Shown: piece by piece, positions 1-64,000 of the stretch | How the letters are laid out: every line of letters starts with the position of its first letter | Position numbering within the stretch: position 1 is the stretch's first letter | DNA from: Trichomonas vaginalis G3 | Lineage: Eukaryota > Parabasalia > Trichomonadida > Trichomonadidae | Reading direction: 5' to 3' | Assembly (NCBI RefSeq): GCF_026262505.1 | Contig: NC_067207.1 | Span: 17,328,082 to 17,392,081, forward strand | DNA length: 64,000 nt | Program-made: the position numbers and the translations under genes | Notes under the pieces: generated by a model | Told to the model about the DNA's origin: nothing | The model's database searches: none | Seen by the model: the letters and a program-made list of their open reading frames with translations, nothing else

Positions 1-483
1 CAAAATAAGCTAATGAGGTATAAATATAATGATAAAGAATATTTAATTTCATGGAATCAATGGAGTCATAATCAAAGACCTCATAAACGAGAAGAAGAAA
101 TTGAAAATAATGAAATGGAAATCATTGATGACATTAAAGAGGATGGAATTCCTAAATTTTGTAGAAAAACCTTTAGAACTAAGTTAGGAGCATATAAACG
201 TAGAGTATTAAATCCTGAATATCTTAAACATCAATTTAAAAAGGAAGACTGTGAATTATTAAACGTTAATGAATATGAAAATGCTAAATCAAAACTGAGA
301 TATAAATATATTGGAAGTGATGAAAGGTGTAAAGATAAAGATAAAGTTTATTCAGTTTCATATAATAACTGGCACACGTTGGGGATAAGAAAACATTTAG
401 GAGATTATGGTAAAAGTTCTGAATTCTTCAAATCTAGTATGTATGAGAGAGTAAAAGAAATCAGATATAATTATCATTCATGA
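1..483 (+). CDS. TIR-encoded repeat-domain protein, 5' truncated by window
   Basis: Left-TIR copy of the gene at 38326-38913. The frame is already open at base 1, so the first ATG at 13 is internal; the protein lacks its first 35 or so residues here. It keeps the second of two related segments with the pattern LNPEYLKHQFKKEDCELLN followed by a basic YKY stretch and an aromatic NNWH. See the full-length copy for discussion. Confidence 0.7.
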   Translation, partial: QNKLMRYKYNDKEYLISWNQWSHNQRPHKREEEIENNEMEIIDDIKEDGIPKFCRKTFRTKLGAYKRRVLNPEYLKHQFKKEDCELLNVNEYENAKSKLRYKYIGSDERCKDKDKVYSVSYNNWHTLGIRKHLGDYGKSSEFFKSSMYERVKEIRYNYHS

Positions 484-560
484 ATGAAAAATAAACTTTA
501 AAAATTCATGTCTTACATTTTTTGAATAATTTATTTTTTTAATTCGTATGAAAATGAGTG
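1..560 (+). repeat. P1 left terminal inverted repeat (partial)
   Basis: Read in reverse complement, it matches 38249-38808 base for base over the parts compared. The match stops just inside the start codons of the two first internal genes (548 and 38261), after the shared ATGAAAATGAGTG. The outer part is outside the window. Confidence 0.9.
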
Positions 561-840
561 GATCAAGATTCGTAACCGTCAATCAATTAATGGATGTTCT
601 TTCACCAATTCTTGAAAATGTTAAACAAGTAGATGTTTATTTCGATGATTATGTAGAAAGTATATATTATAAAGGTAAGTTTAATATTAAACCTATTGCT
701 TTTGCATTTGATAATAAATTAATTGAAAATGCAAAAATTTGGGAATTAATTCCAGATATTGAATTTATAACAAATATTAATGATAAATGGTTTAAACGAA
801 TTCCAACCACAAAAGTTCTTTGTAAATTAATGATCAAAAC
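548..840 (+). pseudogene. P1 gene split by P2 insertion, 5' part
   Basis: The 5' half of a hypothetical P1 gene starts at ATG 548 behind a T-rich promoter-like run ending AATTCGT. The second ATG at 554 is also possible. The frame runs as far as the 5-bp target duplication AAAAC (836-840), where P2 begins. It resumes in the same frame at 21893 after P2, so the uninterrupted gene would be about 161 codons. No family is recognised. The N-terminal half has alternating hydrophobic and acidic residues, and the C-terminal half is a Lys/Glu-rich helix. Open reading through the P2 poly(A) terminus would only add lysines. Confidence 0.8.
836..840. repeat. P2 target-site duplication, left copy (AAAAC)
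   Basis: AAAAC here and at 21888-21892 directly flank the mirrored P2 ends. Removing P2 plus one copy rejoins an open frame. Confidence 0.75.
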
Positions 841-860
841 AAAAAAAAAAAAAAAAAAAA

Positions 861-945
861 GGTAGTGGGGCTTCCAGGCACTTCGTGCCCTCTAGCCCTG
901 AAGATGTTTAGTATAAATGAAGTTTTTATTCGGAGGGCTTCCAGG
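861..945. repeat. GC-rich hairpins at the P2 left end
   Basis: Just inside the poly(A) end, GGCACTTCGTGCC forms a 5-bp stem with a TTC loop, and GGGCTTCCAGGAGC follows. The mirror is at about 21780-21870. They belong to the small hairpin family described in the findings. Confidence 0.55.
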
Positions 946-1030
946 AGCTTTTCACAAATTATATATGTTTTCATGTTTTGTCACTTTTCTGTCACTTTTC
1001 GGGTAAAAACATTTTTATTATTATATATAA

Positions 1031-1849
1031 ATGAATTTTACAAAACCACCGTTACCGTTCTTTGGAAATAAGAGTAGATGTAAAGATATTATATTGAGAG
1101 AACTTAAGAAACTACCGAATGGTCTAACATTTGTAGATTTGTTCGGTGGAAGTTTCTATATATCCCATTTATGTCATACAATATTCCCAGACTCAAAGAT
1201 TATATGCAATGACTTCGACAACTATATGGACCGTCTCAAACATATACCAGACACAAACAATATATTGAAAGAGTTAAAAGAAAAGATACCTATAGGTAAG
1301 ATGGAACGTATACCATTAGATAACAAAAATATTGTGAGAGAGGTTTTGAAAAAAGCAGAATATATAGACTGGGATAGTATATCTGCTAGACTATTATATA
1401 GTGGTGCTATAAGAGTTCATGACATTGAAACACTTATGTCAAAAGTTTTATATCTTAACTATACAAATGTTTTCAAAGAGGACATAGAAAAATATATTGA
1501 GGGTATAGAGTTTGTGAGATGTCATTGGACAGATTTGTATGAAAAATATAAAGACAAGGAAAATGTTTTCTTTATAGTGGACCCGCCGTTCTATAACACA
1601 TGGGATTTTCAATACCAAGTAGACTGGACTTTGAGAGACTCTTTAGAAACTTTAGACGTTTTACATAACCATCCATGCTTTTACTTTACATCCGATAAAA
1701 GTGGTTTGGAAAGTGTCATGAGATGGTTAGAGGACATACATGACTATGAGTTTAGATACGATAAGATAGAATATGAGAGAGGTCCTATAAACTGGAGAAA
1801 GTGTCATAACAAAGAAATTTTATTGGTAAGTAAATGTGGTTTGAAATAG
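1031..1849 (+). CDS. D12-class adenine-specific DNA methyltransferase (left copy)
   Basis: A 272-residue protein with the N-terminal PLPFFGNKS block of Dam-like enzymes near residues 6-14. A SAM-binding FVDLFGGS follows at about 35-42, and the catalytic DPPF is near residue 185. Order and spacing fit N6-adenine methyltransferases of the D12 (Dam) class, which methylate adenine in short duplex sites using S-adenosylmethionine. No restriction partner is nearby, so it may mark element DNA rather than form a restriction system. It is the outermost gene of each P2 arm and is preceded by TTTTTATTATTATATATAA. The frame is intact in both arms. Confidence 0.8.
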   Translation: MNFTKPPLPFFGNKSRCKDIILRELKKLPNGLTFVDLFGGSFYISHLCHTIFPDSKIICNDFDNYMDRLKHIPDTNNILKELKEKIPIGKMERIPLDNKNIVREVLKKAEYIDWDSISARLLYSGAIRVHDIETLMSKVLYLNYTNVFKEDIEKYIEGIEFVRCHWTDLYEKYKDKENVFFIVDPPFYNTWDFQYQVDWTLRDSLETLDVLHNHPCFYFTSDKSGLESVMRWLEDIHDYEFRYDKIEYERGPINWRKCHNKEILLVSKCGLK

Positions 1850-1965
1850 GACTACTTGTTTTAGGTTTTTTCCATTGTGTCATTTACTTATTTGACGTGG
1901 CAGAAAGATATAGAGAATATGAAGATGAACCAATGCCTGCAAATGTCCAGTATATGTACTCGTAA
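1834..1965 (+). CDS. Small single-span membrane protein (left copy)
   Basis: A 43-residue ORF that starts at ATG 1834, inside the last codons of the methyltransferase gene, and ends at TAA 1963-1965. Residues 2-20 form one hydrophobic stretch (WFEIGLLVLGFFHCVIYLF); the rest is charged. It is too short for most ORF callers, but the frame is kept in the other arm (20766-20897), which supports a real gene. No family is recognised. It could be a small virion or host-membrane protein. Confidence 0.5.
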   Translation: MWFEIGLLVLGFFHCVIYLFDVAERYREYEDEPMPANVQYMYS

Positions 1966-1988
1966 GAGATATTTTTATCTAATATTAA

Positions 1989-2351
1989 ATGGACGCACAG
2001 AACTTAGCGAATGCACAGCAACCTGGACAACCAAACCCAGAGAATATTCCAAATGAAGTTAGAATACAAACTGCAATGGCAAACTATGGTCAAGTGCCAA
2101 CAGATGTACAAATGCAAACTGCCATGTCAAATGACGCTGCGTTAGGTTTGCCACCATGGTATGCAAATATGAGATGGAAAGAGTTTTATACAAACCCTGA
2201 AGTGGGATATAAACAACTCTATGCAGATGACGCGAACACAGGAGTTGACCCAGAGTATGTTTTCTACCAGAGGAGAAATAGAATGTATGAGCTCCAGTTA
2301 AAGAATGCAATGGAACTCAACAGGAAACGTAAGAGACTAGGCGGACATTAG
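1989..2351 (+). CDS. Hypothetical Gln/Asn-rich protein (left copy)
   Basis: A 120-residue protein of unknown function. The first 50 residues are Gln/Pro/Asn-rich and contain a doubled VRIQTAMANYGQ / VQMQTAMSNDAA segment. The C-terminus is basic (NRKRKRLGGH). It starts at ATG 1989 behind ATTTTTATCTAATATTAA, the promoter-like motif seen before several P2 genes. The right copy at 20380-20742 is intact and nearly identical. Its position among virion-type genes suggests a small structural or DNA-binding protein, but this is a guess. Confidence 0.6.
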   Translation: MDAQNLANAQQPGQPNPENIPNEVRIQTAMANYGQVPTDVQMQTAMSNDAALGLPPWYANMRWKEFYTNPEVGYKQLYADDANTGVDPEYVFYQRRNRMYELQLKNAMELNRKRKRLGGH

Positions 2352-2369
2352 ATTTTTACATATAGTAAA

Positions 2370-2612
2370 ATGGGTTTCTTTGGAAGAATAGGAAACTTCT
2401 TTCGAAATGTTGGAAGAGGTATATGGAATGGAATAAAATCTGTCGGAAGAGGAATTTGGAACGGAGTCAAAAATATTGGTAAAAGAGTAGGTCAGTTTGT
2501 TGGTATTATACCTAAAGACCCTGAACCAGAAGAACAAGCTCCTGTTATACAACAGCCTGAACCTGCACCACAGTCTAGTTGGCAACCAAATCCAACACCT
2601 CAACCGTATTAA
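2370..2612 (+). CDS. Small amphipathic protein with proline-rich tail (left copy)
   Basis: An 80-residue protein. Residues 1-45 repeat the pattern GxxxNVGRGIWNGxKSVGRGIWNG, giving an amphipathic, Gly- and basic-rich helix. Residues 48-80 are Pro/Gln/Glu-rich. Such N-terminal amphipathic helices recall the membrane-active or DNA-condensing minor virion proteins of adenoviruses and Polintons (pVI/pX-like), but sequence alone does not prove this. It follows the 1989 gene by 18 bases, and its 3' end lies two bases from the end of the convergent gene at 2615. The right copy at 20119-20361 is intact. Confidence 0.6.
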   Translation: MGFFGRIGNFFRNVGRGIWNGIKSVGRGIWNGVKNIGKRVGQFVGIIPKDPEPEEQAPVIQQPEPAPQSSWQPNPTPQPY

Positions 2613-2614
2613 AA

Positions 2615-3463
2615 TCATATTTTTACCGTTCGATAGTAGTTGTATATGAAACTAAGTTCTAAGTAAAACGCATGGTATAATGGAACTATTCTCTTTCTTC
2701 CATCTGTTGTAAACCATACTTGAAAGTCTGAAATACTTCCACTCGGTGGTTCATATAGCTTTGTAGGTTTTTCGTAAAAGTCATTTGCCAAGCATAAAAA
2801 AGAGTTTTGTGCACCAGAAAATGAAGCATGAACTATAATAGCATCTGAGTCGAAAACATTTTCATATGTTCCATTAGGGTTTTCGACTTCATAAAAGTTC
2901 GGGTGTACTGGATATGCTGCAGGCTGATTTAACATCCTCAGAAATCTATGCCATGCCAAGTTGTTATATTTTGTAGAAATATAAACGTTTTCTCCAAGGT
3001 CTTCTATTCTATTGATTTTAACAGTTGCATTTTTCCTGTCATATATAATATCGAGATGGTACTCTCCTTCGTCAATGTTGTACTGTTTTGCATATTCGAG
3101 GTAGATATCGTTTATTTTTTCTTGAAAAGCTTGAAGAGTTGTTTCTAAGTTTACAAGCAAATTCACTTGTAAAAGTTTTCCCTGTTCAAATTTCTCATAC
3201 GTATGTTTTTCTTTGTTATAGTATCGAATTTCAAAAGCGACCGTAAATGGGAAACCATGTATGGCTTCTGAAATGAACTTCATTCTACGAAAGCCAATAG
3301 CTTTTGTGACGGATGGGTCTCTTAGCCATCTCAATGGGTAGTCAAAACGATAGCCTTCATGCTTTACGGTCTCTGTCTCAAACTTTTGACCGACATTCGT
3401 AAAAAGTTCATCTAATGGTTTAGTTGTAGCAACTCTTGAATTTTCTTTTTCTATTGAAAGCAT
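2615..3463 (-). CDS. Minor-capsid-like protein, paralogue 1 (left copy)
   Basis: A 282-residue intact protein. It is paralogous to the gene at 7858-8716: both share YRFDYP(L/I)RWL, KAIGFRR near residues 45-65, a central VHASFS segment, and a C-terminus with SDFQVWFTT(D/N)G followed by YLELSFIYNY. The C-terminal pattern (FxxWF, short charged turn, then a beta-rich hydrophobic end) also fits P1 27262-27741 and P3 49866-50717. I therefore infer a minor capsid or penton-type jelly-roll protein found in all three elements. It is read divergently from the fibre gene, with only 18 bases between the two start codons. Confidence 0.55.
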   Translation of the reverse strand: MLSIEKENSRVATTKPLDELFTNVGQKFETETVKHEGYRFDYPLRWLRDPSVTKAIGFRRMKFISEAIHGFPFTVAFEIRYYNKEKHTYEKFEQGKLLQVNLLVNLETTLQAFQEKINDIYLEYAKQYNIDEGEYHLDIIYDRKNATVKINRIEDLGENVYISTKYNNLAWHRFLRMLNQPAAYPVHPNFYEVENPNGTYENVFDSDAIIVHASFSGAQNSFLCLANDFYEKPTKLYEPPSGSISDFQVWFTTDGRKRIVPLYHAFYLELSFIYNYYRTVKI

Positions 3464-3481
3464 ATTTTATCTAGAATAAAA
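3464..3481. promoter_or_regulatory. 18-bp bidirectional promoter candidate (P2 left)
   Basis: The whole gap between two divergent ATGs reads ATTTTATCTAGAATAAAA. It is nearly self-complementary around TCTAGA, so both genes see an A/T run plus TCTA just before their starts. The same sequence separates the mirrored genes at 19250-19267. Confidence 0.5.
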
Positions 3482-4944
3482 ATGTCGAAAGAAACAGCGT
3501 CTATGAGAGAAATACAACACAACCGACAACTCATTTTGCAAGCTCTAAATAAGAACACAACAAACTTTTCAAACTATTCTAAGATATCTGAGTCATTGAA
3601 AGAAGGAAACTTAAAACTGACATTAAACCTTTAACAGACGAGTTTCTGTTTCAAGACAGTAAGAACCATACTGTCTGTGTAAATCCAACAAAAGGAACTT
3701 TAAACGAGAAACCTATAGATGAACTTCTTTTGAAAGCAGATGTTGACAACAAAGCTGACAAAGAGTATGTCATTGAAAAAGTTCAAGAAGAACATGACAG
3801 AGCAGATGCAACATATGCAACGAAAGAACATACTCATCCTGAACTAGCGGACAAAACATATGTTGACAATAAAATGTCAAGTGAAGTGACAAGAGCTGAA
3901 AACGAATATTCTAAAAAGACTCATACACATACCATTGCAAATATTACAAACTTACAAGAAACCTTAAACAGGAAAAGTGACGTTGGACATACACATACCA
4001 TTGCAAATATTACAAACTTACAAGAAACCTTAAACAGTAAAAGTGCCGTTGGACATACACATACCATTGCAAATATTACAAACTTACAAGAAACCTTAAA
4101 CAGTAAAAGTGCCGTTGGACATACACATACCATTGCAAATATTACAAACTTACAAGAAACCTTAAACAGGAAAAGTGACGTTGGACATACACATACATCT
4201 TCTGAAATAACAGACTTAAACGTTAGCCTTGAAAAGAAGGCAGATAAGAACCATACACACGATTTCTTCGCAACTGTTGGTATAGAAAATATTGAAGGAA
4301 CGGTTGAAGAAACTGGTGGGGATGTATTAAATTGGAAACCTCCTAACTTTCCACAAGGTTTAACATCGGATGAAGACATAACAACGATGAAATACACTAG
4401 ATGTAGAAATGTCTATGTCATGGAGGATGAAAACAAAGTTAAATTCACTGCTCAAGATTTATATGATAAAAAAGCTGACAAAACAGAGCTTCAAACATTA
4501 AAGATTGAAATACTTCAAACACTATATCCTATAGGTTCTATTTACACGTCAATGAACTCTACCAAACCAGAAGTAGTACTTGGTTTTGGAACTTGGACTC
4601 AAATAGTCGACAGGTTTTTGTATTGTGCAAACTCTTCAAAGGAAACAGGTGGAAGTAAAACGATTTCAGGTGCAAATTTACCTGCACACAGTCACTACAT
4701 AGATTTAGCTACATCTGAAGCAGGTTGGCATAAGCATAGATTTTGGGATTGGTCAGCAATGAAAAAAGGTAAAGGATATGATGTTAAAGACAACGTTCAG
4801 TTTGCTATAAATTGTTTCTGGGGTAGCACACAGGGAGAAGGAAACCATACACATCGCGTTTCAGGGTATACGCAAACAACGGGACAAAGTAAAGACTACA
4901 TGCCACCTTACATGACAGTTTACGCATGGTATAGAAATGCTTAG
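3482..4944 (+). pseudogene. Phage-like tail-fibre protein, frameshifted (left copy)
   Basis: An adhesion-type fibre of about 487 codons. The N-terminal domain is unknown. It is followed by KADVDNKADKEYV coiled-coil segments, then four 22-residue repeats of the HTHTIANITNLQETLN type (66-bp units, 3925-4193). The C-terminal tip has YPIGSIYTS, GTWTQIVDRFLY, HSHYIDL, HTHRVSGYTQTTG and PPYMTVYAW, the hallmarks of bacteriophage tail-fibre/collar tips whose HxH pairs bind metal. One base is missing at about 3629 relative to the right copy (CCC reduced to CC), which puts the first 50 codons out of frame. Its likely role is host attachment of the element's virion. Confidence 0.8.
3925..4193 (+). repeat. 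66-bp tandem repeats in fibre gene (left)
   Basis: Four nearly identical in-frame 66-bp units. Variant positions (RKSD versus SKSA) occur in the order D, A, A, D here. They occur in a different order in the right arm, so units have been exchanged by local recombination. Confidence 0.85.
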
Positions 4945-5897
4945 TCGTCATGTTCCACTTCTTTAGCATATTCGTCAGGAGTTGTCTTATATTTGTTAGG
5001 AACTGTCTTTGAAAGTATACCACCTTGAACCTTAACAAGTTTGAAACGAGGTCTGACAATAGTAGTTTTATCTTCTGCTTGCAGTCTGTACATTTTGCCA
5101 TGTTTGCCTAAAACTTCATAATATTCTCTTGTATACTTTCTTCTATTTTTACGAACACGAATGCGAGTACCTGTCGAGTTCCCATTGTTGTCATAGTCAA
5201 TAGTATTTTCATATGGGTCGCGTTTAGGTATTTCTATTTTTACTTTGTCACCTTTCTTAAGTTTGAAGCCTGGCATTCTTTCTTGTTTGTCTCTTTTGAC
5301 TAAACTATTAAATATATAGTCTTTCTCTAAGTCAGGGTTGTTTTTCATTTCTTCGGGGGAGTGGTTTCCCAAACCTTTTTGTTTACGGCTATTGTAAATA
5401 TTTAAAACTTGTCTCATCTTTGCCATGGAGAAGGTCTATATTTGTCGTCATATGACTTTCATTTGCTTCACCACCTTTGGTTGGTTTAAGTCTCTTAAGA
5501 TTTTTATACAACTGTCAATGACACCAAGAGCAGAATGGTTTTGGTCGACAATGAAATATTGGTTTACATTTTTTGAACGCAGATAGTTTTTAATATCGTC
5601 TGATTTGAAAGAATTTCACAGTCAGATGTCAGTTTGTGTTGGATGGTATTTGTCAACGAATATTGTCAAAGCAGTTTTCACATCTAAAATATTTTTGGAC
5701 CATAATGGTATGGCTTCACAGTATCTTGTGTTTTGACCAACAAATATTAACCAGTATGGAGGTCCATCTGTTCTAACTCTCGGAATGTTTTCCAAGATAT
5801 CCATAAACCAAGCATTTGGTGTTGAACTAAAGATTTTTACCATGAGTGCTTTCTTTGTCGCTTTAGAAACATAGGGGTCCTTGTTTGGATTCGTCAT
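4941..5897 (-). pseudogene. Polinton-type rve integrase, frameshifted (left copy)
   Basis: Left copy of the integrase that is nearly whole at 16844-17802. Relative to that copy it has a one-base insertion near 5636 (HPTKLTSD becomes HPTQTDI then stop), and a one-base loss near 5432 plus other small changes. The C-terminal 161 codons (4941-5426) remain open. The gene ends convergently with the fibre gene, overlapping it by four bases. See the right copy for domains. Confidence 0.8.
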
Positions 5898-5914
5898 TTT
5901 TTAACCCATAAGAA

Positions 5915-6311
5915 ATGGGTTTATTTGGCGCATTAGCAGGAGTTGCATCCAGATTTTTGCCCGCAGGGAACAATAGCCAGAGGTGTATTTGGAGTTGGAA
6001 GGAAGATTTTGAGTACATTAGGTATACTGAAAGAAAAGCACAACCTATTATACAAACTGTACAGAAAGGTTGGATGTAGCACGAATGCAGCAAATCTTAT
6101 TCCAAATCCTGAAACAAGAGGAAAAGTTCAAGGATGGATGGACAATGTAGGAAGACAAGTAGGAAACTATTATAACAAAGCAAATGACTACTATAACCAA
6201 GCAGGGCACTATATGGACCAAGGTGAAAGATTCTTTAACAGAGGATATAACCATGCACAACAATGGGTAAACAATAACCAACCGCAACCACCTCAAACTT
6301 GGGGAATGTAA
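5915..6311 (+). pseudogene. Amphipathic Gly/Ala-rich protein, frameshifted (left copy)
   Basis: Starts at ATG 5915 with MGLFGALAG, only 18 bases from the divergent integrase start. The first 15 codons match the right copy (16425-16826), then short indels near 5960 and 6040-6080 break the frame. The tail (NNQPQPPQTWGM) is intact. The right copy gives the 133-residue product. Confidence 0.65.
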
Positions 6312-6329
6312 AGTTTTTATGAGATGAAA

Positions 6330-6481
6330 ATGAACATACAGCATTGAGACAAATGGGTTCAAGATGGATTTGTCGGCTTCCAGCAGTTACACCACGTGTT
6401 TGTCAAGTCCTCCCTATACCTCAGGAAGTTTTAGACCGACTTAAAAAACCTAAACAACCAGTTGAAAACAAACCAAACTAA
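6330..6481 (+). pseudogene. Small basic protein, frameshifted (left copy)
   Basis: Left copy of the 51-codon gene at 16250-16405. One A is missing after ATGAAC, and three bases are missing in a CCA repeat. It stands between GAGATGAAA leader sequences that precede both this and the next gene. Confidence 0.5.
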
Positions 6482-6500
6482 AATTTTTTACTGAGATGAA

Positions 6501-7085
6501 ATGACCGAAGAAGTTGAAACGGTAGATTTGACACCACAAACAAAAAGTTCAGAACCATTGTCAAAACCTGTCAAAGAACTTACAGATGAAGAGAAAAATT
6601 CAATAATAGAAGGTGCCAGGTCTGGAAATGCAAACCCTAACTACAAAGTCACTTTTCATAGAAATGGAACGGCTAGTATCTCAAAAAAGAAACAAACTCT
6701 CACAAATAAAATATTGAAGTCTGAAGGAGTTTATGAGACAACAGATGGAAAAGTTTACTTCACTGACCAACAGTTCATTATAGAACATCTCATTGACTTA
6801 GAGTCGAAATATTCTAAACTTTACAACAAACACAAAAAGTTGAAAGGAAAACAAAAACAAATGGCATATGATATTTATGAAGATGTTGACGACACAACTA
6901 GACCAGCAAGTGAAGTAAAGTCAGCAGAACCGAAAAGTGACGAAAAACCAATAGAAGAAGGGAAGCCAATAGAAGAAGGGAAGCCAAAACCAAAGGTTAG
7001 TATTGAAACTAAACCAAGTCAACCTTCATTAGCTGGTATGGGTTGGCGTCAAAGACTTATGGTAGCTGGTGGTTACGTAAAGTAA
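6501..7085 (+). CDS. Hypothetical acidic/basic two-part protein (left copy)
   Basis: A 194-residue intact protein. The N-terminal region contains SIIEGARSGNANPNYKVTFHRNGTASISKKKQ. It continues with a coiled-coil stretch around 90-125 (IEHLIDLESKYSKLYNKHKKLKGKQ), a repeated PIEEGK linker and a basic C-terminus (WRQRLMVAGGYVK). The same architecture (SII..AR, short beta hairpin with a K-rich end, helix, basic PRRR or WRQR tail) occurs in P3 at 51048-51479 and in shorter form at 53600-53835. It is therefore a shared Polinton family of unknown function. The right copy is frameshifted. Confidence 0.6.
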   Translation: MTEEVETVDLTPQTKSSEPLSKPVKELTDEEKNSIIEGARSGNANPNYKVTFHRNGTASISKKKQTLTNKILKSEGVYETTDGKVYFTDQQFIIEHLIDLESKYSKLYNKHKKLKGKQKQMAYDIYEDVDDTTRPASEVKSAEPKSDEKPIEEGKPIEEGKPKPKVSIETKPSQPSLAGMGWRQRLMVAGGYVK

Positions 7086-7110
7086 AGGAAAAACATTTTT
7101 TTATTTTTAT

Positions 7111-7236
7111 TTGAACTGTACGCTGAGTTTTGTTGGAGAAGACCGTTGGGAAACTTGTTTGTTAGATGAGAAATATGAAATGGCATACCATTTAAAACAA
7201 AATATTTTTAAAAAACATTTTTTTATTTTATTTGAA
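7111..7236 (+). repeat. Partial duplication of the HNH gene 5' end
   Basis: A decayed copy of the first 20 or so codons of the next gene (ACGCTGAGT, GACCGTTGGGAAACTTG, ATGAGAAATATGAAAT). It is followed by GGCATACCATTTAAAAC, which matches the gene's own 3' end (about 7803-7825). It looks as if an upstream copy of the same gene was deleted down to its two ends. The right arm has the same arrangement at about 15500-15625. Confidence 0.6.
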
Positions 7237-7820
7237 ATGTACGCTGAGTTTGTTGGAACAGACCGTTGGGAAACTTGTTTGTTAGATGAGAAATATGAAA
7301 TTCACTGTTGTGAGTCATTTGAAGTCAGAAACAAAGAGACAAAAAGAGTTTTAAGCGAATGGGAGCGAAATAACGGATATACTACTATGAAGATGGTGGA
7401 AAACACTATTTTAAACATGTTGTCATTGCAACTCATTTTATACCGAATCCTAACAATTTACCTTTTGTAGACCATATAAACCGTATAAGAAACGACAATA
7501 GACTTGAGAACTTGCGTTGGGTCACTCGTTCTGAAAACAATAAGAACAAAAGCAAATTTCGAGATATTGTATTCGAATTTGTCGACGAACTAGAAGATGA
7601 AACAATTGAAATTACAGACTATGGCAAGCATACGCTTGAGTTTTACTACTATAGCGAAGAACAAGACTCTTTCTACTTTTATACCGGCGTAAACTATAGG
7701 AAATTACAAGTATGTTTTACTAAGGAAGGCTATGCTTATGTAAACGCTAGAGATGCAGATGGAAAATACGTTAGACTATATCTTAACAAATTCAAGAAGC
7801 TATATGGCATACCATTTTAA
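7237..7820 (+). pseudogene. HNH homing endonuclease, frameshifted (left copy)
   Basis: Starts at ATG 7237. The N-terminus has the NUMOD4-like pattern W..C..DEKYEI...FEVRNKETKRVL. It is followed by an HNH_3 core: KHVVIATHFIPNPNNLPFVDHIN then NRLENLRWVT, with His, Asn and the second His/Asn positions present. A C-terminal domain of about 90 residues (tyrosine-rich, beta) is unique. One G is missing at about 7390 (GGG to GG) relative to the right arm. It probably makes a site-specific cut and is itself a selfish gene within P2. Confidence 0.75.
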
Positions 7821-7857
7821 AACATTTTTTAAAACAGTATTTTTTTACATATATTAA

Positions 7858-8716
7858 ATTTCAGGTTGAAAAACAAAGAACAAAAGTAGCAGATACAAAA
7901 CCGTTAGACTATATCTTCACAAACGCTGGTAGGACAATATCAGATGAAGAAATTTCATCCCGAACATACAGGTTTGACTATCCAATTCGTTGGCTTCAAA
8001 GTCCTTCAGATGCAAAGGCAATAGGATTTAGAAGAGTTTTGTTTTCAAAAAGAACTAACGCATTTATGTTCGCAGTATATTTTCATGGTCAGTATAGAGG
8101 TTCTAATGGTCTAATAGACAAATTTGACGAAATGAGAATCTTTACAATTCGTTCAGACGAAAACCTTGAGAAGACTCTAAATGACTTTCAAACTCAAATG
8201 AACAAATATTATTGGGAATTTCAAGAAAAATACGACTCTTTACTAAATGGAACATACTATCTGAAGCTAGAATATGACAAGATGAACTCCACAGTTTCAT
8301 TTCAAAGGATTGAAAATAACCCTCCAAGAGATACACAGTTTTTATTTTGGGAAGTAGACAAACGTTCTTGGGCACAATTTCTTCGGTTACTAAACCAGAA
8401 CGAACCATTACCACCTGACGGTCCGTTTAAATTTATACGCCCACCAACAGATTTGACAGTTTATAGAAATGTGTTTGACCCTCAAAATGTCATGTGTCAT
8501 GCAAGTTTCAGTTCAAGCAACAACAGTTTTCTATGTATCGGTAAGGACTTTTATGACTTTGCTTCTAAATTCTACGAACCACCTAGTAACAGTTTCTCTG
8601 ACTTTCAAGTTTGGTTCACAACAAATGGTGTGCAACATATTATTCCATTGTACTATGACTTTTATCTCGAATTGTCTTTCATATATAACTACGGAAAAGT
8701 GCTGAAAAAGTATTGA
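7858..8716 (+). pseudogene. Minor-capsid-like protein, paralogue 2, start codon lost (left copy)
   Basis: A frame of about 285 codons equivalent to 14019-14878. The ATG present in the right copy is reduced to a lone A here (TTAAATTTCAGG). The rest is open to TGA 8714-8716. It shares YRFDYPIRWL, KAIGFRR, MCHASFSSSNNSFLC and SDFQVWFTTNG with the 2615-3463 protein. Two diverged paralogues per arm suggest two versions of one virion vertex or minor protein. Confidence 0.6.
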
Positions 8717-8807
8717 AAAATAATGTTTAGGGTAGAAGGTTAGATCTAACCTCTTTTCTAACATCGTAGAAAACTCATGAAAACAATTTATTTTTGTGAA
8801 TATGTAA

Positions 8808-8882
8808 GCGGCTCATAGCTCAGTGGTATGGGCTACCTCGTTAAAGGCGTCGAAGACCTCGGTTCAAATCCCGATTCGCGCA
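8808..8882 (+). tRNA. tRNA-like gene, degenerate cloverleaf (left copy)
   Basis: It has a consensus A box (TAGCTCAGTGG) and B box (GGTTCAAATCC) at normal tRNA distance, and ends at a T6 run, a Pol III terminator. The cloverleaf is poor: only three acceptor pairs form, and the T stem pairs only if its loop is eight bases. A TAA triplet falls in the anticodon region. I regard it as a tRNA-derived Pol III unit, not a proven functional tRNA. Confidence 0.45.
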
Positions 8883-8920
8883 GGTTTTTTCCTTTTATGC
8901 AGTGAAATTTCATGTACATA

Positions 8921-9044
8921 GGTTACTTTGGTGTTAGACCCTAGTGAAGAAAATAGAACGATATAAGTTTACATTTGTAAGGTTATTTTGGTGTTAGACC
9001 CTAGTGAAGAAAATAGAACGATATAAGTTTACATTTGTAAGGTT
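8921..9044 (+). repeat. Two 60-bp direct repeats
   Basis: Two copies differ only at ACTTTGG versus ATTTTGG. Each contains GGTGTTAGACCCTAGTG and AGAACGATATAAG. They lie between the tRNA-like gene and the 21-bp array. The mirrored pair is at 13691-13814. Confidence 0.85.
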
Positions 9045-9048
9045 GGAC

Positions 9049-9345
9049 GATAAAAATCTCTGCTACTGTCAGTAAAAGTACTGCTACTGTCAGTAAAAGT
9101 ACTGCTACTGTCAGTAAAAGTACTGCTACTGTCAGAAAAAGTACTGCTACTGTCAGTAAAAGTACTGCTACTGTCAGTAAAAGTACTGCTACTGTCAGTA
9201 AAAGTACTGCTAGGAGCAGAAAAAAGGAAAATTTGAGAGGGTTTTCGACGATAAAGTACTGCTACTGTCAGAAAAAGTACTGCTACTGTCAGTAAAAGTA
9301 CTGCTACTGTCAGTAGAAGTACTGCTAGTAGCAGAGATTTTTATC
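9049..9345 (+). repeat. 21-bp minisatellite bounded by inverted repeats (left)
   Basis: About a dozen units beginning CTGCTACTGTCAG and ending AAAAGTA. The block opens with GATAAAAATCTCTGCTACT (9049-9067) and closes with its exact reverse complement (9327-9345). Each outer edge carries the TTTTTATC motif otherwise found before P2 genes. A 40-bp non-repeat insert lies near 9210-9255. Confidence 0.8.
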
Positions 9346-9375
9346 GTTGTGGTCCGACGGTTAAGCCACAGACGA

Positions 9376-9609
9376 ATGTCCGACGTCCCACCAACCGAGT
9401 CCAATCTCAATCCAGAAGAACCGAAAGCACCAACCCCTGCACCTCAGTTCCAGCAAGTCCAATCTCAATCCAAATTCCAATACAAATCGAAGAGAGACCA
9501 AGAGTTCGAAGAAGGTCTGAACCGCTTACGCAAAGAGTATGCTACAGCTCCAATTGAGAGAAAGTTGTTGCTAAATTCAGTAAAAATAATGTTTAGGGTA
9601 GAATGTTAG
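9376..9609 (+). CDS. Hypothetical Pro/Gln-rich protein (left copy)
   Basis: From ATG 9376 it encodes 77 residues: a Pro/Gln-rich half with a repeated QVQSQ-type segment, then a basic helix (KRDQEFEEGLNRLRKEYA). It starts 31 bases after the TTTTTATC edge of the minisatellite, and its stop lies inside the first AGATCT repeat. The frame is identical in both arms. No family is recognised; it could also be the remnant of a longer gene. Confidence 0.4.
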   Translation: MSDVPPTESNLNPEEPKAPTPAPQFQQVQSQSKFQYKSKRDQEFEEGLNRLRKEYATAPIERKLLLNSVKIMFRVEC

Positions 9610-10434
9610 ATCTAACATGTTTTCTAACCTCTTTTCTAACCTCTTGAATTTTCAAGATTTCTTCGTAAATGTTTTGTCAAGACTTCTTCGTAAATGTTTT
9701 GTCAAGATTTCTTCGTACATGTTTTGTCAAGATTTCTTCGTACATGTTTTGTCAAACATGAACGTAAATGTTTTGTCGAAACTTCATCGTAATGAGCGTA
9801 AATGACCCAAAAATAAAGTTTATGTTAGAATGTTAGATCTAACACGTTTTCTAACACGTTTTCTAACATGGTCTAAAACTCTTGAATTTTCATGAAATTT
9901 ACACCAAAAATAATGTTTATGTTAGAATGTTAGATCTAACACGTTTTCTAACATGTTTTCTAACCTCTTGAATTTGTCATGACTTCTTCGTAAACTAAAC
10001 GTAAATGTTTTGTCAAGATTTCTTCGTACATGTTTTGTCAAGATTTCTTCGTAAATGTTTTGTCAAGATTTCTTCGTACATGTTTTGTCAAGATTTCATC
10101 GTAAATGTTTTGTCAAACATGAACGTAAATGTTTTGTCGAAACTTCATCGTAATGAGCGTAAATGACCCAAAAATAATGTTTATGTTAGAATGTTAGATC
10201 TAACATGTTTTCTAACACGTTTTCTAACATGGTCTAAAACTCTTGAATTTTCATGAAATTTACACCAAAAATAATGTTTATGTTAGAATGTTAGATCTAA
10301 CATGTTTTCTAACACGTTTTCTAACATGGTCTAAAACTCTTGAATTTTCATGAAATTTACACCAAAAATATAATTTATGTTAGAATGTTAGATCTAACAT
10401 GTTTTCTAACACGTTTTCTAACATGGTCTAAAAC
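9590..10434 (+). repeat. AGATCT-centred repeat array, arm part (left)
   Basis: Repeats of about 100 bp centred on GTTAGATCTAAC (9605, 9832, 9929, 10193, 10290, 10387; one more copy at 8739). Each is followed by CTAAC at 7-base spacing, usually twice, and preceded by AAAAATAATGTTTATG. Between them are 26-bp repeats of the type TCAAGATTTCTTCGTA(A/C)ATG (9645-9790 and 9975-10150). Confidence 0.9.
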
Positions 10435-11270
10435 ACACAAAATTCATGAAATTTCATACGGAATTCAATAAAAATAATGTTTATGTTAGAATGTTAGATC
10501 TAACATGTTTTCTAACATGTTTTCTAACATGGTCTAAAACATACAAAATTCATGAAATTTCATACGGAATTCAATAAAAATAATGTTTATGTTAGAATGT
10601 TAGATCTAACATGTTTTCTAACATGTTTTCTAACATGGTCTAAAACATACAAAACTCATGAAATTTCATACGGAATTCAATAAAAATAATGTTTATGTTA
10701 GAATGTTAGATCTAACATGTTTTCTAACATGGTCTAAAACATACAAAACTCATGAAATTCATGAAATTTCATACGGAATTCAATAAAAATAATGTTTATG
10801 TTAGAATGTTAGATCTAACATGTTTTCTAACATGGTCTAAAACATACAAAACTCATGAAATTCATGAAATTTCATACGGAATTCAGCAAAAATAATGTTT
10901 ATGTTAGAATGTTAGATCTAACATGTTTTCTAACATGTTTTCTAACATGGTCTAAAACATACAAAACTCATGAAATTTCATACGGAATTCAATAAAAATA
11001 ATGTTTATGTTAGAATGTTAGATCTAACATGTTTTCTAACATGTTTTCTAACATGGTCTAAAACATACAAAACTCATGAAATTTCATACGGAATTCAGCA
11101 AAAATAATGTTTATGTTAGAATGTTAGATCTAACATGTTTTCTAACATGTTTTCTAACATGGTCTAAAACATACAAAACTCATGAAATTTCATACGGAAT
11201 TCAGCAAAAATAATGTTTATGTTAGAATGTTAGATCTAACATGTTTTCTAACATGTTTTCTAACATAACT
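10435..11270 (+). repeat. AGATCT-centred repeat array, unique central part
   Basis: Eight further units of about 105 bp that exist only left of centre. They carry a different spacer (CATGAAATTTCATACGGAATTC) but keep the GTTAGATCTAAC core and the downstream CTAAC copies. Near-identity between units indicates recent tandem amplification after the palindrome formed, or loss of the partner block. Confidence 0.9.
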
Positions 11271-11272
11271 AT

Positions 11273-12187
11273 TTACAAGCGTTTTACATGGTATATGTTG
11301 CGATGGTTCATGACTCTAAACAATTTCGTAGCTTCTATTTCTTCTGTCAGTATGTCAAAAGTTTTAACGATACCGAAAGTTTCTTTATACTTCTTCTTGA
11401 CGTCAGATAGAAGGAAATCGTCAGCAGTTGGATAGTTTTTGTTCAGAAATTCTAACATGTTCATTTTATCTTCTGCTGGTTTTTCTGCTTCTTTCTTTAA
11501 ATCTGCATAGTCGTTTCGCATACGTTCTATCTCTTTGACGGAGTAGTTATATTTCCTCATTGCTGCTTTACATTTTGAACATTGCGGGTTCATTTTAGCG
11601 TTATATTCTGAAACCTTACCTGCTAAAACAACCAAGGCGTCAATGGTTTTCTTTAACTCAAACATAGCGGGTCTTATTTGTTCGTTCCATACCTTACCCC
11701 TACTATCTTTATCTCTTATTTCCCAAACACATTCAGCAACTAACGAAACAAAGTTGTCGTAGGTCTTAAACTCCCCAGATTTGTAAAGGTCAGAGATGTT
11801 CTTATATACCATGTCGCAATCTTTGTCCATAACCTTATGGTTGCAATGAAAACCAAGGAATTCATAATTTACCTTTCGTATGAACTTCTTTATTTCTACT
11901 GAGTCAGTTGCTTTGACTTCTATTTCGTCAAATTCGGGAATGGTTAGTTTTTGTTGTTGGATTTCAGGCAATTTGGGTAAATGGTCAATAATGTCCTGCA
12001 TTTCATAAAGATACTGTTCATTTGTTTCATCTTTCGCACTACAGTCTAAATTACTTGTTAAAAGTTCTTGCTTTATCTTCTGGATTTTTGTTTCGAAAGT
12101 ATATGAAGAAGGAATGAAGCTTTTCATCTCTACTAACATTGAAGTTGGGTTCATGACTAACGAGTTTGGTGAAGTTGTTGCTAACAT
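11273..12187 (-). CDS. Hypothetical protein in the P2 centre
   Basis: The only single-copy gene of P2: 304 residues, intact, unknown. The N-terminus is low in complexity. The middle has mixed helices with CNHKVMDKDCD and a CSKCK pair that could bind metal. The last 60 residues (NYPTADDFLLSDVKKKY...) look like a compact helical or winged-helix-type end domain. Its stop lies against the repeat array at 11270, and its start is followed by an A/T-rich run up to 12300. Lying at the symmetry axis, it could serve replication or segregation of the element, but nothing in the sequence proves this. Confidence 0.6.
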   Translation of the reverse strand: MLATTSPNSLVMNPTSMLVEMKSFIPSSYTFETKIQKIKQELLTSNLDCSAKDETNEQYLYEMQDIIDHLPKLPEIQQQKLTIPEFDEIEVKATDSVEIKKFIRKVNYEFLGFHCNHKVMDKDCDMVYKNISDLYKSGEFKTYDNFVSLVAECVWEIRDKDSRGKVWNEQIRPAMFELKKTIDALVVLAGKVSEYNAKMNPQCSKCKAAMRKYNYSVKEIERMRNDYADLKKEAEKPAEDKMNMLEFLNKNYPTADDFLLSDVKKKYKETFGIVKTFDILTEEIEATKLFRVMNHRNIYHVKRL

Positions 12188-12300
12188 GTTCTTACAATAA
12201 AAATAAAAAATATTTTTTTAAAAAAACTAACTTTATTTTTTATGTTTTTTATGTTTTTTATGTTTTTTGTGAAAGTGTCAAAACTCATGAAAATTCAAGA

Positions 12301-13140
12301 GTTTTAGACCATGTTAGAAAACGTGTTAGAAAACATGTTAGATCTAACATTCTAACATAAATTATATTTTTGGTGTAAATTTCATGAAAATTCAAGAGTT
12401 TTAGACCATGTTAGAAAACGTGTTAGAAAACATGTTAGATCTAACATTCTAACATAAACATTATTTTTGGTGTAAATTTCATGAAAATTCAAGAGTTTTA
12501 GACCATGTTAGAAAACGTGTTAGAAAACATGTTAGATCTAACATTCTAACATAAACATTATTTTTGGGTCATTTACGCTCATTACGATGAAGTTTCGACA
12601 AAACATTTACGTTCATGTTTGACAAAACATTTACGATGAAATCTTGACAAAACATGTACGAAGAAATCTTGACAAAACATTTACGAAGAAATCTTGACAA
12701 AACATGTACGAAGAAATCTTGACAAAACATTTACGTTTAGTTTACGAAGAAGTCATGACAAATTCAAGAGGTTAGAAAACATGTTAGAAAACGTGTTAGA
12801 TCTAACATTCTAACATAAACATTATTTTTGGTGTAAATTTCATGAAAATTCAAGAGTTTTAGACCATGTTAGAAAACGTGTTAGAAAACGTGTTAGATCT
12901 AACATTCTAACATAAACTTTATTTTTGGGTCATTTACGCTCATTACGATGAAGTTTCGACAAAACATTTACGTTCATGTTTGACAAAACATGTACGAAGA
13001 AATCTTGACAAAACATGTACGAAGAAATCTTGACAAAACATTTACGAAGAAGTCTTGACAAAACATTTACGAAGAAATCTTGAAAATTCAAGAGGTTAGA
13101 AAAGAGGTTAGAAAACATGTTAGATCTAACATTCTACCCT
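12301..13140 (-). repeat. AGATCT-centred repeat array, arm part (right)
   Basis: Mirror of 9590-10434: cores at about 12338, 12435, 12532, 12796, 12893 and 13120, with a last copy at 13985. With the left arm and centre there are 22 cores in P2. Confidence 0.9.
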
Positions 13141-13359
13141 AAACATTATTTTTACTGAATTTAGCAACAACTTTCTCTCAATTGGAGCTGTAGCATACTC
13201 TTTGCGTAAGCGGTTCAGACCTTCTTCGAACTCTTGGTCTCTCTTCGATTTGTATTGGAATTTGGATTGAGATTGGACTTGCTGGAACTGAGGTGCAGGG
13301 GTTGGTGCTTTCGGTTCTTCTGGATTGAGATTGGACTCGGTTGGTGGGACGTCGGACAT
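13126..13359 (-). CDS. Hypothetical Pro/Gln-rich protein (right copy)
   Basis: Same 77-residue frame as at 9376-9609, with no difference in the protein. Confidence 0.4.
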   Translation of the reverse strand: MSDVPPTESNLNPEEPKAPTPAPQFQQVQSQSKFQYKSKRDQEFEEGLNRLRKEYATAPIERKLLLNSVKIMFRVEC

Positions 13360-13389
13360 TCGTCTGTGGCTTAACCGTCGGACCACAAC

Positions 13390-13686
13390 GATAAAAATCT
13401 CTGCTACTAGCAGTACTTCTACTGACAGTAGCAGTACTTTTACTGACAGTAGCAGTACTTTTTCTGACAGTAGCAGTACTTTATCGTCGAAAACCCTCTC
13501 AAATTTTCCTTTTTTCTGCTCCTAGCAGTACTTTTACTGACAGTAGCAGTACTTTTACTGACAGTAGCAGTACTTTTACTGACAGTAGCAGTACTTTTTC
13601 TGACAGTAGCAGTACTTTTACTGACAGTAGCAGTACTTTTACTGACAGTAGCAGTACTTTTACTGACAGTAGCAGAGATTTTTATC
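13390..13686 (-). repeat. 21-bp minisatellite bounded by inverted repeats (right)
   Basis: Mirror of 9049-9345 with the same number and order of variant units. Confidence 0.8.
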
Positions 13687-13690
13687 GTCC

Positions 13691-13814
13691 AACCTTACAA
13701 ATGTAAACTTATATCGTTCTATTTTCTTCACTAGGGTCTAACACCAAAATAACCTTACAAATGTAAACTTATATCGTTCTATTTTCTTCACTAGGGTCTA
13801 ACACCAAAGTAACC
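13691..13814 (-). repeat. Two 60-bp direct repeats (right)
   Basis: Mirror of 8921-9044. Confidence 0.85.
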
Positions 13815-13852
13815 TATGTACATGAAATTTCACTGCATAAAAGGAAAAAACC

Positions 13853-13927
13853 TGCGCGAATCGGGATTTGAACCGAGGTCTTCGACGCCTTTAACGAGGT
13901 AGCCCATACCACTGAGCTATGAGCCGC
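13853..13927 (-). tRNA. tRNA-like gene, degenerate cloverleaf (right copy)
   Basis: Identical to 8808-8882 in reverse complement, including A box, B box and the T6 run downstream (13845-13850 on this strand). The same unusual T arm occurs in both arms, so it is not a single read error. Confidence 0.45.
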
Positions 13928-14018
13928 TTACATATTCACAAAAATAAATTGTTTTCATGAGTTTTCTACGATGTTAGAAAAGAGGTTAGATCTAACCTTC
14001 TACCCTAAACATTATTTT

Positions 14019-14878
14019 TCAATACTTTTTCAGCACTTTTCCGTAGTTATATATGAAAGACAATTCGAGATAAAAGTCATAGTACAATGGAATAATATGT
14101 TGCACACCATTTGTTGTGAACCAAACTTGAAAGTCAGAGAAACTGTTACTAGGTGGTTCGTAGAATTTAGAAGCAAAGTCATAAAAGTCCTTACCGATAC
14201 ATAGAAAACTGTTGTTGCTTGAACTGAAACTTGCATGACACATGACATTTTGAGGGTCAAACACATTTCTATAAACTGTCAAATCTGTTGGTGGGCGTAT
14301 AAATTTAAACGGACCGTCAGGTGGTAATGGTTCGTTCTGGTTTAGTAACCGAAGAAATTGTGCCCAAGAACGTTTGTCTACTTCCCAAAATAAAAACTGT
14401 GTATCTCTTGGAGGGTTATTTTCAATCCTTTGAAATGAAACTGTGGAGTTCATCTTGTCATATTCTAGCTTCAGATAGTATGTTCCATTTAGTAAAGAGT
14501 CGTATTTTTCTTGAAATTCCCAATATATTTGTTCATTTGAGTTTGAAAGTCATTTAGAGTCTTCTCAAGGTTTTCGTCTGAACGAATTGTAAAGATTCTC
14601 ATTTCGTCAAATTTGTCTATTAGACCATTAGAACCTCTATACTGACCATGAAAATATACTGCGAACATAAATGCGTTAGTTCTTTTTGAAAACAAAACTC
14701 TTCTAAATCCTATTGCCTTTGCATCTGAAGGACTTTGAAGCCAACGAATTGGATAGTCAAACCTGTATGTTCGGGATGAAATTTCTTCATCTGATATTGT
14801 CCTACCAGCGTTTGTGAAGATATAGTCTAACGGTTTTGTATCTGCTACTTTTGTTCTTTGTTTTTCAACCTGAAACAT
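14019..14878 (-). pseudogene. Minor-capsid-like protein, paralogue 2 (right copy)
   Basis: Here the ATG is present (14878) and the first 117 codons are open. A one-base loss near 14525 (TATTATTGGG to TATATTGGG) shifts the frame; the last 144 codons are open again in the original frame. The left copy is intact at that spot but lacks the start. The protein belongs with 2615-3463; see that entry for the shared motifs and the capsid inference. Confidence 0.65.
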
Positions 14879-14915
14879 TTAATATATGTAAAAAAATACT
14901 GTTTTAAAAAATGTT

Positions 14916-15499
14916 TTAAAATGGTATGCCATATAGCTTCTTGAATTTGTTAAGATATAGTCTAACGTATTTTCCATCTGCATCTCTAGCGTTTACATAA
15001 GCATAGCCTTCCTTAGTAAAACATACTTGTAATTTCCTATAGTTTACGCCGGTATAAAAGTAGAAAGAGTCTTGTTCTTCGCTATAGTAGTAAAACTCAA
15101 GCGTATGCTTGCCATAGTCTGTAATTTCAATTGTTTCATCTTCTAGTTCGTCGACAAATTCGAATACAATATCTCGAAATTTGCTTTTGTTCTTATTTTT
15201 TCAGAACGAGTGACCCAACGCAAGTTCTCAAGTCTATTGTCGTTTCTTATACGGTTTATATGGTCTACAAAAGGTAAATTGTTAGGATTCGGTATAAAAT
15301 GAGTTGCAATGACAACATGTTTAAAATAGTGTTTTCCACCCATCTTCATAGTAGTATATCCGTTATTTCGCTCCCATTCGCTTAAAACTCTTTTTGTCTC
15401 TTTGTTTCTGACTTCAAATGACTCACAACAGTGAATTTCATATTTCTCATCTAACAAACAAGTTTCCCAACGGTCTGTTCCAACAAACTCAGCGTACAT
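14916..15499 (-). pseudogene. HNH homing endonuclease, frameshifted (right copy)
   Basis: The right copy keeps the frame through the NUMOD4-like part and the whole HNH core (MKMGGKHYFKHVV to ENLRWVTRSE), where the left copy is broken. It then loses one base in an A run near 15199, so the C-terminal domain is out of frame. An upstream partial duplication of the 5' end lies at about 15500-15625. Confidence 0.75.
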
Positions 15500-15646
15500 T
15501 TCAAATAAAATAAAAAAATGTTTTTTAAAAATATTTTGTTTTAAATGGTATGCCATTTCATATTTCTCATCTAACAAACAAGTTTCCCAACGGTCTTCTC
15601 CAACAAAACTCAGCGTACAGTTCTAAAAAAAAAAAATGTTTTTCCT

Positions 15647-16230
15647 TTACTTTACGTAACCACCAGCTACCATAAGTCTTTGACGCCAACCCATACCAGC
15701 TAATGAAGGTTGACTTGGTTTAGTTTCAATACTAACCTTTGGTTTTGGCTTCCCTTCTTCTATTGGCTTCCCTTCTTCTATTGGTTTTTCGTCACTTTTC
15801 GGTTCTGCTGACTTTACTTCACTTGCTGGTCTAGTTGTGTCGTCAACATCTTCATAAATATCATATGCCATTTGTTTTGTTTTCCTTTCAACTTTTTGTG
15901 TTTGTTGTAAAGTTTAGAATATTTCGACTCTAAGTCAATGAGATGTTCTATAATGAACTGTTGGTCAGTGAAGTAAACTTTTCCATCTGTTGTCTCATAA
16001 ACTCCTTCAGACTTCAATATTTTATTTGTGAGAGTTTGTTTCTTTTTTGAGATACTAGCCGTTCCATTTCTATGAAAAGTGACTTTGTAGTTAGGGTTTG
16101 CATTTCCAGACCTGGCACCTTCTATTATTGAATTTTTCTCTTCATCTGTAAGTTCTTTGACAGGTTTTGACAATGGTTCTGAACTTTTTGTTTGTGGTGT
16201 CAAATCTACCGTTTCAACTTCTTCGGTCAT
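15647..16230 (-). pseudogene. Hypothetical two-part protein, frameshifted (right copy)
   Basis: Same gene as 6501-7085. One A is missing in an A run near 15877, splitting it into 138- and 74-codon frames. The protein is otherwise identical. Confidence 0.6.
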
Positions 16231-16249
16231 TTCATCTCAGTAAAAAATT

Positions 16250-16405
16250 TTAGTTTGGTTTGTTTTCAACTGGTTGTTTAGGTTTTTTAAGTCGGTCTAA
16301 AACTTCCTGAGGTATAGGGAGGACTTGACAAACACGTGGTGGTGTAACTGCTGGAAGCCGACAAATCCATCTTGAACCCATTTGTCTCAATGCTGTATTG
16401 TTCAT
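16250..16405 (-). CDS. Small basic protein (right copy, intact)
   Basis: A 51-residue frame from ATG 16405 to TAA 16250-16252. It is rich in Arg, Pro and Val (WICRLPAVTPPRVCQVLPIP then KKPKQP). It starts 20 bases after the end of the amphipathic protein gene, behind TTTTTTACTGAGATGAA, the same leader as the next gene. Unknown; probably a minor virion component given its neighbours. Confidence 0.5.
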   Translation of the reverse strand: MNNTALRQMGSRWICRLPAVTPPRVCQVLPIPQEVLDRLKKPKQPVENKPN

Positions 16406-16424
16406 TTCATCTCAGTAAAAAACT

Positions 16425-16826
16425 TTACATTCCCCACGTTTGAGGCGGTTGAGGTTGGTTATTGTTTACCCACTGTTGTGCATGGTTATATCCTCTGTTA
16501 AAGAATCTTTCACCTTGGTCCATATAGTGCCCTGCTTGGTTATAGTAGTCATTTGCTTTGTTATAATAGTTTCCTGCTTGTCTTCCTACATTGTCCATCC
16601 ATCCTTGAACTTTTCCTCTTGTTTCAGGATTTGGAATAAGATTTGCTGCATCTCGTGCTACATCCCAACCTTTCTGTACAGTTTGTATAATAGGTTGTGC
16701 TTTCTCTTTCAGTATACCTAATGTACTCAAAATCTTCCTTCCAATTCCAAATGCACCTCTGGCTAGTGTTCCCACTGCGGGTAAAAATCTAGATGCGACT
16801 CCTGCTATTGCGCCAAATAAACCCAT
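16425..16826 (-). CDS. Amphipathic Gly/Ala-rich protein, pVI-like candidate (right copy, intact)
   Basis: A 133-residue protein. Residues 1-30 (MGLFGAIAGVASRFLPAVG...) form a hydrophobic, glycine-rich helix like a membrane-lytic peptide. A helical region follows, then a Tyr/Asn/Gln-rich repeat (NYYNKANDYYNQAGHY) and a QPQPPQTWG tail. Adenovirus-lineage and Polinton minor capsid proteins of the pVI type start with such a helix; the match here is by character, not by alignment. It is read divergently from the integrase, with 17 bases between start codons. Confidence 0.55.
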   Translation of the reverse strand: MGLFGAIAGVASRFLPAVGTLARGAFGIGRKILSTLGILKEKAQPIIQTVQKGWDVARDAANLIPNPETRGKVQGWMDNVGRQAGNYYNKANDYYNQAGHYMDQGERFFNRGYNHAQQWVNNNQPQPPQTWGM

Positions 16827-16843
16827 TTCTTATGGGTTAAAAA

Positions 16844-17802
16844 ATGACGAATCCAAACAAGGACCCCTATGTTTCTAAAGCGACAAAGAAAGCACTCATG
16901 GTAAAAATCTTTAGTTCAACACCAAATGCTTGGTTTATGGATATCTTGGAAAACATTCCGAGAGTTAGAACAGATGGACCACCATACTGGCTAATATTTG
17001 TCGGTCAAAACACAAGATACTGTGAAGCCATACCATTATGGTCCAAAAATATTTTAGATGTGAAAACTGCTTTGACAATATTCGTTGACAAATACCATCC
17101 AACAAAACTGACATCTGACTGTGAAAGTTCTTTCAAATCAGACGATATTAAAAACTATCTGCGTTCAAAAAATGTAAACCAATATTTCATTGTCGACCAA
17201 AACCATTCTGCTCTTGGTGTCATTGACAGTTGTATAAAAATCTTAAGAGACTTAAACCAACCACAAGGTGGTGAAGCAAATGAAATGTCATATGACGACA
17301 AATATAGACACTTCTCCATGGCAAAGATGAGACAAGTTTTAAATATTTACAATAACCGTAAACAAAAAGGTTTGGGAAACCACTCCCCGAAGAAATGAAA
17401 AACAACCCTGACTTAGAGAAAGACTATATATTTAATAGTTTAGTCAAAAGAGACAAACAAGAAAGAATGCCAGGCTTCAAACTTAAGAAAGGTGACAAAG
17501 TAAAAATAGAAATACCCAAACGTGACCCATATGAAAATACTATTGACTATGACAACAATGGGAACTCGACAGGTACTCACATTCGTGTTCGTAAAAATAG
17601 AAGAAAGTATACAAGAGAATATTATGAAGTTTTAGGCAAACATGGCAAAATGTACAGACTGCAAGCAGAAGATAAAACTACTATTGTCAGACCTCGTTTC
17701 AAACTTGTTAAGGTTCAAGGTGGTATACTTTCAAAGACAGTTCCTAACAAATATAAGACAACTCCTGACGAATATGCTAAAGAAGTGGAACATGACGACT
17801 AA
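16844..17802 (+). pseudogene. Polinton-type rve integrase with DD35D triad (right copy, one frameshift)
   Basis: Catalytic core: Asp33 in AWFMDILENI, Asp92 in LTSDCESS and Asp128 in GVIDSCIKILRD. The last two are separated by exactly 35 residues as in DD35E enzymes, but an Asp stands where Glu is usual. A linker and a basic SH3/chromo-like C-terminal domain (KLKKGDKVKIEIPKRD, YTREYYEVLGKHGKMYRL) follow. It inserts the linear element and should make the 5-bp target duplication seen at the P2 ends. One C is missing at about 17388 (CCCCC to CCCC), splitting the gene into 184- and 135-codon frames. It overlaps the end of the fibre gene by four bases. Confidence 0.85.
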
Positions 17803-19249
17803 GCATTTCTATACCATGCGTAAACTGTCATGTAAGGTGGCATGTAGTCTTTACTTTGTCCCGTTGTTTGCGTATACCCTGAAACGCGATGTGTATGGTT
17901 TCCTTCTCCCTGTGTGCTACCCCAGAAACAATTTATAGCAAACTGAACGTTGTCTTTAACATCATATCCTTTACCTTTTTTCATTGCTGACCAATCCCAA
18001 AAATGCTATGCTTCAGATGTAGCTAAATCTATGTAGTGACTGTGTGCAGGTAAATTTGCACCTGAAATCGTTTTACTTCCACCTGTTTCCTTTGAAGAGT
18101 TTGCACAATACAAAAACCTGTCGACTATTTGAGTCCAAGTTCCAAAACCAAGTACTACTTCTGGTTTGGTAGAGTTCATTGACGTGTAAATAGAACCTAT
18201 AGGATATAGTGTTTGAAGTATTTCAATCTTTAATGTTTGAAGCTCTGTTTTGTCAGCTTTTTTATCATATAAATCTTGAGCAGTGAATTTAACTTTGTTT
18301 TCATCCTCCATGACATAGACATTTCTACATCTAGTGTATTTCATCGTTGTTATGTCTTCATCCGATGTTAAACCTTGTGGAAAGTTAGGAGGTTTCCAAT
18401 TTAATACATCCCCACCAGTTTCTTCAACCGTTCCTTCAATATTTTCTATACCAACAGTTGCGAAGAAATCGTGTGTATGGTTCTTATCTGCCTTCTTTTC
18501 AAGGCTAACGTTTAAGTCTGTTATTTCAGAAGATGTATGTGTATGTCCAACGTCACTTTCCTGTTTAAGGTTTCTTGTAAGTTTGTAATATTTGCAATGG
18601 TATGTGTATGTCCAACGGCACTTTTACTGTTTAAGGTTTCTTGTAAGTTTGTAATATTTGCAATGGTATGTGTATGTCCAACGTCACTTTTCCTGTTTAA
18701 GGTTTCTTGTAAGTTTGTAATATTTGCAATGGTATGTGTATGTCCAACGTCACTTTTCCTGTTTAAGGTTTCTTGTAAGTTTGTAATATTTGCAATGGTA
18801 TGTGTATGAGTCTTTTTAGAATATTCGTTTTCAGCTCTTGTCACTTCACTTGACATTTTATTGTCAACATATGTTTTGTCCGCTAGTTCAGGATGAGTAT
18901 GTTCTTTCGTTGCATATGTTGCATCTGCTCTGTCATGTTCTTCTTGAACTTTTTCAATGACATACTCTTTGTCAGCTTTGTTGTCAACATCTGCTTTCAA
19001 AAGAAGTTCATCTATAGGTTTCTCGTTTAAAGTTCCTTTTGTTGGATTTACACAGACAGTATGGTTCTTACTGTCTTGAAACAGAAACTCGTCTGTTAAA
19101 GGGTTTAATGTCAGTTTTAAGTTTCCTTCTTTCAATGACTCAGATATCTTAGAATAGTTTGAAAAGTTTGTTGTGTTCTTATTTAGAGCTTGCAAAATGA
19201 GTTGTCGGTTGTGTTGTATTTCTCTCATAGACGCTGTTTCTTTCGACAT
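17799..19249 (-). pseudogene. Phage-like tail-fibre protein, frameshifted (right copy)
   Basis: The N-terminal 230 codons, broken in the left copy, are open here. The frame is lost at about 18560 (CACTTTCC versus CACTTTTCC) inside the repeats. A 12-base deletion with changes at about 18006 creates a stop in the tip domain. The four 22-residue repeats carry variants in a different order from the left copy. Domains are as described for 3482-4944. Confidence 0.8.
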
Positions 19250-19267
19250 TTTTATTCTAGATAAAAT
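19250..19267. promoter_or_regulatory. 18-bp bidirectional promoter candidate (P2 right)
   Basis: Mirror of 3464-3481, with the near-palindromic TCTAGA core between divergent start codons. Confidence 0.5.
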
Positions 19268-20116
19268 ATGCTTTCAATAGAAAAAGAAAATTCAAGAGTT
19301 GCTACAACTAAACCATTAGATGAACTTTTTACGAATGTCGGTCAAAAGTTTGAGACAGAGACCGTAAAGCATGAAGGCTATCGTTTTGACTACCCATTGA
19401 GATGGCTAAGAGACCCATCCGTCACAAAAGCTATTGGCTTTCGTAGAATGAAGTTCATTTCAGAAGCCATACATGGTTTCCCATTTACGGTCGCTTTTGA
19501 AGTTCGATACTATAACAAAGAAAAACGTACGTATGAGAAATTTGAACAGGGAAAACTTTTACAAGTGAATTTGCTTGTAAACTTAGAAACAACTCTTCAA
19601 GCTTTTCAAGAAAAAATAAACGATATCTACCTCGAATATGCAAAACAGTACAACATTGACGAAGGAGAGTACCATCTCGATATTATATATGACAGGAAAA
19701 ATGCAACTGTTAAAATCAATAGAATAGAAGACCTTGGAGAAGACGTTTATATTTCTACAAAATATAACAACTTGGCATGGTATAGGTTTCTGAGGATGTT
19801 AAATCAGCCTGCAGCATATCCAGTACACCCGAACTTTTATGAAGTCGAAAACCCTAATGGAACATATGAAAATGTTTTCGACTCAGATGCTATTATAGTT
19901 CATGCTTCATTTTCTGGTGCACAAAACTCTTTTTTATGCTTGGCAAATGACTTTTACGAAAAACCTACAAAGCTATATGAACCACCGAGTGGAAGTATTT
20001 CAGACTTTCAAGTATGGTTTACAACAGATGGAAGAAAGAGAATAGTTCCATTATACCATGCGTTTTACTTAGAACTTAGTTTCATATACAACTACTATCG
20101 AACGGTAAAAATATAA
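19268..20116 (+). CDS. Minor-capsid-like protein, paralogue 1 (right copy)
   Basis: An intact 282-residue protein differing from 2615-3463 by a few substitutions (for example EIRYYNKEKHTY versus EVRYYNKEKRTY, ENVYI versus EDVYI, WHRF versus WYRF). Both copies have stayed open while neighbours are broken. Confidence 0.55.
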   Translation: MLSIEKENSRVATTKPLDELFTNVGQKFETETVKHEGYRFDYPLRWLRDPSVTKAIGFRRMKFISEAIHGFPFTVAFEVRYYNKEKRTYEKFEQGKLLQVNLLVNLETTLQAFQEKINDIYLEYAKQYNIDEGEYHLDIIYDRKNATVKINRIEDLGEDVYISTKYNNLAWYRFLRMLNQPAAYPVHPNFYEVENPNGTYENVFDSDAIIVHASFSGAQNSFLCLANDFYEKPTKLYEPPSGSISDFQVWFTTDGRKRIVPLYHAFYLELSFIYNYYRTVKI

Positions 20117-20118
20117 TT

Positions 20119-20361
20119 TTAATACGGTTGAGGTGTTGGATTTGGTTGCCAACTTGACTGTGGTGCAGGTTCAGGTTGTTGTATAACAGGAGCTTGTTCT
20201 TCTGGTTCAGGGTCTTTAGGTATAATACCAACGAACTGGCCTACTCTTTTACCAATATTTTTGACTCCGTTCCATACTCCTCTTCCGACAGATTTTATTC
20301 CATTCCATATACCTCTTCCAACATTTCGAAAGAAGTTTCCTATTCTTCCAAAGAAACCCAT
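20119..20361 (-). CDS. Small amphipathic protein with proline-rich tail (right copy)
   Basis: 80 residues, as at 2370-2612 with one conservative change (GRGIW to GRGVW). Confidence 0.6.
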   Translation of the reverse strand: MGFFGRIGNFFRNVGRGIWNGIKSVGRGVWNGVKNIGKRVGQFVGIIPKDPEPEEQAPVIQQPEPAPQSSWQPNPTPQPY

Positions 20362-20379
20362 TTTACTATATGTAAAAAT

Positions 20380-20742
20380 CTAATGTCCGCCTAGTCTCTT
20401 ACGTTTCCTGTTGAGTTCCATAGCATTTTTTAACTGGAGCTCATACATTCTATTTCTCCTCTGGTAGAAAACATACTCTGGGTCAACTCCTGTGTTCGCG
20501 TCATCTGCATAGAGTTGTTTATATCCCACTTCAGGGTTTGTATAAAACTCTTTCCATCTCATATTTGCATACCATGGTGGTAAGCCTAACGCAGCGTCAT
20601 TTGACATGGCAGTTTGCATTTGTACATCTGTTGGCACTTGACCATAGTTTGCCATTGCAGTTTGTATTCTAACTTCATTTGGAATATTCTCTGGGTTTGG
20701 TTGTCCAGGTTGCTGTGCATTCGCTAAGTTCTGTGCGTCCAT
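20380..20742 (-). CDS. Hypothetical Gln/Asn-rich protein (right copy)
   Basis: 120 residues, identical in protein to 1989-2351. Confidence 0.6.
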   Translation of the reverse strand: MDAQNLANAQQPGQPNPENIPNEVRIQTAMANYGQVPTDVQMQTAMSNDAALGLPPWYANMRWKEFYTNPEVGYKQLYADDANTGVDPEYVFYQRRNRMYELQLKNAMELNRKRKRLGGH

Positions 20743-20765
20743 TTAATATTAGATAAAAATATCTC

Positions 20766-20897
20766 TTACGAGTACATATGCTGAACATTTGCAGGCATTG
20801 GTTCATCTTCATATTCTCTATATCTTTCTGCCACGTCAAATAAGTAAATGACACAATGGAAAAAATCTAAAACAAGTAGTCCTATTTCAAACCACAT
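20766..20897 (-). CDS. Small single-span membrane protein (right copy)
   Basis: 43 residues, overlapping the methyltransferase end as in the left arm. A few substitutions (for example LGFF to LDFF inside the hydrophobic stretch), frame kept. Confidence 0.5.
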   Translation of the reverse strand: MWFEIGLLVLDFFHCVIYLFDVAERYREYEDEPMPANVQHMYS

Positions 20898-21700
20898 TTA
20901 CTTACCAATAAAATTTCTTTGTTATGACACTTTCTCCAGTTTATAGGACCTCTCTCATATTCTATCTTATCGTATCTAAACTCATAGTCATGTATGTCCT
21001 CTAACCATCTCATGACACTTTCCAAACCACTTTTATCGAATGTAAAGTAAAAGCATGGATGGTTATGTAAAACGTCTAAAGTTTCTAAAGAGTCTCTCAA
21101 AGTCCAGTCTACTTGGTATTGAAAATCCCATGTGTTATAGAACGGCGGGTCCACTATAAAGAAAACATTTTCCTTGTCTTTATATTTTTCATACAAATCT
21201 GTCCAATGACATCTCACAAACTCTATACCCTCAATATATTTTTCTATGTCCTCTTTGAAAACATTTGTATAGTTAAGATATAAAACTTTTGACATAAGTG
21301 TTTCAATGTCATGAACTCTTATAGCACCACTATATAATAGTCTAGCAGATATACTATCCCAGTCTATATATTCTGCTTTTTTCAAAACCTCTCTCACAAT
21401 ATTTTTGTTATCTAATGGTATACGTTCCATCTTACCTATAGGTATCTTTTCTTTTAACTCTTTCAATATATTGTTTGTGTCTGGTATATGTTTGAGACGG
21501 TCCATATAGTTGTCGAAGTCATTGCATATAATCTTTGAGTCTGGGAATATTGTATGACATAAATGGGATATATAGAAACTTCCACCGAACAAATCTACAA
21601 ATGTTAGACCATTCGGTAGTTTCTTAAGTTCTCTCAATATAATATCTTTACATCTACTCTTATTTCCAAAGAACGGTAACGGTGGTTTTGTAAAATTCAT
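20882..21700 (-). CDS. D12-class adenine-specific DNA methyltransferase (right copy)
   Basis: 272 residues, intact, with the same FGNKS, DLFGGS and DPPF motifs as 1031-1849. One substitution is visible (FTSDKSG to FTFDKSG). Confidence 0.8.
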   Translation of the reverse strand: MNFTKPPLPFFGNKSRCKDIILRELKKLPNGLTFVDLFGGSFYISHLCHTIFPDSKIICNDFDNYMDRLKHIPDTNNILKELKEKIPIGKMERIPLDNKNIVREVLKKAEYIDWDSISARLLYSGAIRVHDIETLMSKVLYLNYTNVFKEDIEKYIEGIEFVRCHWTDLYEKYKDKENVFFIVDPPFYNTWDFQYQVDWTLRDSLETLDVLHNHPCFYFTFDKSGLESVMRWLEDIHDYEFRYDKIEYERGPINWRKCHNKEILLVSKCGLK

Positions 21701-21887
21701 TTATATATAATAATAAAAATGTTTTTACCCGAAAAGTGACAGAAAAGTGACAAAACATGAAAACATATATAATTTGTGAAAAGCTCCTGGAAGCCCTCCG
21801 AATAAAAACTTCATTTATACTAAACATCTTCAGGGCTAGAGGGCACGAAGTGCCTGGAAGCCCCACTACCTTTTTTTTTTTTTTTTT

Positions 21888-21892
21888 AAAAC
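21888..21892. repeat. P2 target-site duplication, right copy (AAAAC)
   Basis: Second copy of the 5-bp duplication. A 6-bp duplication is excluded because neither neighbouring base matches (C/T on one side, A/T on the other). Confidence 0.75.
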
Positions 21893-22085
21893 TGAGGAAA
21901 AAGAATTTAACGGGTTTAAATATCATCCAAATAAAGTTTCAGAACTAGAAAATGAAAAACTTCAGAAAAAATTAAACGATAGACTTTCAAATGATCGTAT
22001 TGAAAAAATAAATAAACTAGCAGAAGTTGCATTTAATAATGAAATATTTGATGAATATAACCTTGAACTCAGTGATGGACTTTAA
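21888..22085 (+). pseudogene. P1 gene split by P2 insertion, 3' part
   Basis: Continuation of the gene begun at 548. After the second AAAAC copy (21888-21892) the frame runs 64 codons to TAA at 22083-22085. The encoded segment is a charged helix rich in Glu, Lys and Asn, probably coiled coil. The stop codon abuts a GC-rich hairpin that begins at 22086. Confidence 0.8.
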
Positions 22086-22111
22086 GTCCTGGGCACTTTG
22101 TGCCTTGAGCT

Positions 22112-22213
22112 TTAAGGACCCGGGCTCAACGAGTCATGATTTATGAAATCAATAATTTGATTTATTCGCTCTTCAATAATTTCTATTCTTTTTGTTAAAT
22201 CATCAATTTTCAT
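22112..22213 (-). CDS. Small coiled-coil ORF in P1
   Basis: 33 residues from ATG 22213: a Lys/Glu/Ile helix (IDDLTKRIEIIEERINQIIDF) whose end runs into a GC-rich hairpin region. It could be a real small gene or the start of a broken one. Confidence 0.3.
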   Translation of the reverse strand: MKIDDLTKRIEIIEERINQIIDFINHDSLSPGP

Positions 22214-22262
22214 TAATGAGGTGATTCTTGATTGAGGAATAGATTTAAACTAACAACACCTT

Positions 22263-22517
22263 TTATTTTTGAAATTTTGAATCCATGACCCTCGGGTCTT
22301 GGACTCTGTCCTCAACTTTAAACATTTTATTCAATTTACATGTTGTCAATTCTTCAAATAATTTTTTATTATTAGCATAATAGTCATTAAATTCATCAAC
22401 AGATGAAAAAATTTTTATTTCAGTAATTGGTTTAACAACGTTTATTTTTTGTTGAACATTTTCACTTTCATTTATTTCTTCCTCCTCTGTTTCATTTATT
22501 TTTAAAATTGGTTTCAT
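22263..22517 (-). CDS. Hypothetical acidic P1 protein
   Basis: An 84-residue ORF with an acidic N-terminus (NETEEEEINESENV) and a short globular middle (EIKIFSSVDEFNDYYANNKKLFEEL). The GACCCTCGGGTC hairpin (22291-22302) lies inside the coding frame near the C-terminus (VQDPRVMDS), suggesting a late insertion. No family is recognised. Confidence 0.45.
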   Translation of the reverse strand: MKPILKINETEEEEINESENVQQKINVVKPITEIKIFSSVDEFNDYYANNKKLFEELTTCKLNKMFKVEDRVQDPRVMDSKFQK

Positions 22518-22582
22518 TTATCATTAAATAAAAATTAGAATATAAGTGATGAAATATATTTTTTAATTAATATTAAATCAGA

Positions 22583-22870
22583 ATGGCGGCAGGATTCTTT
22601 AAAAAATTATGGGAAGGAATTAAGAAAGCTGCAAGTTGGGTTCATCAAAAGATTATTAAACCCGTTGCAAACTTTTTGGCACCAGTAGCGAAAACGGCAG
22701 GAACTATCATAGGTGGAGTATTAGGTACTAAAGCAGGTAATCCGGCGATGGGAGCACAAGCAGGTAACGCAATTGGTGGAATAGCTGAAGGAATACTTAA
22801 TAAAATAGGGGGTAATAGTGGAAAAATAAATAAATATTATTTTTATCTTAGTATCGGTTGTAGTCGATAA
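22583..22870 (+). CDS. Small amphipathic Gly-rich protein (pVI/pX-like candidate)
   Basis: 95 residues beginning MAAGFFKKLWEGIKKAASW, a basic amphipathic helix. A glycine-rich hydrophobic region (TIIGGVLGTKAG...AIGGIAEGIL) follows. The last 25 codons overlap the convergent gene at 22843, so the natural end may be earlier. It shares its first ten residues with that neighbour apart from one change later in the helix. A membrane-active or DNA-binding minor virion protein is likely by composition and position before the capsid gene. Confidence 0.5.
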   Translation: MAAGFFKKLWEGIKKAASWVHQKIIKPVANFLAPVAKTAGTIIGGVLGTKAGNPAMGAQAGNAIGGIAEGILNKIGGNSGKINKYYFYLSIGCSR

Positions 22871-23052
22871 ACTTTTTCTCCTTTATTTAAAATTTCTCTT
22901 ATTGGGGCAGCTTTTGGTGTTATTGATTCAGCAACGTCACTAATTGCTTCTTTATTCTTAAATATCCAATTTGCTCCTTTCTTTCCTTCCCAAACTTTAT
23001 GCGCTCCTCTTTTTACTTTATCCCACAGTTTCTTAAAGAATCCTGCAGCCAT
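22843..23052 (-). CDS. Small amphipathic protein, paralogue of 22583 gene
   Basis: 69 residues, again starting MAAGFFKKLW, then DKVKRGAHKVWEGKKGANW. The N-terminal helix is shared with the convergent 22583 product, but the C-termini differ. It looks like a duplicated and inverted gene. Confidence 0.5.
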   Translation of the reverse strand: MAAGFFKKLWDKVKRGAHKVWEGKKGANWIFKNKEAISDVAESITPKAAPIREILNKGEKVYRLQPILR

Positions 23053-23121
23053 AGTTGATTATTTCATTAAAATTAAAAATTCATTTTCATCTTTTAATTT
23101 TGATTTTTTATTTAATAATAA

Positions 23122-24759
23122 ATGACGACTAACTATTTAGTGCCAAACACTAAACCGATTAATGGAAATGTATTTCATTCATTCGAAAAGATAAATGAAA
23201 TATTCGCAAAGAATGACGGAAGAAGATATTATAGAGAACTTGAAAGTTCATGCTATGACTCTGATGCTCCATATTTTGATGATAAACAAACTCATTTAAG
23301 AATTACAAATCCGGCTCATGATGTGAACCAATTAGGTGACACATATATTAAACGCAAAGTTAAAGCAACTCTAGTTTCAAATAAAGCTTTCACATGTGAT
23401 GCCGCTTTTAAATGCATGCGTTTATTCGTTGGTTACAAATCATCAAATCAAAGCTTTAAACAATTAGAAGTAGAAACCGAAAGAGGTGATGCGGTTATCT
23501 TCAGATGGATTGCGCCCGTGAATCTTTCGCATTTGCAACATATAAACCAAAATCAGAAAGGAAAGTTAAAAAGTTTGTTCATTCGTTATATAATAATGTT
23601 CAAAAATATGATAACTCAGTATGTGGTAAATATATTGACCCTTCAGAAGTTTTCAAGAAAGCAAATGAAGAAGTTGATGTCACTTTTGATATGATTATTC
23701 CGGTAAATGATTTGTTAGCATTTCAGGCGTTCGATGATTATCCTAAATCATTTGGTGAAATCATTCTTAAATATTATGTTTTCAGGGATACTTTAGTATT
23801 TTGTCAGGTTGACCCGTTAAGAGTTGCTGATTTACAAAATTACGTTTATGAAAAGATAACTGATGAAAATTATGAAAAGATTATGAATCATGTTTATAAA
23901 TATGATCGCAAATTCCAACAAATCGGACTTCCTGCCAAATTAATTACAAGCTTAGCCGCTACATCTGCTGACGCAACAGTTGAAGACGTTATTATTTCAT
24001 GCACAAAGATGGAAGTTTTAGAGGATAAATGCATTACACCAGGATACGGTTTAATTGAAGAATCAGTTAAAGCAATACCACGTTTATTTAGTAAGGAAGA
24101 TCCATTCATGATTCCAGCTCAACATATTGACGTTCGTTCACTAAATGGAGGTTGCATCACTCCTGAAGGTATTAGCTCAGATTTCTCATACGCTCTTCAT
24201 AATGTTACAGATGTTGTGTTAACATTTCCGAAGAATGCAATGCAAAGAACGGTTTTAGAAAATCCAATGCTTCGAGGTCTTCAGGTCACTATAGATTCCA
24301 GAAACTTCCCCGATCAAGCGATGACCACAGTGGGTGACATATTCTTTACACGTATGCTTCAAGCTTCTGATTTAGATGGAGTGAATGAATGCACGGAAGA
24401 ATACGAGGACTCATTAACTAGACCACTGAATGATGATATGGCACACCATTAGCTAGAACATGGAAAGACCAAACTTCATTCTTATGCACTATTCCAGTTC
24501 AACGTGATGGAGCGGGTATATTCTTTGATGGATTAGAAACTTTCAACTCACAAGTTACAGTACAAGTGAAAGCTTATCCAATCATTCAGGGTGAAAATGA
24601 CACTTACTGTTCAAAGTGACAAATCCTCCTCAGGTTTGGTTTACTAGGACTACATATTGGACATGGACACCGGATGAAGGTTTGAAATATCATCCAACAG
24701 GTACACCACCGCAGTATAGAAGTTCATATGATGAAATATTGATGAATAGAAATGTATAA
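23122..24759 (+). pseudogene. Major capsid protein candidate of P1, frameshifted
   Basis: About 545 codons read in three phases. A break near 23500 separates the first 128 codons. Others near 24440 and 24605 divide the C-terminal part. The segment FDMIIPVNDLLAF...YPKSFGEIILKYYV matches in character FKLRLRIPVRRFLPLEAIRF...GNIQLKVKF of the intact P3 protein at 51507, at a similar place. This is the pattern of the F-strand/loop region of Polinton double-jelly-roll capsids. Size, position directly before the ATPase, and conservation in two elements support the call. The breaks may be read errors or decay. Confidence 0.65.
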
Positions 24760-24783
24760 AATTATAAATTTATTTTTGATTAA

Positions 24784-25608
24784 ATGGATTTAAATTCATC
24801 CACCCCTTATGAAGAATTAGCAGGAGTATATAATACATACGTAGATGATATGATTAATGAAGCATTGAGTGATAATAGAAATGCTCTATCTAAGGAAAAA
24901 TTAATGAAAATTCCATATTCTGAATGTTACTTAAATTCAATCACTGCAGCAATTGGTAAACAAAATAAAGGTAAAACATTAACGATATTAAAACAAATTA
25001 TCATTATTGCTAACACTTCCCCCATTCACATGTGTTAATTTATATCAACCGTTCAGGTTCACCTTCAGATGATACATTTGAATCTTTAAAGCATTTAATC
25101 AAAATTCCAATTATTTATTTATCACAAGAAGAAGCAGAAGATTATTTAAAAAACTTTTTAATGTATAAAGAATTATATAATACAATCAAGAAGCAAGGAT
25201 TAGAGGATAAAATTATTGATAAACAACGAGATGAATTATTTGAAACACTTTCTATTTCAAATTTTGATAGAGAATTTTTGCATTCACTCATTTTTCTAGA
25301 TGATGCAGTGAAATCAAAACTAATAACAAATGAGAAATCATATTTTAATCAATTATTAACTCAATGTCGACACATTCAGTGTTCATTCTTCATGGCTGTT
25401 CAATACTTCAAAGCATTAAGCACAAACATTAAATCAAACTATCCACCCTTTTCATTTTCAGTGGTTTTAGTCGTCAACAGTTGAACGTTTGCTTTATCAA
25501 GTGAATTTACCAATGAGCATTAATGAACTTTACACACAATATCAGCAATTAGGAGAACATGGAAAAATAATAGTTGATTTAAATAAAGGTTCCATTAAAT
25601 TCGAATAA
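24784..25608 (+). pseudogene. FtsK/HerA-type genome-packaging ATPase, frameshifted
   Basis: The Walker A motif is IGKQNKGKT (about residues 57-65). The Walker B strand is LIFLDDAV. It is followed by the sensor-like QCRHIQCSFFMAVQYFKALSTNIKSN, typical of Polinton and adenovirus-lineage packaging ATPases that pump DNA into capsids. Breaks near 25030 and 25475 require two phase changes. It lies 24 bases after the capsid gene, the usual Polinton pairing. Confidence 0.75.
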
Positions 25609-25648
25609 CTTTTTATAATTAATTTTTATTTTTTATTTATAATTAAAC

Positions 25649-26546
25649 ATGACAGAAATAGCAAATCTTCTACAGGTTCCATTAAAACAAGGAACAAACA
25701 AAAAGGGTGCATATAATAGAACTATGAAAGTTCCAGACGGAATGAAAGAATTAGTCCACATTGTTGCCGGTCTTCAAAAGGATGTTAAACAAATGAGAAA
25801 CGTTTTAACATTACCAGAAGCTCAAGCATATGCCAAACGTCACGGACCAAATTGGGAAGCACACGAAGCAGACATTACGGGTCCAAATGGAAAACCTGAT
25901 GGAATAAATGAAGTTTTCGTTACTGATGGTCAAGGAAATATTAAAGTCATAAATGGGTATAAATTAACAATGACGGATTATCCTAAACGTAAAGCATATA
26001 ATGAACATTATCCTATGCAATTTGATGAAAATGGAAAAGCTGTTAAACAATACATTGGAGAAGGTGAAAATGGTCCAATTAATTCATACCGTCATAATCC
26101 ATATTCTTACTTCAATGAAGAATTAAATGCTATTGAAGAGGGACCGGATGGATTACCACGATATTCTAACCAGTTTGATGGTCAATATGCAAATTTAGAC
26201 TGAAATTCCAGCTAAGAAATTCTTTAAAGTTGCTTTATTCGATCCAGTTTTCGCAAATGTTAAAGATGAACTTAAACAGCAATTCCAACCAATTATAGTA
26301 GCAAGAATTGCATCAGGTGCTTTATCTCAAGCATTCAAAGATTTAATTAAGAAACCATTATATCAGCAACGAGGTTTAACTTATGATTTAGTTAAGGAAT
26401 CAGATAAAAGAAAATTTGAGAAATCAGATGATTATAAGAATGCAATTAATGAATATATTCGGTCTATTAATTTCGATGAAAATGCTAAAAATCAACTTCA
26501 TGAACAAATACAGGAAATAATAGATTCAAAAGTTCCAGCAAAATAA
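25649..26546 (+). pseudogene. Hypothetical P1 virion-region protein, one frameshift
   Basis: About 298 codons; the frame changes near 26203. The N-terminal half has a long helix ([22 protein letters not shown]) and the distinctive [27 protein letters not shown] and [16 protein letters not shown]. The C-terminal half is helical and basic. No family is named. Its place after capsid and ATPase suggests a structural protein. Confidence 0.5.
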
Positions 26547-26578
26547 AAGTTTAAATATATTTTTTTATTCGAATATAA

Positions 26579-27265
26579 ATGAGAAGACGTTTCACTAGTC
26601 AAAAGAACACTAACGCAAAAGCAGAGATTACGGTTGGTTATAACGTAAATGATGATAAATCACGAATTATTCAAAATGTTAAAGTTAATGTTAGTCCTGA
26701 ATTAACAAGGTCAGCAACTCAACCAAATTTATTAACTCGTGACTTACCGAAGAATGAGGAAGAGCAAAATAAAGAAGATGGAGACCCAATCATTTTATCT
26801 GAACCTGGTAAAGAACCTGTTGAAATTCCCACTTATCCAACATACCCAGCACCACTTGATAACCCAGGAATCTACGATTCCAGTCGCAATGCGCCATATA
26901 AAATAGACATTAATTCTGAATTAATGAAAATTTACCGTGATATAATAACTGATAATTATGATTCAATAATAAATTTAATTGACCAATCCGGTTTAATTAT
27001 TTTACCTTATGAATCATTAATTCACATTATCGCCATTCTTTGTGATGTTCAAGATTCAGACGTTAAAATTCAATTTTTCATAGATGATGAGGTTTCATGC
27101 TGCGGAACAGTTGCAAAAATAAATCCTATAAAGGATATTAGCACAATTAAGATATCAAAGAACGGAACAACAACTGAACTTCATTTAACATATAATGATA
27201 TTTATAATAAAATAGTTGATGAATATAAAATATCACTTGAAAAATTCTTTGTTAAGGCTATTTAA
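26579..27265 (+). CDS. Hypothetical P1 protein
   Basis: 228 residues, intact. A basic disordered start (MRRRFTSQKNTNAKAEI), an acidic linker with a Pro/Tyr-rich stretch (PTYPTYPAPLDNPG), and an alpha/beta C-terminal domain from about 115 (MKIYRDIITDNYDSIINLIDQSGLI). It starts nine bases after TTTTTTATTCG. It overlaps the convergent 27262 gene by four bases. Function unknown. Confidence 0.55.
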   Translation: MRRRFTSQKNTNAKAEITVGYNVNDDKSRIIQNVKVNVSPELTRSATQPNLLTRDLPKNEEEQNKEDGDPIILSEPGKEPVEIPTYPTYPAPLDNPGIYDSSRNAPYKIDINSELMKIYRDIITDNYDSIINLIDQSGLIILPYESLIHIIAILCDVQDSDVKIQFFIDDEVSCCGTVAKINPIKDISTIKISKNGTTTELHLTYNDIYNKIVDEYKISLEKFFVKAI

Positions 27266-27741
27266 TATTCAAGCATTAACATTATCGAATAATAATCCTT
27301 TGAATCATAATCGATAATAATTGACCTTTCACCAGTTTCTATCGTTTGTTTTATTTCTTTTTGTTCCCCACTATCTGGATCGGTCATTGTAATTGTTTTT
27401 GTTATAGTATCAGCTTTATCTTTAACTTCAATCTTTTTTCCATCAGGATATTTAAACCAAAATTCCAAAAATTCGATATTGTCAATCTGTTCATATTTTA
27501 ATCTATCAATTGCATTTTTAATACCATCTGAAAATCTTATGAAATGGTCATTATATGGGTTTGATTGAACTAAATTTGAATGAAGTGAAATATAACCCGA
27601 TGATGAATATGACATTGACTCATATTTTCTGAAAACACTAAAATTTATAACATGAATGAATTTCTTATTCGTTGAATTTATGAATTCTTGAGGTAATCTT
27701 ATTCTAGTTTTATTTATCACTGGAAAATAACGCTTTACCAT
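27262..27741 (-). CDS. Minor-capsid-like (penton-type) candidate of P1
   Basis: 159 residues, intact. SSGYISLHSNLVQSNPYNDHFIRFSD followed by EFLEFWFKYPDGKKIEV and a short hydrophobic end (YYSIMLMLEY) parallels VHASFS...NSFLC, SDFQVWFTTDGRKRIV and YLELSFIYN of the P2 proteins at 2615 and 7858. I infer a common C-terminal jelly-roll module. It shares a 21-bp promoter gap with the divergent 27763 gene. Confidence 0.45.
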   Translation of the reverse strand: MVKRYFPVINKTRIRLPQEFINSTNKKFIHVINFSVFRKYESMSYSSSGYISLHSNLVQSNPYNDHFIRFSDGIKNAIDRLKYEQIDNIEFLEFWFKYPDGKKIEVKDKADTITKTITMTDPDSGEQKEIKQTIETGERSIIIDYDSKDYYSIMLMLEY

Positions 27742-27762
27742 ATTTTTAATCGTAATAAAAAA
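27742..27762. promoter_or_regulatory. 21-bp bidirectional promoter candidate (P1)
   Basis: The entire space between two divergent ATGs has the core TTTTTAATCGTAATAAAAA, nearly symmetric. The TTTTTA(A/T)TCG(T/A)A motif also stands before the genes at 548, 26579 and 28525. Confidence 0.5.
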
Positions 27763-28500
27763 ATGTCAATTATCAATATTATTTCGAATAATAACTGTGA
27801 ATTAAATTTAACAGTTAGCGGAATTTATAATGTTACTCTCGTTTCTGTGAGTGGTAAATTTAATCCCATTCTTTTAGACCCTTCAGATTATATATCATTT
27901 ATTAAAGATGACCATGAGCCGCATAGCGGCGGGGTCGTAGACCTAAAAACGTATGATATGTATATAAATAATGTGATAACGAAATGGGATATTAACACAA
28001 TTTTAAGTTATTTAAATGAATCATTTATCGTATGGTATGAAGAAAATTTTAAATCAAAACCTGATAAACTTTTTGAACTTGATGAAATAAATAACCTTAT
28101 TAAATTTCCGCTGAAAATTAAATTTTGTACTCCTCATCTTCGTTCATTGTTGGGGATATTAAATTTTGAAAAAGATGTTGGGGATGTTTTGTATTCTGAC
28201 ACTGGTTCTAATTTCATTTTAATCAAATGTGATAAAGTTAATACCCCAATGAGATTTTCACATCAAACATTAGACCCTAACTCTTACCCATCAATACAAA
28301 ACATTTTATCCATCAACTTAAACATATTTTCTTTATCATATCCGTTTCAATTATCCGGGAATTCATTTATTCTTCATTCAAAAGATTTATCAAATATTAA
28401 ATTTAGAGTAACTAACCTATTTGATTGTGATTTAGAATTTATGAATGAAATATTATGGCAATTTCAAATAGAAAAAATAGCTGATGAGATAACAGATTAA
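27763..28500 (+). CDS. Hypothetical beta-rich P1 protein, possible virion protein
   Basis: 245 residues, intact. Mostly beta by character. The C-terminal part (SFILHSKDLSNIKFRVTNLFDCDLEFMNEILWQFQI) resembles the final strands of single jelly-roll virion proteins, but only in pattern. The GC-rich hairpin GCCGCATAGCGGC lies in frame at 27917-27929 and adds the peptide EPHSGGVVD. It starts directly after the 21-bp bidirectional gap. Confidence 0.4.
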   Translation: MSIINIISNNNCELNLTVSGIYNVTLVSVSGKFNPILLDPSDYISFIKDDHEPHSGGVVDLKTYDMYINNVITKWDINTILSYLNESFIVWYEENFKSKPDKLFELDEINNLIKFPLKIKFCTPHLRSLLGILNFEKDVGDVLYSDTGSNFILIKCDKVNTPMRFSHQTLDPNSYPSIQNILSINLNIFSLSYPFQLSGNSFILHSKDLSNIKFRVTNLFDCDLEFMNEILWQFQIEKIADEITD

Positions 28501-28524
28501 ATATTTATTTTTAAATCGTAATAA

Positions 28525-30211
28525 ATGATTAAACAACAGCAACCACAGACCATTACATACGCCACATATGCATATAATTCAAAGACGGCAGAACAAACGC
28601 AAAGGTTGAAATATGGAGATTTGGAGATAGTATTGAAAAATGACCATTTTGAATTCGTTTGCAAAGGTGGTGCAGTGATATCAAATATAAAAGAAATTTT
28701 ATTTATGAATTCAAAAATTAAAGGAATAACGGATGATATAACATCAATTCCACCAGAAGAACAAAGATATTACGCATTAAATGCATTTCCTAAAGTTTTG
28801 AAGATTGGAAGATTTAATTTAAATGAGGAATTCATAAAAGGTTTCCTAAATGACATAATGAAGAAGGCAGATAAGGAATATGTTAACGATGAGTTAAATA
28901 AGAAGGCAGATAAGGAATATGTTAACGATGAGTTAAATAAGAAGGCAGATAAGGAATATGTTAACGATGAGTTAAATAAGAAGGCAGATAAGGAATATGT
29001 TAACGATGAGTTAGCAAAGAAAGCAGATATATCATTTGTTAACGATGAGTTAGCAAAGAAGGCAGATAAGGAATATGTTAACGATGAGTTAGCAAAGAAA
29101 GCAGATATATCATTTGTTAACGATGAGTTAGCAAAGAAGGCAGATAAGGAATATGTTAACGATGAGTTAAATAAGAAGGCAGATAAGGAATATGTTAACG
29201 AAATATACCAAAGTTTGATAGGAACAAAAAATATTGAAACTATTGTTGGTGACTTTTCTGTCAATGAAGAAAATAAATATTTTAGATGGGTGTTTGTACA
29301 GTCCTTAAGAAATGGTATACGGTATAAACTCATTCCGAAAAATAACAATGAAATGTATGTAGGCTATAAAGAATAATGGCACACAAGTTAAAGTTCCATT
29401 AGACAACAACTGCTACTTAAACTTATATGGAGACGAACAAAAGAAATATTTAAGAGTTTATGAAATGACGGATATGACATTGTCTAACGTAGCTCCAGCA
29501 CCGTATTATTATGACTATGGTGTTGACGCACGTGTAGACCCAAAAAAGCAAACATTATATTTAGAATATTATAGATATAAAAGATATAATGCAATAGAAA
29601 AAACGAGAATAGTATATTATTATACAGATGACAAAAATAAATATTATAGTCAAGATTTTACATACCCTGAAAACATAAGATTATATTATAAAAAATATTC
29701 TGACACAAACCAGAAGAAACCCGAAATAGTTACACTATATTTTAAGTTCAAAAGAGACAATCCTATAATATCTCATATGTTTGATTTAATGAACCCAGTA
29801 GGTTCTATTTATACATCTATGGATGTGAGAGGTCCTCAAGCAATGTTTGGTGTTGGTGCATGGGAACAAATAGTCGACAGGTTTTTGTATTGTGCAAACT
29901 CTTCAAAGGAAACAGGGGGAAGTAAAACGATTACAGGTGAAAATTTACCTGCACACAGTCACTACATAGATTTAAGCACATCTCAAGCAGGTTGGCATAA
30001 GCATAGATATTGGGATTGGTCAGGAATGACAAAAGGTAAAGGATATGATGTTAAAGACAACGTTAAGTTTGCCATAAATTGTTACTGGAGTGACACTCAG
30101 GGAGAAGGAAACCATACACATCGCGTTTCAGGATATACACAAACAACGGGACAAAGTAAAGATTACATGCCACCATTTATGACTGTATTCGCATGGTATA
30201 GAGTTCAATGA
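28525..30211 (+). pseudogene. Phage-like tail-fibre protein of P1, one frameshift
   Basis: About 562 codons. A head domain of about 110 residues is followed by some ten 11-residue repeats (KADKEYVNDEL, KADISFVNDEL) that should form a trimeric coiled coil, then a beta region. The tip domain (NPVGSIYTS, WEQIVDRFLYCANSS, HSHYIDL, HTHRVSGYTQTTG, MPPFMTVFAWYR) matches the P2 fibre tip at roughly 90% DNA identity by eye. The frame breaks near 29372, where GAATAATGG needs a one-base shift. It serves host-cell or partner attachment by analogy with phage fibres. The head and repeats are unlike P2, so the tip was swapped. Confidence 0.8.
28858..29205 (+). repeat. 33-bp tandem repeats in the P1 fibre gene
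   Basis: About ten in-frame 33-bp units of two types (AAGGAATATGTTAACGATGAG and the ATATCATTTGTT variant), coding the 11-residue heptad-like repeats. Confidence 0.85.
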
Positions 30212-30290
30212 ATTCAGTCCAAAAAATAATTAATTTCATTAGTTTTAAAATTATTTTTATTTATTTTTTATTTTGTATGTAAAGACAATA

Positions 30291-30956
30291 ATGTCAGTCG
30301 AAGCAAAAACATTCACGAACAAATCTAATGGTGAAACATTCACAAAAGGCACTTATAACGGTATTGAAGTCTTACGTAGAGACAAGGATGGTTACATTAA
30401 TGCAACAAAGATGGCAAGAGAAGCAGGAAAGTTAAACCATTTAAACAGATTTCTCAATAGTGCTAAAATGCAGGAAATTCTTGAGTTTTGGTTGAAAGAA
30501 TACGGTCGAGCCAAAAGTGGCTCAACCTCAAAACAAGCATTTTATGAGCTTACTAAGGGCGTTATGAATGAATTCAAAGGTATTTACATACATGCTGACC
30601 TCGTTCATTTTGTTGCTGAATGGTGCTCTGTAAAGTATGCATTTTATGTCAAAGATATTATGGACTCCATAGACAAGAAAGTTCATGAGAAGTTAGATGA
30701 AGAAGAACTCGAAAATACAGTAGAAAATGCTAAACCTTTGTTTGAAGAAGAAGTTGGAAAAATGTGCGAAAAACAATTAGAACATGAACGTGAGATATGT
30801 TATGGTTATAGAGATTCTCCATACGAACTAGACCAATGGGAACAAGAAGATTTAAAGAGAGAATTTAGAGAATATGAACTCGCTAAGATAGCATTTGAAG
30901 CTGCAGAAAAGAAGTTAAAAGTTTGGGGTTGTTTTGTACAAAAATATTGTGAGTAA
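30291..30956 (+). CDS. KilA-N domain protein
   Basis: 221 residues from ATG 30291; an earlier in-frame TTG at 30273 is not a likely start. The N-terminal KilA-N (APSES-type) DNA-binding domain shows TYNGIEVLRRDKDGYINATKMAREAGK, the NRFLNS helix, and SKQAFYELTKG...GIYIHADLVHFVAEWCS. The C-terminal third is a charged helix. KilA-N proteins are common in large DNA viruses, phages and Polintons and are thought to act in transcription or replication control. It is the last gene of the plus-strand virion block. Confidence 0.9.
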   Translation: MSVEAKTFTNKSNGETFTKGTYNGIEVLRRDKDGYINATKMAREAGKLNHLNRFLNSAKMQEILEFWLKEYGRAKSGSTSKQAFYELTKGVMNEFKGIYIHADLVHFVAEWCSVKYAFYVKDIMDSIDKKVHEKLDEEELENTVENAKPLFEEEVGKMCEKQLEHEREICYGYRDSPYELDQWEQEDLKREFREYELAKIAFEAAEKKLKVWGCFVQKYCE

Positions 30957-31125
30957 ATGAACCATTTATTTTTGGTCAAAGCTTCCACGAGAGAAAAGAT
31001 TCCTCATTCGCTAAGGATTCCAAAAATGAAAAAATCATTGATTTCGGCTGAGAAAAAACAGCAAAAGCTTTTATGATACTTTTTATTCACGACAAACAAG
31101 ACAAACAAAGAAAATGAGAAAATAC

Positions 31126-31198
31126 GGCGCTGTCGCGGTTCGAACCACAGACCTTGACCCCTCCATAACACCACCTTAGACCACTGTGCTACGTAGCC
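31126..31198 (-). tRNA. tRNA-like gene, degenerate cloverleaf (P1)
   Basis: A box GTAGCACAGTGG and B box GGTTCGAACC are at exactly the same spacing as in the P2 tRNA-like gene (47 bases from the C before the A box to the B box). A T4 run follows. Acceptor ends GGC/GCC pair for three bases, then fail; the T stem is weak. Probably a Pol III-transcribed tRNA derivative rather than a working tRNA. Confidence 0.4.
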
Positions 31199-31488
31199 TG
31201 TCGACATAAGATTTTATAAATTACATATTTGATGTAAATTTATTTCCCAGTTATTCAAAAAATAATTAATTATTGAAGAACCGAAGGTGCTACCATGCTA
31301 CCATGTGCTACCAGGTCATTTAACTTCTCTGAAAAAGTGTGACAACACGACATTTTGACAACAGTTCAGGAGGAAGGTAGTTATGAATTAATTATTGAAT
31401 AACCTAAAAACCATGAGACTTTGTCTCCGGACTCTTTGAGTCACTTAACGATAAAATAAGTGATAACAAATTTTTATTTTTATCATAA
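31199..31488. other. P1 intergenic stretch with hairpins
   Basis: No gene seen. It holds the GCTACCA repeats, a duplicated AATTAATTATTGAA (about 31262 and 31387), and two GC-rich hairpins, GAGACTTTGTCTC and GGACTCTTTGAGTC (31411-31435). Confidence 0.6.
31286..31316 (+). repeat. Triple GCTACCA direct repeat
   Basis: GCTACCA occurs three times at short spacing after AAAAAATAATTAATT (31258 on). A GGTAG lies in inverse orientation at 31376. It is loosely similar in layout to the P2/P3 AGATCT module (A-rich lead, inverted arm, three copies of a 5-mer) but without the AGATCT core. Confidence 0.45.
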
Positions 31489-31653
31489 ATGAATACCCCA
31501 CAAGCTCAAAATTTACCACGAATCATAACAAGGGAGGAAATGATAAAAATGATGCAAGAACATGTTAAAAATAACAAACCACTAAAATTGAGAAAATGTG
31601 GTTATGCAGTAATGATGGAAAGAGAGATGTTGTCGAAGAGGAATAAAAATTAA
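31489..31653 (+). CDS. Small basic P1 protein
   Basis: 54 residues from ATG 31489 to TAA 31653. Helical and Lys/Met-rich (REEMIKMMQEHVKNNKPLKLRKCGYAVMM) with a basic end. It is placed behind TTTTTATTTTTATCATAA and meets the convergent 31650 gene tail to tail with a four-base overlap. It may be a shortened member of the SII..AR/KKK family at 6501, 51048 and 53600, but the match is weak. Confidence 0.4.
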   Translation: MNTPQAQNLPRIITREEMIKMMQEHVKNNKPLKLRKCGYAVMMEREMLSKRNKN

Positions 31654-31922
31654 ATTTGGATAGAGTTTAAAAATTCATCTTTATTAAATTCATCTCTTCC
31701 AATCAATTTATTTATTCTATTAAATTCTTTTATTTTTGCTTCACTCAGTTTAAGGATTGAACGATAAGTTTCTAATTTTTCGATTATTTCTTTCCTCTCT
31801 TTATCGTTTTCAACCCCACCACATTGTGGCTTCTTTTTGTAATAGCATATTTTTGATTTAATTCTGTTTAGTTTCTTTTTATATTCATCGTCTGGACTCT
31901 TGACTGCTTCGTTGTTACTCAT
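31650..31922 (-). CDS. Hypothetical coiled-coil P1 protein
   Basis: 90 residues, very basic N-terminal half (YKKKLNRIKSKICYYKKKPQCGG) and a helical second half. The start is followed upstream by TCTTACGAAATAAAAAAAT, the reverse form of the P1 promoter motif. Unknown function. Confidence 0.45.
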   Translation of the reverse strand: MSNNEAVKSPDDEYKKKLNRIKSKICYYKKKPQCGGVENDKERKEIIEKLETYRSILKLSEAKIKEFNRINKLIGRDEFNKDEFLNSIQI

Positions 31923-31941
31923 TTCTTACGAAATAAAAAAA

Positions 31942-33101
31942 TTAAATATTATTTAAATATAATGGAGTAATAAAATAAATCGGAATTTCTATTAATTTAT
32001 TGTCAACTTCAACTAATGCATTGCCGTTAATATATCTAACAAATTCAGCTATTGTGTCAAATCTTCGTCTTCTTTTTGTCATTAATTTATCAGTTTTTCC
32101 ATAATCGAGATGAATTAAAACTTTATTTCCTTGTTTAAAATTCATGAGCCCTGAATTAATTTGTTCACGTTTAACATCATTCAACCTTTCCATTTGCTTT
32201 CTAATATATTCCCATTCTTTTGAAATATCATTTTTCATTTCCACGGTTTCATGTTTATTGTTCTATGCCATGTATTATTGTAATAATATACTAACTTGTA
32301 TGATGGAGTCATGATTTCCATCCCAGTATATCTGACCGTTAACCCCTAACGCATCTCTAAGAGTTCTCATTACCGCATCAACTATTTTATTATGAAACGT
32401 ATATGGAGAGGATGAAAGTAAAAATTAATTTGTGGGAAATAATGAGTCATAGCTGCCTGAAATCCTTTATCACCATCACCCCTTATATTATCTACTCTTT
32501 CATGATCTAGTAAGTATTGAATAGCTCTTCTTGTTTCCTGTTCTGTTTTCCCTTTCACCGGAATGCAATATAAATATCTGGTGTTAATGTTAATGGCAAA
32601 TAAATAAGTAACGTTTCCTCTTGAATATTCTAAATGATCGATTTCGTATGAATATGGATATGGTGCAAATGAAGGGCGACTAAATTTTTCCTTTAACGGT
32701 TGAATTTTTGGGTCAATTGGTTTATTTAATATTTGAAATCCTTTTTAAAATCTTTTTGCTTCTTTAATGTTTGAAATGGATATAATAAAGTGAATGATGA
32801 AGGATTAACTGAAGGAGGAGGGTACTGTCGTTGGGGTTTTGGTGGTTTAATTTTATCTGCTTTGATTTTGATGATTTTGGAATTCATTCCCCTTCATTAA
32901 TTCTGGATGTATTCTATTCATTTGTTTTAAATATGCTGTATATAAAGGTTTGATATACTTTCCCGCTTCGAGTTTATGTTGAAGGATGAATTCCAAAAGT
33001 TGATCTTCATTTAAAAGTCGGGCTGAATATGGTTTAACTAATGAATCATAAATTAAAGCTTGTGCTTCATTTATGGTCTGAAGGACCTGGGCGTTTTGCA
33101 C
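31942..33101 (-). pseudogene. Polinton integrase of P1, broken
   Basis: Read on the minus strand. A helical N-terminal zone (EDQLLEFILQHKLEAGKYIKPLYTAYLKQMN) is followed by the rve core. The core has EIDHLEYSRGNVTYLFAININTRYLYCIPVKGKTEQE, then RGDGDKGFQ, then HNKIVDAVMRTLRDALG; an Asp again sits at the third catalytic place. The SH3-like basic C-terminal domain (FKQGNKVLIHLDYGKTD) ends at 31942. Frame changes fall near 32245, 32410 and 32745-32870. No good ATG is seen at the 5' end, where the GC-rich segment 33075-33105 lies in frame. Confidence 0.75.
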
Positions 33102-33137
33102 CTTTTGTTTTTGTTCCTTTGTTTTTGCGGCTCAGGA

Positions 33138-33447
33138 TTATATAAATTTATATAATTCATCAATATCTTCTTCTGTTAATACTTTATTTTTGAAATCTTT
33201 CAATTGTTTAAGTTGTGATTTACTTTTTCCCTTTGAATATTCATTATTTTTAATTTTGTCTTTAATTTTAGAAATTATTTTATCATGATATTTCAAAACT
33301 TCATTTTTATAATACGATAATAATATCCATATCATCACCCGTTATATTGTTATCATTTTTGGAGATATGATTTTAATTCATAATAATTAAGAAAATTTTG
33401 ATTAAGTACTAAATCATCAATTAAATTTTTAAATCTGTGTTATCCAT
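33138..33447 (-). pseudogene. Hypothetical Lys-rich P1 protein, frameshifted
   Basis: Starts at ATG 33447 and ends at 33138 with EEDIDELYKFI. About 100 codons, with two phase changes near 33420 and 33330-33350. Strongly basic middle (KIKDKIKNNEYSKGKSKSQLKQLKDFKNK). It lies directly upstream of the integrase and could be its separated N-terminal part. Confidence 0.4.
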
Positions 33448-33548
33448 TTATATAAAAATAAAATAAATGTTTTAAGGGTGCCCACCTCTTTGAATCATAG
33501 TATCAAAACCATTATTAACGGTTCCTTTTGTCTCTTCTGTGGCATTTA

Positions 33549-36500
33549 TTAAATAAATGGCATACAACATCCATTTTCACAACATACAGCCTTAGTGTGT
33601 GCTCCTGTTAATGCAGTCTTACCGATTGTTAAGCGAGTCATTGACCCGTTTTTAAGTTGTAAATTAATATTCTGACCATCAAATATCACTTTATCATTTA
33701 TTATATCCAAATAATTTTTAGGTGTTAATTGTTTATTTTGTCGTAAACTAACACCCTTTCATTTTTTGTGCAATCTTTTTAAAATCACTTCCATCAATTG
33801 AACCGTTGAATGAAGTATAACACTTAGGACATAAAGCAACCATGTTATCACCTTGTTTCTCAATTGCTAAACCCAATAACTTCTTCTCATGTGCTTTTTC
33901 TTCAGCTTTATTCTTTAATTTAGGTTTAAATTTCTCATTAAAACAAAAGAAATCAAAAGGTGCGAATTTGTAAATGTTTTTATCATAAAATTTTTTATCG
34001 GTTACAATTGCTTGAAATGCTTGAGTGTTAGGAAGATTTGGGTCGCCAGCGATTGCCCAATAAGATGAATCAGTATCACCTTCAATGAAATGAAAACGAT
34101 TAACATCCATGCATTTATACATAAAATCATAAATGAAAACCAAATACCAGTATTTTGCGTTATCTAAAGTGAAGAATGCCTCTTGTAAACATGTATCACA
34201 TCTATAAAATCTATCTTTAAGCATCACTTGATACGTATCTTCACCTATTTCTCTTATGTTTTTAAACTTATTTGACATACATGCAACGCGTGCCTTCTGT
34301 GCATTCATTATTTTAGTCTTTGCGTAATTTTGTGTATTCATTGCATCGTAACCATATGATCCATTAAGTGAAATCTTGCAAAATAAACTTTTTCCTTTAT
34401 TTCCTTCTAATTCAGCCTTTTGTCTTTCGTTCATAAATTCTTCGCAAATTCATTAAAACAAGTATTTTTCGTAAATGTTAAAATTGATTGAATGTCATCA
34501 ATGATAAAATGAAATCTGTCTATTAGATACCAAAGATAATAAGAAGAAAATGGTTGATATTGGTTGTGTGTTGATGCTAACTGAGTTAATTTCTCTGTTT
34601 CTGGTCAACTGGTAGATTGTTTGATTTCATGTAATTATACATAAAACTGCCAATTGTTTTTTCATCTGTGATAATATCTAAGTTTCTTATTATCGGTAAA
34701 AAGTTTATGTAATCATTAATGTATTTTTCATCAATGTGACCCTTTACTTCAGCCACGAATAAAGTATTTTTCTTCTTAATTATTCCCAGTGCTTTTGCTT
34801 TCTTTGTTGCTGTATCACAAATGATAACACCATTCAATCTTCCCGGCATATACATTTTATGGTCAGTATATTGAATGAAATCATGAGGATTAGATGAAAA
34901 TGATGAAGGATATAATGAATTAAAGTCAACACCAACGAAATGAGTCATAATGTTGGAAGTGTCCTCATTTGATACAGTTTTAGTTTCTGGATTATATGAA
35001 AGTTTATTAATGTGCGTGATTCCTTTAAGATTACTCTATGTTGAACATTTGATAAACCACCAGTAATTCCATTACGGAGGATGTGAAGCTTCAACTGAAT
35101 CTAGAGTCATTGGTAAATTATTTTTTAATGTATAATTTCTTAAATTGATTCTTAAACGTTGAACATCTTCATCTTTATTTGATTTTACGACATTGCAATA
35201 ACAACACATTAACTGACAATTTTCTTTGGTATGTGGTTTTTCATTATCGATTCTATCTAATGTTGGTTTATTAGCATATGTAAACGCTTTACCACACATT
35301 TTGCATTTAGATGAAAGGATTAAATCGTGATAGTATTGATAGTCATCCATTGAAACATTGTTTTTAGTATCCCTTTCTGCTTTTTCATCTTGTTTCTTAT
35401 ATGAATCAATTTTATATTTCCAATACTTTTTTGTTAATTCAAAACTTGATTCCACATTTTCTTCTTCTGGATATGTTTCGTTAGGATTGAAGTTCTTATA
35501 TGCTAACGCGTAACGAATCATTGATGCATTCGATGATAAAGAAAGATTATGAAGCATGTCAATTTTATAAACAAATGTTTCTTCAATAATTTTATCAATT
35601 GGGTCAATCATAATTTCAACGTCTTTATTGCAATAATGAATAAAATATTCTAATCTATTCTCAAAATTTTTAGCATCATTGAGATATATTTGATAATCTG
35701 AATCGGATATTGTTTCTTGAGTTAATGCTGAATAAAATGAATCTTGAGTGAATGGTTCCACTTTATATAATTCATCTTCGTAATTCTCCCATGTGATGAA
35801 TTGATAAGGGAAAAAGGATTTAACACGTGATTTATTGTTTCCGAAATCTTGAGTGAATTGGTCTAATGTTCCACCCGCTATATAATTTCTGATGTCAATA
35901 AATCTTAATTCATATGGACAGTTTGTTTTCTTTACAATGATTTGCTTAAATTGAGAAGAAGAACCCAGCATTGATTTTATTTTCCATTTTGCAGTGTTTA
36001 AATCACGAAGAATTAAATTTAAATCAAACTTTCCCGAATTAAAACCTATGATATTCACTTTATTGAATTCCTCATCTAGAAGTTCTTTAAATGCTTCCTT
36101 CTGTTTTTCATTTAATGTATGGGACAAAGTCCCCGCCGTTTGGTCCGTTTGCGGCTTCATTAATTCTTCATATTGTTCAATATTTGATTTAGCAACTAAT
36201 GAACAGGTTGAAAATAAAAATTCAATCCAATCAGAGATGAACGAATCACTTGATGTTAAGCAAAAATTCCTCGTAAATGTTTTATCACGGTCTACGACCT
36301 CGCCGCTTCGGTCTGAAAGACCTTCAGGACTCAAAGAGTCCGTTTGCGGCTTTATTTTGACAGTTGATGATACCATAAATGGTTTTAAGTAAGCGTTCAA
36401 AGTTGCACATTCAGAAAGTTGAAGTTCTTCTTTAGTCTCTAATGTTTCGAAGTCAAAAGTAATATAATATCTTGTTGGTTTATAATATTCCTGCAAATTG

Positions 36501-37085
36501 TGAGCTAATAGCCATTGATATATCTTCTGTTTCGTGATATGTGGTGCATATGGTTGTTGTGTGTTTTGCAATTGAACGTCTTGAATTAATCTTCCATTAT
36601 TTTCTTTACATTTCTCACAATGTTTTAAAAATCTTCTTTGGTTTTTCCTTTCTGGGTCATCACGGATAGAATATACTTCTTCTTTGCAAAAGGGGCAAAC
36701 TTTATATCCTGTGAGTGCTTCAACGTCTGTAATTCTGTCAGCGTGAAGTTTTCCACATGGACTCTGTGTTAATAAAATATTTACTGTTTCAAATTCTGGA
36801 TCTATCATTATTGATTCCACTAATGGAAAGTCTACCTTATTTATGTCTACGTCTTCTGGTTGAGGGTCACAATAATAAAAATCAATATTAACGTTTAACA
36901 TTCTTGCTAACCTCTCACTTTCTGATGAAATGTCAAATCCTTCATATGCATCTATGGCTTCATTTAAATAACTTCTACGAGTTTTAGGATTAACACCATC
37001 AGGAATGTTATAGAAGCGTTTAAATAACCTTCTACCTTCGCTCTTATTTGATTATCATTCATTTTAGCTGTTCCGTTTTTGTTCA
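33549..37085 (-). pseudogene. Protein-primed family B DNA polymerase of P1, several frameshifts
   Basis: About 1,160 codons on the minus strand. From the N-terminus: CPFCKEEV/HCEKCK zinc-type pairs, ExoI YYITFDFETLE, ExoII IIGFNSGKFDLNLI, ExoIII HYCNKDVEIM, then an HNH-type insert (CKMCGK...TLDRIDNEKPHT...CCYCNVVK, about 35305-35177). Next come a GGLSNVQHR segment, motif A FVGVDFNSLYPSS, motif B LFCKISLNGSYGYD, motif C EGDTDSSYW, and a C-terminal Cys-rich end. Frame changes fall near 37030, 35070-34950, 34590-34435 and 33750. The 609-codon exonuclease part is open and contains two in-frame GC-hairpin inserts. It copies the linear element using a terminal protein. Confidence 0.9.
35177..35305 (-). 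other. HNH/treble-clef motif embedded in the polymerase
   Basis: About 43 residues with CxxC, TLDRIDN, HT..N and CxxC, as in HNH/Endo VII-type nucleases. It lies between ExoIII and motif A of the P1 polymerase frame. The spacing of metal ligands and the D-R-I-D-N..H..N core look complete. Confidence 0.6.
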
Positions 37086-37149
37086 TTTATGTAAGAATAA
37101 AAATTAAAAAATAAATAAAAATAAAGTTTATTTTTTTTAAAGTCCAGGG

Positions 37150-37818
37150 CTAAAGTCCATAAAATGAATTAAGAACACATAAATTTTTATCATCTGCGAC
37201 GTGACGAATACATTTTAATTTACTCAAGAATGCGTACCCTGATACATTAAATCTAATTCCTGTCTTATTTAATTTCACAACTTTGAAAAGGAATGTATGA
37301 ATAGCTATAAAATGATGAGATGATGTTTTATGGGTTGCTTCCATTTTTTCTGAAATAAATGAATAAATATAATGTTTATAAGTTTTCATATCTTTTATGT
37401 TCTTAATAACGAATGGTATAGACCTTTCAACTTCGTCTTCCTTCGGTGCTGTTCTTTCATATGAAACATTATTAGTATCTTCAATAATGAAACCACAATC
37501 GCATAAAATTTTATATGTACCAATTGTTTCTTTTGATATTTTATCTAACAAATCAAAAACTTTATCAACACCTGTACATTTATTTAAATAATAATTTGTG
37601 TAAATATCATGGTCTTCTTTCTTAATCGTATTTGTTGCATATGTTACATTTTTCAGTGCTTTTTTGAATTTTTCAGAATCAAGAGGAGGTGAAAGTAATA
37701 TACATGGATAATCTCCATCGTCAATAAATTGTAACTTATGTTTATGAATAAATTTTGTGCCTTCTTCTGAAAGTGTTTCATCTATTTCACCATCTAATAA
37801 ATTTTTAGTAGATTCCAA
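37150..37818 (-). CDS. Hypothetical P1 protein
   Basis: 222 residues, intact, mixed alpha/beta, with a CDCGFI turn and His-rich HKTSSHHFIAIH. No family is recognised. It overlaps the end of the upstream 37794 gene by 25 bases, so the two may be co-transcribed. Its 3' end abuts a GC-rich GTCCAGGGC element at 37142. Confidence 0.55.
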   Translation of the reverse strand: MESTKNLLDGEIDETLSEEGTKFIHKHKLQFIDDGDYPCILLSPPLDSEKFKKALKNVTYATNTIKKEDHDIYTNYYLNKCTGVDKVFDLLDKISKETIGTYKILCDCGFIIEDTNNVSYERTAPKEDEVERSIPFVIKNIKDMKTYKHYIYSFISEKMEATHKTSSHHFIAIHTFLFKVVKLNKTGIRFNVSGYAFLSKLKCIRHVADDKNLCVLNSFYGL

Positions 37819-38261
37819 AAAGTAATTTTTATATCTTTCTTCATGAGATTTTGAACTTCTGATTCTGAAGCTGGGATATTCATTAAACCCTCTACTTCAT
37901 TCTCATTATATTTTTCAACTTCTCTTAATTCCTTAATTTTTTCATCTATTTCATCTCTTATTTTTTCCAGTCTTTCAATTTCATCATATTCATCATCTTT
38001 AATCCGTTCTTCATAATATTCAGGGAAAACATCAGGTTCTTTAGGTTTTTCTTCTTCAGATGTGGGATATAAGAAATTTATAACATCATCTTTATTCATT
38101 TTTCCATCATAATCTAAATCATTTAATAACTCCGCGAATTTTTGACAATTTCTTAAATAATATTTATTAACTTCATAACTCGCCTCCTCTAATATATCCT
38201 TTATTTCCTCGTTTGTGAATCCCAATTTTTTAACGTCGTTAGTCTTGACACTCATTTTCAT
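37794..38261 (-). CDS. Hypothetical acidic coiled-coil P1 protein
   Basis: 155 residues from ATG 38261 (or 38255). An N-terminal helical part (LGFTNEEIKDILEEASYEVNKYYLRNCQKFAELLNDLDYDG) looks EF-hand-like (DLDYDGKMNKDDV). It is followed by a Pro/Glu linker and a long coiled coil (DEIERLEKIRDEIDEKIKELREVEKY). Its start codons lie inside the TIR, so it shares promoter and first codons with the split gene at 548. Unknown role. Confidence 0.55.
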   Translation of the reverse strand: MKMSVKTNDVKKLGFTNEEIKDILEEASYEVNKYYLRNCQKFAELLNDLDYDGKMNKDDVINFLYPTSEEEKPKEPDVFPEYYEERIKDDEYDEIERLEKIRDEIDEKIKELREVEKYNENEVEGLMNIPASESEVQNLMKKDIKITFWNLLKIY

Positions 38262-38808
38262 ACGAATTAAAAAAATAAATTATTCAAAAAATGTAAGACA
38301 TGAATTTTTAAAGTTTATTTTTCATTCATGAATGATAATTATATCTGATTTCTTTTACTCTCTCATACATACTAGATTTGAAGAATTCAGAACTTTTACC
38401 ATAATCTCCTAAATGTTTTCTTATCCCCAACGTGTGCCAGTTATTATATGAAACTGAATAAACTTTATCTTTATCTTTACACCTTTCATCACTTCCAATA
38501 TATTTATATCTCAGTTTTGATTTAGCATTTTCATATTCATTAACGTTTAATAATTCACAGTCTTCCTTTTTAAATTGATGTTTAAGATATTCAGGATTTA
38601 ATACTCTACGTTTATATGCTCCTAACTTAGTTCTAAAGGTTTTTCTACAAAATTTAGGAATTCCATCCTCTTTAATGTCATCAATGATTTCCATTTCATT
38701 ATTTTCAATTTCTTCTTCTCGTTTATGAGGTCTTTGATTATGACTCCATTGATTCCATGAAATTAAATATTCTTTATCATTATATTTATACCTCATTAGC
38801 TTATTTTG
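38249..38808 (-). repeat. P1 right terminal inverted repeat
   Basis: Inverted partner of 1-560. The repeat probably continues outward through the start of the TIR gene at 38913 and some way beyond, but its left partner is not in the window. Confidence 0.9.
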
Positions 38809-38913
38809 GCTTTCATATTCATTTAATAATTCACAATCTTCATTTTTAAATTGAAGTTTAACCCATTCAGGATTTAAACAATGTTTAATTAATCGCGGAA
38901 TATCTGACATCAT
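38326..38913 (-). CDS. TIR-encoded protein with two related domains
   Basis: 195 residues. Two halves share LNPE(W/Y)(V/L)K.QFK.EDCELLN.(Y)E......RYKY, then an aromatic SWNQW or SYNNW. This is like the short DNA-interacting repeats (DUF723-type, GYELLSEYKNS..K...W) that accompany homing endonucleases and giant-virus proteins; the similarity is in pattern only. Most of the gene sits inside the TIR, so each end of P1 carries a copy, and the left one is cut by the window. It is the outermost gene of the element. Confidence 0.6.
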   Translation of the reverse strand: MMSDIPRLIKHCLNPEWVKLQFKNEDCELLNEYESQNKLMRYKYNDKEYLISWNQWSHNQRPHKREEEIENNEMEIIDDIKEDGIPKFCRKTFRTKLGAYKRRVLNPEYLKHQFKKEDCELLNVNEYENAKSKLRYKYIGSDERCKDKDKVYSVSYNNWHTLGIRKHLGDYGKSSEFFKSSMYERVKEIRYNYHS

Positions 38914-40163
38914 CTATATATAGCTTCTTTTATAAAAGATAAAAAAATAAATTATTTTAAAATTAATGTTAATTTTTTTAATGATTTATAAATAAATATA
39001 TTTTAATGCATCGTCTATATATAGATGCAACAAAAAAAGTCACACAACCCGCACTCATATACTACTAAGTTTATTCAAGTAATTTTGACAAAAAAGCTCA
39101 CTCCAAATTATGATTCATTCAGTGTTATTACAAATCATTGAATCAACTATATAAGTTAAAACATCATAATAAAAAATTAAGTATTTAATAGTTTCATAAT
39201 ATGTTTTTTATTACTAAGTTCCAGCAACTATCAATTGGTCCCGCATATCAACCACAGGAAATAACAAAATGCTTGCTGTAGAATATATTAAATAAACTCT
39301 TATGTTTTCTTTTTCATCATATAATGTTGGATTGATTTTAATCACATAAAGCACATCAATATTTCAAATTATAAAATAGGCGACATTTTTACCCAAAACA
39401 TAAGGGGAAAAACCTCCTTATTAACCCGTTCAAATCAAGGGTTAGAGAATCACAATAAAAATGTTATAGATTATTATTAATGTGTTTTCTAAATATAGTA
39501 TCAGATCAGAGACAACTTAATCAGAAATTGAGATGCCAAAGAGGTTTCCTGCCACCTTAAAATATATACTTCAAGAAATAGGTTGATTTAAAAAGGCAGT
39601 ATGCTTGAATCAAATAGATTTCTTAACTTTTAAGCTGAAATATATTCTTATGAGAGCTAAATTCTCCTTTTTAGTTTCTTGTTTCTATATGAATTCCCAC
39701 AGAAATATAATATGCTGAACATCTTTACATATTTCATTAAATGATGTACAAATGAGTGGAGCGAACTAATCTAAATTCTTTATTTCGATTTCACCTCCAA
39801 CCGAGATTAGATATTTAACTAAAATAAGCGATGAACATTCCCAATTAGTCATTGATTCTTTATCATGTGATATTTCCTTTTTGACACGCTAAACTATATG
39901 CATTAATATATATATCATTTTTGGGTGATTTCAGTCATTCTTCAAATGCCTTTCTTGGATTCGCAGTCATCAGGGAAATTGTAGACATGCACAATATCAT
40001 GAAATCCTTAATATCAACAATTTATGAGAGATTATCTCTTTGATTGACTTGAGATTTATGTGATTTCATTCCCAAATATGCATCTATACAGTATAGCTAT
40101 TTAATAGAATATAGTTTTTACATATAATTTAATAAGTAATATGGCTTTCGAATAAAAAATGAA
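38914..40163. other. P1/host junction and AT-rich host intergenic DNA
   Basis: No gene seen. CATCATCTATATATAG (38908) and CATCGTCTATATATAG (39009) are near-identical and may mark the P1 end region. The rest is AT-rich without repeats I can define. Confidence 0.5.
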
Positions 40164-41439
40164 TTACCCAGATTTTCCTTACTTTTACCACCTCTCTAAA
40201 GCTGGGGACACCGCCTATCGTTGGGAGTAGCTATTAAATAGAACCACCAAGGGTATTTTTCGAACTGCCGGTTTAGTGTAGTGTAAACATCCGACATAAT
40301 GATTCATTATGCCAAGGTTTGATTCCCATTTAACCAATTTACTTTCTTTTTTGGATCATGAATTTTTTTTTGGGTCACTATAAGATTTGTTTCATGTTCT
40401 AAATCTGCTGCATATGTAATCTATTTTGATTTACCTATTTTTTAAAAAATCTATTGGATTGCCAAATTTGAATATATTTAAAATCATAAAACTCCAAAAA
40501 AAACTATAAATATATGTTTTATGCATAGTGCCGATACTCAAATATCAGATTACTTAGATCCATGAATAATATCCGAATTTTTTTTCTTAAAATTAAACTT
40601 CAAAACTTCTTGCAATCTTATTCTTAATCAATTGGAAATTTTTAAAACCATTTTTTAAAATAATTTTGCGTAAATTTTATTCTCATGTTGTTTTAATCGA
40701 AAATTGATACATTTTCAAAAAAAATAATATGACTTATGAAATTCATTTTTAAGGTGAAATAGTATTGTTTATTAAAGTATATGAATAATATATAAAATTA
40801 ATGAATAATATAAGCAGATTTTTAGTTTACAAAACAAATATGAGCAATGCAATTTCAAACTTTTGCTGGCAATTTCGATATTGCTCAAGTTTGTAGTATT
40901 TGTGATACCTATAACATCGGCTTAATCAAAATTCGATTTTTCTTATGAGTTATTGAGAAAATTTGATTGCAATGAGAAGGATTTCGACGTTTTTGATAAA
41001 CTAAGAGCTGAGCTTTAGGGGTTCAGTTCATTTATGGCTGTAGTTTGATGTGTAGATCTCTTTTTTATTGTAAATTCTTTCAGCATGGAGATCGAGAATG
41101 AATCTTTTGAGAACTTTATGAGTTTTTACACCCGTAAAGAGGTCCTTCGAGGAAAGATAGTCCAGACTACATGAAGATGTGGGTTAACCAAAAAAATCCG
41201 ATGGTTTCCCCATATTCATGTAGATCTTCGAAAAAATGAGCACCAAAAAAGCCAAAAAAATAGGCTTTTTATTGGATTTGTACACTAGATCAATAACCTA
41301 TTTAGGATCTGACACTCTTTTTAGCCAGAGATATGAGGTCCTTTCTAGGAAAACGATCTATTCATCCATAAAAAAAATGAATTATCGTTTTCCCCAGAAA
41401 TTACATGGGAAGTGGTAAAAGTAAGGAAAATCTGGGTAA
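40164..41439. mobile_element. Tc1/mariner-like relic with 28-bp inverted ends
   Basis: 40164-40191 and 41412-41439 are perfect inverted repeats of 28 bases (left starts TTACCCAGATTTTCC). If the TIR proper starts at CCCAG, a TA dinucleotide flanks each end, as expected for mariner insertion. Size (about 1.27 kb) and TIR length fit trichomonad mariners. No open transposase frame is left; a short ORF from about 41085 (MEIENESFENFMSFYTRKE) stops after 28 codons. A degraded or non-autonomous copy. Confidence 0.6.
40267..40336 (+). tRNA. tRNA-like relic (Glu/Asp-type D arm) in host DNA
   Basis: GGTTTAGTGTAGTGT resembles the D arm of Glu/Asp tRNAs, and GGTTTGATTCCC resembles a T-loop box B. Between them CATAA..TTATG forms a 5-bp anticodon-type stem, but the loop (TGATTCA) lacks T33. 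Acceptor pairing is limited to GGTT/AACC. Probably a pseudogene. It lies inside the mariner-like element. Confidence 0.3.
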
Positions 41440-41461
41440 ATTAAATCACATATTTTATAAT

Positions 41462-42034
41462 TTAACAGCAACCCTTTTGATTTTGTTCTGGCTGACTTTC
41501 TAAATTAATATTTTCCTTTTGCGCAGTTGCAGCTTCATTCTGGGAAACATCCCTTGCGATATCATCGAATAAAACATCAATTTGATATCCTGTTAAAGCC
41601 GAGACTTGGTAATATCTGTAACTAGAATGATTGATGTAGGTATCGAGTTGTTCTTGAGGAATTTTCGTTTCGAGATCTGATTTATTTCCAATAATATAGT
41701 AATATGGTATGTCTTCACTCGCTTCCATCATTTGGATCCATCCAGGAATACTATCAAATGAAGCTTGATCGTTCAAATCAAATACGCATAAACAAACTTG
41801 AGCATTTCTTGCAAACATTGGAGCAAGGCTCTGATAAGCTTCAGTTCCAGCCGTATCCCAAATGTCAAGAGTTACCTTTTTTCCATCTACCTCAATTGGA
41901 ATTCTTTCGGAATTTCCTGAGATTGTAGGCTTAATGGATCGAAAATTCGAGTCACCAGTTGTAATACGATGAAGTATGCTTGTTTTTCCGACTCTTGAAT
42001 CACCTACAAGTACAACTTTAGCTGTAATTGACAT
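41462..42034 (-). CDS. Rab-type small GTPase
   Basis: 190 residues from ATG 42034; an in-frame ATG 17 codons upstream (42085) would add a non-conserved, hydrophobic extension before the usual MSxxxKVVLVGD start. G1 VGDSRVGKTS, G2 KPTISG, G3 WDTAGTEAYQS, G4 GNKSDLE and G5 SAL are all present. The protein ends KGCC, a geranylgeranylation signal. Rabs switch between GTP and GDP forms to direct vesicle traffic; trichomonads have very large Rab families. The tail (NLESQPEQNQ) is hypervariable as usual. It is a single-exon host gene, close to the mariner relic. Confidence 0.9.
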   Translation of the reverse strand: MSITAKVVLVGDSRVGKTSILHRITTGDSNFRSIKPTISGNSERIPIEVDGKKVTLDIWDTAGTEAYQSLAPMFARNAQVCLCVFDLNDQASFDSIPGWIQMMEASEDIPYYYIIGNKSDLETKIPQEQLDTYINHSSYRYYQVSALTGYQIDVLFDDIARDVSQNEAATAQKENINLESQPEQNQKGCC

Positions 42035-42477
42035 TTCGAAAAATTGGTAAAATTTTCTAAAGGCAATCAAACACGATTTTGTCACGTAAACTATTGAAAA
42101 AAAATTATATACAAAAATTTTATATCATCGAGATTTTTTCCGGTGACGAACTAATACTGTCTCACATGATTCACTCGAAGGATAGTAATCTCTTGATTAA
42201 TACTACATAATATATACTTAAGTTCAGTATAATTTCCAATTTAAATCGATTTCAGTAGATATATTTGATATTATCAAAGAGCTTCAACAATTTAAATACA
42301 ATAAATACAATACCCATCAACTAGTAATTACAAACATTCCATATAAAAGCATGAGTTTTAATGAAATTAAAAAAATATTAAAAATTCCATTTCAAAAACT
42401 TATTTCAAAGCGACAACGTTTCCGCAAAAAGTAATTTTTACAACATTAACTAAAGGATAATGACAAAACAAATTTCA
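42035..42477. other. Host intergenic DNA between Rab and kinase genes
   Basis: AT-rich, no ORF or repeat I can support. It must contain the Rab promoter and the kinase 3' end signals. Confidence 0.5.
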
Positions 42478-44610
42478 TTAATCCGATTGTATAATTGATT
42501 CATCTGGGAAAGGTACCACTTCCTTCAAGAGAAGTGGAGAATCATTTGGAGTTGAGTTAGCTTTCTTAATCTTCCTTACTTCAGAAAGATTTTGCTCCAT
42601 CAAGTTTTCAACGCTGAGTGTTTGAAAACCGGCCAAATCAAGTCTATCATTGGAGCATTTTCCTTCTTTTGCGAGCTCCATATCGTGTAGAATGTCTTTA
42701 TCTTCTACTGGACTTAATCTGTAACGTTCCTCGAAGAATCTTGTATCCGTAGCATCCAATCTCTGTGGAACGAAAGGTGGATCGGACGTGTCAACGTTCT
42801 TCAACCACGGGTGGTTGAAAATTTCGTCAATTGACTTTGAACCGAGTCTCTTTTCTGGATTTGGCTCGAGAAGCCTGATAATGAGATCGCGTGCCTCGTT
42901 TGTGATTTCGTCTTCTTCGTAGAACTCAACTTTCGATGTCAGAATATTCTGAGTTGTTTCTTCTTCTGTTTCGGCATGGAAAGGAGGGACACCTGTAAGG
43001 AACTCGAAGAGCATGCAGCCGAGCGACCAAAAGTCAACAGCAAAAGTATGTGGCTGATTCAACAAAACTTCTGGAGCCATGTAGTCCAACGTGCCAACAA
43101 TTTCGCATGTATCTGCTTCCTCTATCTCCTGGTTGACCTGACGATTGACACAACCTTGAGATGATAATCCAAAATCTGTCAGTTTGAGGGTTCCTTCAGC
43201 TGTGACGAGGATATTATCTGGCTTGAGATCTCTGTGGATAATACCGTTACCGTGTATGTATTTGAGTGCTTGGAGGATTTGATATAAATATATTTTCGCA
43301 GATTCTTCGTCAAAAGCGCCAAACATTTGGAGAACTGAATACAGATCTCCTCCAGGTACAAATTCTGTAACTAAATAAAGATTTTTGTCACTAATAATAC
43401 TGTAATAAAAAGTGACAACGTAAGGGTTTGAAATTTCGAGGAGAATATCACGTTCTTTGAGAATTCTGCTTGTCTGGTTTTTCTGTTGGAAGACTGTCTT
43501 TGGAATAGCCTTGATCGCGTAGATGTCGCCTGTAAGTTTCTTTTTGGCGATAAAAACCGTTGCAAATGCGCCACTGGAAATCCTTTTGACGAATTCGAAG
43601 TCAGCAATCGTTATCTTTGAGTTAGATGTAATCGATCCCTTTCTTGAAGCGCGAGTTGCTTTTAATCCGTTCATGGCAATTTTAATGGCGTTGTTTACTC
43701 TTACGCATTCCTTAACCAAAAAGATGGCTCTCTTAACTATTTCTAGTGCAGGCTTGTCACAATGAATGCGCTTTAACGCAAGTTTTCTTCTGGATAATTC
43801 TTCTTTTGAGTTTTGATCGGTGAGATTTAATTCTAGAATATGCTTAAGGGTTGCTGAGGCATGTAGAAGTGGAAGATAGTGGTCGATCATCTCATTTTGA
43901 GAAGCAGGCCATGGAATGTGTAAAAGCTTATTATCTACCTCGTTAATGAAGCATTTGATCTCATTGTATATCCTGTTTCTGCATTCTTCACTTTTATAAC
44001 CTTTGACACAGTAAATCATGTGATTTTCGATGTCGTCACTTTGAACTAATTCATTGCATATCCTACAAATGATGCAATTGTCCTTTGCTGGATTCTTCAA
44101 AAGTATTTCGTTCATGTCGTTTTCACTATGACAAGGAATGATCTCGTTATCTTCTTTGGTTTTGGCATCAAGGTAGTTGGAAATCTTTCTGATGGATAGA
44201 GCTGCTTTTAATAATATCGAAGCGGCCCTAGAAATTGAAGGGAAAATCTGATTTTTGGATAAAAAACTTGTGAGTTCAGTTGTAACTTGATAAGAAACCT
44301 CTAGAATAGATCCTAAATGAGCATTAAGTAGCATTCTAATGAACTTTTGAATGGTTTTCCTCTGTTCGAATTCTTCAGGAGTTTCTTCTTTGATAGGCTT
44401 TTCAAGAGCTTCATTGAATTGGGTAAGAAGGATAGACTGAGCTCTGAGATTAAAGTACGGACGGACGTATTTTCCTCCAGGTTGAAGTTTTTTGACAGTG
44501 GGTAATAATTCTGATTTCACTGGCTGCAATGAGTTGCGGGGCAGCTTAAAACCATGCGTGCTCAAGCCAAACACATTTGCTTGGCCAAACGTCCCTCTAT
44601 TATCTATCAT
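42478..44610 (-). CDS. AGC-family protein kinase, IRE/RIM15-like, with zinc-binding motif
   Basis: 710 residues from ATG 44610; an in-frame ATG 17 codons earlier (44661) is less likely. The N-terminal half is helical and contains CRICNELVQSDDIENHMIYC (about residues 180-202), matching the C2HC-type finger found before the kinase domain in plant IRE and fungal RIM15 proteins. Kinase domain about 338-605: GxxxG loop SSGAFATVF, AIK lysine, HRDLKPDN, DFG, a long activation loop insert, and the APE motif as APEV. An AGC-type C-terminal tail (DPPFVPQRLDATDTRFFEERY) follows. This group (with Greatwall/MAST) acts in cell-cycle and nutrient control in other eukaryotes. It is an intact host gene. Confidence 0.85.
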   Translation of the reverse strand: MIDNRGTFGQANVFGLSTHGFKLPRNSLQPVKSELLPTVKKLQPGGKYVRPYFNLRAQSILLTQFNEALEKPIKEETPEEFEQRKTIQKFIRMLLNAHLGSILEVSYQVTTELTSFLSKNQIFPSISRAASILLKAALSIRKISNYLDAKTKEDNEIIPCHSENDMNEILLKNPAKDNCIICRICNELVQSDDIENHMIYCVKGYKSEECRNRIYNEIKCFINEVDNKLLHIPWPASQNEMIDHYLPLLHASATLKHILELNLTDQNSKEELSRRKLALKRIHCDKPALEIVKRAIFLVKECVRVNNAIKIAMNGLKATRASRKGSITSNSKITIADFEFVKRISSGAFATVFIAKKKLTGDIYAIKAIPKTVFQQKNQTSRILKERDILLEISNPYVVTFYYSIISDKNLYLVTEFVPGGDLYSVLQMFGAFDEESAKIYLYQILQALKYIHGNGIIHRDLKPDNILVTAEGTLKLTDFGLSSQGCVNRQVNQEIEEADTCEIVGTLDYMAPEVLLNQPHTFAVDFWSLGCMLFEFLTGVPPFHAETEEETTQNILTSKVEFYEEDEITNEARDLIIRLLEPNPEKRLGSKSIDEIFNHPWLKNVDTSDPPFVPQRLDATDTRFFEERYRLSPVEDKDILHDMELAKEGKCSNDRLDLAGFQTLSVENLMEQNLSEVRKIKKANSTPNDSPLLLKEVVPFPDESIIQSD

Positions 44611-45095
44611 ATTATTTACCTTTGAAAAAATATATTTGTGAAAACATTTAATTCCATTCAATTTTCAATTAATGGAAGTTACTGCGATGCCATGGATAAA
44701 TACAAATATCAAATAATTGGACTGAACTAAATGCATCTTATTTTGAAATAATTCACAATTTACATGATAATTTTCAGAATTGCATAATATATTTTTGAGA
44801 GCCTTTGATATAATTGAAAATTATATTGTCTAAAATGTTAAGTAAATCCATATAATTCCATTAAAATTTAAAACTACAGAATCATCATTCAAAAATATTA
44901 CGTATATTTTCTTGGTGAAATATAAATAATTGTTGAATATGGATCATCTTATATATAATTCTAATCTTTTCAAAAAGTAAACTTCAGAAAAATAACAATT
45001 TATTGAGTTAAAGATTTATATTTATTGTAGATATTAAATACTATTACTCATATTTTTTGGTTAACTTCTCATTCAAATTTCATATTTTCAATGAG
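44611..45095. other. AT-rich host intergenic DNA
   Basis: No gene or repeat is visible between the kinase start and the left end of transposon A. Confidence 0.5.
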
Positions 45096-45771
45096 TTTTT
45101 GCAAAACTTGTTATAGACCGAAAATAGATTTTTTTCGGTTTTCTCTTCAAATAATTGAAAGAATGATACTATTATAGGTTTATTATATTATATAGCATAT
45201 AATCATGCTATAGCCGAAAATTATAAGTTTTGAGAAGATTGAATATAACACAAATAAATTTGAATGTAAGTTAAATTGGTTGTTGTTTTTAATAGCTATT
45301 TAATGAGAAATCCAATATTGCAAAATTCAAATTGAATGATTGAAAGAACAGAAAAAGTCATTCTTTTCAATTTCGAATATGTTTCGTTGTATTTATAATT
45401 ATATGGCAAATAAGATATTTAAACTTGATTTTTGAAGGAAAATTCACAAAATTGAATAAATTCAAATAATTTTTATTCAAAAATAAACTAGTTATTTGAG
45501 TTTAATACTAATTATCTATTCAAACTACAAAGTTTGTAATTTAAAATATTTTGTGAGATCAGATTGAATTAATTCAAGGTTCTTTTCAATTAATATTTAT
45601 GACCATATTACGCATTTTCGAACATTCTAAACCAAATATATAAAAATGGGAGATGAATGTTAAATTTGCTAGACATGGGGGAGTTGTCTGCAAAGTTTTA
45701 GCTCTTATCTCTAACAAAAAATTAATTTTTAAAAAAATGACCGAATACGTTTCACAGCGAGAAAAAAATAA
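45096..45771 (+). repeat. Transposon A left terminal inverted repeat
   Basis: Begins at about TTTTTGCAAAACTTG and runs to GCGAGAAAAAAATAAAA. Inverted partner at 55724-56394. Confidence 0.85.
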
Positions 45772-45945
45772 AAGGCAAGATAGAATTTTCTAGACATAAA
45801 GAAGTTGTTTACCGAGTTTTAGCTCTTATCTCTAACAAAAAATTAATTTTTAAAAAAATGACCGAATACGTTTCACAGCGAGAAAAAAATAAAAGGCAAG
45901 ATAGAATTTTCTAGACATAAAGAAGTTGTCTACCAAGTGTCAGCT
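45695..45945 (+). repeat. Tandem duplication of about 118 bp at the inner edge of TIR A
   Basis: The segment TTTTAGCTCTTATCTCTAAC ... CATAAAGAAGTTGT occurs twice, with a third partial copy. Only the left side has it. Confidence 0.75.
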
Positions 45946-46256
45946 GTTACTTCTTCTCAATACTGATATAAAATAAAAATCTTTATTATTTATTTAACCT
46001 TTATTGTTTCATTAAACTTCATTTATTTTATATTATAGTTTTATTCTTTTAGCTACTTGTAAACTAATCTAATTTTATATCATCATTTTACCGGATTATT
46101 CTTCAGTACATCGATTGTGTATCTAAAATAATATCATTATCCTTATTCTGTTTTTTCCAAAATTCTTTTAAATATCTTTTTTGGTTAGATTACTTTATAC
46201 TTTTTACTTTTATTTTTTAATTTCAAAAAAAATTTGGTGATTGTTCTATTCTGTTA

Positions 46257-46264
46257 CAATGTGC
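46257..46264. repeat. 8-bp target duplication of the hAT-like MITE (left)
   Basis: CAATGTGC is repeated at 46783-46790 on the other side of the element. Confidence 0.75.
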
Positions 46265-46782
46265 TAGGGTTGTTAGATTCCCGACGATAGGTGTCTTGGA
46301 AGATTTGCCTGGTGTCATCATAGTGTCTTTAAATCAAAAATTTTATTTTGGAGTTAGTTTTATTGATTTTTCAATAAAAAACATTTCTAAAACAAGAAAA
46401 TAAAATGATAAAATATTTATATTTTATATAAGGATCTTATATATTTAAAATAAATATCATTTTATTTTTTTCATTGGTGTCTGTCAAACCATAATACACT
46501 ATTCAAAAATTCAATGCGTCTTGCGGTTTCAAAAGACACCTTCAAATTGAACGATAGCACAGACACTATTGAATTTTACCCATTGTATTTAGTTTTTACC
46601 CTTTTTATTTTTAAGAATTAATGACTGAAACAGCCGTTTTGCTTAAAGTTCATTAAGAGAAAAACAATTCTTCTTCTTCAATCTATTGGCGCATTTATTT
46701 CTACACGCCAATAAGGAAGGGAAAATTATAAGACACCATGGTGTCTTCAAAACGCTAATTTTTGATATTTTTAACAACCCTA
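46265..46782. mobile_element. hAT-like non-autonomous element (MITE), 518 bp
   Basis: Ends TAGGGTTGTTA and TAACAACCCTA, an 11-bp perfect TIR of the TAGGG type, with 8-bp target duplication CAATGTGC: both are hAT hallmarks. Several GTGTCTT/AAGACAC copies near both ends look like subterminal transposase-binding repeats. There is no coding capacity. It inserted in transposon A, 17 bases left of the P3 target site. Confidence 0.75.
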
Positions 46783-46805
46783 CAATGTGCATTATCATAT
46801 TCTAA

Positions 46806-47241
46806 AGTTAGTATACATATCAGGGGTACGGCGGCACTGCGCGTCTCCTTACCCATTATATGTGAATTTGACACTTTACAAAACCGTTAACGTATATTTT
46901 ACAACACTAACAACTTCACTAACGAATTCACTAATGTTTTCACAAACGACTTCACTAATGTAAAAATAAACGTTCTCACTTACAAAAGTATTGCAACCCC
47001 TCCCATTGCTGTGCTTCATATAACAGCTCATAATCTTCTGACTCACTTTCTTCTTCATATAGGTCAAAATCACTGTCATAGTTTATACCTGTAAGTTTTG
47101 ACAAAGCTAATGAAACACGCTTACCGTTTGTATCATATGCTTGTATAAACTTTCCATTATGCTTGTAGTCATAAATGCTCAAACTAACTTTACCCTTTCT
47201 CCCTCGTATCTGATAGAATGTATTTTCACGAGGAACGAAGA
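46806..47241 (+). repeat. P3 left TIR (runs into assembly gap)
   Basis: Matches 54057-54492 inverted, almost without change. The next 25 bases (47242-47266) are N, so the true inner end is unknown. The outer 60 bases are GC-rich (GGTACGGCGGCACTGCGCG). Confidence 0.9.
46976..47241 (-). CDS. TIR-encoded acidic protein of P3 (left copy, cut by gap)
   Basis: C-terminal 87 codons of the protein described at 54002-54322. The 5' end disappears in the N gap. One synonymous-looking change near 47170 alters SVYD to SIYD. Confidence 0.6.
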
Positions 47242-47266
47242 NNNNNNNNNNNNNNNNNNNNNNNNN
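47242..47266. other. Assembly gap (25 N)
   Basis: Unknown bases between the left TIR gene and the polymerase remnant. The true size may differ, and missing P3 genes could fall here. Confidence 0.95.
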
Positions 47267-49784
47267 TACTCAAGACATAATGAAATAAAGAGATACATAC
47301 CAAAAGAATGTGAAACTGTTCGAACTATTGACTTACTTCTTGTTGAAGACCACTACATGCTAAAACGAAGATTACCAATGACAACAATATTTCATTCGCA
47401 AACATTATAGAAATTCTCAAAGCTTGTGTGAATGAACATTGAAAAAACAGATGAAAATATATACAAAGAGTAGAGAACAAATATGTAGTTCGTTATGATA
47501 GAACTACACCGCTATGGGTGTTATTAAAACTTGTGGAGTGCAAATAATTTCGAACCTATTTCTTATGGAGAATTTCACATATACGACTGACTTATATAAA
47601 CAGAACCTTTGCACCATTTTAAAGATTTGACATATGCTCCAAAGTATTTGTTACAACTGAAGAAGAAAGCCGAGTCAAAAGAAAGTAAATAAAAATAAGT
47701 GCAAGTTCATTCCTGAGCACGTTTTCTTTGCTGACTTTGAGTGCAGCACAGACGGCTTTCATAAAGCTTTAACATATGTTACGACAGTGAAGATGGTTCA
47801 GTGATGTGAAAGCATTTGGGTCAGAACTGTGCAACAGAATTTTTGGAACGACTTCCTGACAAGAGTTTAATATATTTTCATAACCTCAGTTATGATATAA
47901 ACTTCATCTTAAGACACATGACAGAAGTGAAAGGAACTCCCATCATTAAGGTTTCACGAACAATGCAAATAACTGCTTATATAAAGGAAGGGGCAATTAT
48001 TATAAAAGACTCTTACAGTGTTATAAATAAGAAACTAAACTATTTCCTGCTATGTTTAACTTACAAACAGGACCGAAAGAAGTATTTCCATATAACTACT
48101 ACAGCAGTGTTTTGTTAGCAAATGACAACAGAACTGGTGTCATTTCTGAAGCATGTAAGTTTATCCGGGATGCAGATACGGTTCATGAAGAACATAGATT
48201 CCATCAAAGGTTGCAGAATAGATGAGAACACTTCGACTTAGAAAAGTATAGCACATTTATTGCAAACAAGATGTAAGAATTTTAAGAGAAGGTTTTGTTA
48301 AGTTCCGCAAGACATATTGAAAGAATTTGATTTAAACGTTTATGACTACGTTAGTATTTGTTCTATTGCTAACAAATTGTTTGAGAACAGATGTGTACTT
48401 CCCGAATGGAAATTTATATGACCTCTCAAATAAACCAAGAGAATTTATTTCGAGATGCATTCAAGGTGGAAGATGTATGTTGTCAGATAACATTAAACAA
48501 AAGAGCGAAAAGAAACTCATTGCTGATTTCGACGCTGTTTCATTATATCCATCCGTATAGCAAGACTTTATACTTAGAAGGTATTCCAAAGGTTATGAAG
48601 AAAGAAATGTTAAGCACAGAGTATCTCATGAGACATTTTATCGATGACGACCAAAAGGAACCCATGGTGAAAAGTTTATGTCTGGCTTCTTTGTTCTCAT
48701 AAGATAACAGAGATTGGAATACATAGACACTTTCCTTTAATAGTTTGTGACCCTGAACTAAATCCAGAACTTAATGTTCCCAGAAATTCAAACACTTGCT
48801 GTCTCATGTATGTTGACCATATAACATTACAAGACCTCATAAAATATCAAGGTGTCAAATGTGAAGTGTTGCAAGGATACTATTACGATGGAAACAGAGA
48901 TATTAGAATAAGAGATGAAGTAAAGAAGTTGTTTTGAGTTAAGGTTAAAGTATAAGAAAGAAGGAAAATCCTTTGCAAGAAATATAAAGCTCATTCTGAA
49001 CAGTATTTATGGCAAAACTATTCTATCTTCCTATTGAGTCAAAAAATAACCATAGTAAATGACAAAGATGCTATAAGATATGCCATCAGAAACTACAACC
49101 ATATAGTGAAGTTCGAAGGTTTGGATGGTTCAGATAAAACTATTTTCAAGCTAACGAAAAGTATTTGCAGACACTTTAACTTCTGTCCACTTGGTGTTAA
49201 TATTCTGTCTATGTCGAAGAGAATAATGTGTGAAGTATTCTGTACTGCTGAAGATATGGGACTTCAAATATTTTACCAGGACTGTGATAGCATGCATATT
49301 TTCAATGAAGACATACCAAAGCTTGCAGCAGAGTTTAAGAAGAGATACGGTCGCGAACTTATAGGAAAGAACCTTGGTCAATTTCATTCTGACTTCGCAG
49401 AAATAACACCTGGAAAACAAAGTTTAGCTACAAGTCAATATTTTGTGGAAAGAAGACTTACATAGACTTACTCACGAATGATTAAATGAAGTTGCATTTC
49501 ATGCACGTTGCAAAGGTGTCAAACAAGACGTCCTTGCTTTAACAGCAAATGAAATGTTTCCTGAATCTATACAATGCTATTACAATGAAGATAAGAACAT
49601 TCACATACCTGTTGGAACATATGACAAAGACTCTGAGTTCAGTTTAATGAAACTTTACAAAGCACTTCATGATGGTCAAGAGATTGGATTTGACTTATGT
49701 AAGTCTTCTAGTCCTTGCTTTGCTGAAAAGTTTAACTTCTCAATAACGACTAAAACAAGCTTTATTCGTAAGTTGAAGTTCTGA
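47267..49784 (+). pseudogene. Protein-primed family B DNA polymerase of P3, heavily decayed
   Basis: Recognisable in pieces across all three plus frames. In order: an N-terminal TIDLLLVEDHYML segment, ExoI HVFFADFECSTDG (47714), ExoII YFHNLSYDINFI, an ExoIII-like CKQDVRIL, and motif A ADFDAVSLYPS (48529 on, followed by a stop). Then come motif B LILNSIYGKTI (about 48990) and motif C FYQDCDSMHIF (about 49280), where the usual DTD is DCD. Motif C lies in an open 143-codon stretch. A dozen or more frame breaks make it non-functional. It differs strongly from the P1 enzyme, so P3 is a separate lineage. Confidence 0.85.
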
Positions 49785-49829
49785 GGTCATTTATTTTTGT
49801 CAGCAATGAGGTCATTCGTGATAAAAATA

Positions 49830-49862
49830 AACCGCTAGCGGCAAGGGCGAAGCCCATGTGGT
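49830..49862. repeat. GC-rich hairpins in P3
   Basis: CCGCTAGCGG is a perfect palindrome, and GGGCGAAGCCC is a 4-bp stem. They stand in otherwise AT-rich DNA between convergent genes. Confidence 0.5.
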
Positions 49863-49865
49863 CAT

Positions 49866-50717
49866 TTACAATACTGCGATGGTAGAGTTTAAGAGTTGTG
49901 CTTCAATGTAGAGACAGTCCTTATGGTCTGGAGGTAGCAAAACAGGTGCTTTATGGTCATGAGTGGAGAACATGTCTATCCAAAACTCACGATTGAAGCC
50001 AGTAAGCTTGTAATACTTAGGATTGGCAGTGGTGAAGTTCTTGTATGACCAATGAACTCATTTTCAACTCCCTTACTTAAGTTTGAATATTAATATAGCT
50101 TGCTTTCTATCCAAATGCCAGGTGTTACAATCTTTGAAAATTCATTTTTCCTCGGAAGCATTGCATAATAATTGAAAACATTTTTGAAGTCATCATTTGG
50201 TTCAGAGATTTGAAATCTTATACGTAATGGATTTTTTTTCTTTTTAGCTACTTCATTGAATGGTGAGAATACAATGAATTGACAGTCATGAGTTCCATCT
50301 TCATTTTCATTAAATTCATAATAAAGTCTATAAGTTGTGGCCGACTACCTTCTTCCTTCAGTTGTGCAAGAAACTCACGTAAAGGCTGTAAAGTTTGTTA
50401 CTTCAATGTTGAACTTTTTCTCGAACATCTCATTAAATGAAATCATACATTGCAACAATGTTGTATCGTCTTTAAAGTATTTGTATATGTGAATGTTTGG
50501 GCGCTTAAAGACTGTTCGTCATTTCTATCTCGACTTGAAGTATAAAGTCAACCTTTCTGAAAGCACGTGTTATATACATAGATGTTATGCCAATGTACTT
50601 CTCTTCATTTATGTTCCAATCCAGTCTGTTGGAAACTTAAACGTCTCTGTTCCCCTTTATTTTGACGTCAGGGTTTTCACTACTGAACGCAACAGATAAA
50701 GGTATTTGTCTATACAT
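49866..50717 (-). pseudogene. Minor-capsid-like protein of P3, broken
   Basis: Minus-strand frame from ATG 50717 (MYRQIPLSVAFSSENPDV) to TAA 49866-49868, with several breaks (near 50640, 50500, 50390, 50070). The C-terminus NREFWIDMFSTHDHKAPVLLPP...CLYIEAQLL follows the FxxWF(T/S)(T/H), turn, hydrophobic-end pattern of the P2 and P1 candidates. The N-terminal half is beta-rich. Assigned as a minor capsid or penton candidate by this pattern only. Confidence 0.4.
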
Positions 50718-50741
50718 TTAATTCGGATAAAAATAAACCAT

Positions 50742-51002
50742 TTACTCTTTCTTTGCTTCAGCTTCTTTAGCTTTTGCTTCAGCTTCTTCTCTAGCTTTCT
50801 TCGCCAGCAAACGTGGGTTCTTTTGTCTTCCAGCAGCTAATGCAGCAAGTTGTTTTTCACTAAGTTTTCTCTTTGGTCTCTCTGGCTTTTGTTCTTGTTT
50901 TTGTTCCTTCAGTTCGGATAAAATTTGCTCACGAATTTCTTTCTTCAATGCTTCAACATCTATGACCCCTTGGGTCTTGTCCGTAGGGCTTGTCTGAGTC
51001 AT
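50742..51002 (-). CDS. Basic coiled-coil protein of P3
   Basis: 86 residues from ATG 51002 (an ATG at 51023 would add seven residues). The middle is KEIREQILSELKEQKQEQKPERPKRKLSEKQLAALAAGRQKNPRLLAKKAREEAEAKAKEAEAKKE: a charged helix with a 'KLSEKQLAALAAGR' motif like those of short basic DNA-binding virus proteins. Near its N-terminus the hairpin GACCCCTTGGGTC lies in frame. Read divergently from 51048. Confidence 0.5.
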   Translation of the reverse strand: MTQTSPTDKTQGVIDVEALKKEIREQILSELKEQKQEQKPERPKRKLSEKQLAALAAGRQKNPRLLAKKAREEAEAKAKEAEAKKE

Positions 51003-51047
51003 TTGACTGCAGATAAAAAACAAAATTAAAACTTTAACCGATGTAAA

Positions 51048-51480
51048 ATGAGCTTGTCAAAATCAGAGCGAGAGTCTATTATATTAAATGACGCCAGAGG
51101 AATACAACATCCTTTCTATTACGTAAGTCAGAGTAAAGATGGTAAAATATACGTAAGAAAAAGAAAGGTTCCATTAGCGAATGCAGAAAGCGACAACATT
51201 AAGGTGATGGCAAGGGTGAAGCCACGAAGCCCATGTTAAGCCTTCTGTTCAAACTGAAAAGTCAATAGAACAGAAGAAAAGAAGCCAGATGTACTTTCAA
51301 TAACGAACCAAGAGCTTATTGCAAAGTTCGTGAATTTCATTGAAAAACAAACCGAGTCAAAGAACCCTGACCCGCCAGTGAAAGAAGTTGAGACAAAAGA
51401 GAATGTACAGTTCATTGAAAATGTCAAGAAACAACTTCCACCACGAATGCCAAGAAGAAGAGTGAGAATAATGAAGTAAA
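51048..51480 (+). pseudogene. Hypothetical two-part protein of P3, one frameshift
   Basis: ESIILNDARGIQHPFYYVSQSKDGKIYVRKRK at the start matches in plan SIIEGARSGNANPNYKVTFHRNGTASISKKK of P2 6501. A helical middle (QELIAKFVNFIEKQTE) and a basic C-terminus (PRMPRRRVRIMK) complete the same layout. The frame is lost near 51215-51250, where a GC-rich element (GGGTGAAGCCACGAAGCCC) sits. Confidence 0.5.
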
Positions 51481-51506
51481 TAGATATTTTTATCCGAAGT
51501 AAATAC

Positions 51507-53081
51507 ATGCAGAACGAACAGTTAAACGAATTTACTCCAGCAGAGCATATTCATCAGATTCGCTCATATTTCGATATCATAGACAATGCAGTTCAAATTG
51601 GTGACACTAATAGAAAATATTCTGACGCAAAGATTCCATCACAACCTGGAACTGCTAAAGATAACACATGGGTAACATTCAATCTCTCACCTCCTGGTGA
51701 AAATATGTTGGACCTTTACAATACATTCATTACGTATAAAATGGAAGGTCAATTTATTGTAGATAAAGAAATTGGTTCAGGTTCCAATAAAACAAACCCA
51801 CCAGGATTTTGGATTGGTTTCGATGACGCTTTCTATGCAGTTGCTGGATATCAAATCCTTGCAAATGGTCGTATCGTATATTCTCAAGACAACGCAAGAG
51901 AAGAAGCATATATAACTTCAAACTCACAAACTACCGAACAAATAAAGAAAGTAGATGTTTTCTCAAAGACTCGACATGAAGATGTATGGAGTCATTCGGG
52001 AACATGCAGAACAGGACAAATTGTTAGTGGTCCAATTACAGCAGGAAAATCATTTGATTTTAAGCTTCGTTTAAGAATTCCTGTTAGAAGATTCCTTCCA
52101 TTAGAAGCTATTCGATTTATTCCAGCTTTTGCAGGAAACATTCAGCTTAAAGTAAAGTTCAGTAGCGACGCCTTACAATGCACATCTATATCTGTAAATG
52201 ATATCATTGCTTTCAATCCAACTCTTAAAGTTGCATTTGCTTCAGATTCAAATCCACCGACAAATAAATTTGTTCCATGGAATGAACCATTCACTATGAT
52301 AACGAAGGCAGTAGAAGCTAGTGGAACAGTTACTATTACAACTGTAACCCAGCAACTATTTCGAACAAAGATGGATTTTAATGAATGTTTCATTCATCCA
52401 AAGTCATTCTCTTTAGACCCTAACATTTATACAGAACTTGTAGAACATTATACAAACGAGGCTTTATGTTTTCCTGTTAAAGTTATGGATTGGATTCCTA
52501 TGGACGGTTCATTCTCAAAGAATACAGATAGTTCAAGTGCAACATTTACAGCAGCTTATACGCCTATTAATGTTAAAAGTATTTGGGCACTATTTAGAAA
52601 GAAAGACAACTATTATGTTAATTTTGAGAACCCTAAGTTTAAATATCTTCAGCTTTCCATGGGAGCTTATGGAAATATGCCTGCAGAACCTGAAAAATCA
52701 TATGGACCTGTATTTTATGAAATGGTTGCGAACGCTTGCAATACAAACAATGATATGATAGGATTTAATGAAGATGTTATGAGGTCATTGGTGGATGATG
52801 GTAGTGTGGAACATAAATGGGATAGCTATGACAACACACATTTCTTATGTGGTTTTCCAACAGAAGTGGACTTTTGCTTCCAGCAAGGTCAAACATCTAC
52901 TGCTCCAATAACATACAAATTGTCTGTTAAAGGACCTATTGAACTAGCAACTGAAAATGTACCAAAGCCACTTATTGGATTTATGAGGGATTGTTGCTTT
53001 GCCATTCAGGTGCGTGCTAATGGCATCCCCATAATAAGATTAGATGACTATAACTTAGCTACGGACGACAGTGAGGAATAA
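51507..53081 (+). CDS. Major capsid protein candidate of P3 (intact)
   Basis: 524 residues from ATG 51507, nine or so bases after TTTTTATCCGAAG. Beta-rich throughout. RTGQIVSG/FDFKLRLRIPVRRFLPLEAIRFIPAFAGNIQLKVKF around residues 170-215 is the part that also fits the P1 protein at 23122. Length, composition and position fit double-jelly-roll capsid proteins of Polintons, which form hexameric capsomers. No catalytic motif is seen. It is the longest intact gene of P3, while the polymerase beside it is destroyed. Confidence 0.65.
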   Translation: MQNEQLNEFTPAEHIHQIRSYFDIIDNAVQIGDTNRKYSDAKIPSQPGTAKDNTWVTFNLSPPGENMLDLYNTFITYKMEGQFIVDKEIGSGSNKTNPPGFWIGFDDAFYAVAGYQILANGRIVYSQDNAREEAYITSNSQTTEQIKKVDVFSKTRHEDVWSHSGTCRTGQIVSGPITAGKSFDFKLRLRIPVRRFLPLEAIRFIPAFAGNIQLKVKFSSDALQCTSISVNDIIAFNPTLKVAFASDSNPPTNKFVPWNEPFTMITKAVEASGTVTITTVTQQLFRTKMDFNECFIHPKSFSLDPNIYTELVEHYTNEALCFPVKVMDWIPMDGSFSKNTDSSSATFTAAYTPINVKSIWALFRKKDNYYVNFENPKFKYLQLSMGAYGNMPAEPEKSYGPVFYEMVANACNTNNDMIGFNEDVMRSLVDDGSVEHKWDSYDNTHFLCGFPTEVDFCFQQGQTSTAPITYKLSVKGPIELATENVPKPLIGFMRDCCFAIQVRANGIPIIRLDDYNLATDDSEE

Positions 53082-53111
53082 AGGATGAACGTTTATTTTT
53101 AAAGCTTATAA

Positions 53112-53552
53112 ATGAGTTCTTCATCAAGCTCTCGTGAACCTTCACCATCTATGAAACAAACTTTACCAAACGATTATGGAGCACCTATTGAATATTTCTT
53201 ACGAGCTGCACAATGGCAAAGAGCAGTCTCACCAAGGTTAGGTGTTCCACCAGCTCCTGTCAAAAATAGCATTTGGTCAAGTCCTTATATAAGATATGGT
53301 CTCCCACTAGGTTTGCTAGCTACAGCAGGAGCAGTTATGATGTTGAAAAGAAATAAAGCAAATGTTGTAAATAATACTGAAGTAGCTGAAGTTAAACAAA
53401 CTCCAACGCCTTCACAAGCAAAACCTTCAATGACTCCTGAACCTATGGAAGTACAAACTCCTGTTCAAAAGTCAACTCCTAAACCGACTCCAACATTTAA
53501 ACCAGAACCTACTCCTCAAATAAATCGTAAAACTCCTGCGTTTCCTTACTAA
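53112..53552 (+). CDS. Membrane-spanning, proline-rich P3 protein
   Basis: 146 residues. Ser-rich start, then a hydrophobic segment at about 60-76 (YGLPLGLLATAGAVMML) ended by KRNK, and a long Pro/Thr/Lys-rich C-terminal region. It follows the capsid gene by 30 bases behind TTTATTTTTAAAGC. The plan (one hydrophobic helix plus Pro-rich tail) recalls minor virion proteins, but I know no family. Confidence 0.5.
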   Translation: MSSSSSSREPSPSMKQTLPNDYGAPIEYFLRAAQWQRAVSPRLGVPPAPVKNSIWSSPYIRYGLPLGLLATAGAVMMLKRNKANVVNNTEVAEVKQTPTPSQAKPSMTPEPMEVQTPVQKSTPKPTPTFKPEPTPQINRKTPAFPY

Positions 53553-53599
53553 AAAATAACGTTATTTTTATTTAATATTAAAATTTTTATTTGATTGAA

Positions 53600-53835
53600 A
53601 TGACAAATAAAGTCACTGAAGCAATGAAACAAAAGTTTTTGGTAGAATACATTAAATCAGGAACTATTCCGGAAGGTTTTTACATTCATACTATGAAGGA
53701 TGGTAGAGTTCAGTTTAGAAAGATAAAGCAACCATTAGATAGAGAAGGAATTTGAGAAAGATTAAACTTCATGAGGACAACATTGCTGAACTTAGGAAGA
53801 AGTTAGAAGAGTTGGAGAAAGGAAGAGAGTTATAA
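53600..53835 (+). pseudogene. Small P3 protein with one frameshift
   Basis: Starts at ATG 53600; 51 codons run to TGA 53755. A one-base shift there opens a further coiled-coil tail (EDNIAELRKKLEELEKGREL) to TAA at 53835. FLVEYIKSG..PEGFYIHTMKDGRVQFRKIKQPL is similar in plan to the N-terminal part of 51048 and 6501. Confidence 0.45.
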
Positions 53836-53847
53836 AGCAATGAATTC

Positions 53848-53913
53848 AACAGGGTGAAAAAACAGGTGAAAAAAGAGGTGAGATCTCACCGCTTCACCTA
53901 AATTTATTTTTGC
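53848..53913 (+). promoter_or_regulatory. AGATCT-centred structured element (P3 version)
   Basis: GGTGA, 7 bases, GGTGA, 7 bases, GGTGAGATCTCACC, 3 bases, TCACC, then a run ending TTATTTTTG. This is the P2 repeat layout with GTTAG changed to GGTGA in every copy and the inverted arms changed to match. Possible terminator, origin or protein-binding site. Confidence 0.65.
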
Positions 53914-54001
53914 GCTATGTTTTCATACGTGTGAGGGTGGTGATATCATTAATTTTTAAGTTTATTTTTTTTATTTTATTTTTTAATTTATTTGGATGTA
54001 A

Positions 54002-54322
54002 ATGACGAAAACTATTGAGATAACAAACTACAACGGTCATGAGTTCAAGAATTTGTTCTTCGTTCCTCGTGAAAATACATTCTATCAGATACGAGGGAGA
54101 AAGGGTAAAGTTAGTTTGAGCGTTTATGACTACAAGCATAATGGAAAGTTTATACAAGCATATGATACAAACGGTAAGCGTGTTTCATTAGCTTTGTCAA
54201 AACTTACAGGTATAAACTATGACAGTGATTTTGACCTATATGAAGAAGAAAGTGAGTCAGAAGATTATGAGCTGTTATATGAAGCACAGCAATGGGAGGG
54301 GTTGCAATACTTTTGTAAGTGA
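54002..54322 (+). CDS. TIR-encoded acidic protein of P3 (right copy)
   Basis: 106 residues, intact. The N-terminal 65 residues are beta-rich (TIEITNYNGHEFKNLFFVPRENTFYQIRGRKGKVSLSVYDYKHNGKFIQAYDTNGKRVSLALSKL) and resemble the plan of the end domain of the P2 HNH protein (YVNARDADGKYVRLYLNKF). The tail is very acidic (EEESESEDYELL). Like P1, P3 has a gene within its TIR. Unknown function. Confidence 0.6.
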   Translation: MTKTIEITNYNGHEFKNLFFVPRENTFYQIRGRKGKVSLSVYDYKHNGKFIQAYDTNGKRVSLALSKLTGINYDSDFDLYEEESESEDYELLYEAQQWEGLQYFCK

Positions 54323-54492
54323 GAACGTTTATTTTTACATTAGTGAAGTCGTTTGTGAAAACATTAGTGAATTCGTTAGTGAAGTTGTTAGTGTTGTAAA
54401 ATATACGTTAACGGTTTTGTAAAGTGTCAAATTCACATATAATGGGTAAGGAGACGCGCAGTGCCGCCGTACCCCTGATATGTATACTAACT
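54057..54492 (-). repeat. P3 right TIR
   Basis: Inverted partner of 46806-47241. Confidence 0.9.
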
Positions 54493-54564
54493 TTCTAATG
54501 AATTATTCATTACATACATTTAAAAAAACTTGTTAAAAATGAAATTAAAAAATTATGTTTATTA

Positions 54565-55461
54565 TTACGCTGTGAATGTGTCAACAGCGGTCATGCCTGT
54601 ATCTGTATCCCATATTTGCCACAACCTTTCTGTATCTGCATTTGTGTATTTCGGTTTCAGCTGATACATTTGATTTGGCGTGTAATTTGTTCCAGTTAAT
54701 GGATTAATTGGGAGATCTTCATGCGGTGTGTTATTATTGTACTCCCAAATAAAGGCAGGAATAGCCTGAATGCTTTGGCAGCGCTCCAATGTCGGCCAGA
54801 ATCTCTCAATCTTCCCATTTTGGTAGGGAGAATGAGAGTCTGTATGCCGCCATTGGACGCCCCAAAGATCAAGTAGATCTTGAAAGGCGCCCCTATTTTC
54901 TGAACCGTTGTCGGTCCAGAAACAATAAGGGGCGCCAAATTCAATGAAGGCGGAAGCCGCAATGTTCGCTGTCGTCGCTGCCAGCATATCTGGTATTTGT
55001 ATACACGCTAGGACTTTGCGGCTAAAATCGTCGATTATGCCATAAATATACTGGCCACGAACACCCCTAAAATAATGAACATCTGCGTGCCAGATAAGAT
55101 TGGGTGAAAGCGCCCAATATCTTACTGCTGTTTCTGGCCCGACATGCTCTAATCGCGTCTTGGTGAAATGATTTTCTTTGAAGTATCTGCGTACTTCTCT
55201 ATAAGATACATCAATTTGTTGTAATTTCAAACGTTTCCATTGTTTTGTTTGACCACAGGGAAAGGCCCAGTGGTCATGTATCACAGCAAGAGCTTTGATT
55301 TGGTCGTAGGGATTGACCCTACGACCTTTCTTGCCTTTAGGCAATGGGATATTCTGTAAGCTAATTTGATTTTGTAAAAAAGATTTTGAAACATCTAAAT
55401 ATTTGAAATCATTTGATTGAAGGGTTGGGGCGATGGGAACATGGGTGCAAGCTTCTTCCAT
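54565..55461 (-). CDS. DDE transposase (IS481/rve type) of transposon A
   Basis: 298 residues, intact. Catalytic triad Asp in NLIWHADVHYFRG, Asp in YCFWTDNGSENRG and Glu in HSPYQNGKIERFWP. YIYGIIDDFSRKVLA lies between them. The N-terminal HTH part is short compared with B (57627), so an upstream portion may be lost. A basic GKKGRRVNP linker is present. The base composition is clearly more GC-rich than the surroundings. It cuts and pastes the TIR-flanked element. P3 lies just beyond its 3' end. Confidence 0.85.
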   Translation of the reverse strand: MEEACTHVPIAPTLQSNDFKYLDVSKSFLQNQISLQNIPLPKGKKGRRVNPYDQIKALAVIHDHWAFPCGQTKQWKRLKLQQIDVSYREVRRYFKENHFTKTRLEHVGPETAVRYWALSPNLIWHADVHYFRGVRGQYIYGIIDDFSRKVLACIQIPDMLAATTANIAASAFIEFGAPYCFWTDNGSENRGAFQDLLDLWGVQWRHTDSHSPYQNGKIERFWPTLERCQSIQAIPAFIWEYNNNTPHEDLPINPLTGTNYTPNQMYQLKPKYTNADTERLWQIWDTDTGMTAVDTFTA

Positions 55462-55723
55462 GTCATTTTACCTTCTTCAAATCTGATTGGAAATACCAAT
55501 TAGGTAAATTCGATCGACATACCCTTTGTAAGGATTCATTCTAATGAAGTACGTTAACAATCAAAATATTCTATAAGTGTCTAGTATGGACTTCAAAAGA
55601 ATAAAGAAAATGGTAACGTAAATAAACGTATTATGAAATAATTTATAATTAAAATGAAAAAAAGAAAATAATAAGTAAAGTGACTGGAAATGAAAATGAA
55701 AATCAGTGTACAGTTTTATTTTT

Positions 55724-56394
55724 TTTCTCGCTGTGAAACGTATTCGGTCATTTTTTTAAAAATTAATTTTTTGTTAGAGATAAGAGCTAAAACTTTGCAG
55801 ACAACTCCCCCATGTCTAGCAAATTTAACATTCATCTCCCATTTTTATATATTTGGTTTAGAATGTTCGAAAATGCGTAATATGGTCATAAATATTAATT
55901 GAAAAGAACCTTGAATTAATTCAATCTGATCTCACAAAATATTTTAAATTACAAACTTTGTAGTTTGAATAGATAATTAGTATTAAACTCAAATAACTAG
56001 TTTATTTTTGAATAAAAATTATTTGAATTTATTCAATTTTGTGAATTTTCCTTCAAAAATCAAGTTTAAATATCTTATTTGCCATATAATTATAAATACA
56101 ACGAAACATATTCGAAATTGAAAAGAATGACTTTTTCTGTTCTTTCAATCATTCAATTTGAATTTTGCAATATTGGATTTCTCATTAAATAGCTATTAAA
56201 AACAACAAGCAATTTAACTTACATTCAAATTTATTTGTGTTATATTCAATCTTCTCAAAACTTATAATTTTCGGCTATAGCATGATTATATGCTATATAA
56301 TATAATAAACCTATAATAGTATCATTCTTTCAATTATTTGAAGAGAAAACCGAAAAAAAATCTATTTTCGGTCTATAACAAGTTTTTGCAAAAA
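55724..56394 (-). repeat. Transposon A right terminal inverted repeat
   Basis: Inverted partner of 45096-45771. One visible substitution (GCAATTTAACTT versus ACCAATTTAACTT) and small A-run indels. Confidence 0.85.
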
Positions 56395-56903
56395 TCGACT
56401 TATTGATTTTTTTATTGTGCTTCTCTTAAAAATGACATTACAACAATAAAAAATATTCCATAAGATTTTTTCATCCCAGGCGATTGATAGCGATACCAGG
56501 AAAACACAAATTGGACTCCAGATTTTAATAATTTAAATTTTGTTTTGTGGATTGACATTTGCTAGAGAAAATTATCATCCATCATAGAAGGTACTTTGTA
56601 AAATACATTCAGTCATTGCCTATTTGTTATCATCTTCTCAGCTCCATTTACATTATGCAATTCAATTCATATAGTTATGAATAATCGATTGAGAATTCTG
56701 TTTTGTACTCATCATATCATTAGCATCAAATTCTTTCAAATCAAGATTATCAATTTTGAGGTTCCAATATATTTTTTGACTGAAAGTCAAAACAAATATA
56801 GATGCTGTAAACATGTATTTTGAAATATGAATGACAAATATCAATATATCAAAATTACAAATCAGTTTCAAATTATGATCCAGATCTTTCTTTTCTGTGA
56901 AAT
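56395..56903. other. AT-rich DNA between transposons A and B
   Basis: About 500 bp without a supported gene or repeat. Confidence 0.5.
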
Positions 56904-57529
56904 TGTAATAAACAGAAATTCATCAAAAGTGACAGCTCTCAATTTTTTGACATTTGTAAATTCTAAATTGAATGAGAAAAATGAAATAATACTAAGCATA
57001 ATACAATATTCTAGATTTAATTATAATTAGGAAAAAGTTAGTTTTGAGAGTACTTTTCATAGGCATATAGAATGAAATCTTCTGAAAAATAATATCACAT
57101 AAACTCATATTATTTTCTAATATATAACTATTTTATATAAAAATCAAATTCAATGATCTTAAAAGCGAAGGATAAACCTCAAAATTTACGAATATAATGA
57201 GTGGGAATATAATGCTTATCTATCATAAAACCATATGAAATATCAACTTTTGCTTTACGCCTAATTTTTGACGACAATTAGCAAAAAATGTTAAATGTTA
57301 ACACTCAGTCCATTTGAATATGAAAAATAAAATTGACTTTGATTAAATGTTTTTATTTATCATGCAATTCTTCTTGCGACCAAAGATTTGAATAAAAGTT
57401 CAAAAAATAAGATAGCTTAAAAAATAATATACGGTAGTGTTTACTAATAGATGAATAGTATATAAATTCTATTAAAATGGATTTGATCCAAAAAAATATA
57501 TAAAATTTGATCATAAATAAAATCGTTTT
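56904..57529 (+). repeat. Transposon B left TIR
   Basis: Nearly identical, inverted, to 58711-59334 (for example ATCAACTTTTGC versus ATCAATTTTTGC). Confidence 0.85.
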
Positions 57530-57626
57530 AAATTACTTCTTCATTTAAATTATAACAATTATTTTTGATTTTTATTTATCATCCACATTCAAATTTGAAT
57601 CTTATCACAAAAGAAGGACCACTTTT

Positions 57627-58686
57627 ATGACTACTGCCAAATCTATAAGCAGAGAATGGCTATTTGAAGCTAAAAGAAGAATAGAAGAAGGTGAATCTTA
57701 CAAAAGTGTGGGAAAGGAAGTTGAATTGGAAAATGGTAAAATTAAATTGAATGTTGCCGAAAATACAATAAGAAGAGCATTTCAACTTCAAGAAATCGAA
57801 TTACCAAAAGTTAGTCGCGGCAGAAAACCAAATCCACCAACATTTGAGCAAAAACAATTAATTAATTCTTGTGTTTCACAATATAAAGGAGGAATTTCAA
57901 AAACTTATTTATTGATTAAAAGGTTTCAAAATATTGCTCAAAATCCCGATTGTGAGAAAGAAAAAGAAGAAATTGCAAAAGAATTTGAAAATATAGAAGA
58001 TTTGACAAAAGATCAAATTTTTGACAATTTACAAAAAATAAAGCATCATCAAGTGGAAAAATTTATGATGGAATCAGGTTTATCTTCAAAAAGAGATTAC
58101 AAACCAGCAGATCCACCTACCAAATATCGTGCCATATCAAAGAATTTGATATGGCACTGCGATATTCATTACCTTCACGGTAATGTTTCTTTTCCATTTT
58201 TTGCCATATTGGATGATATGACACGTAAAGTTCTCAAAACTAAATTATTGAAAAACAAGTCTTCCAACTCAACAGCGAAGGTTTTAAGAAACTTTTAGAG
58301 GAGTTTATTCCTTACTGCATCTGGACCGATAACGGCGGTGAAAACCGCGGTGAATTCGGCCAGGTTATGAAGGAAAACGGAATAGTTTGGAAGCACACCT
58401 TGCCGTATATGCCAAGACAGAACGGCAAGGTGGAGCGCCTGTGGCCAAGCTTAGAAAAGTTTTTGCCAGACGAGTTGGATGATATTCAACAAATCAAGGA
58501 CTCAGTTCAGCAGTTCATTGAAAAATACAACAATACACCACATTTATCTCTCGATATTAATCCAAAAACGAATAGTAATTACACTCCTAACGAATTATTC
58601 GAAGTTTCAAATTTTGGTACGAGCCAGAAATGCAAAAATGGGAGTTATATATCAAAGACGAATGGGTCTTAGCAAAATTTGAATAA
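57627..58686 (+). pseudogene. DDE transposase (IS481/rve type) of transposon B, two frameshifts
   Basis: About 353 codons. An N-terminal HTH region (REWLFEAKRRIEEGESYKSVGKE, ENTIRRAFQL) is followed by a basic SRGRKPNPP hinge. The rve core has Asp in NLIWHCDIHYLHG, Asp in YCIWTDNGGENRG and Glu in MPRQNGKVERLWP. The frame shifts near 58285 and 58620; the true end is TAA 58684-58686. Codons from about 58300 to 58470 are much more GC-rich than the rest of the gene. Confidence 0.85.
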
Positions 58687-58710
58687 TTACATCATTTTAA
58701 AATGACTACT

Positions 58711-59334
58711 AAACAATTTTATTTATGATCAAATTTTATATATTTTTTGGATCAAATCCATTTTAATAGAATTTATATACTATTCATCTATTAGTAAACA
58801 CTACCGTATATTATTTTTTAAGCTATCTTATTTTTTGAACTTTTATTCAAATCTTTGGTCGCAAGAAGAATTGCATGATAAATAAAAACATTTAATCAAA
58901 GTCAATTTTATTTTTCATATTCAAATGGACTGAGTGTTAACATTTAACATTTTTTGCTAATTGTCGTCAAAAATTAGGCGTAAAGCAAAAATTGATATTT
59001 CATATGGTTTTATGATAGATAAGCATTATATTCCCACTCATTATATTCGTAAATTTTGAGGTTTATCCTTCGCTTTTAAGATCATTGAATTTGATTTTTA
59101 TATAAAATAGTTATATATTAGAAAATAATATGAGTTTATGTGATATTATTTTTCAGAAGATTTCATTCTATATGCCTATGAAAAGTACTCTCAAAACTAA
59201 CTTTTTCCTAATTATAATTAAATCTAGAATATTGTATTATGCTTAGTATTATTTCATTTTTCTCATTCAATTTAGAATTTACAAATGTCAAAAAATTGAG
59301 AGCTGTCACTTTTGATGAATTTCTGTTTATTACA
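58711..59334 (-). repeat. Transposon B right TIR
   Basis: Inverted partner of 56904-57529. Confidence 0.85.
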
Positions 59335-59410
59335 GTTTGACTTTAATGGCAGACTGTAATTGAATTTTTTTTGGAAAATTTGTAAACGGCTACATTTTTA
59401 AAGGTTTTGG

Positions 59411-62400
59411 ATGCATTCGCACCAAAATCGGTTTGAGAAAGCATTTAAAAAGCTCCAAGAAGAAGTACAGCACAAAACCACCAGGACTATCAACGAAAGA
59501 TCCCGAAATACAAAACTTGGAGATGCAGATTTTAATAATCCCAAACCAAAACCACCTTCAAGCACATCGAAAAAGAAAGCAAGAAAATTCAAATCCACTC
59601 TAGGAAAAATTGTTACAAAACAAGAAATTTCTCCACCTGAAACCGAAAATTTTGCTCCAACAAATCCAAGATTATTCAAACAAACAATTAGAGCCTCACA
59701 AGCAGGGCCATTATCAGCAAGACCAAAAGAAGTCGGTCCTGTTGTTGCTTGGGACGAACCAATTGAAAGACAAGACATTCAGCAAATTGAGAAAAATTTA
59801 CAAATCATGACAGAAAAATGTCATAAATTTGTTGTTCCTCCAAAGATCCAAGTGAAAAGTGAGATACCAGACAAGCTTCCATTAGACTTCTTCGATTGCT
59901 TCAACGGATTATCTAGTGATGAACAGCGTGTAATGAATGGCGAAAAGAATATAATGGCTAAAACAAAAATAATTGAGTTTGGAAAAGAAAATTGGCATAA
60001 ATGCAAAGTATTGAAGTACAAAAAAGATTCACATACATTCGTTGTACAAATACCAGACTTAAAGAGTATATTTAATCCACAAAGACCATTAGTGAAAGAA
60101 GTTTCCAGGTTTAATATCAGATTTAATGATGAAAACAAAGAAAAAATTGTTGAAAGATTGAAATTGGCAGAAAAAATCAGAAATGAGTTTGAAAACAAAA
60201 CAAGAACAGATGAGTTCTTAGATACATTGGATGATGATAATTATTTATCATTTATAAGACCAGAATTTAGAAAGAAAATGCCTCAAGATGCTTTGCAAGT
60301 TGCAGAAAGAGTCCAAAAAATGTTTGCTGTTAGAGGTGATATTCAGAAAGGAGAAATCGATTATGCTGTTGATGTACTCAATAGTGTAGGTGCTGATATT
60401 AATATTTACACACCAAAGGAAATAAAGAAATCTTTGGTTTTCCAGACAGATTTCAAAGAAAGTTTAGAAAATTTAATTAATTTGCCAATTACAATAAATC
60501 TTGATATCTTCTTGAAATTAACGCAAAAGATTAATGTAATAGTACTTGATGAAAAGGATTTGATTTCAAATAAACTTAAGCATTTCATTGAAGGTAAAAA
60601 ACTCTTGATAAAAGATTGGATTCCTTTGATAAATGACTTCAAAAATTGGTTGTCAAATGATTTGAAAGAATTTTCTGATGGTATTGCAAAATTGATTATT
60701 TCTAGTTTGAATGGAATAATAGATGATAATAAAAATGCGGAGGTAATTAGTGATTCAATTATCCATCCTTATTATCAATTTTTGACTCCACAAGACAGCA
60801 CTTTTCACCGATTTATCAAAAAGGTTCAATTAATGGTTAGAGAATTAATTTTAGATATTTTGGACTACAATCAAACAATATTTGAACAAATTTTGGATTA
60901 TAATTGGAAGCCATTAGAACCTTCTCATATAAGTTTAGATGATTTCACAACTTTATCTTCCTCTATTTCTGACAAAAATATTTCGATTGTCAAACCAATG
61001 TTTATCATTGATCTTGGAAACGAAGAGAATGAAATGATTGATATTTTGAAGCAATTATATGGAATGATAACAACAATTTTACCAGATACAATCAATCCTT
61101 CTTCAATTATATTTGAAAGAACAATTCCAATTGATTTAGACAACAAAAAAGAATCCGCTTTCCAAATTTTCATGAGAAGAAACAAAAAAGAAGAACTAAT
61201 TCCTTCAACAAGAGTCATAAATACAAATATTACTAATGATTATTTAATTGGCTACAAAGAAACAATCTATAAAATGATTGATTTTCACATTAAACATGTG
61301 AATGAAGCATTTCCAATTATGCAAGAAGAAACTTCAAATATATTTGATCATTTTGAAACAGATTACATCCCAAAGATTGATGATACTTATAAGTATATAT
61401 CTAAATTGATGCCAGAAAAAGATTTCTTTTATCAGCATTTCCCAGCTTTCATTAATTTAGGTTTGTTTGAACTGAATTTCGAAGATTTCAGAAACACAAT
61501 TGTTGATTGTGTTGAAAAGAAGAGAAATACAACTTTAGAAATTGTATCTAAAGATTTAGACGAGAAAATTGCCCAACTCAATAAGAAGTATGACAATATA
61601 ATTAAATCATTTAAGAAGGAAATCACAACTCCTGAACAATGGTCAACGAAAAAACAGATATTAGAAGAATTACCAAAAACAAGGAAAGAACTTGAAAAAG
61701 AAGCAGATTATATCATGAAATTATATAACTTATTATATGACTTATATTATGGACTAGATGCTCAAACAGTTTCTAACATTTTGAACATAGAATTCTGGCC
61801 TCTTTTGATTGATATTGAGTTAGGTCAAGCAATTACTCAAATTAACACAATTGGAAGGGAATACGTAGAGAACATTCCTTCTTTAATTGAACAGATAAAG
61901 AGTGAGCAAACTAAGACAAAAGAAGATTTGAGAAAAGAAACAAATTCTCATTTTAGAGATCAAAAAATTAAATACTTGAAAATTTTGGATCAAAAAATGG
62001 CAAAAATTCAAGAAATTCAGGGCCAACTTCAAACCAAGAAAGAAGAATTCACAGAAGAAGAAACAAGAGTTAAACTCTGGAAGATTATCACAATGTACCA
62101 AGAAATGTTGAAGAAATGGTATGACATTAAAATCAAAGATTTGGATGTGAATTCAATCAAAAATGACATAAATAGTTGGTTGTTGACTTTACGCAAACTA
62201 ACTAAAGAGTTTGCAAAAGATCAGAACTCTTTGAAAGCATTAATATCTGTGAAGAATGATTTAGAGAATATACTGCCTATATTTAAGATGATTGCACAGA
62301 TCCTTTCGGATAAAATTAAACCACATAACAGAGTAGTTTTAGAAGGAATAATTGGAAGAAAAGATTTCGAAAATTTGACAATCAATAAATTTAATGAAAT

Positions 62401-64000
62401 GAATATCAACGAGAAAATTCCTCAAATCAATGATTTATACAACAAATCAAAGAATGAAGATAAAGCAGAACTCGAACTAATTGATGTAAGAGATACAATG
62501 AATGGAATGAAAATAGAAATCGATGAAAATAATTATATTTCAAATGCTGACCAAATGATAAATGATTTGAAATATAACCAAGCAGTTTTGAAGAACATCA
62601 TTTATGGAGTTCAATTAACGGGAGTTAAAAATGATATTGCAATCCAACTCCATCGAAAAATTGTAAGAATGCTTCATGTCGTTGATAATTTTGTTTCTTT
62701 ACAAGAACATTTATTGTTACTAAGTCCCCTAAGTTTACCTGATGTTGATCAACAGATCAAGAGTGCAATGTACTCTGAATTAAAACTGTTAAATCAACTC
62801 AAATCTGATTGGATGTCATTCATCCTTGAAATCAGAAATGATCCATTACTTTTGGATTTCATTGAAAATAATGAATTTGTTATGGGATTAAAGACAACAG
62901 AATCAAGCGCAATCCAACTGAGAACTAAATTCATTGAAGTTATTATATCATTTAGATCAATTTCTCCGAGAATGTCATTGATTCCTGATATCAAAATCAT
63001 TGAAACGTTTAGTGATGACATCAAAACAAAAATTTCTGTTCTTTCTATTGTTTTTCAAGGAATTGAAGAGTGGATTTATGAAGATAAAATCATTAAAGGA
63101 ATCATTCTTGATACTGAGGAATCAATAGAATTTACTAATGCAATCAATATCTCTGGTCCTTTAATTACACAAGTTCCAATAATTGAAAACGAAATCATTA
63201 ATACAATGAAAAGTTTGTTCTTCAATTTCTTAGATGACAGATCAAAATTTTCCAAGTTACCATTACAATTAAAGATCCTAGCAATCTTTGTTGATAATAA
63301 TATTGATTTAGATATTAATACAATACCTGACAAGCAAAGAACAATATTAAATTCATATAAAGAAACTCTGAAATCAGTGAAAAATCCAATTAAAGCTGAA
63401 ATTGACAGAAACAATCAAATTGTTTCACTTAAAACTGAAAAAGGAGCAATTAATTATGCATTTCAGATATCATCAGTTAAAACAGCAATGTTTTCTCCAT
63501 TCCTTCATGATATCTTTTGCGATATTATTGAAAAACTGATGACAGCAAAACCAATTTTAATTCATTCTCAACTAGGATCAATTTTCATTTTGTGCGTGAA
63601 GATGTTTTGTTATTTTTCAGGACGCTCTTTGCTTTTAATCCATTCAACACCATCGATGCCTATCTTTAGAATACAACAACTAATAGATATTCTCAAACAA
63701 ATCAATGTTTTTGTTTGTGTCGATGAAATTCAGATTCTCAAACAAAGTCAATTATTAGATCTTTCAATAATCAACAGAGGAAAACAGTTCTTTTGCACGG
63801 CAACGAGTGTATACATCTCTGACTTGATACAATCGATGTGCTACAGCATACTTTTGGATAAAGATAACTACAACAAACACTTGGAATTCATTGGAATGAA
63901 GATGTTTGAGAACCAACAAAATGATGTCAAATTCACTGTGAATAATTTGACAAAATACATTCATCCTTATTTGCTTCAGCAATATTTTGATTATTCATTT
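59411..64000 (+). CDS. Dynein heavy chain-like protein, 5' part
   Basis: An open frame of exactly 1,530 codons from ATG 59411 to the window end, with no stop. The basic, Pro-rich first 130 residues are disordered. A long helical tail follows with DHC_N2-like features: coiled coil around 730-800, LLLLSPLSLPDVDQQIKSAMYSELKLLNQLKSDWMSFI like the linker's LEPIF..DI...LP..F...D..W, and FRSISPRMSLIPD near the 'FPRFYFLS' place. The last 190 residues correspond to AAA1, but the Walker A is replaced by ILIHSQLGSIF and Walker B reads VFVCVDEIQIL. A divergent dynein heavy chain, or a dynein-derived protein without AAA1 ATPase activity. Host gene. Confidence 0.65.
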   Translation, partial: MHSHQNRFEKAFKKLQEEVQHKTTRTINERSRNTKLGDADFNNPKPKPPSSTSKKKARKFKSTLGKIVTKQEISPPETENFAPTNPRLFKQTIRASQAGPLSARPKEVGPVVAWDEPIERQDIQQIEKNLQIMTEKCHKFVVPPKIQVKSEIPDKLPLDFFDCFNGLSSDEQRVMNGEKNIMAKTKIIEFGKENWHKCKVLKYKKDSHTFVVQIPDLKSIFNPQRPLVKEVSRFNIRFNDENKEKIVERLKLAEKIRNEFENKTRTDEFLDTLDDDNYLSFIRPEFRKKMPQDALQVAERVQKMFAVRGDIQKGEIDYAVDVLNSVGADINIYTPKEIKKSLVFQTDFKESLENLINLPITINLDIFLKLTQKINVIVLDEKDLISNKLKHFIEGKKLLIKDWIPLINDFKNWLSNDLKEFSDGIAKLIISSLNGIIDDNKNAEVISDSIIHPYYQFLTPQDSTFHRFIKKVQLMVRELILDILDYNQTIFEQILDYNWKPLEPSHISLDDFTTLSSSISDKNISIVKPMFIIDLGNEENEMIDILKQLYGMITTILPDTINPSSIIFERTIPIDLDNKKESAFQIFMRRNKKEELIPSTRVINTNITNDYLIGYKETIYKMIDFHIKHVNEAFPIMQEETSNIFDHFETDYIPKIDDTYKYISKLMPEKDFFYQHFPAFINLGLFELNFEDFRNTIVDCVEKKRNTTLEIVSKDLDEKIAQLNKKYDNIIKSFKKEITTPEQWSTKKQILEELPKTRKELEKEADYIMKLYNLLYDLYYGLDAQTVSNILNIEFWPLLIDIELGQAITQINTIGREYVENIPSLIEQIKSEQTKTKEDLRKETNSHFRDQKIKYLKILDQKMAKIQEIQGQLQTKKEEFTEEETRVKLWKIITMYQEMLKKWYDIKIKDLDVNSIKNDINSWLLTLRKLTKEFAKDQNSLKALISVKNDLENILPIFKMIAQILSDKIKPHNRVVLEGIIGRKDFENLTINKFNEMNINEKIPQINDLYNKSKNEDKAELELIDVRDTMNGMKIEIDENNYISNADQMINDLKYNQAVLKNIIYGVQLTGVKNDIAIQLHRKIVRMLHVVDNFVSLQEHLLLLSPLSLPDVDQQIKSAMYSELKLLNQLKSDWMSFILEIRNDPLLLDFIENNEFVMGLKTTESSAIQLRTKFIEVIISFRSISPRMSLIPDIKIIETFSDDIKTKISVLSIVFQGIEEWIYEDKIIKGIILDTEESIEFTNAINISGPLITQVPIIENEIINTMKSLFFNFLDDRSKFSKLPLQLKILAIFVDNNIDLDINTIPDKQRTILNSYKETLKSVKNPIKAEIDRNNQIVSLKTEKGAINYAFQISSVKTAMFSPFLHDIFCDIIEKLMTAKPILIHSQLGSIFILCVKMFCYFSGRSLLLIHSTPSMPIFRIQQLIDILKQINVFVCVDEIQILKQSQLLDLSIINRGKQFFCTATSVYISDLIQSMCYSILLDKDNYNKHLEFIGMKMFENQQNDVKFTVNNLTKYIHPYLLQQYFDYSF

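Follow-up and report, generated by a model that had tools for sequence, protein, structure and literature searches.

Mirror-image ends and defective genomes are already known in linear DNA viruses. Adenoviruses replicate with a protein-primed type B DNA polymerase (PolB), and their symmetric defective genomes carry one end as an inverted duplication, have like ends and depend on a helper. The poxvirus replication set includes a D5-like primase-helicase, as in the lineage described here, and the mirrored part of a poxvirus genome is a small share of the whole, unlike in our element. Poxvirus mirror-image terminal rearrangements lengthen the terminal repeats, as in our element, although poxviruses are cytoplasmic viruses with hairpin telomeres (PMC9415595). 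Variants of the HCMV strains AD169 and Towne belong to a herpesvirus and, unlike our element, are not integrated; the opening of the abstract on them does not mention loss of capsid genes (PMC2885757). In yeast origin-dependent inverted-repeat amplification (ODIRA), pre-existing interrupted inverted repeats fix the junctions of an inverted dimer, the point of likeness to our element, but the setting is chromosomal, the repeats are short and the intermediate is a dimeric plasmid (PMC4689423). The Maverick-Polintons of Trichomonas vaginalis make up about one third of its DNA and are described with DUF4106 and terminal inverted repeats, as in the ordinary relatives of our element, which itself has no DUF4106 and a different layout (PMC10120064). 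The string "palindrom-" is absent from the main text of that paper, and our literature search, in which subscription journals were thinly covered, returned nothing that dealt, by title or abstract, with a palindromic Polinton.

The window analysed here is a stretch of 64,000 nucleotides from the assembled genome of T. vaginalis G3, in which a palindromic element, P2, occupies positions 841-21887. Aligning 844-10434 with 21887-12301 gave 9,610 columns at 99.14% identity with 42 gap bases, an inverted match of 9.6 kb for which chance is excluded, and the two arms are separated by a 1.87-kb loop (10435-12300). Both termini consist of an A-run followed by GGTAGTGGGGCTTCC, and the motif GGTAGTGG is confined to 861 and 21870 within the window. 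The element is flanked by a 5-bp target duplication, AAAAC (836-840 and 21888-21892). The two inverted arms, unique centre and like ends of the preliminary description are thus confirmed. Once joined, the flanks form a single open frame, and the empty site, taken as 200 bp of joined flank, was identical and unbroken at all 40 places scored from 478 candidates. Similarity between the arms is uneven along their length: the inner 2,225 bp have no differences (P = 2e-5 under an even spread of substitutions). An Rfam search of positions 1-23000 returned no match, nor did exact patterns compared with viral contigs, a set that may omit records near the window's genome.

The family of P2 has 2,066 terminus sites; its ordinary members are ~21-26 kb long and have two unlike halves, A and B. 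The A half encodes methyltransferase-like, fibre-like and, by predicted fold, penton-like DUF7777 proteins, and the B half a DUF4106 major capsid protein and a D5-like helicase. The ordinary order is B half, 106-bp array, DUF3839 gene, inverted 97-bp array, A half. Terminal inverted repeats and a target duplication within the 5-6-bp range are features of Polintons/Mavericks that are found here too, and the A and B ends of the family have a terminus in common and repeats that resemble each other. Relatives with the P2 end once, a polymerase and a capsid gene had been proposed as a check. In 15 of 17 size-selected terminus pairs the A half was indeed present once, with a different B half, and DUF4106 was found in ordinary members with P2-type termini (L047, E 3.6e-231; also L041 and L044), but the members sampled showed no PolB motif or match.

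P2 is an A-A derivative of such a capsid-bearing Maverick/Polinton-like element. Its right arm (12301-21887, minus strand) is an A half at the ordinary position, beginning with inverted 97-type units (12301-12926, minus strand). The single DUF3839 gene (304 aa; 11273-12187, minus strand) lies in the unpaired loop, followed by eight 106-type units (10454-11266, plus strand) that correspond to the ordinary B-side array. The array then continues, across a junction of ~60 bp common to both unit types (10374-10434, plus strand), into a stretch (9889-10434, plus strand) with three 97-type units that mirror those of the A side. Beyond them, where ordinary members hold the B half, the left arm (841-10434, plus strand; assigned from the arm alignment and the repeat-unit types) is an inverted copy of the A half. 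This continuation of the B-side array into 97-type units and a second A half identifies P2 as an A-A derivative that has lost B. With ~1.9 kb viewed on each side, the B side was free of 97-type units, and the A side of 106-type units, at all 29 other DUF3839 loci. The 97-to-106 order occurred at one of 79 fetched loci, P2's own, most of the 79 being without array coverage. In both paired elements that could be checked, L017 and L023, B lay on the side expected from the orientation of DUF3839.

The genes of the arm are those of an A half. From the left terminus inwards, they encode a DNA methyltransferase-like protein (272 aa; 1031-1849, plus strand; PHROG 56, E 4.5e-15), a DUF7777 protein identified by Pfam (282 aa; 2615-3463, minus strand) with a putative penton-like jelly roll in the predicted structure, a fibre-like protein (404 aa; 3730-4944, plus strand) in which Pfam recognised a phage tail repeat and a Gp10 C-terminal domain, and a second DUF7777 protein (225 aa; 8039-8716, plus strand; Pfam). 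Between the last two lies an HNH segment (7210-7834, plus strand); B halves carry a homologue of it in the opposite orientation, which marks where a second palindrome, described below, is joined. The predicted DUF7777 fold resembles the mavirus penton; a profile search of the PDB returned no credible relative. Of six B-half proteins compared with P2, among them the DUF4106 major capsid and the helicase-like protein, none had a match (0 of 6). The earlier statement that P2 has no capsid gene therefore stands for the major capsid protein but not for the putative penton-like and fibre-like genes, which are kept.

An integrase had also been said to be kept. The candidate in the outer arm was rejected, as the 272-aa protein is methyltransferase-like, and a PDB sequence search with that protein gave no match. 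Pfam found no integrase family among nine distinct P2 ORFs, a subset of its ORFs, and no retroviral-type DDE integrase (rve) in these or in 20 ORFs of L041, L042 and L047; the P3 integrase had no tblastn match in P2, L039-L052, L017 or L023. A diverged integrase may be present in P2 or its relatives. Some NCBI entries call DUF3839 an "organellar and viral DNA polymerase type B", a name that no PolB profile or motif bears out; its predicted model is poor (pLDDT 40). No scanned P2 ORF matched a PolB profile, DTDS/SLYP motifs were absent from stop-to-stop frames of at least 60 aa in P2, L017, L039-L042, L044 and L046-L048, and PolB pieces from P1, the element in which P2 is nested, had no tblastn match in P2, L039-L052, L017 or L023. 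Scoring of 91 out of 2554 candidates listed 15 PolB places on C1, and none of these fell within the 17 terminus pairs. In contrast to adenoviruses with their PolB, sampled members of the lineage thus showed none, and the only replication gene recognised was the D5-like primase-helicase part, in which a plain Walker A motif was searched for and not found. The proposed descent from a fuller element is borne out in that one end was mirrored and the other half lost, but not as regards an ancestral polymerase. From the absent genes we infer that P2 may depend on a helper. P1 had been suggested for that role and was rejected: it hosts P2, has different termini and carries a 6-bp target duplication, AAGTTT.

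P2 has the anatomy of a snap-back defective genome, with one end duplicated in inverted form, like termini and core genes missing. Judged from sequence, this would fit the fold-back of a single strand and equally recombination or conversion; protein-primed snap-back is a possible route. We consider it likely that the loss of B in P2 came about through copying of A at inverted repeats; this confidence covers the core of the account, an A-A element made by copying at the arrays, and not its timing. The copying would take place as the element replicated or as a broken B end was repaired. The growing strand, already carrying A, DUF3839 and some of the B-side array, would pair with the inverted A-side array, either in the same molecule or in a sister, and its extension would run back to the A terminus, so that the resulting linear molecule had an A end on each side. 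As to timing, we somewhat favour copying on an extrachromosomal genome, after which the palindrome would integrate using functions of ordinary A-B members.

The arms of P2 are mutually closest among ten arms in a tree of a 2-kb block (support 1.000), a block that contains much of the difference between them, and are 12.5 substitutions per kb apart, against 27.5-41.1 to the eight other arms. Such sister arms are what copying within one molecule, or between near-identical molecules, predicts. Of the 39 arm substitutions open to comparison, 20 occur in either state among other elements. Between the arms there are 41-45 substitutions, and between the 826-bp terminal repeats of P1 none (Fisher P = 0.034 with 41, 0.024 with 45). 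Lying inside P1, P2 must have inserted later, yet its arms have diverged and the P1 repeats have not; the arms were therefore probably non-identical at insertion, or later exchanged sequence with other elements. The shared-state substitutions and the divergence in excess of the P1 repeats both count against the copying account.

Conversion within the chromosome would have the same junction and donor and differ in timing: the B half of a resident A-B element would be replaced by A-half sequence, through break-induced replication or gene conversion, over a tract that starts in the inverted arrays and ends in the shared terminal repeats, with the target duplication kept. Because A and B ends have the same terminus and similar repeats, such a tract would be homologous at both limits; for the same reason the clean target duplication, once taken to argue that a palindrome was inserted, is not decisive. 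The mosaic of arm differences, about half of them shared alleles, and the fact that the palindrome is single for its 40-mer also agree with conversion, but a tract of ~9.6 kb reaching the terminus is required, and the donor would have to be the A half of P2 itself or one close to it; we regard this explanation as rather unlikely. The shared alleles would also suit a recombination in which the inverted arrays of two separate elements united A halves of unlike origin, as would a probable third palindrome whose arms are as unlike as those of different elements; this is less probable still, as in both P2 and the second palindrome the two arms are sisters, closer to each other than to any other of the ten.

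Duplication or misjoining of arms by the assembler, or fold-back reads, might be suspected in a highly repetitive family, the more so as the single-base indels between the arms partly resemble consensus errors, which are documented in such elements (PMC10120064). We hold an artefact to be very improbable: the flanks are unlike each other yet share the target duplication, whereas fold-back reads would be expected to mirror them as well, the arms differ where other elements vary as well, the junction falls exactly between unit types, and the second palindrome has its own target duplication. Nesting does occur here, P2 lying within P1, but two head-to-head or nested insertions are scarcely credible for an element with two termini, one target duplication, a single DUF3839 gene and GGTAGTGG only at its two positions in the window.

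The A-A layout recurs in other elements of the family. A second palindrome (C1:10473581-10496535, target duplication GGTTC) has arms 99.15% alike over 6.7 kb that are again sisters (support 0.995). It switches at the HNH segment, which is present inverted in the A and B halves, and is the same outcome at a different pre-existing inverted repeat. L049/L050 shows a 1.4-kb version of the mirrored arrangement with a 4-bp overlap. A third palindrome is probable, but its arms are only 96.6% alike over 533 columns, a value also seen between different elements. No second palindromic copy of P2 was found: of the 98 sites of its 40-mer, one pair faced each other within 30 kb. The 40-mer surveys gave facing pairs at close to the chance rate (0.4-1.0 expected within 30 kb, on rough by-eye counts of plus and minus sites), and these are therefore not counted as proof.

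In T. vaginalis such products lie inside chromosomes, with relatives of their parents, target sites and junctions legible. P2 shows one route by which defective mirror genomes can form and come to be in the chromosome of a human parasite, its halves meeting at repeats whose facing orientation is already present in ordinary relatives. The DUF3839 arrays and inverted HNH segments make testable predictions of where junctions lie, and the T. vaginalis elements could reveal which repeats seed them, how constant the donor end is and whether such satellites spread at all. We tentatively suggest, at somewhat less than even confidence, that T. vaginalis holds recurrent mirror-image satellite genomes: capsid-bearing elements would time and again shed all or the outer part of B and make good the missing end by recopying A at built-in inverted repeats, over 1.4 to nearly 10 kb, and the A-A molecules would integrate via functions from ordinary members. 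If so, the genome would preserve defective viral genomes as a kind of fossil record.

P2 occupies positions 841–21887 of the window, which is C5:17328082–17392081, and in a self-comparison one long inverted match joined 844–10434 to 21887–12301, with 99.14% identity over 9,610 columns. Both termini consist of an A-run followed by GGTAGTGGGGCTTCC, and AAAAC flanks the element at left and right, confirming the two ~9.6-kb inverted arms with the same ends and target duplication reported in the preliminary description. Once joined, the flanks form a single open frame. When the genome (180.85 Mb, 86 contigs) was searched with a 200-base joined flank, the sequence was identical and uninterrupted in all 40 places scored (478 candidates), and the match to these empty-site copies extends 1.5 kb along P2's right flank. 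The element carrying the insertion, P1 (1–840 + 21888–39068), is one ~18-kb PolB-bearing Maverick interrupted by P2, with 826-bp terminal repeats and a 6-bp target duplication, AAGTTT. One repeat lies at 38243–39068, and the other begins 259 bases ahead of the window and ends at base 568; their alignment has 828 columns, 2 gaps and no substitutions.

The 29-base terminus (≤1 mismatch) occurs 1,022 + 1,044 times genome-wide. From 100 listed places, all on contig C1, we picked by eye 17 facing neighbours spaced 20–27 kb apart, leaving out other spacings; seven pairs were read as 10-kb ends and ten via 200-base probes ~4.6 kb inside each end. Among these size-selected C1 pairs, 15 of 17 joined an A half to a B half, two were A-A and none was B-B. 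The A half encodes a methyltransferase-like protein (absent from the element with ends L039/L040), two DUF7777 proteins and a fibre-like protein. The predicted fold of one DUF7777 protein (2615–3463) matched the mavirus penton in Foldseek (E 1.2e-5, with a low TM), which marks DUF7777 as a candidate for the penton protein in T. vaginalis elements. A portion of the C-terminal end of the fibre-like gene (4600–4935) shares 92.6% DNA identity with P1 (29867–30202), which suggests that the domain moves between two lineages of elements.

The B half at L047, an end of an ordinary element, encodes DUF4106 (E 3.6e-231), identified in a passage of PMC10120064 as the major capsid protein of T. vaginalis elements. 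It also encodes HNH, DUF4108 and a protein of 411 aa that matched DUF5906 and primase/helicase models; for this protein the P4-primase match fell below its curated cut-off and a plain Walker A motif was not found. HNH aside, none of six B proteins matches P2. This ordinary element (C1:15970876–15996285) was read over ~23.9 of its 25.4 kb (L047, L048, L017); neither PolB, by motif or by match, nor a match to integrase turned up in that sequence. The expected relatives carrying P2's end once exist as A-B members, with the capsid gene at L047 and no PolB found in the sequence read from that element. Canonical Polintons are described by a protein-primed PolB and a DDE integrase (PMC6431247); judged by their genes, neither P2 nor the relatives sampled are canonical Polintons. 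Elsewhere in the window, P3 (45096–56394) is 11.3 kb long and has terminal repeats of 0.68 kb, a further inverted pair (46804–47241/54057–54494), a PolB-like motif and an rve integrase; one of its proteins, of 524 aa, shares 22% identity with a protein from the B half in P2's family. A 2.4-kb element at 56900–59338, with terminal repeats of 0.6 kb, carries an integrase-like gene that is a relative of P3's (46% over one 106-column stretch).

In P2's orientation the ordinary order is B, an array of 106-bp units, DUF3839, an inverted array of 97-bp units, and A, the side of B being known for L017 and L023. We scored 39 other full DUF3839 places and fetched 29 with 1.5 kb per side: 106-type units lay on the B side in 26 of 29 and on the A side in none; 17 of the 29 had 97-type units on the A side, and none had them on the B side. 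P2 has 106-type units at 10454–11190. Farther out on that side come 97-type units at 10347, 10250 and 9889, which mirror, in register, those at 12388, 12485 and 12846. The two unit types have ~60 bases in common up to 10434 and diverge after it. From this placement and the common bases, P2's left half is best read as the copy and its right half as the one in the usual position, the switch apparently using inverted homology of a kind already present in ordinary members. Some NCBI entries title DUF3839 proteins (P2 11273–12187) 'organellar and viral DNA polymerase type B'; neither a PolB profile match nor a PolB motif was found in DUF3839, and the name may be wrong.

P2 is not the only such element. 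The arms of L039/L040 (C1:10473581–10496535) are 99.15% identical over 6.7 kb, with the target duplication GGTTC at both sides; on its right side, B sequence with DUF4108 is followed by an HNH segment, which is inverted between the A and B halves in some ordinary members, and then by the A arm. C1:2296902–2320578, read in pieces only, has A at both probes and arms 96.6% identical over 533 columns; A/T runs mask its target duplication, TTTTA fits, and it is probably a third palindrome. L049/L050, counted among the 15 A-B pairs, has a longer A stretch than usual: its B end carries 1.4 kb of sequence from the A end, joined with a 4-base overlap, which by its sequence is a small mirrored end. Mirroring thus recurs, with lengths and junctions that vary, and in all four cases A sequence stands at B's expected place.

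Facing pairs of 40-mers were counted by eye. Of all 98 sites of a 40-mer common to P2's arms, only P2's two face within 30 kb, as is also true of the best 40 matches to the outer arm. Among the matches listed, a second A 40-mer gave two facing pairs (100 of 296) and a third gave one (100 of 234), corresponding to L039/L040 and C1:2296902–2320578, and a B 40-mer gave none (100 of 491). Further A pairs face at 35–55 kb, four for the 234-site 40-mer among the matches listed and one for the 98-site 40-mer. Because these counts are near chance expectation (~0.4–1.0 facing pairs), it is the termini, the arms and the target duplications that carry the case for palindromes.

In a 2-kb block the P2 arms group as sisters with support 1.000; they differ by 12.5 substitutions per kb from each other and by 27.5–41.1 from eight other arms. 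The arms of L039/L040 are also sisters (0.995). The P2 differences are unevenly spread and spare both the inner 2,225 bp and the outer 848 bp. At 39 substitutions with data (4–14 other arms per site; two more had none), both alleles occur in other elements at 20; 12 are specific to the right arm and 7 to the left. These mixed alleles indicate that the arms either derive from elements that were not identical or have exchanged sequence with such elements; one-base indels private to an arm may be errors in the consensus. The substitution-free P1 repeats suggest that arm divergence is older than the insertion, or came from later conversion (arms versus repeats, P = 0.034 with 41 substitutions counted, 0.024 with 45).

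P2 looks like a product of snap-back or end repair, a genome whose lost B end was regrown from A. P1, previously proposed as P2's helper, is instead the host of the insertion. As P2 lacks the major capsid and helicase, it should depend on ordinary members and not on P1.
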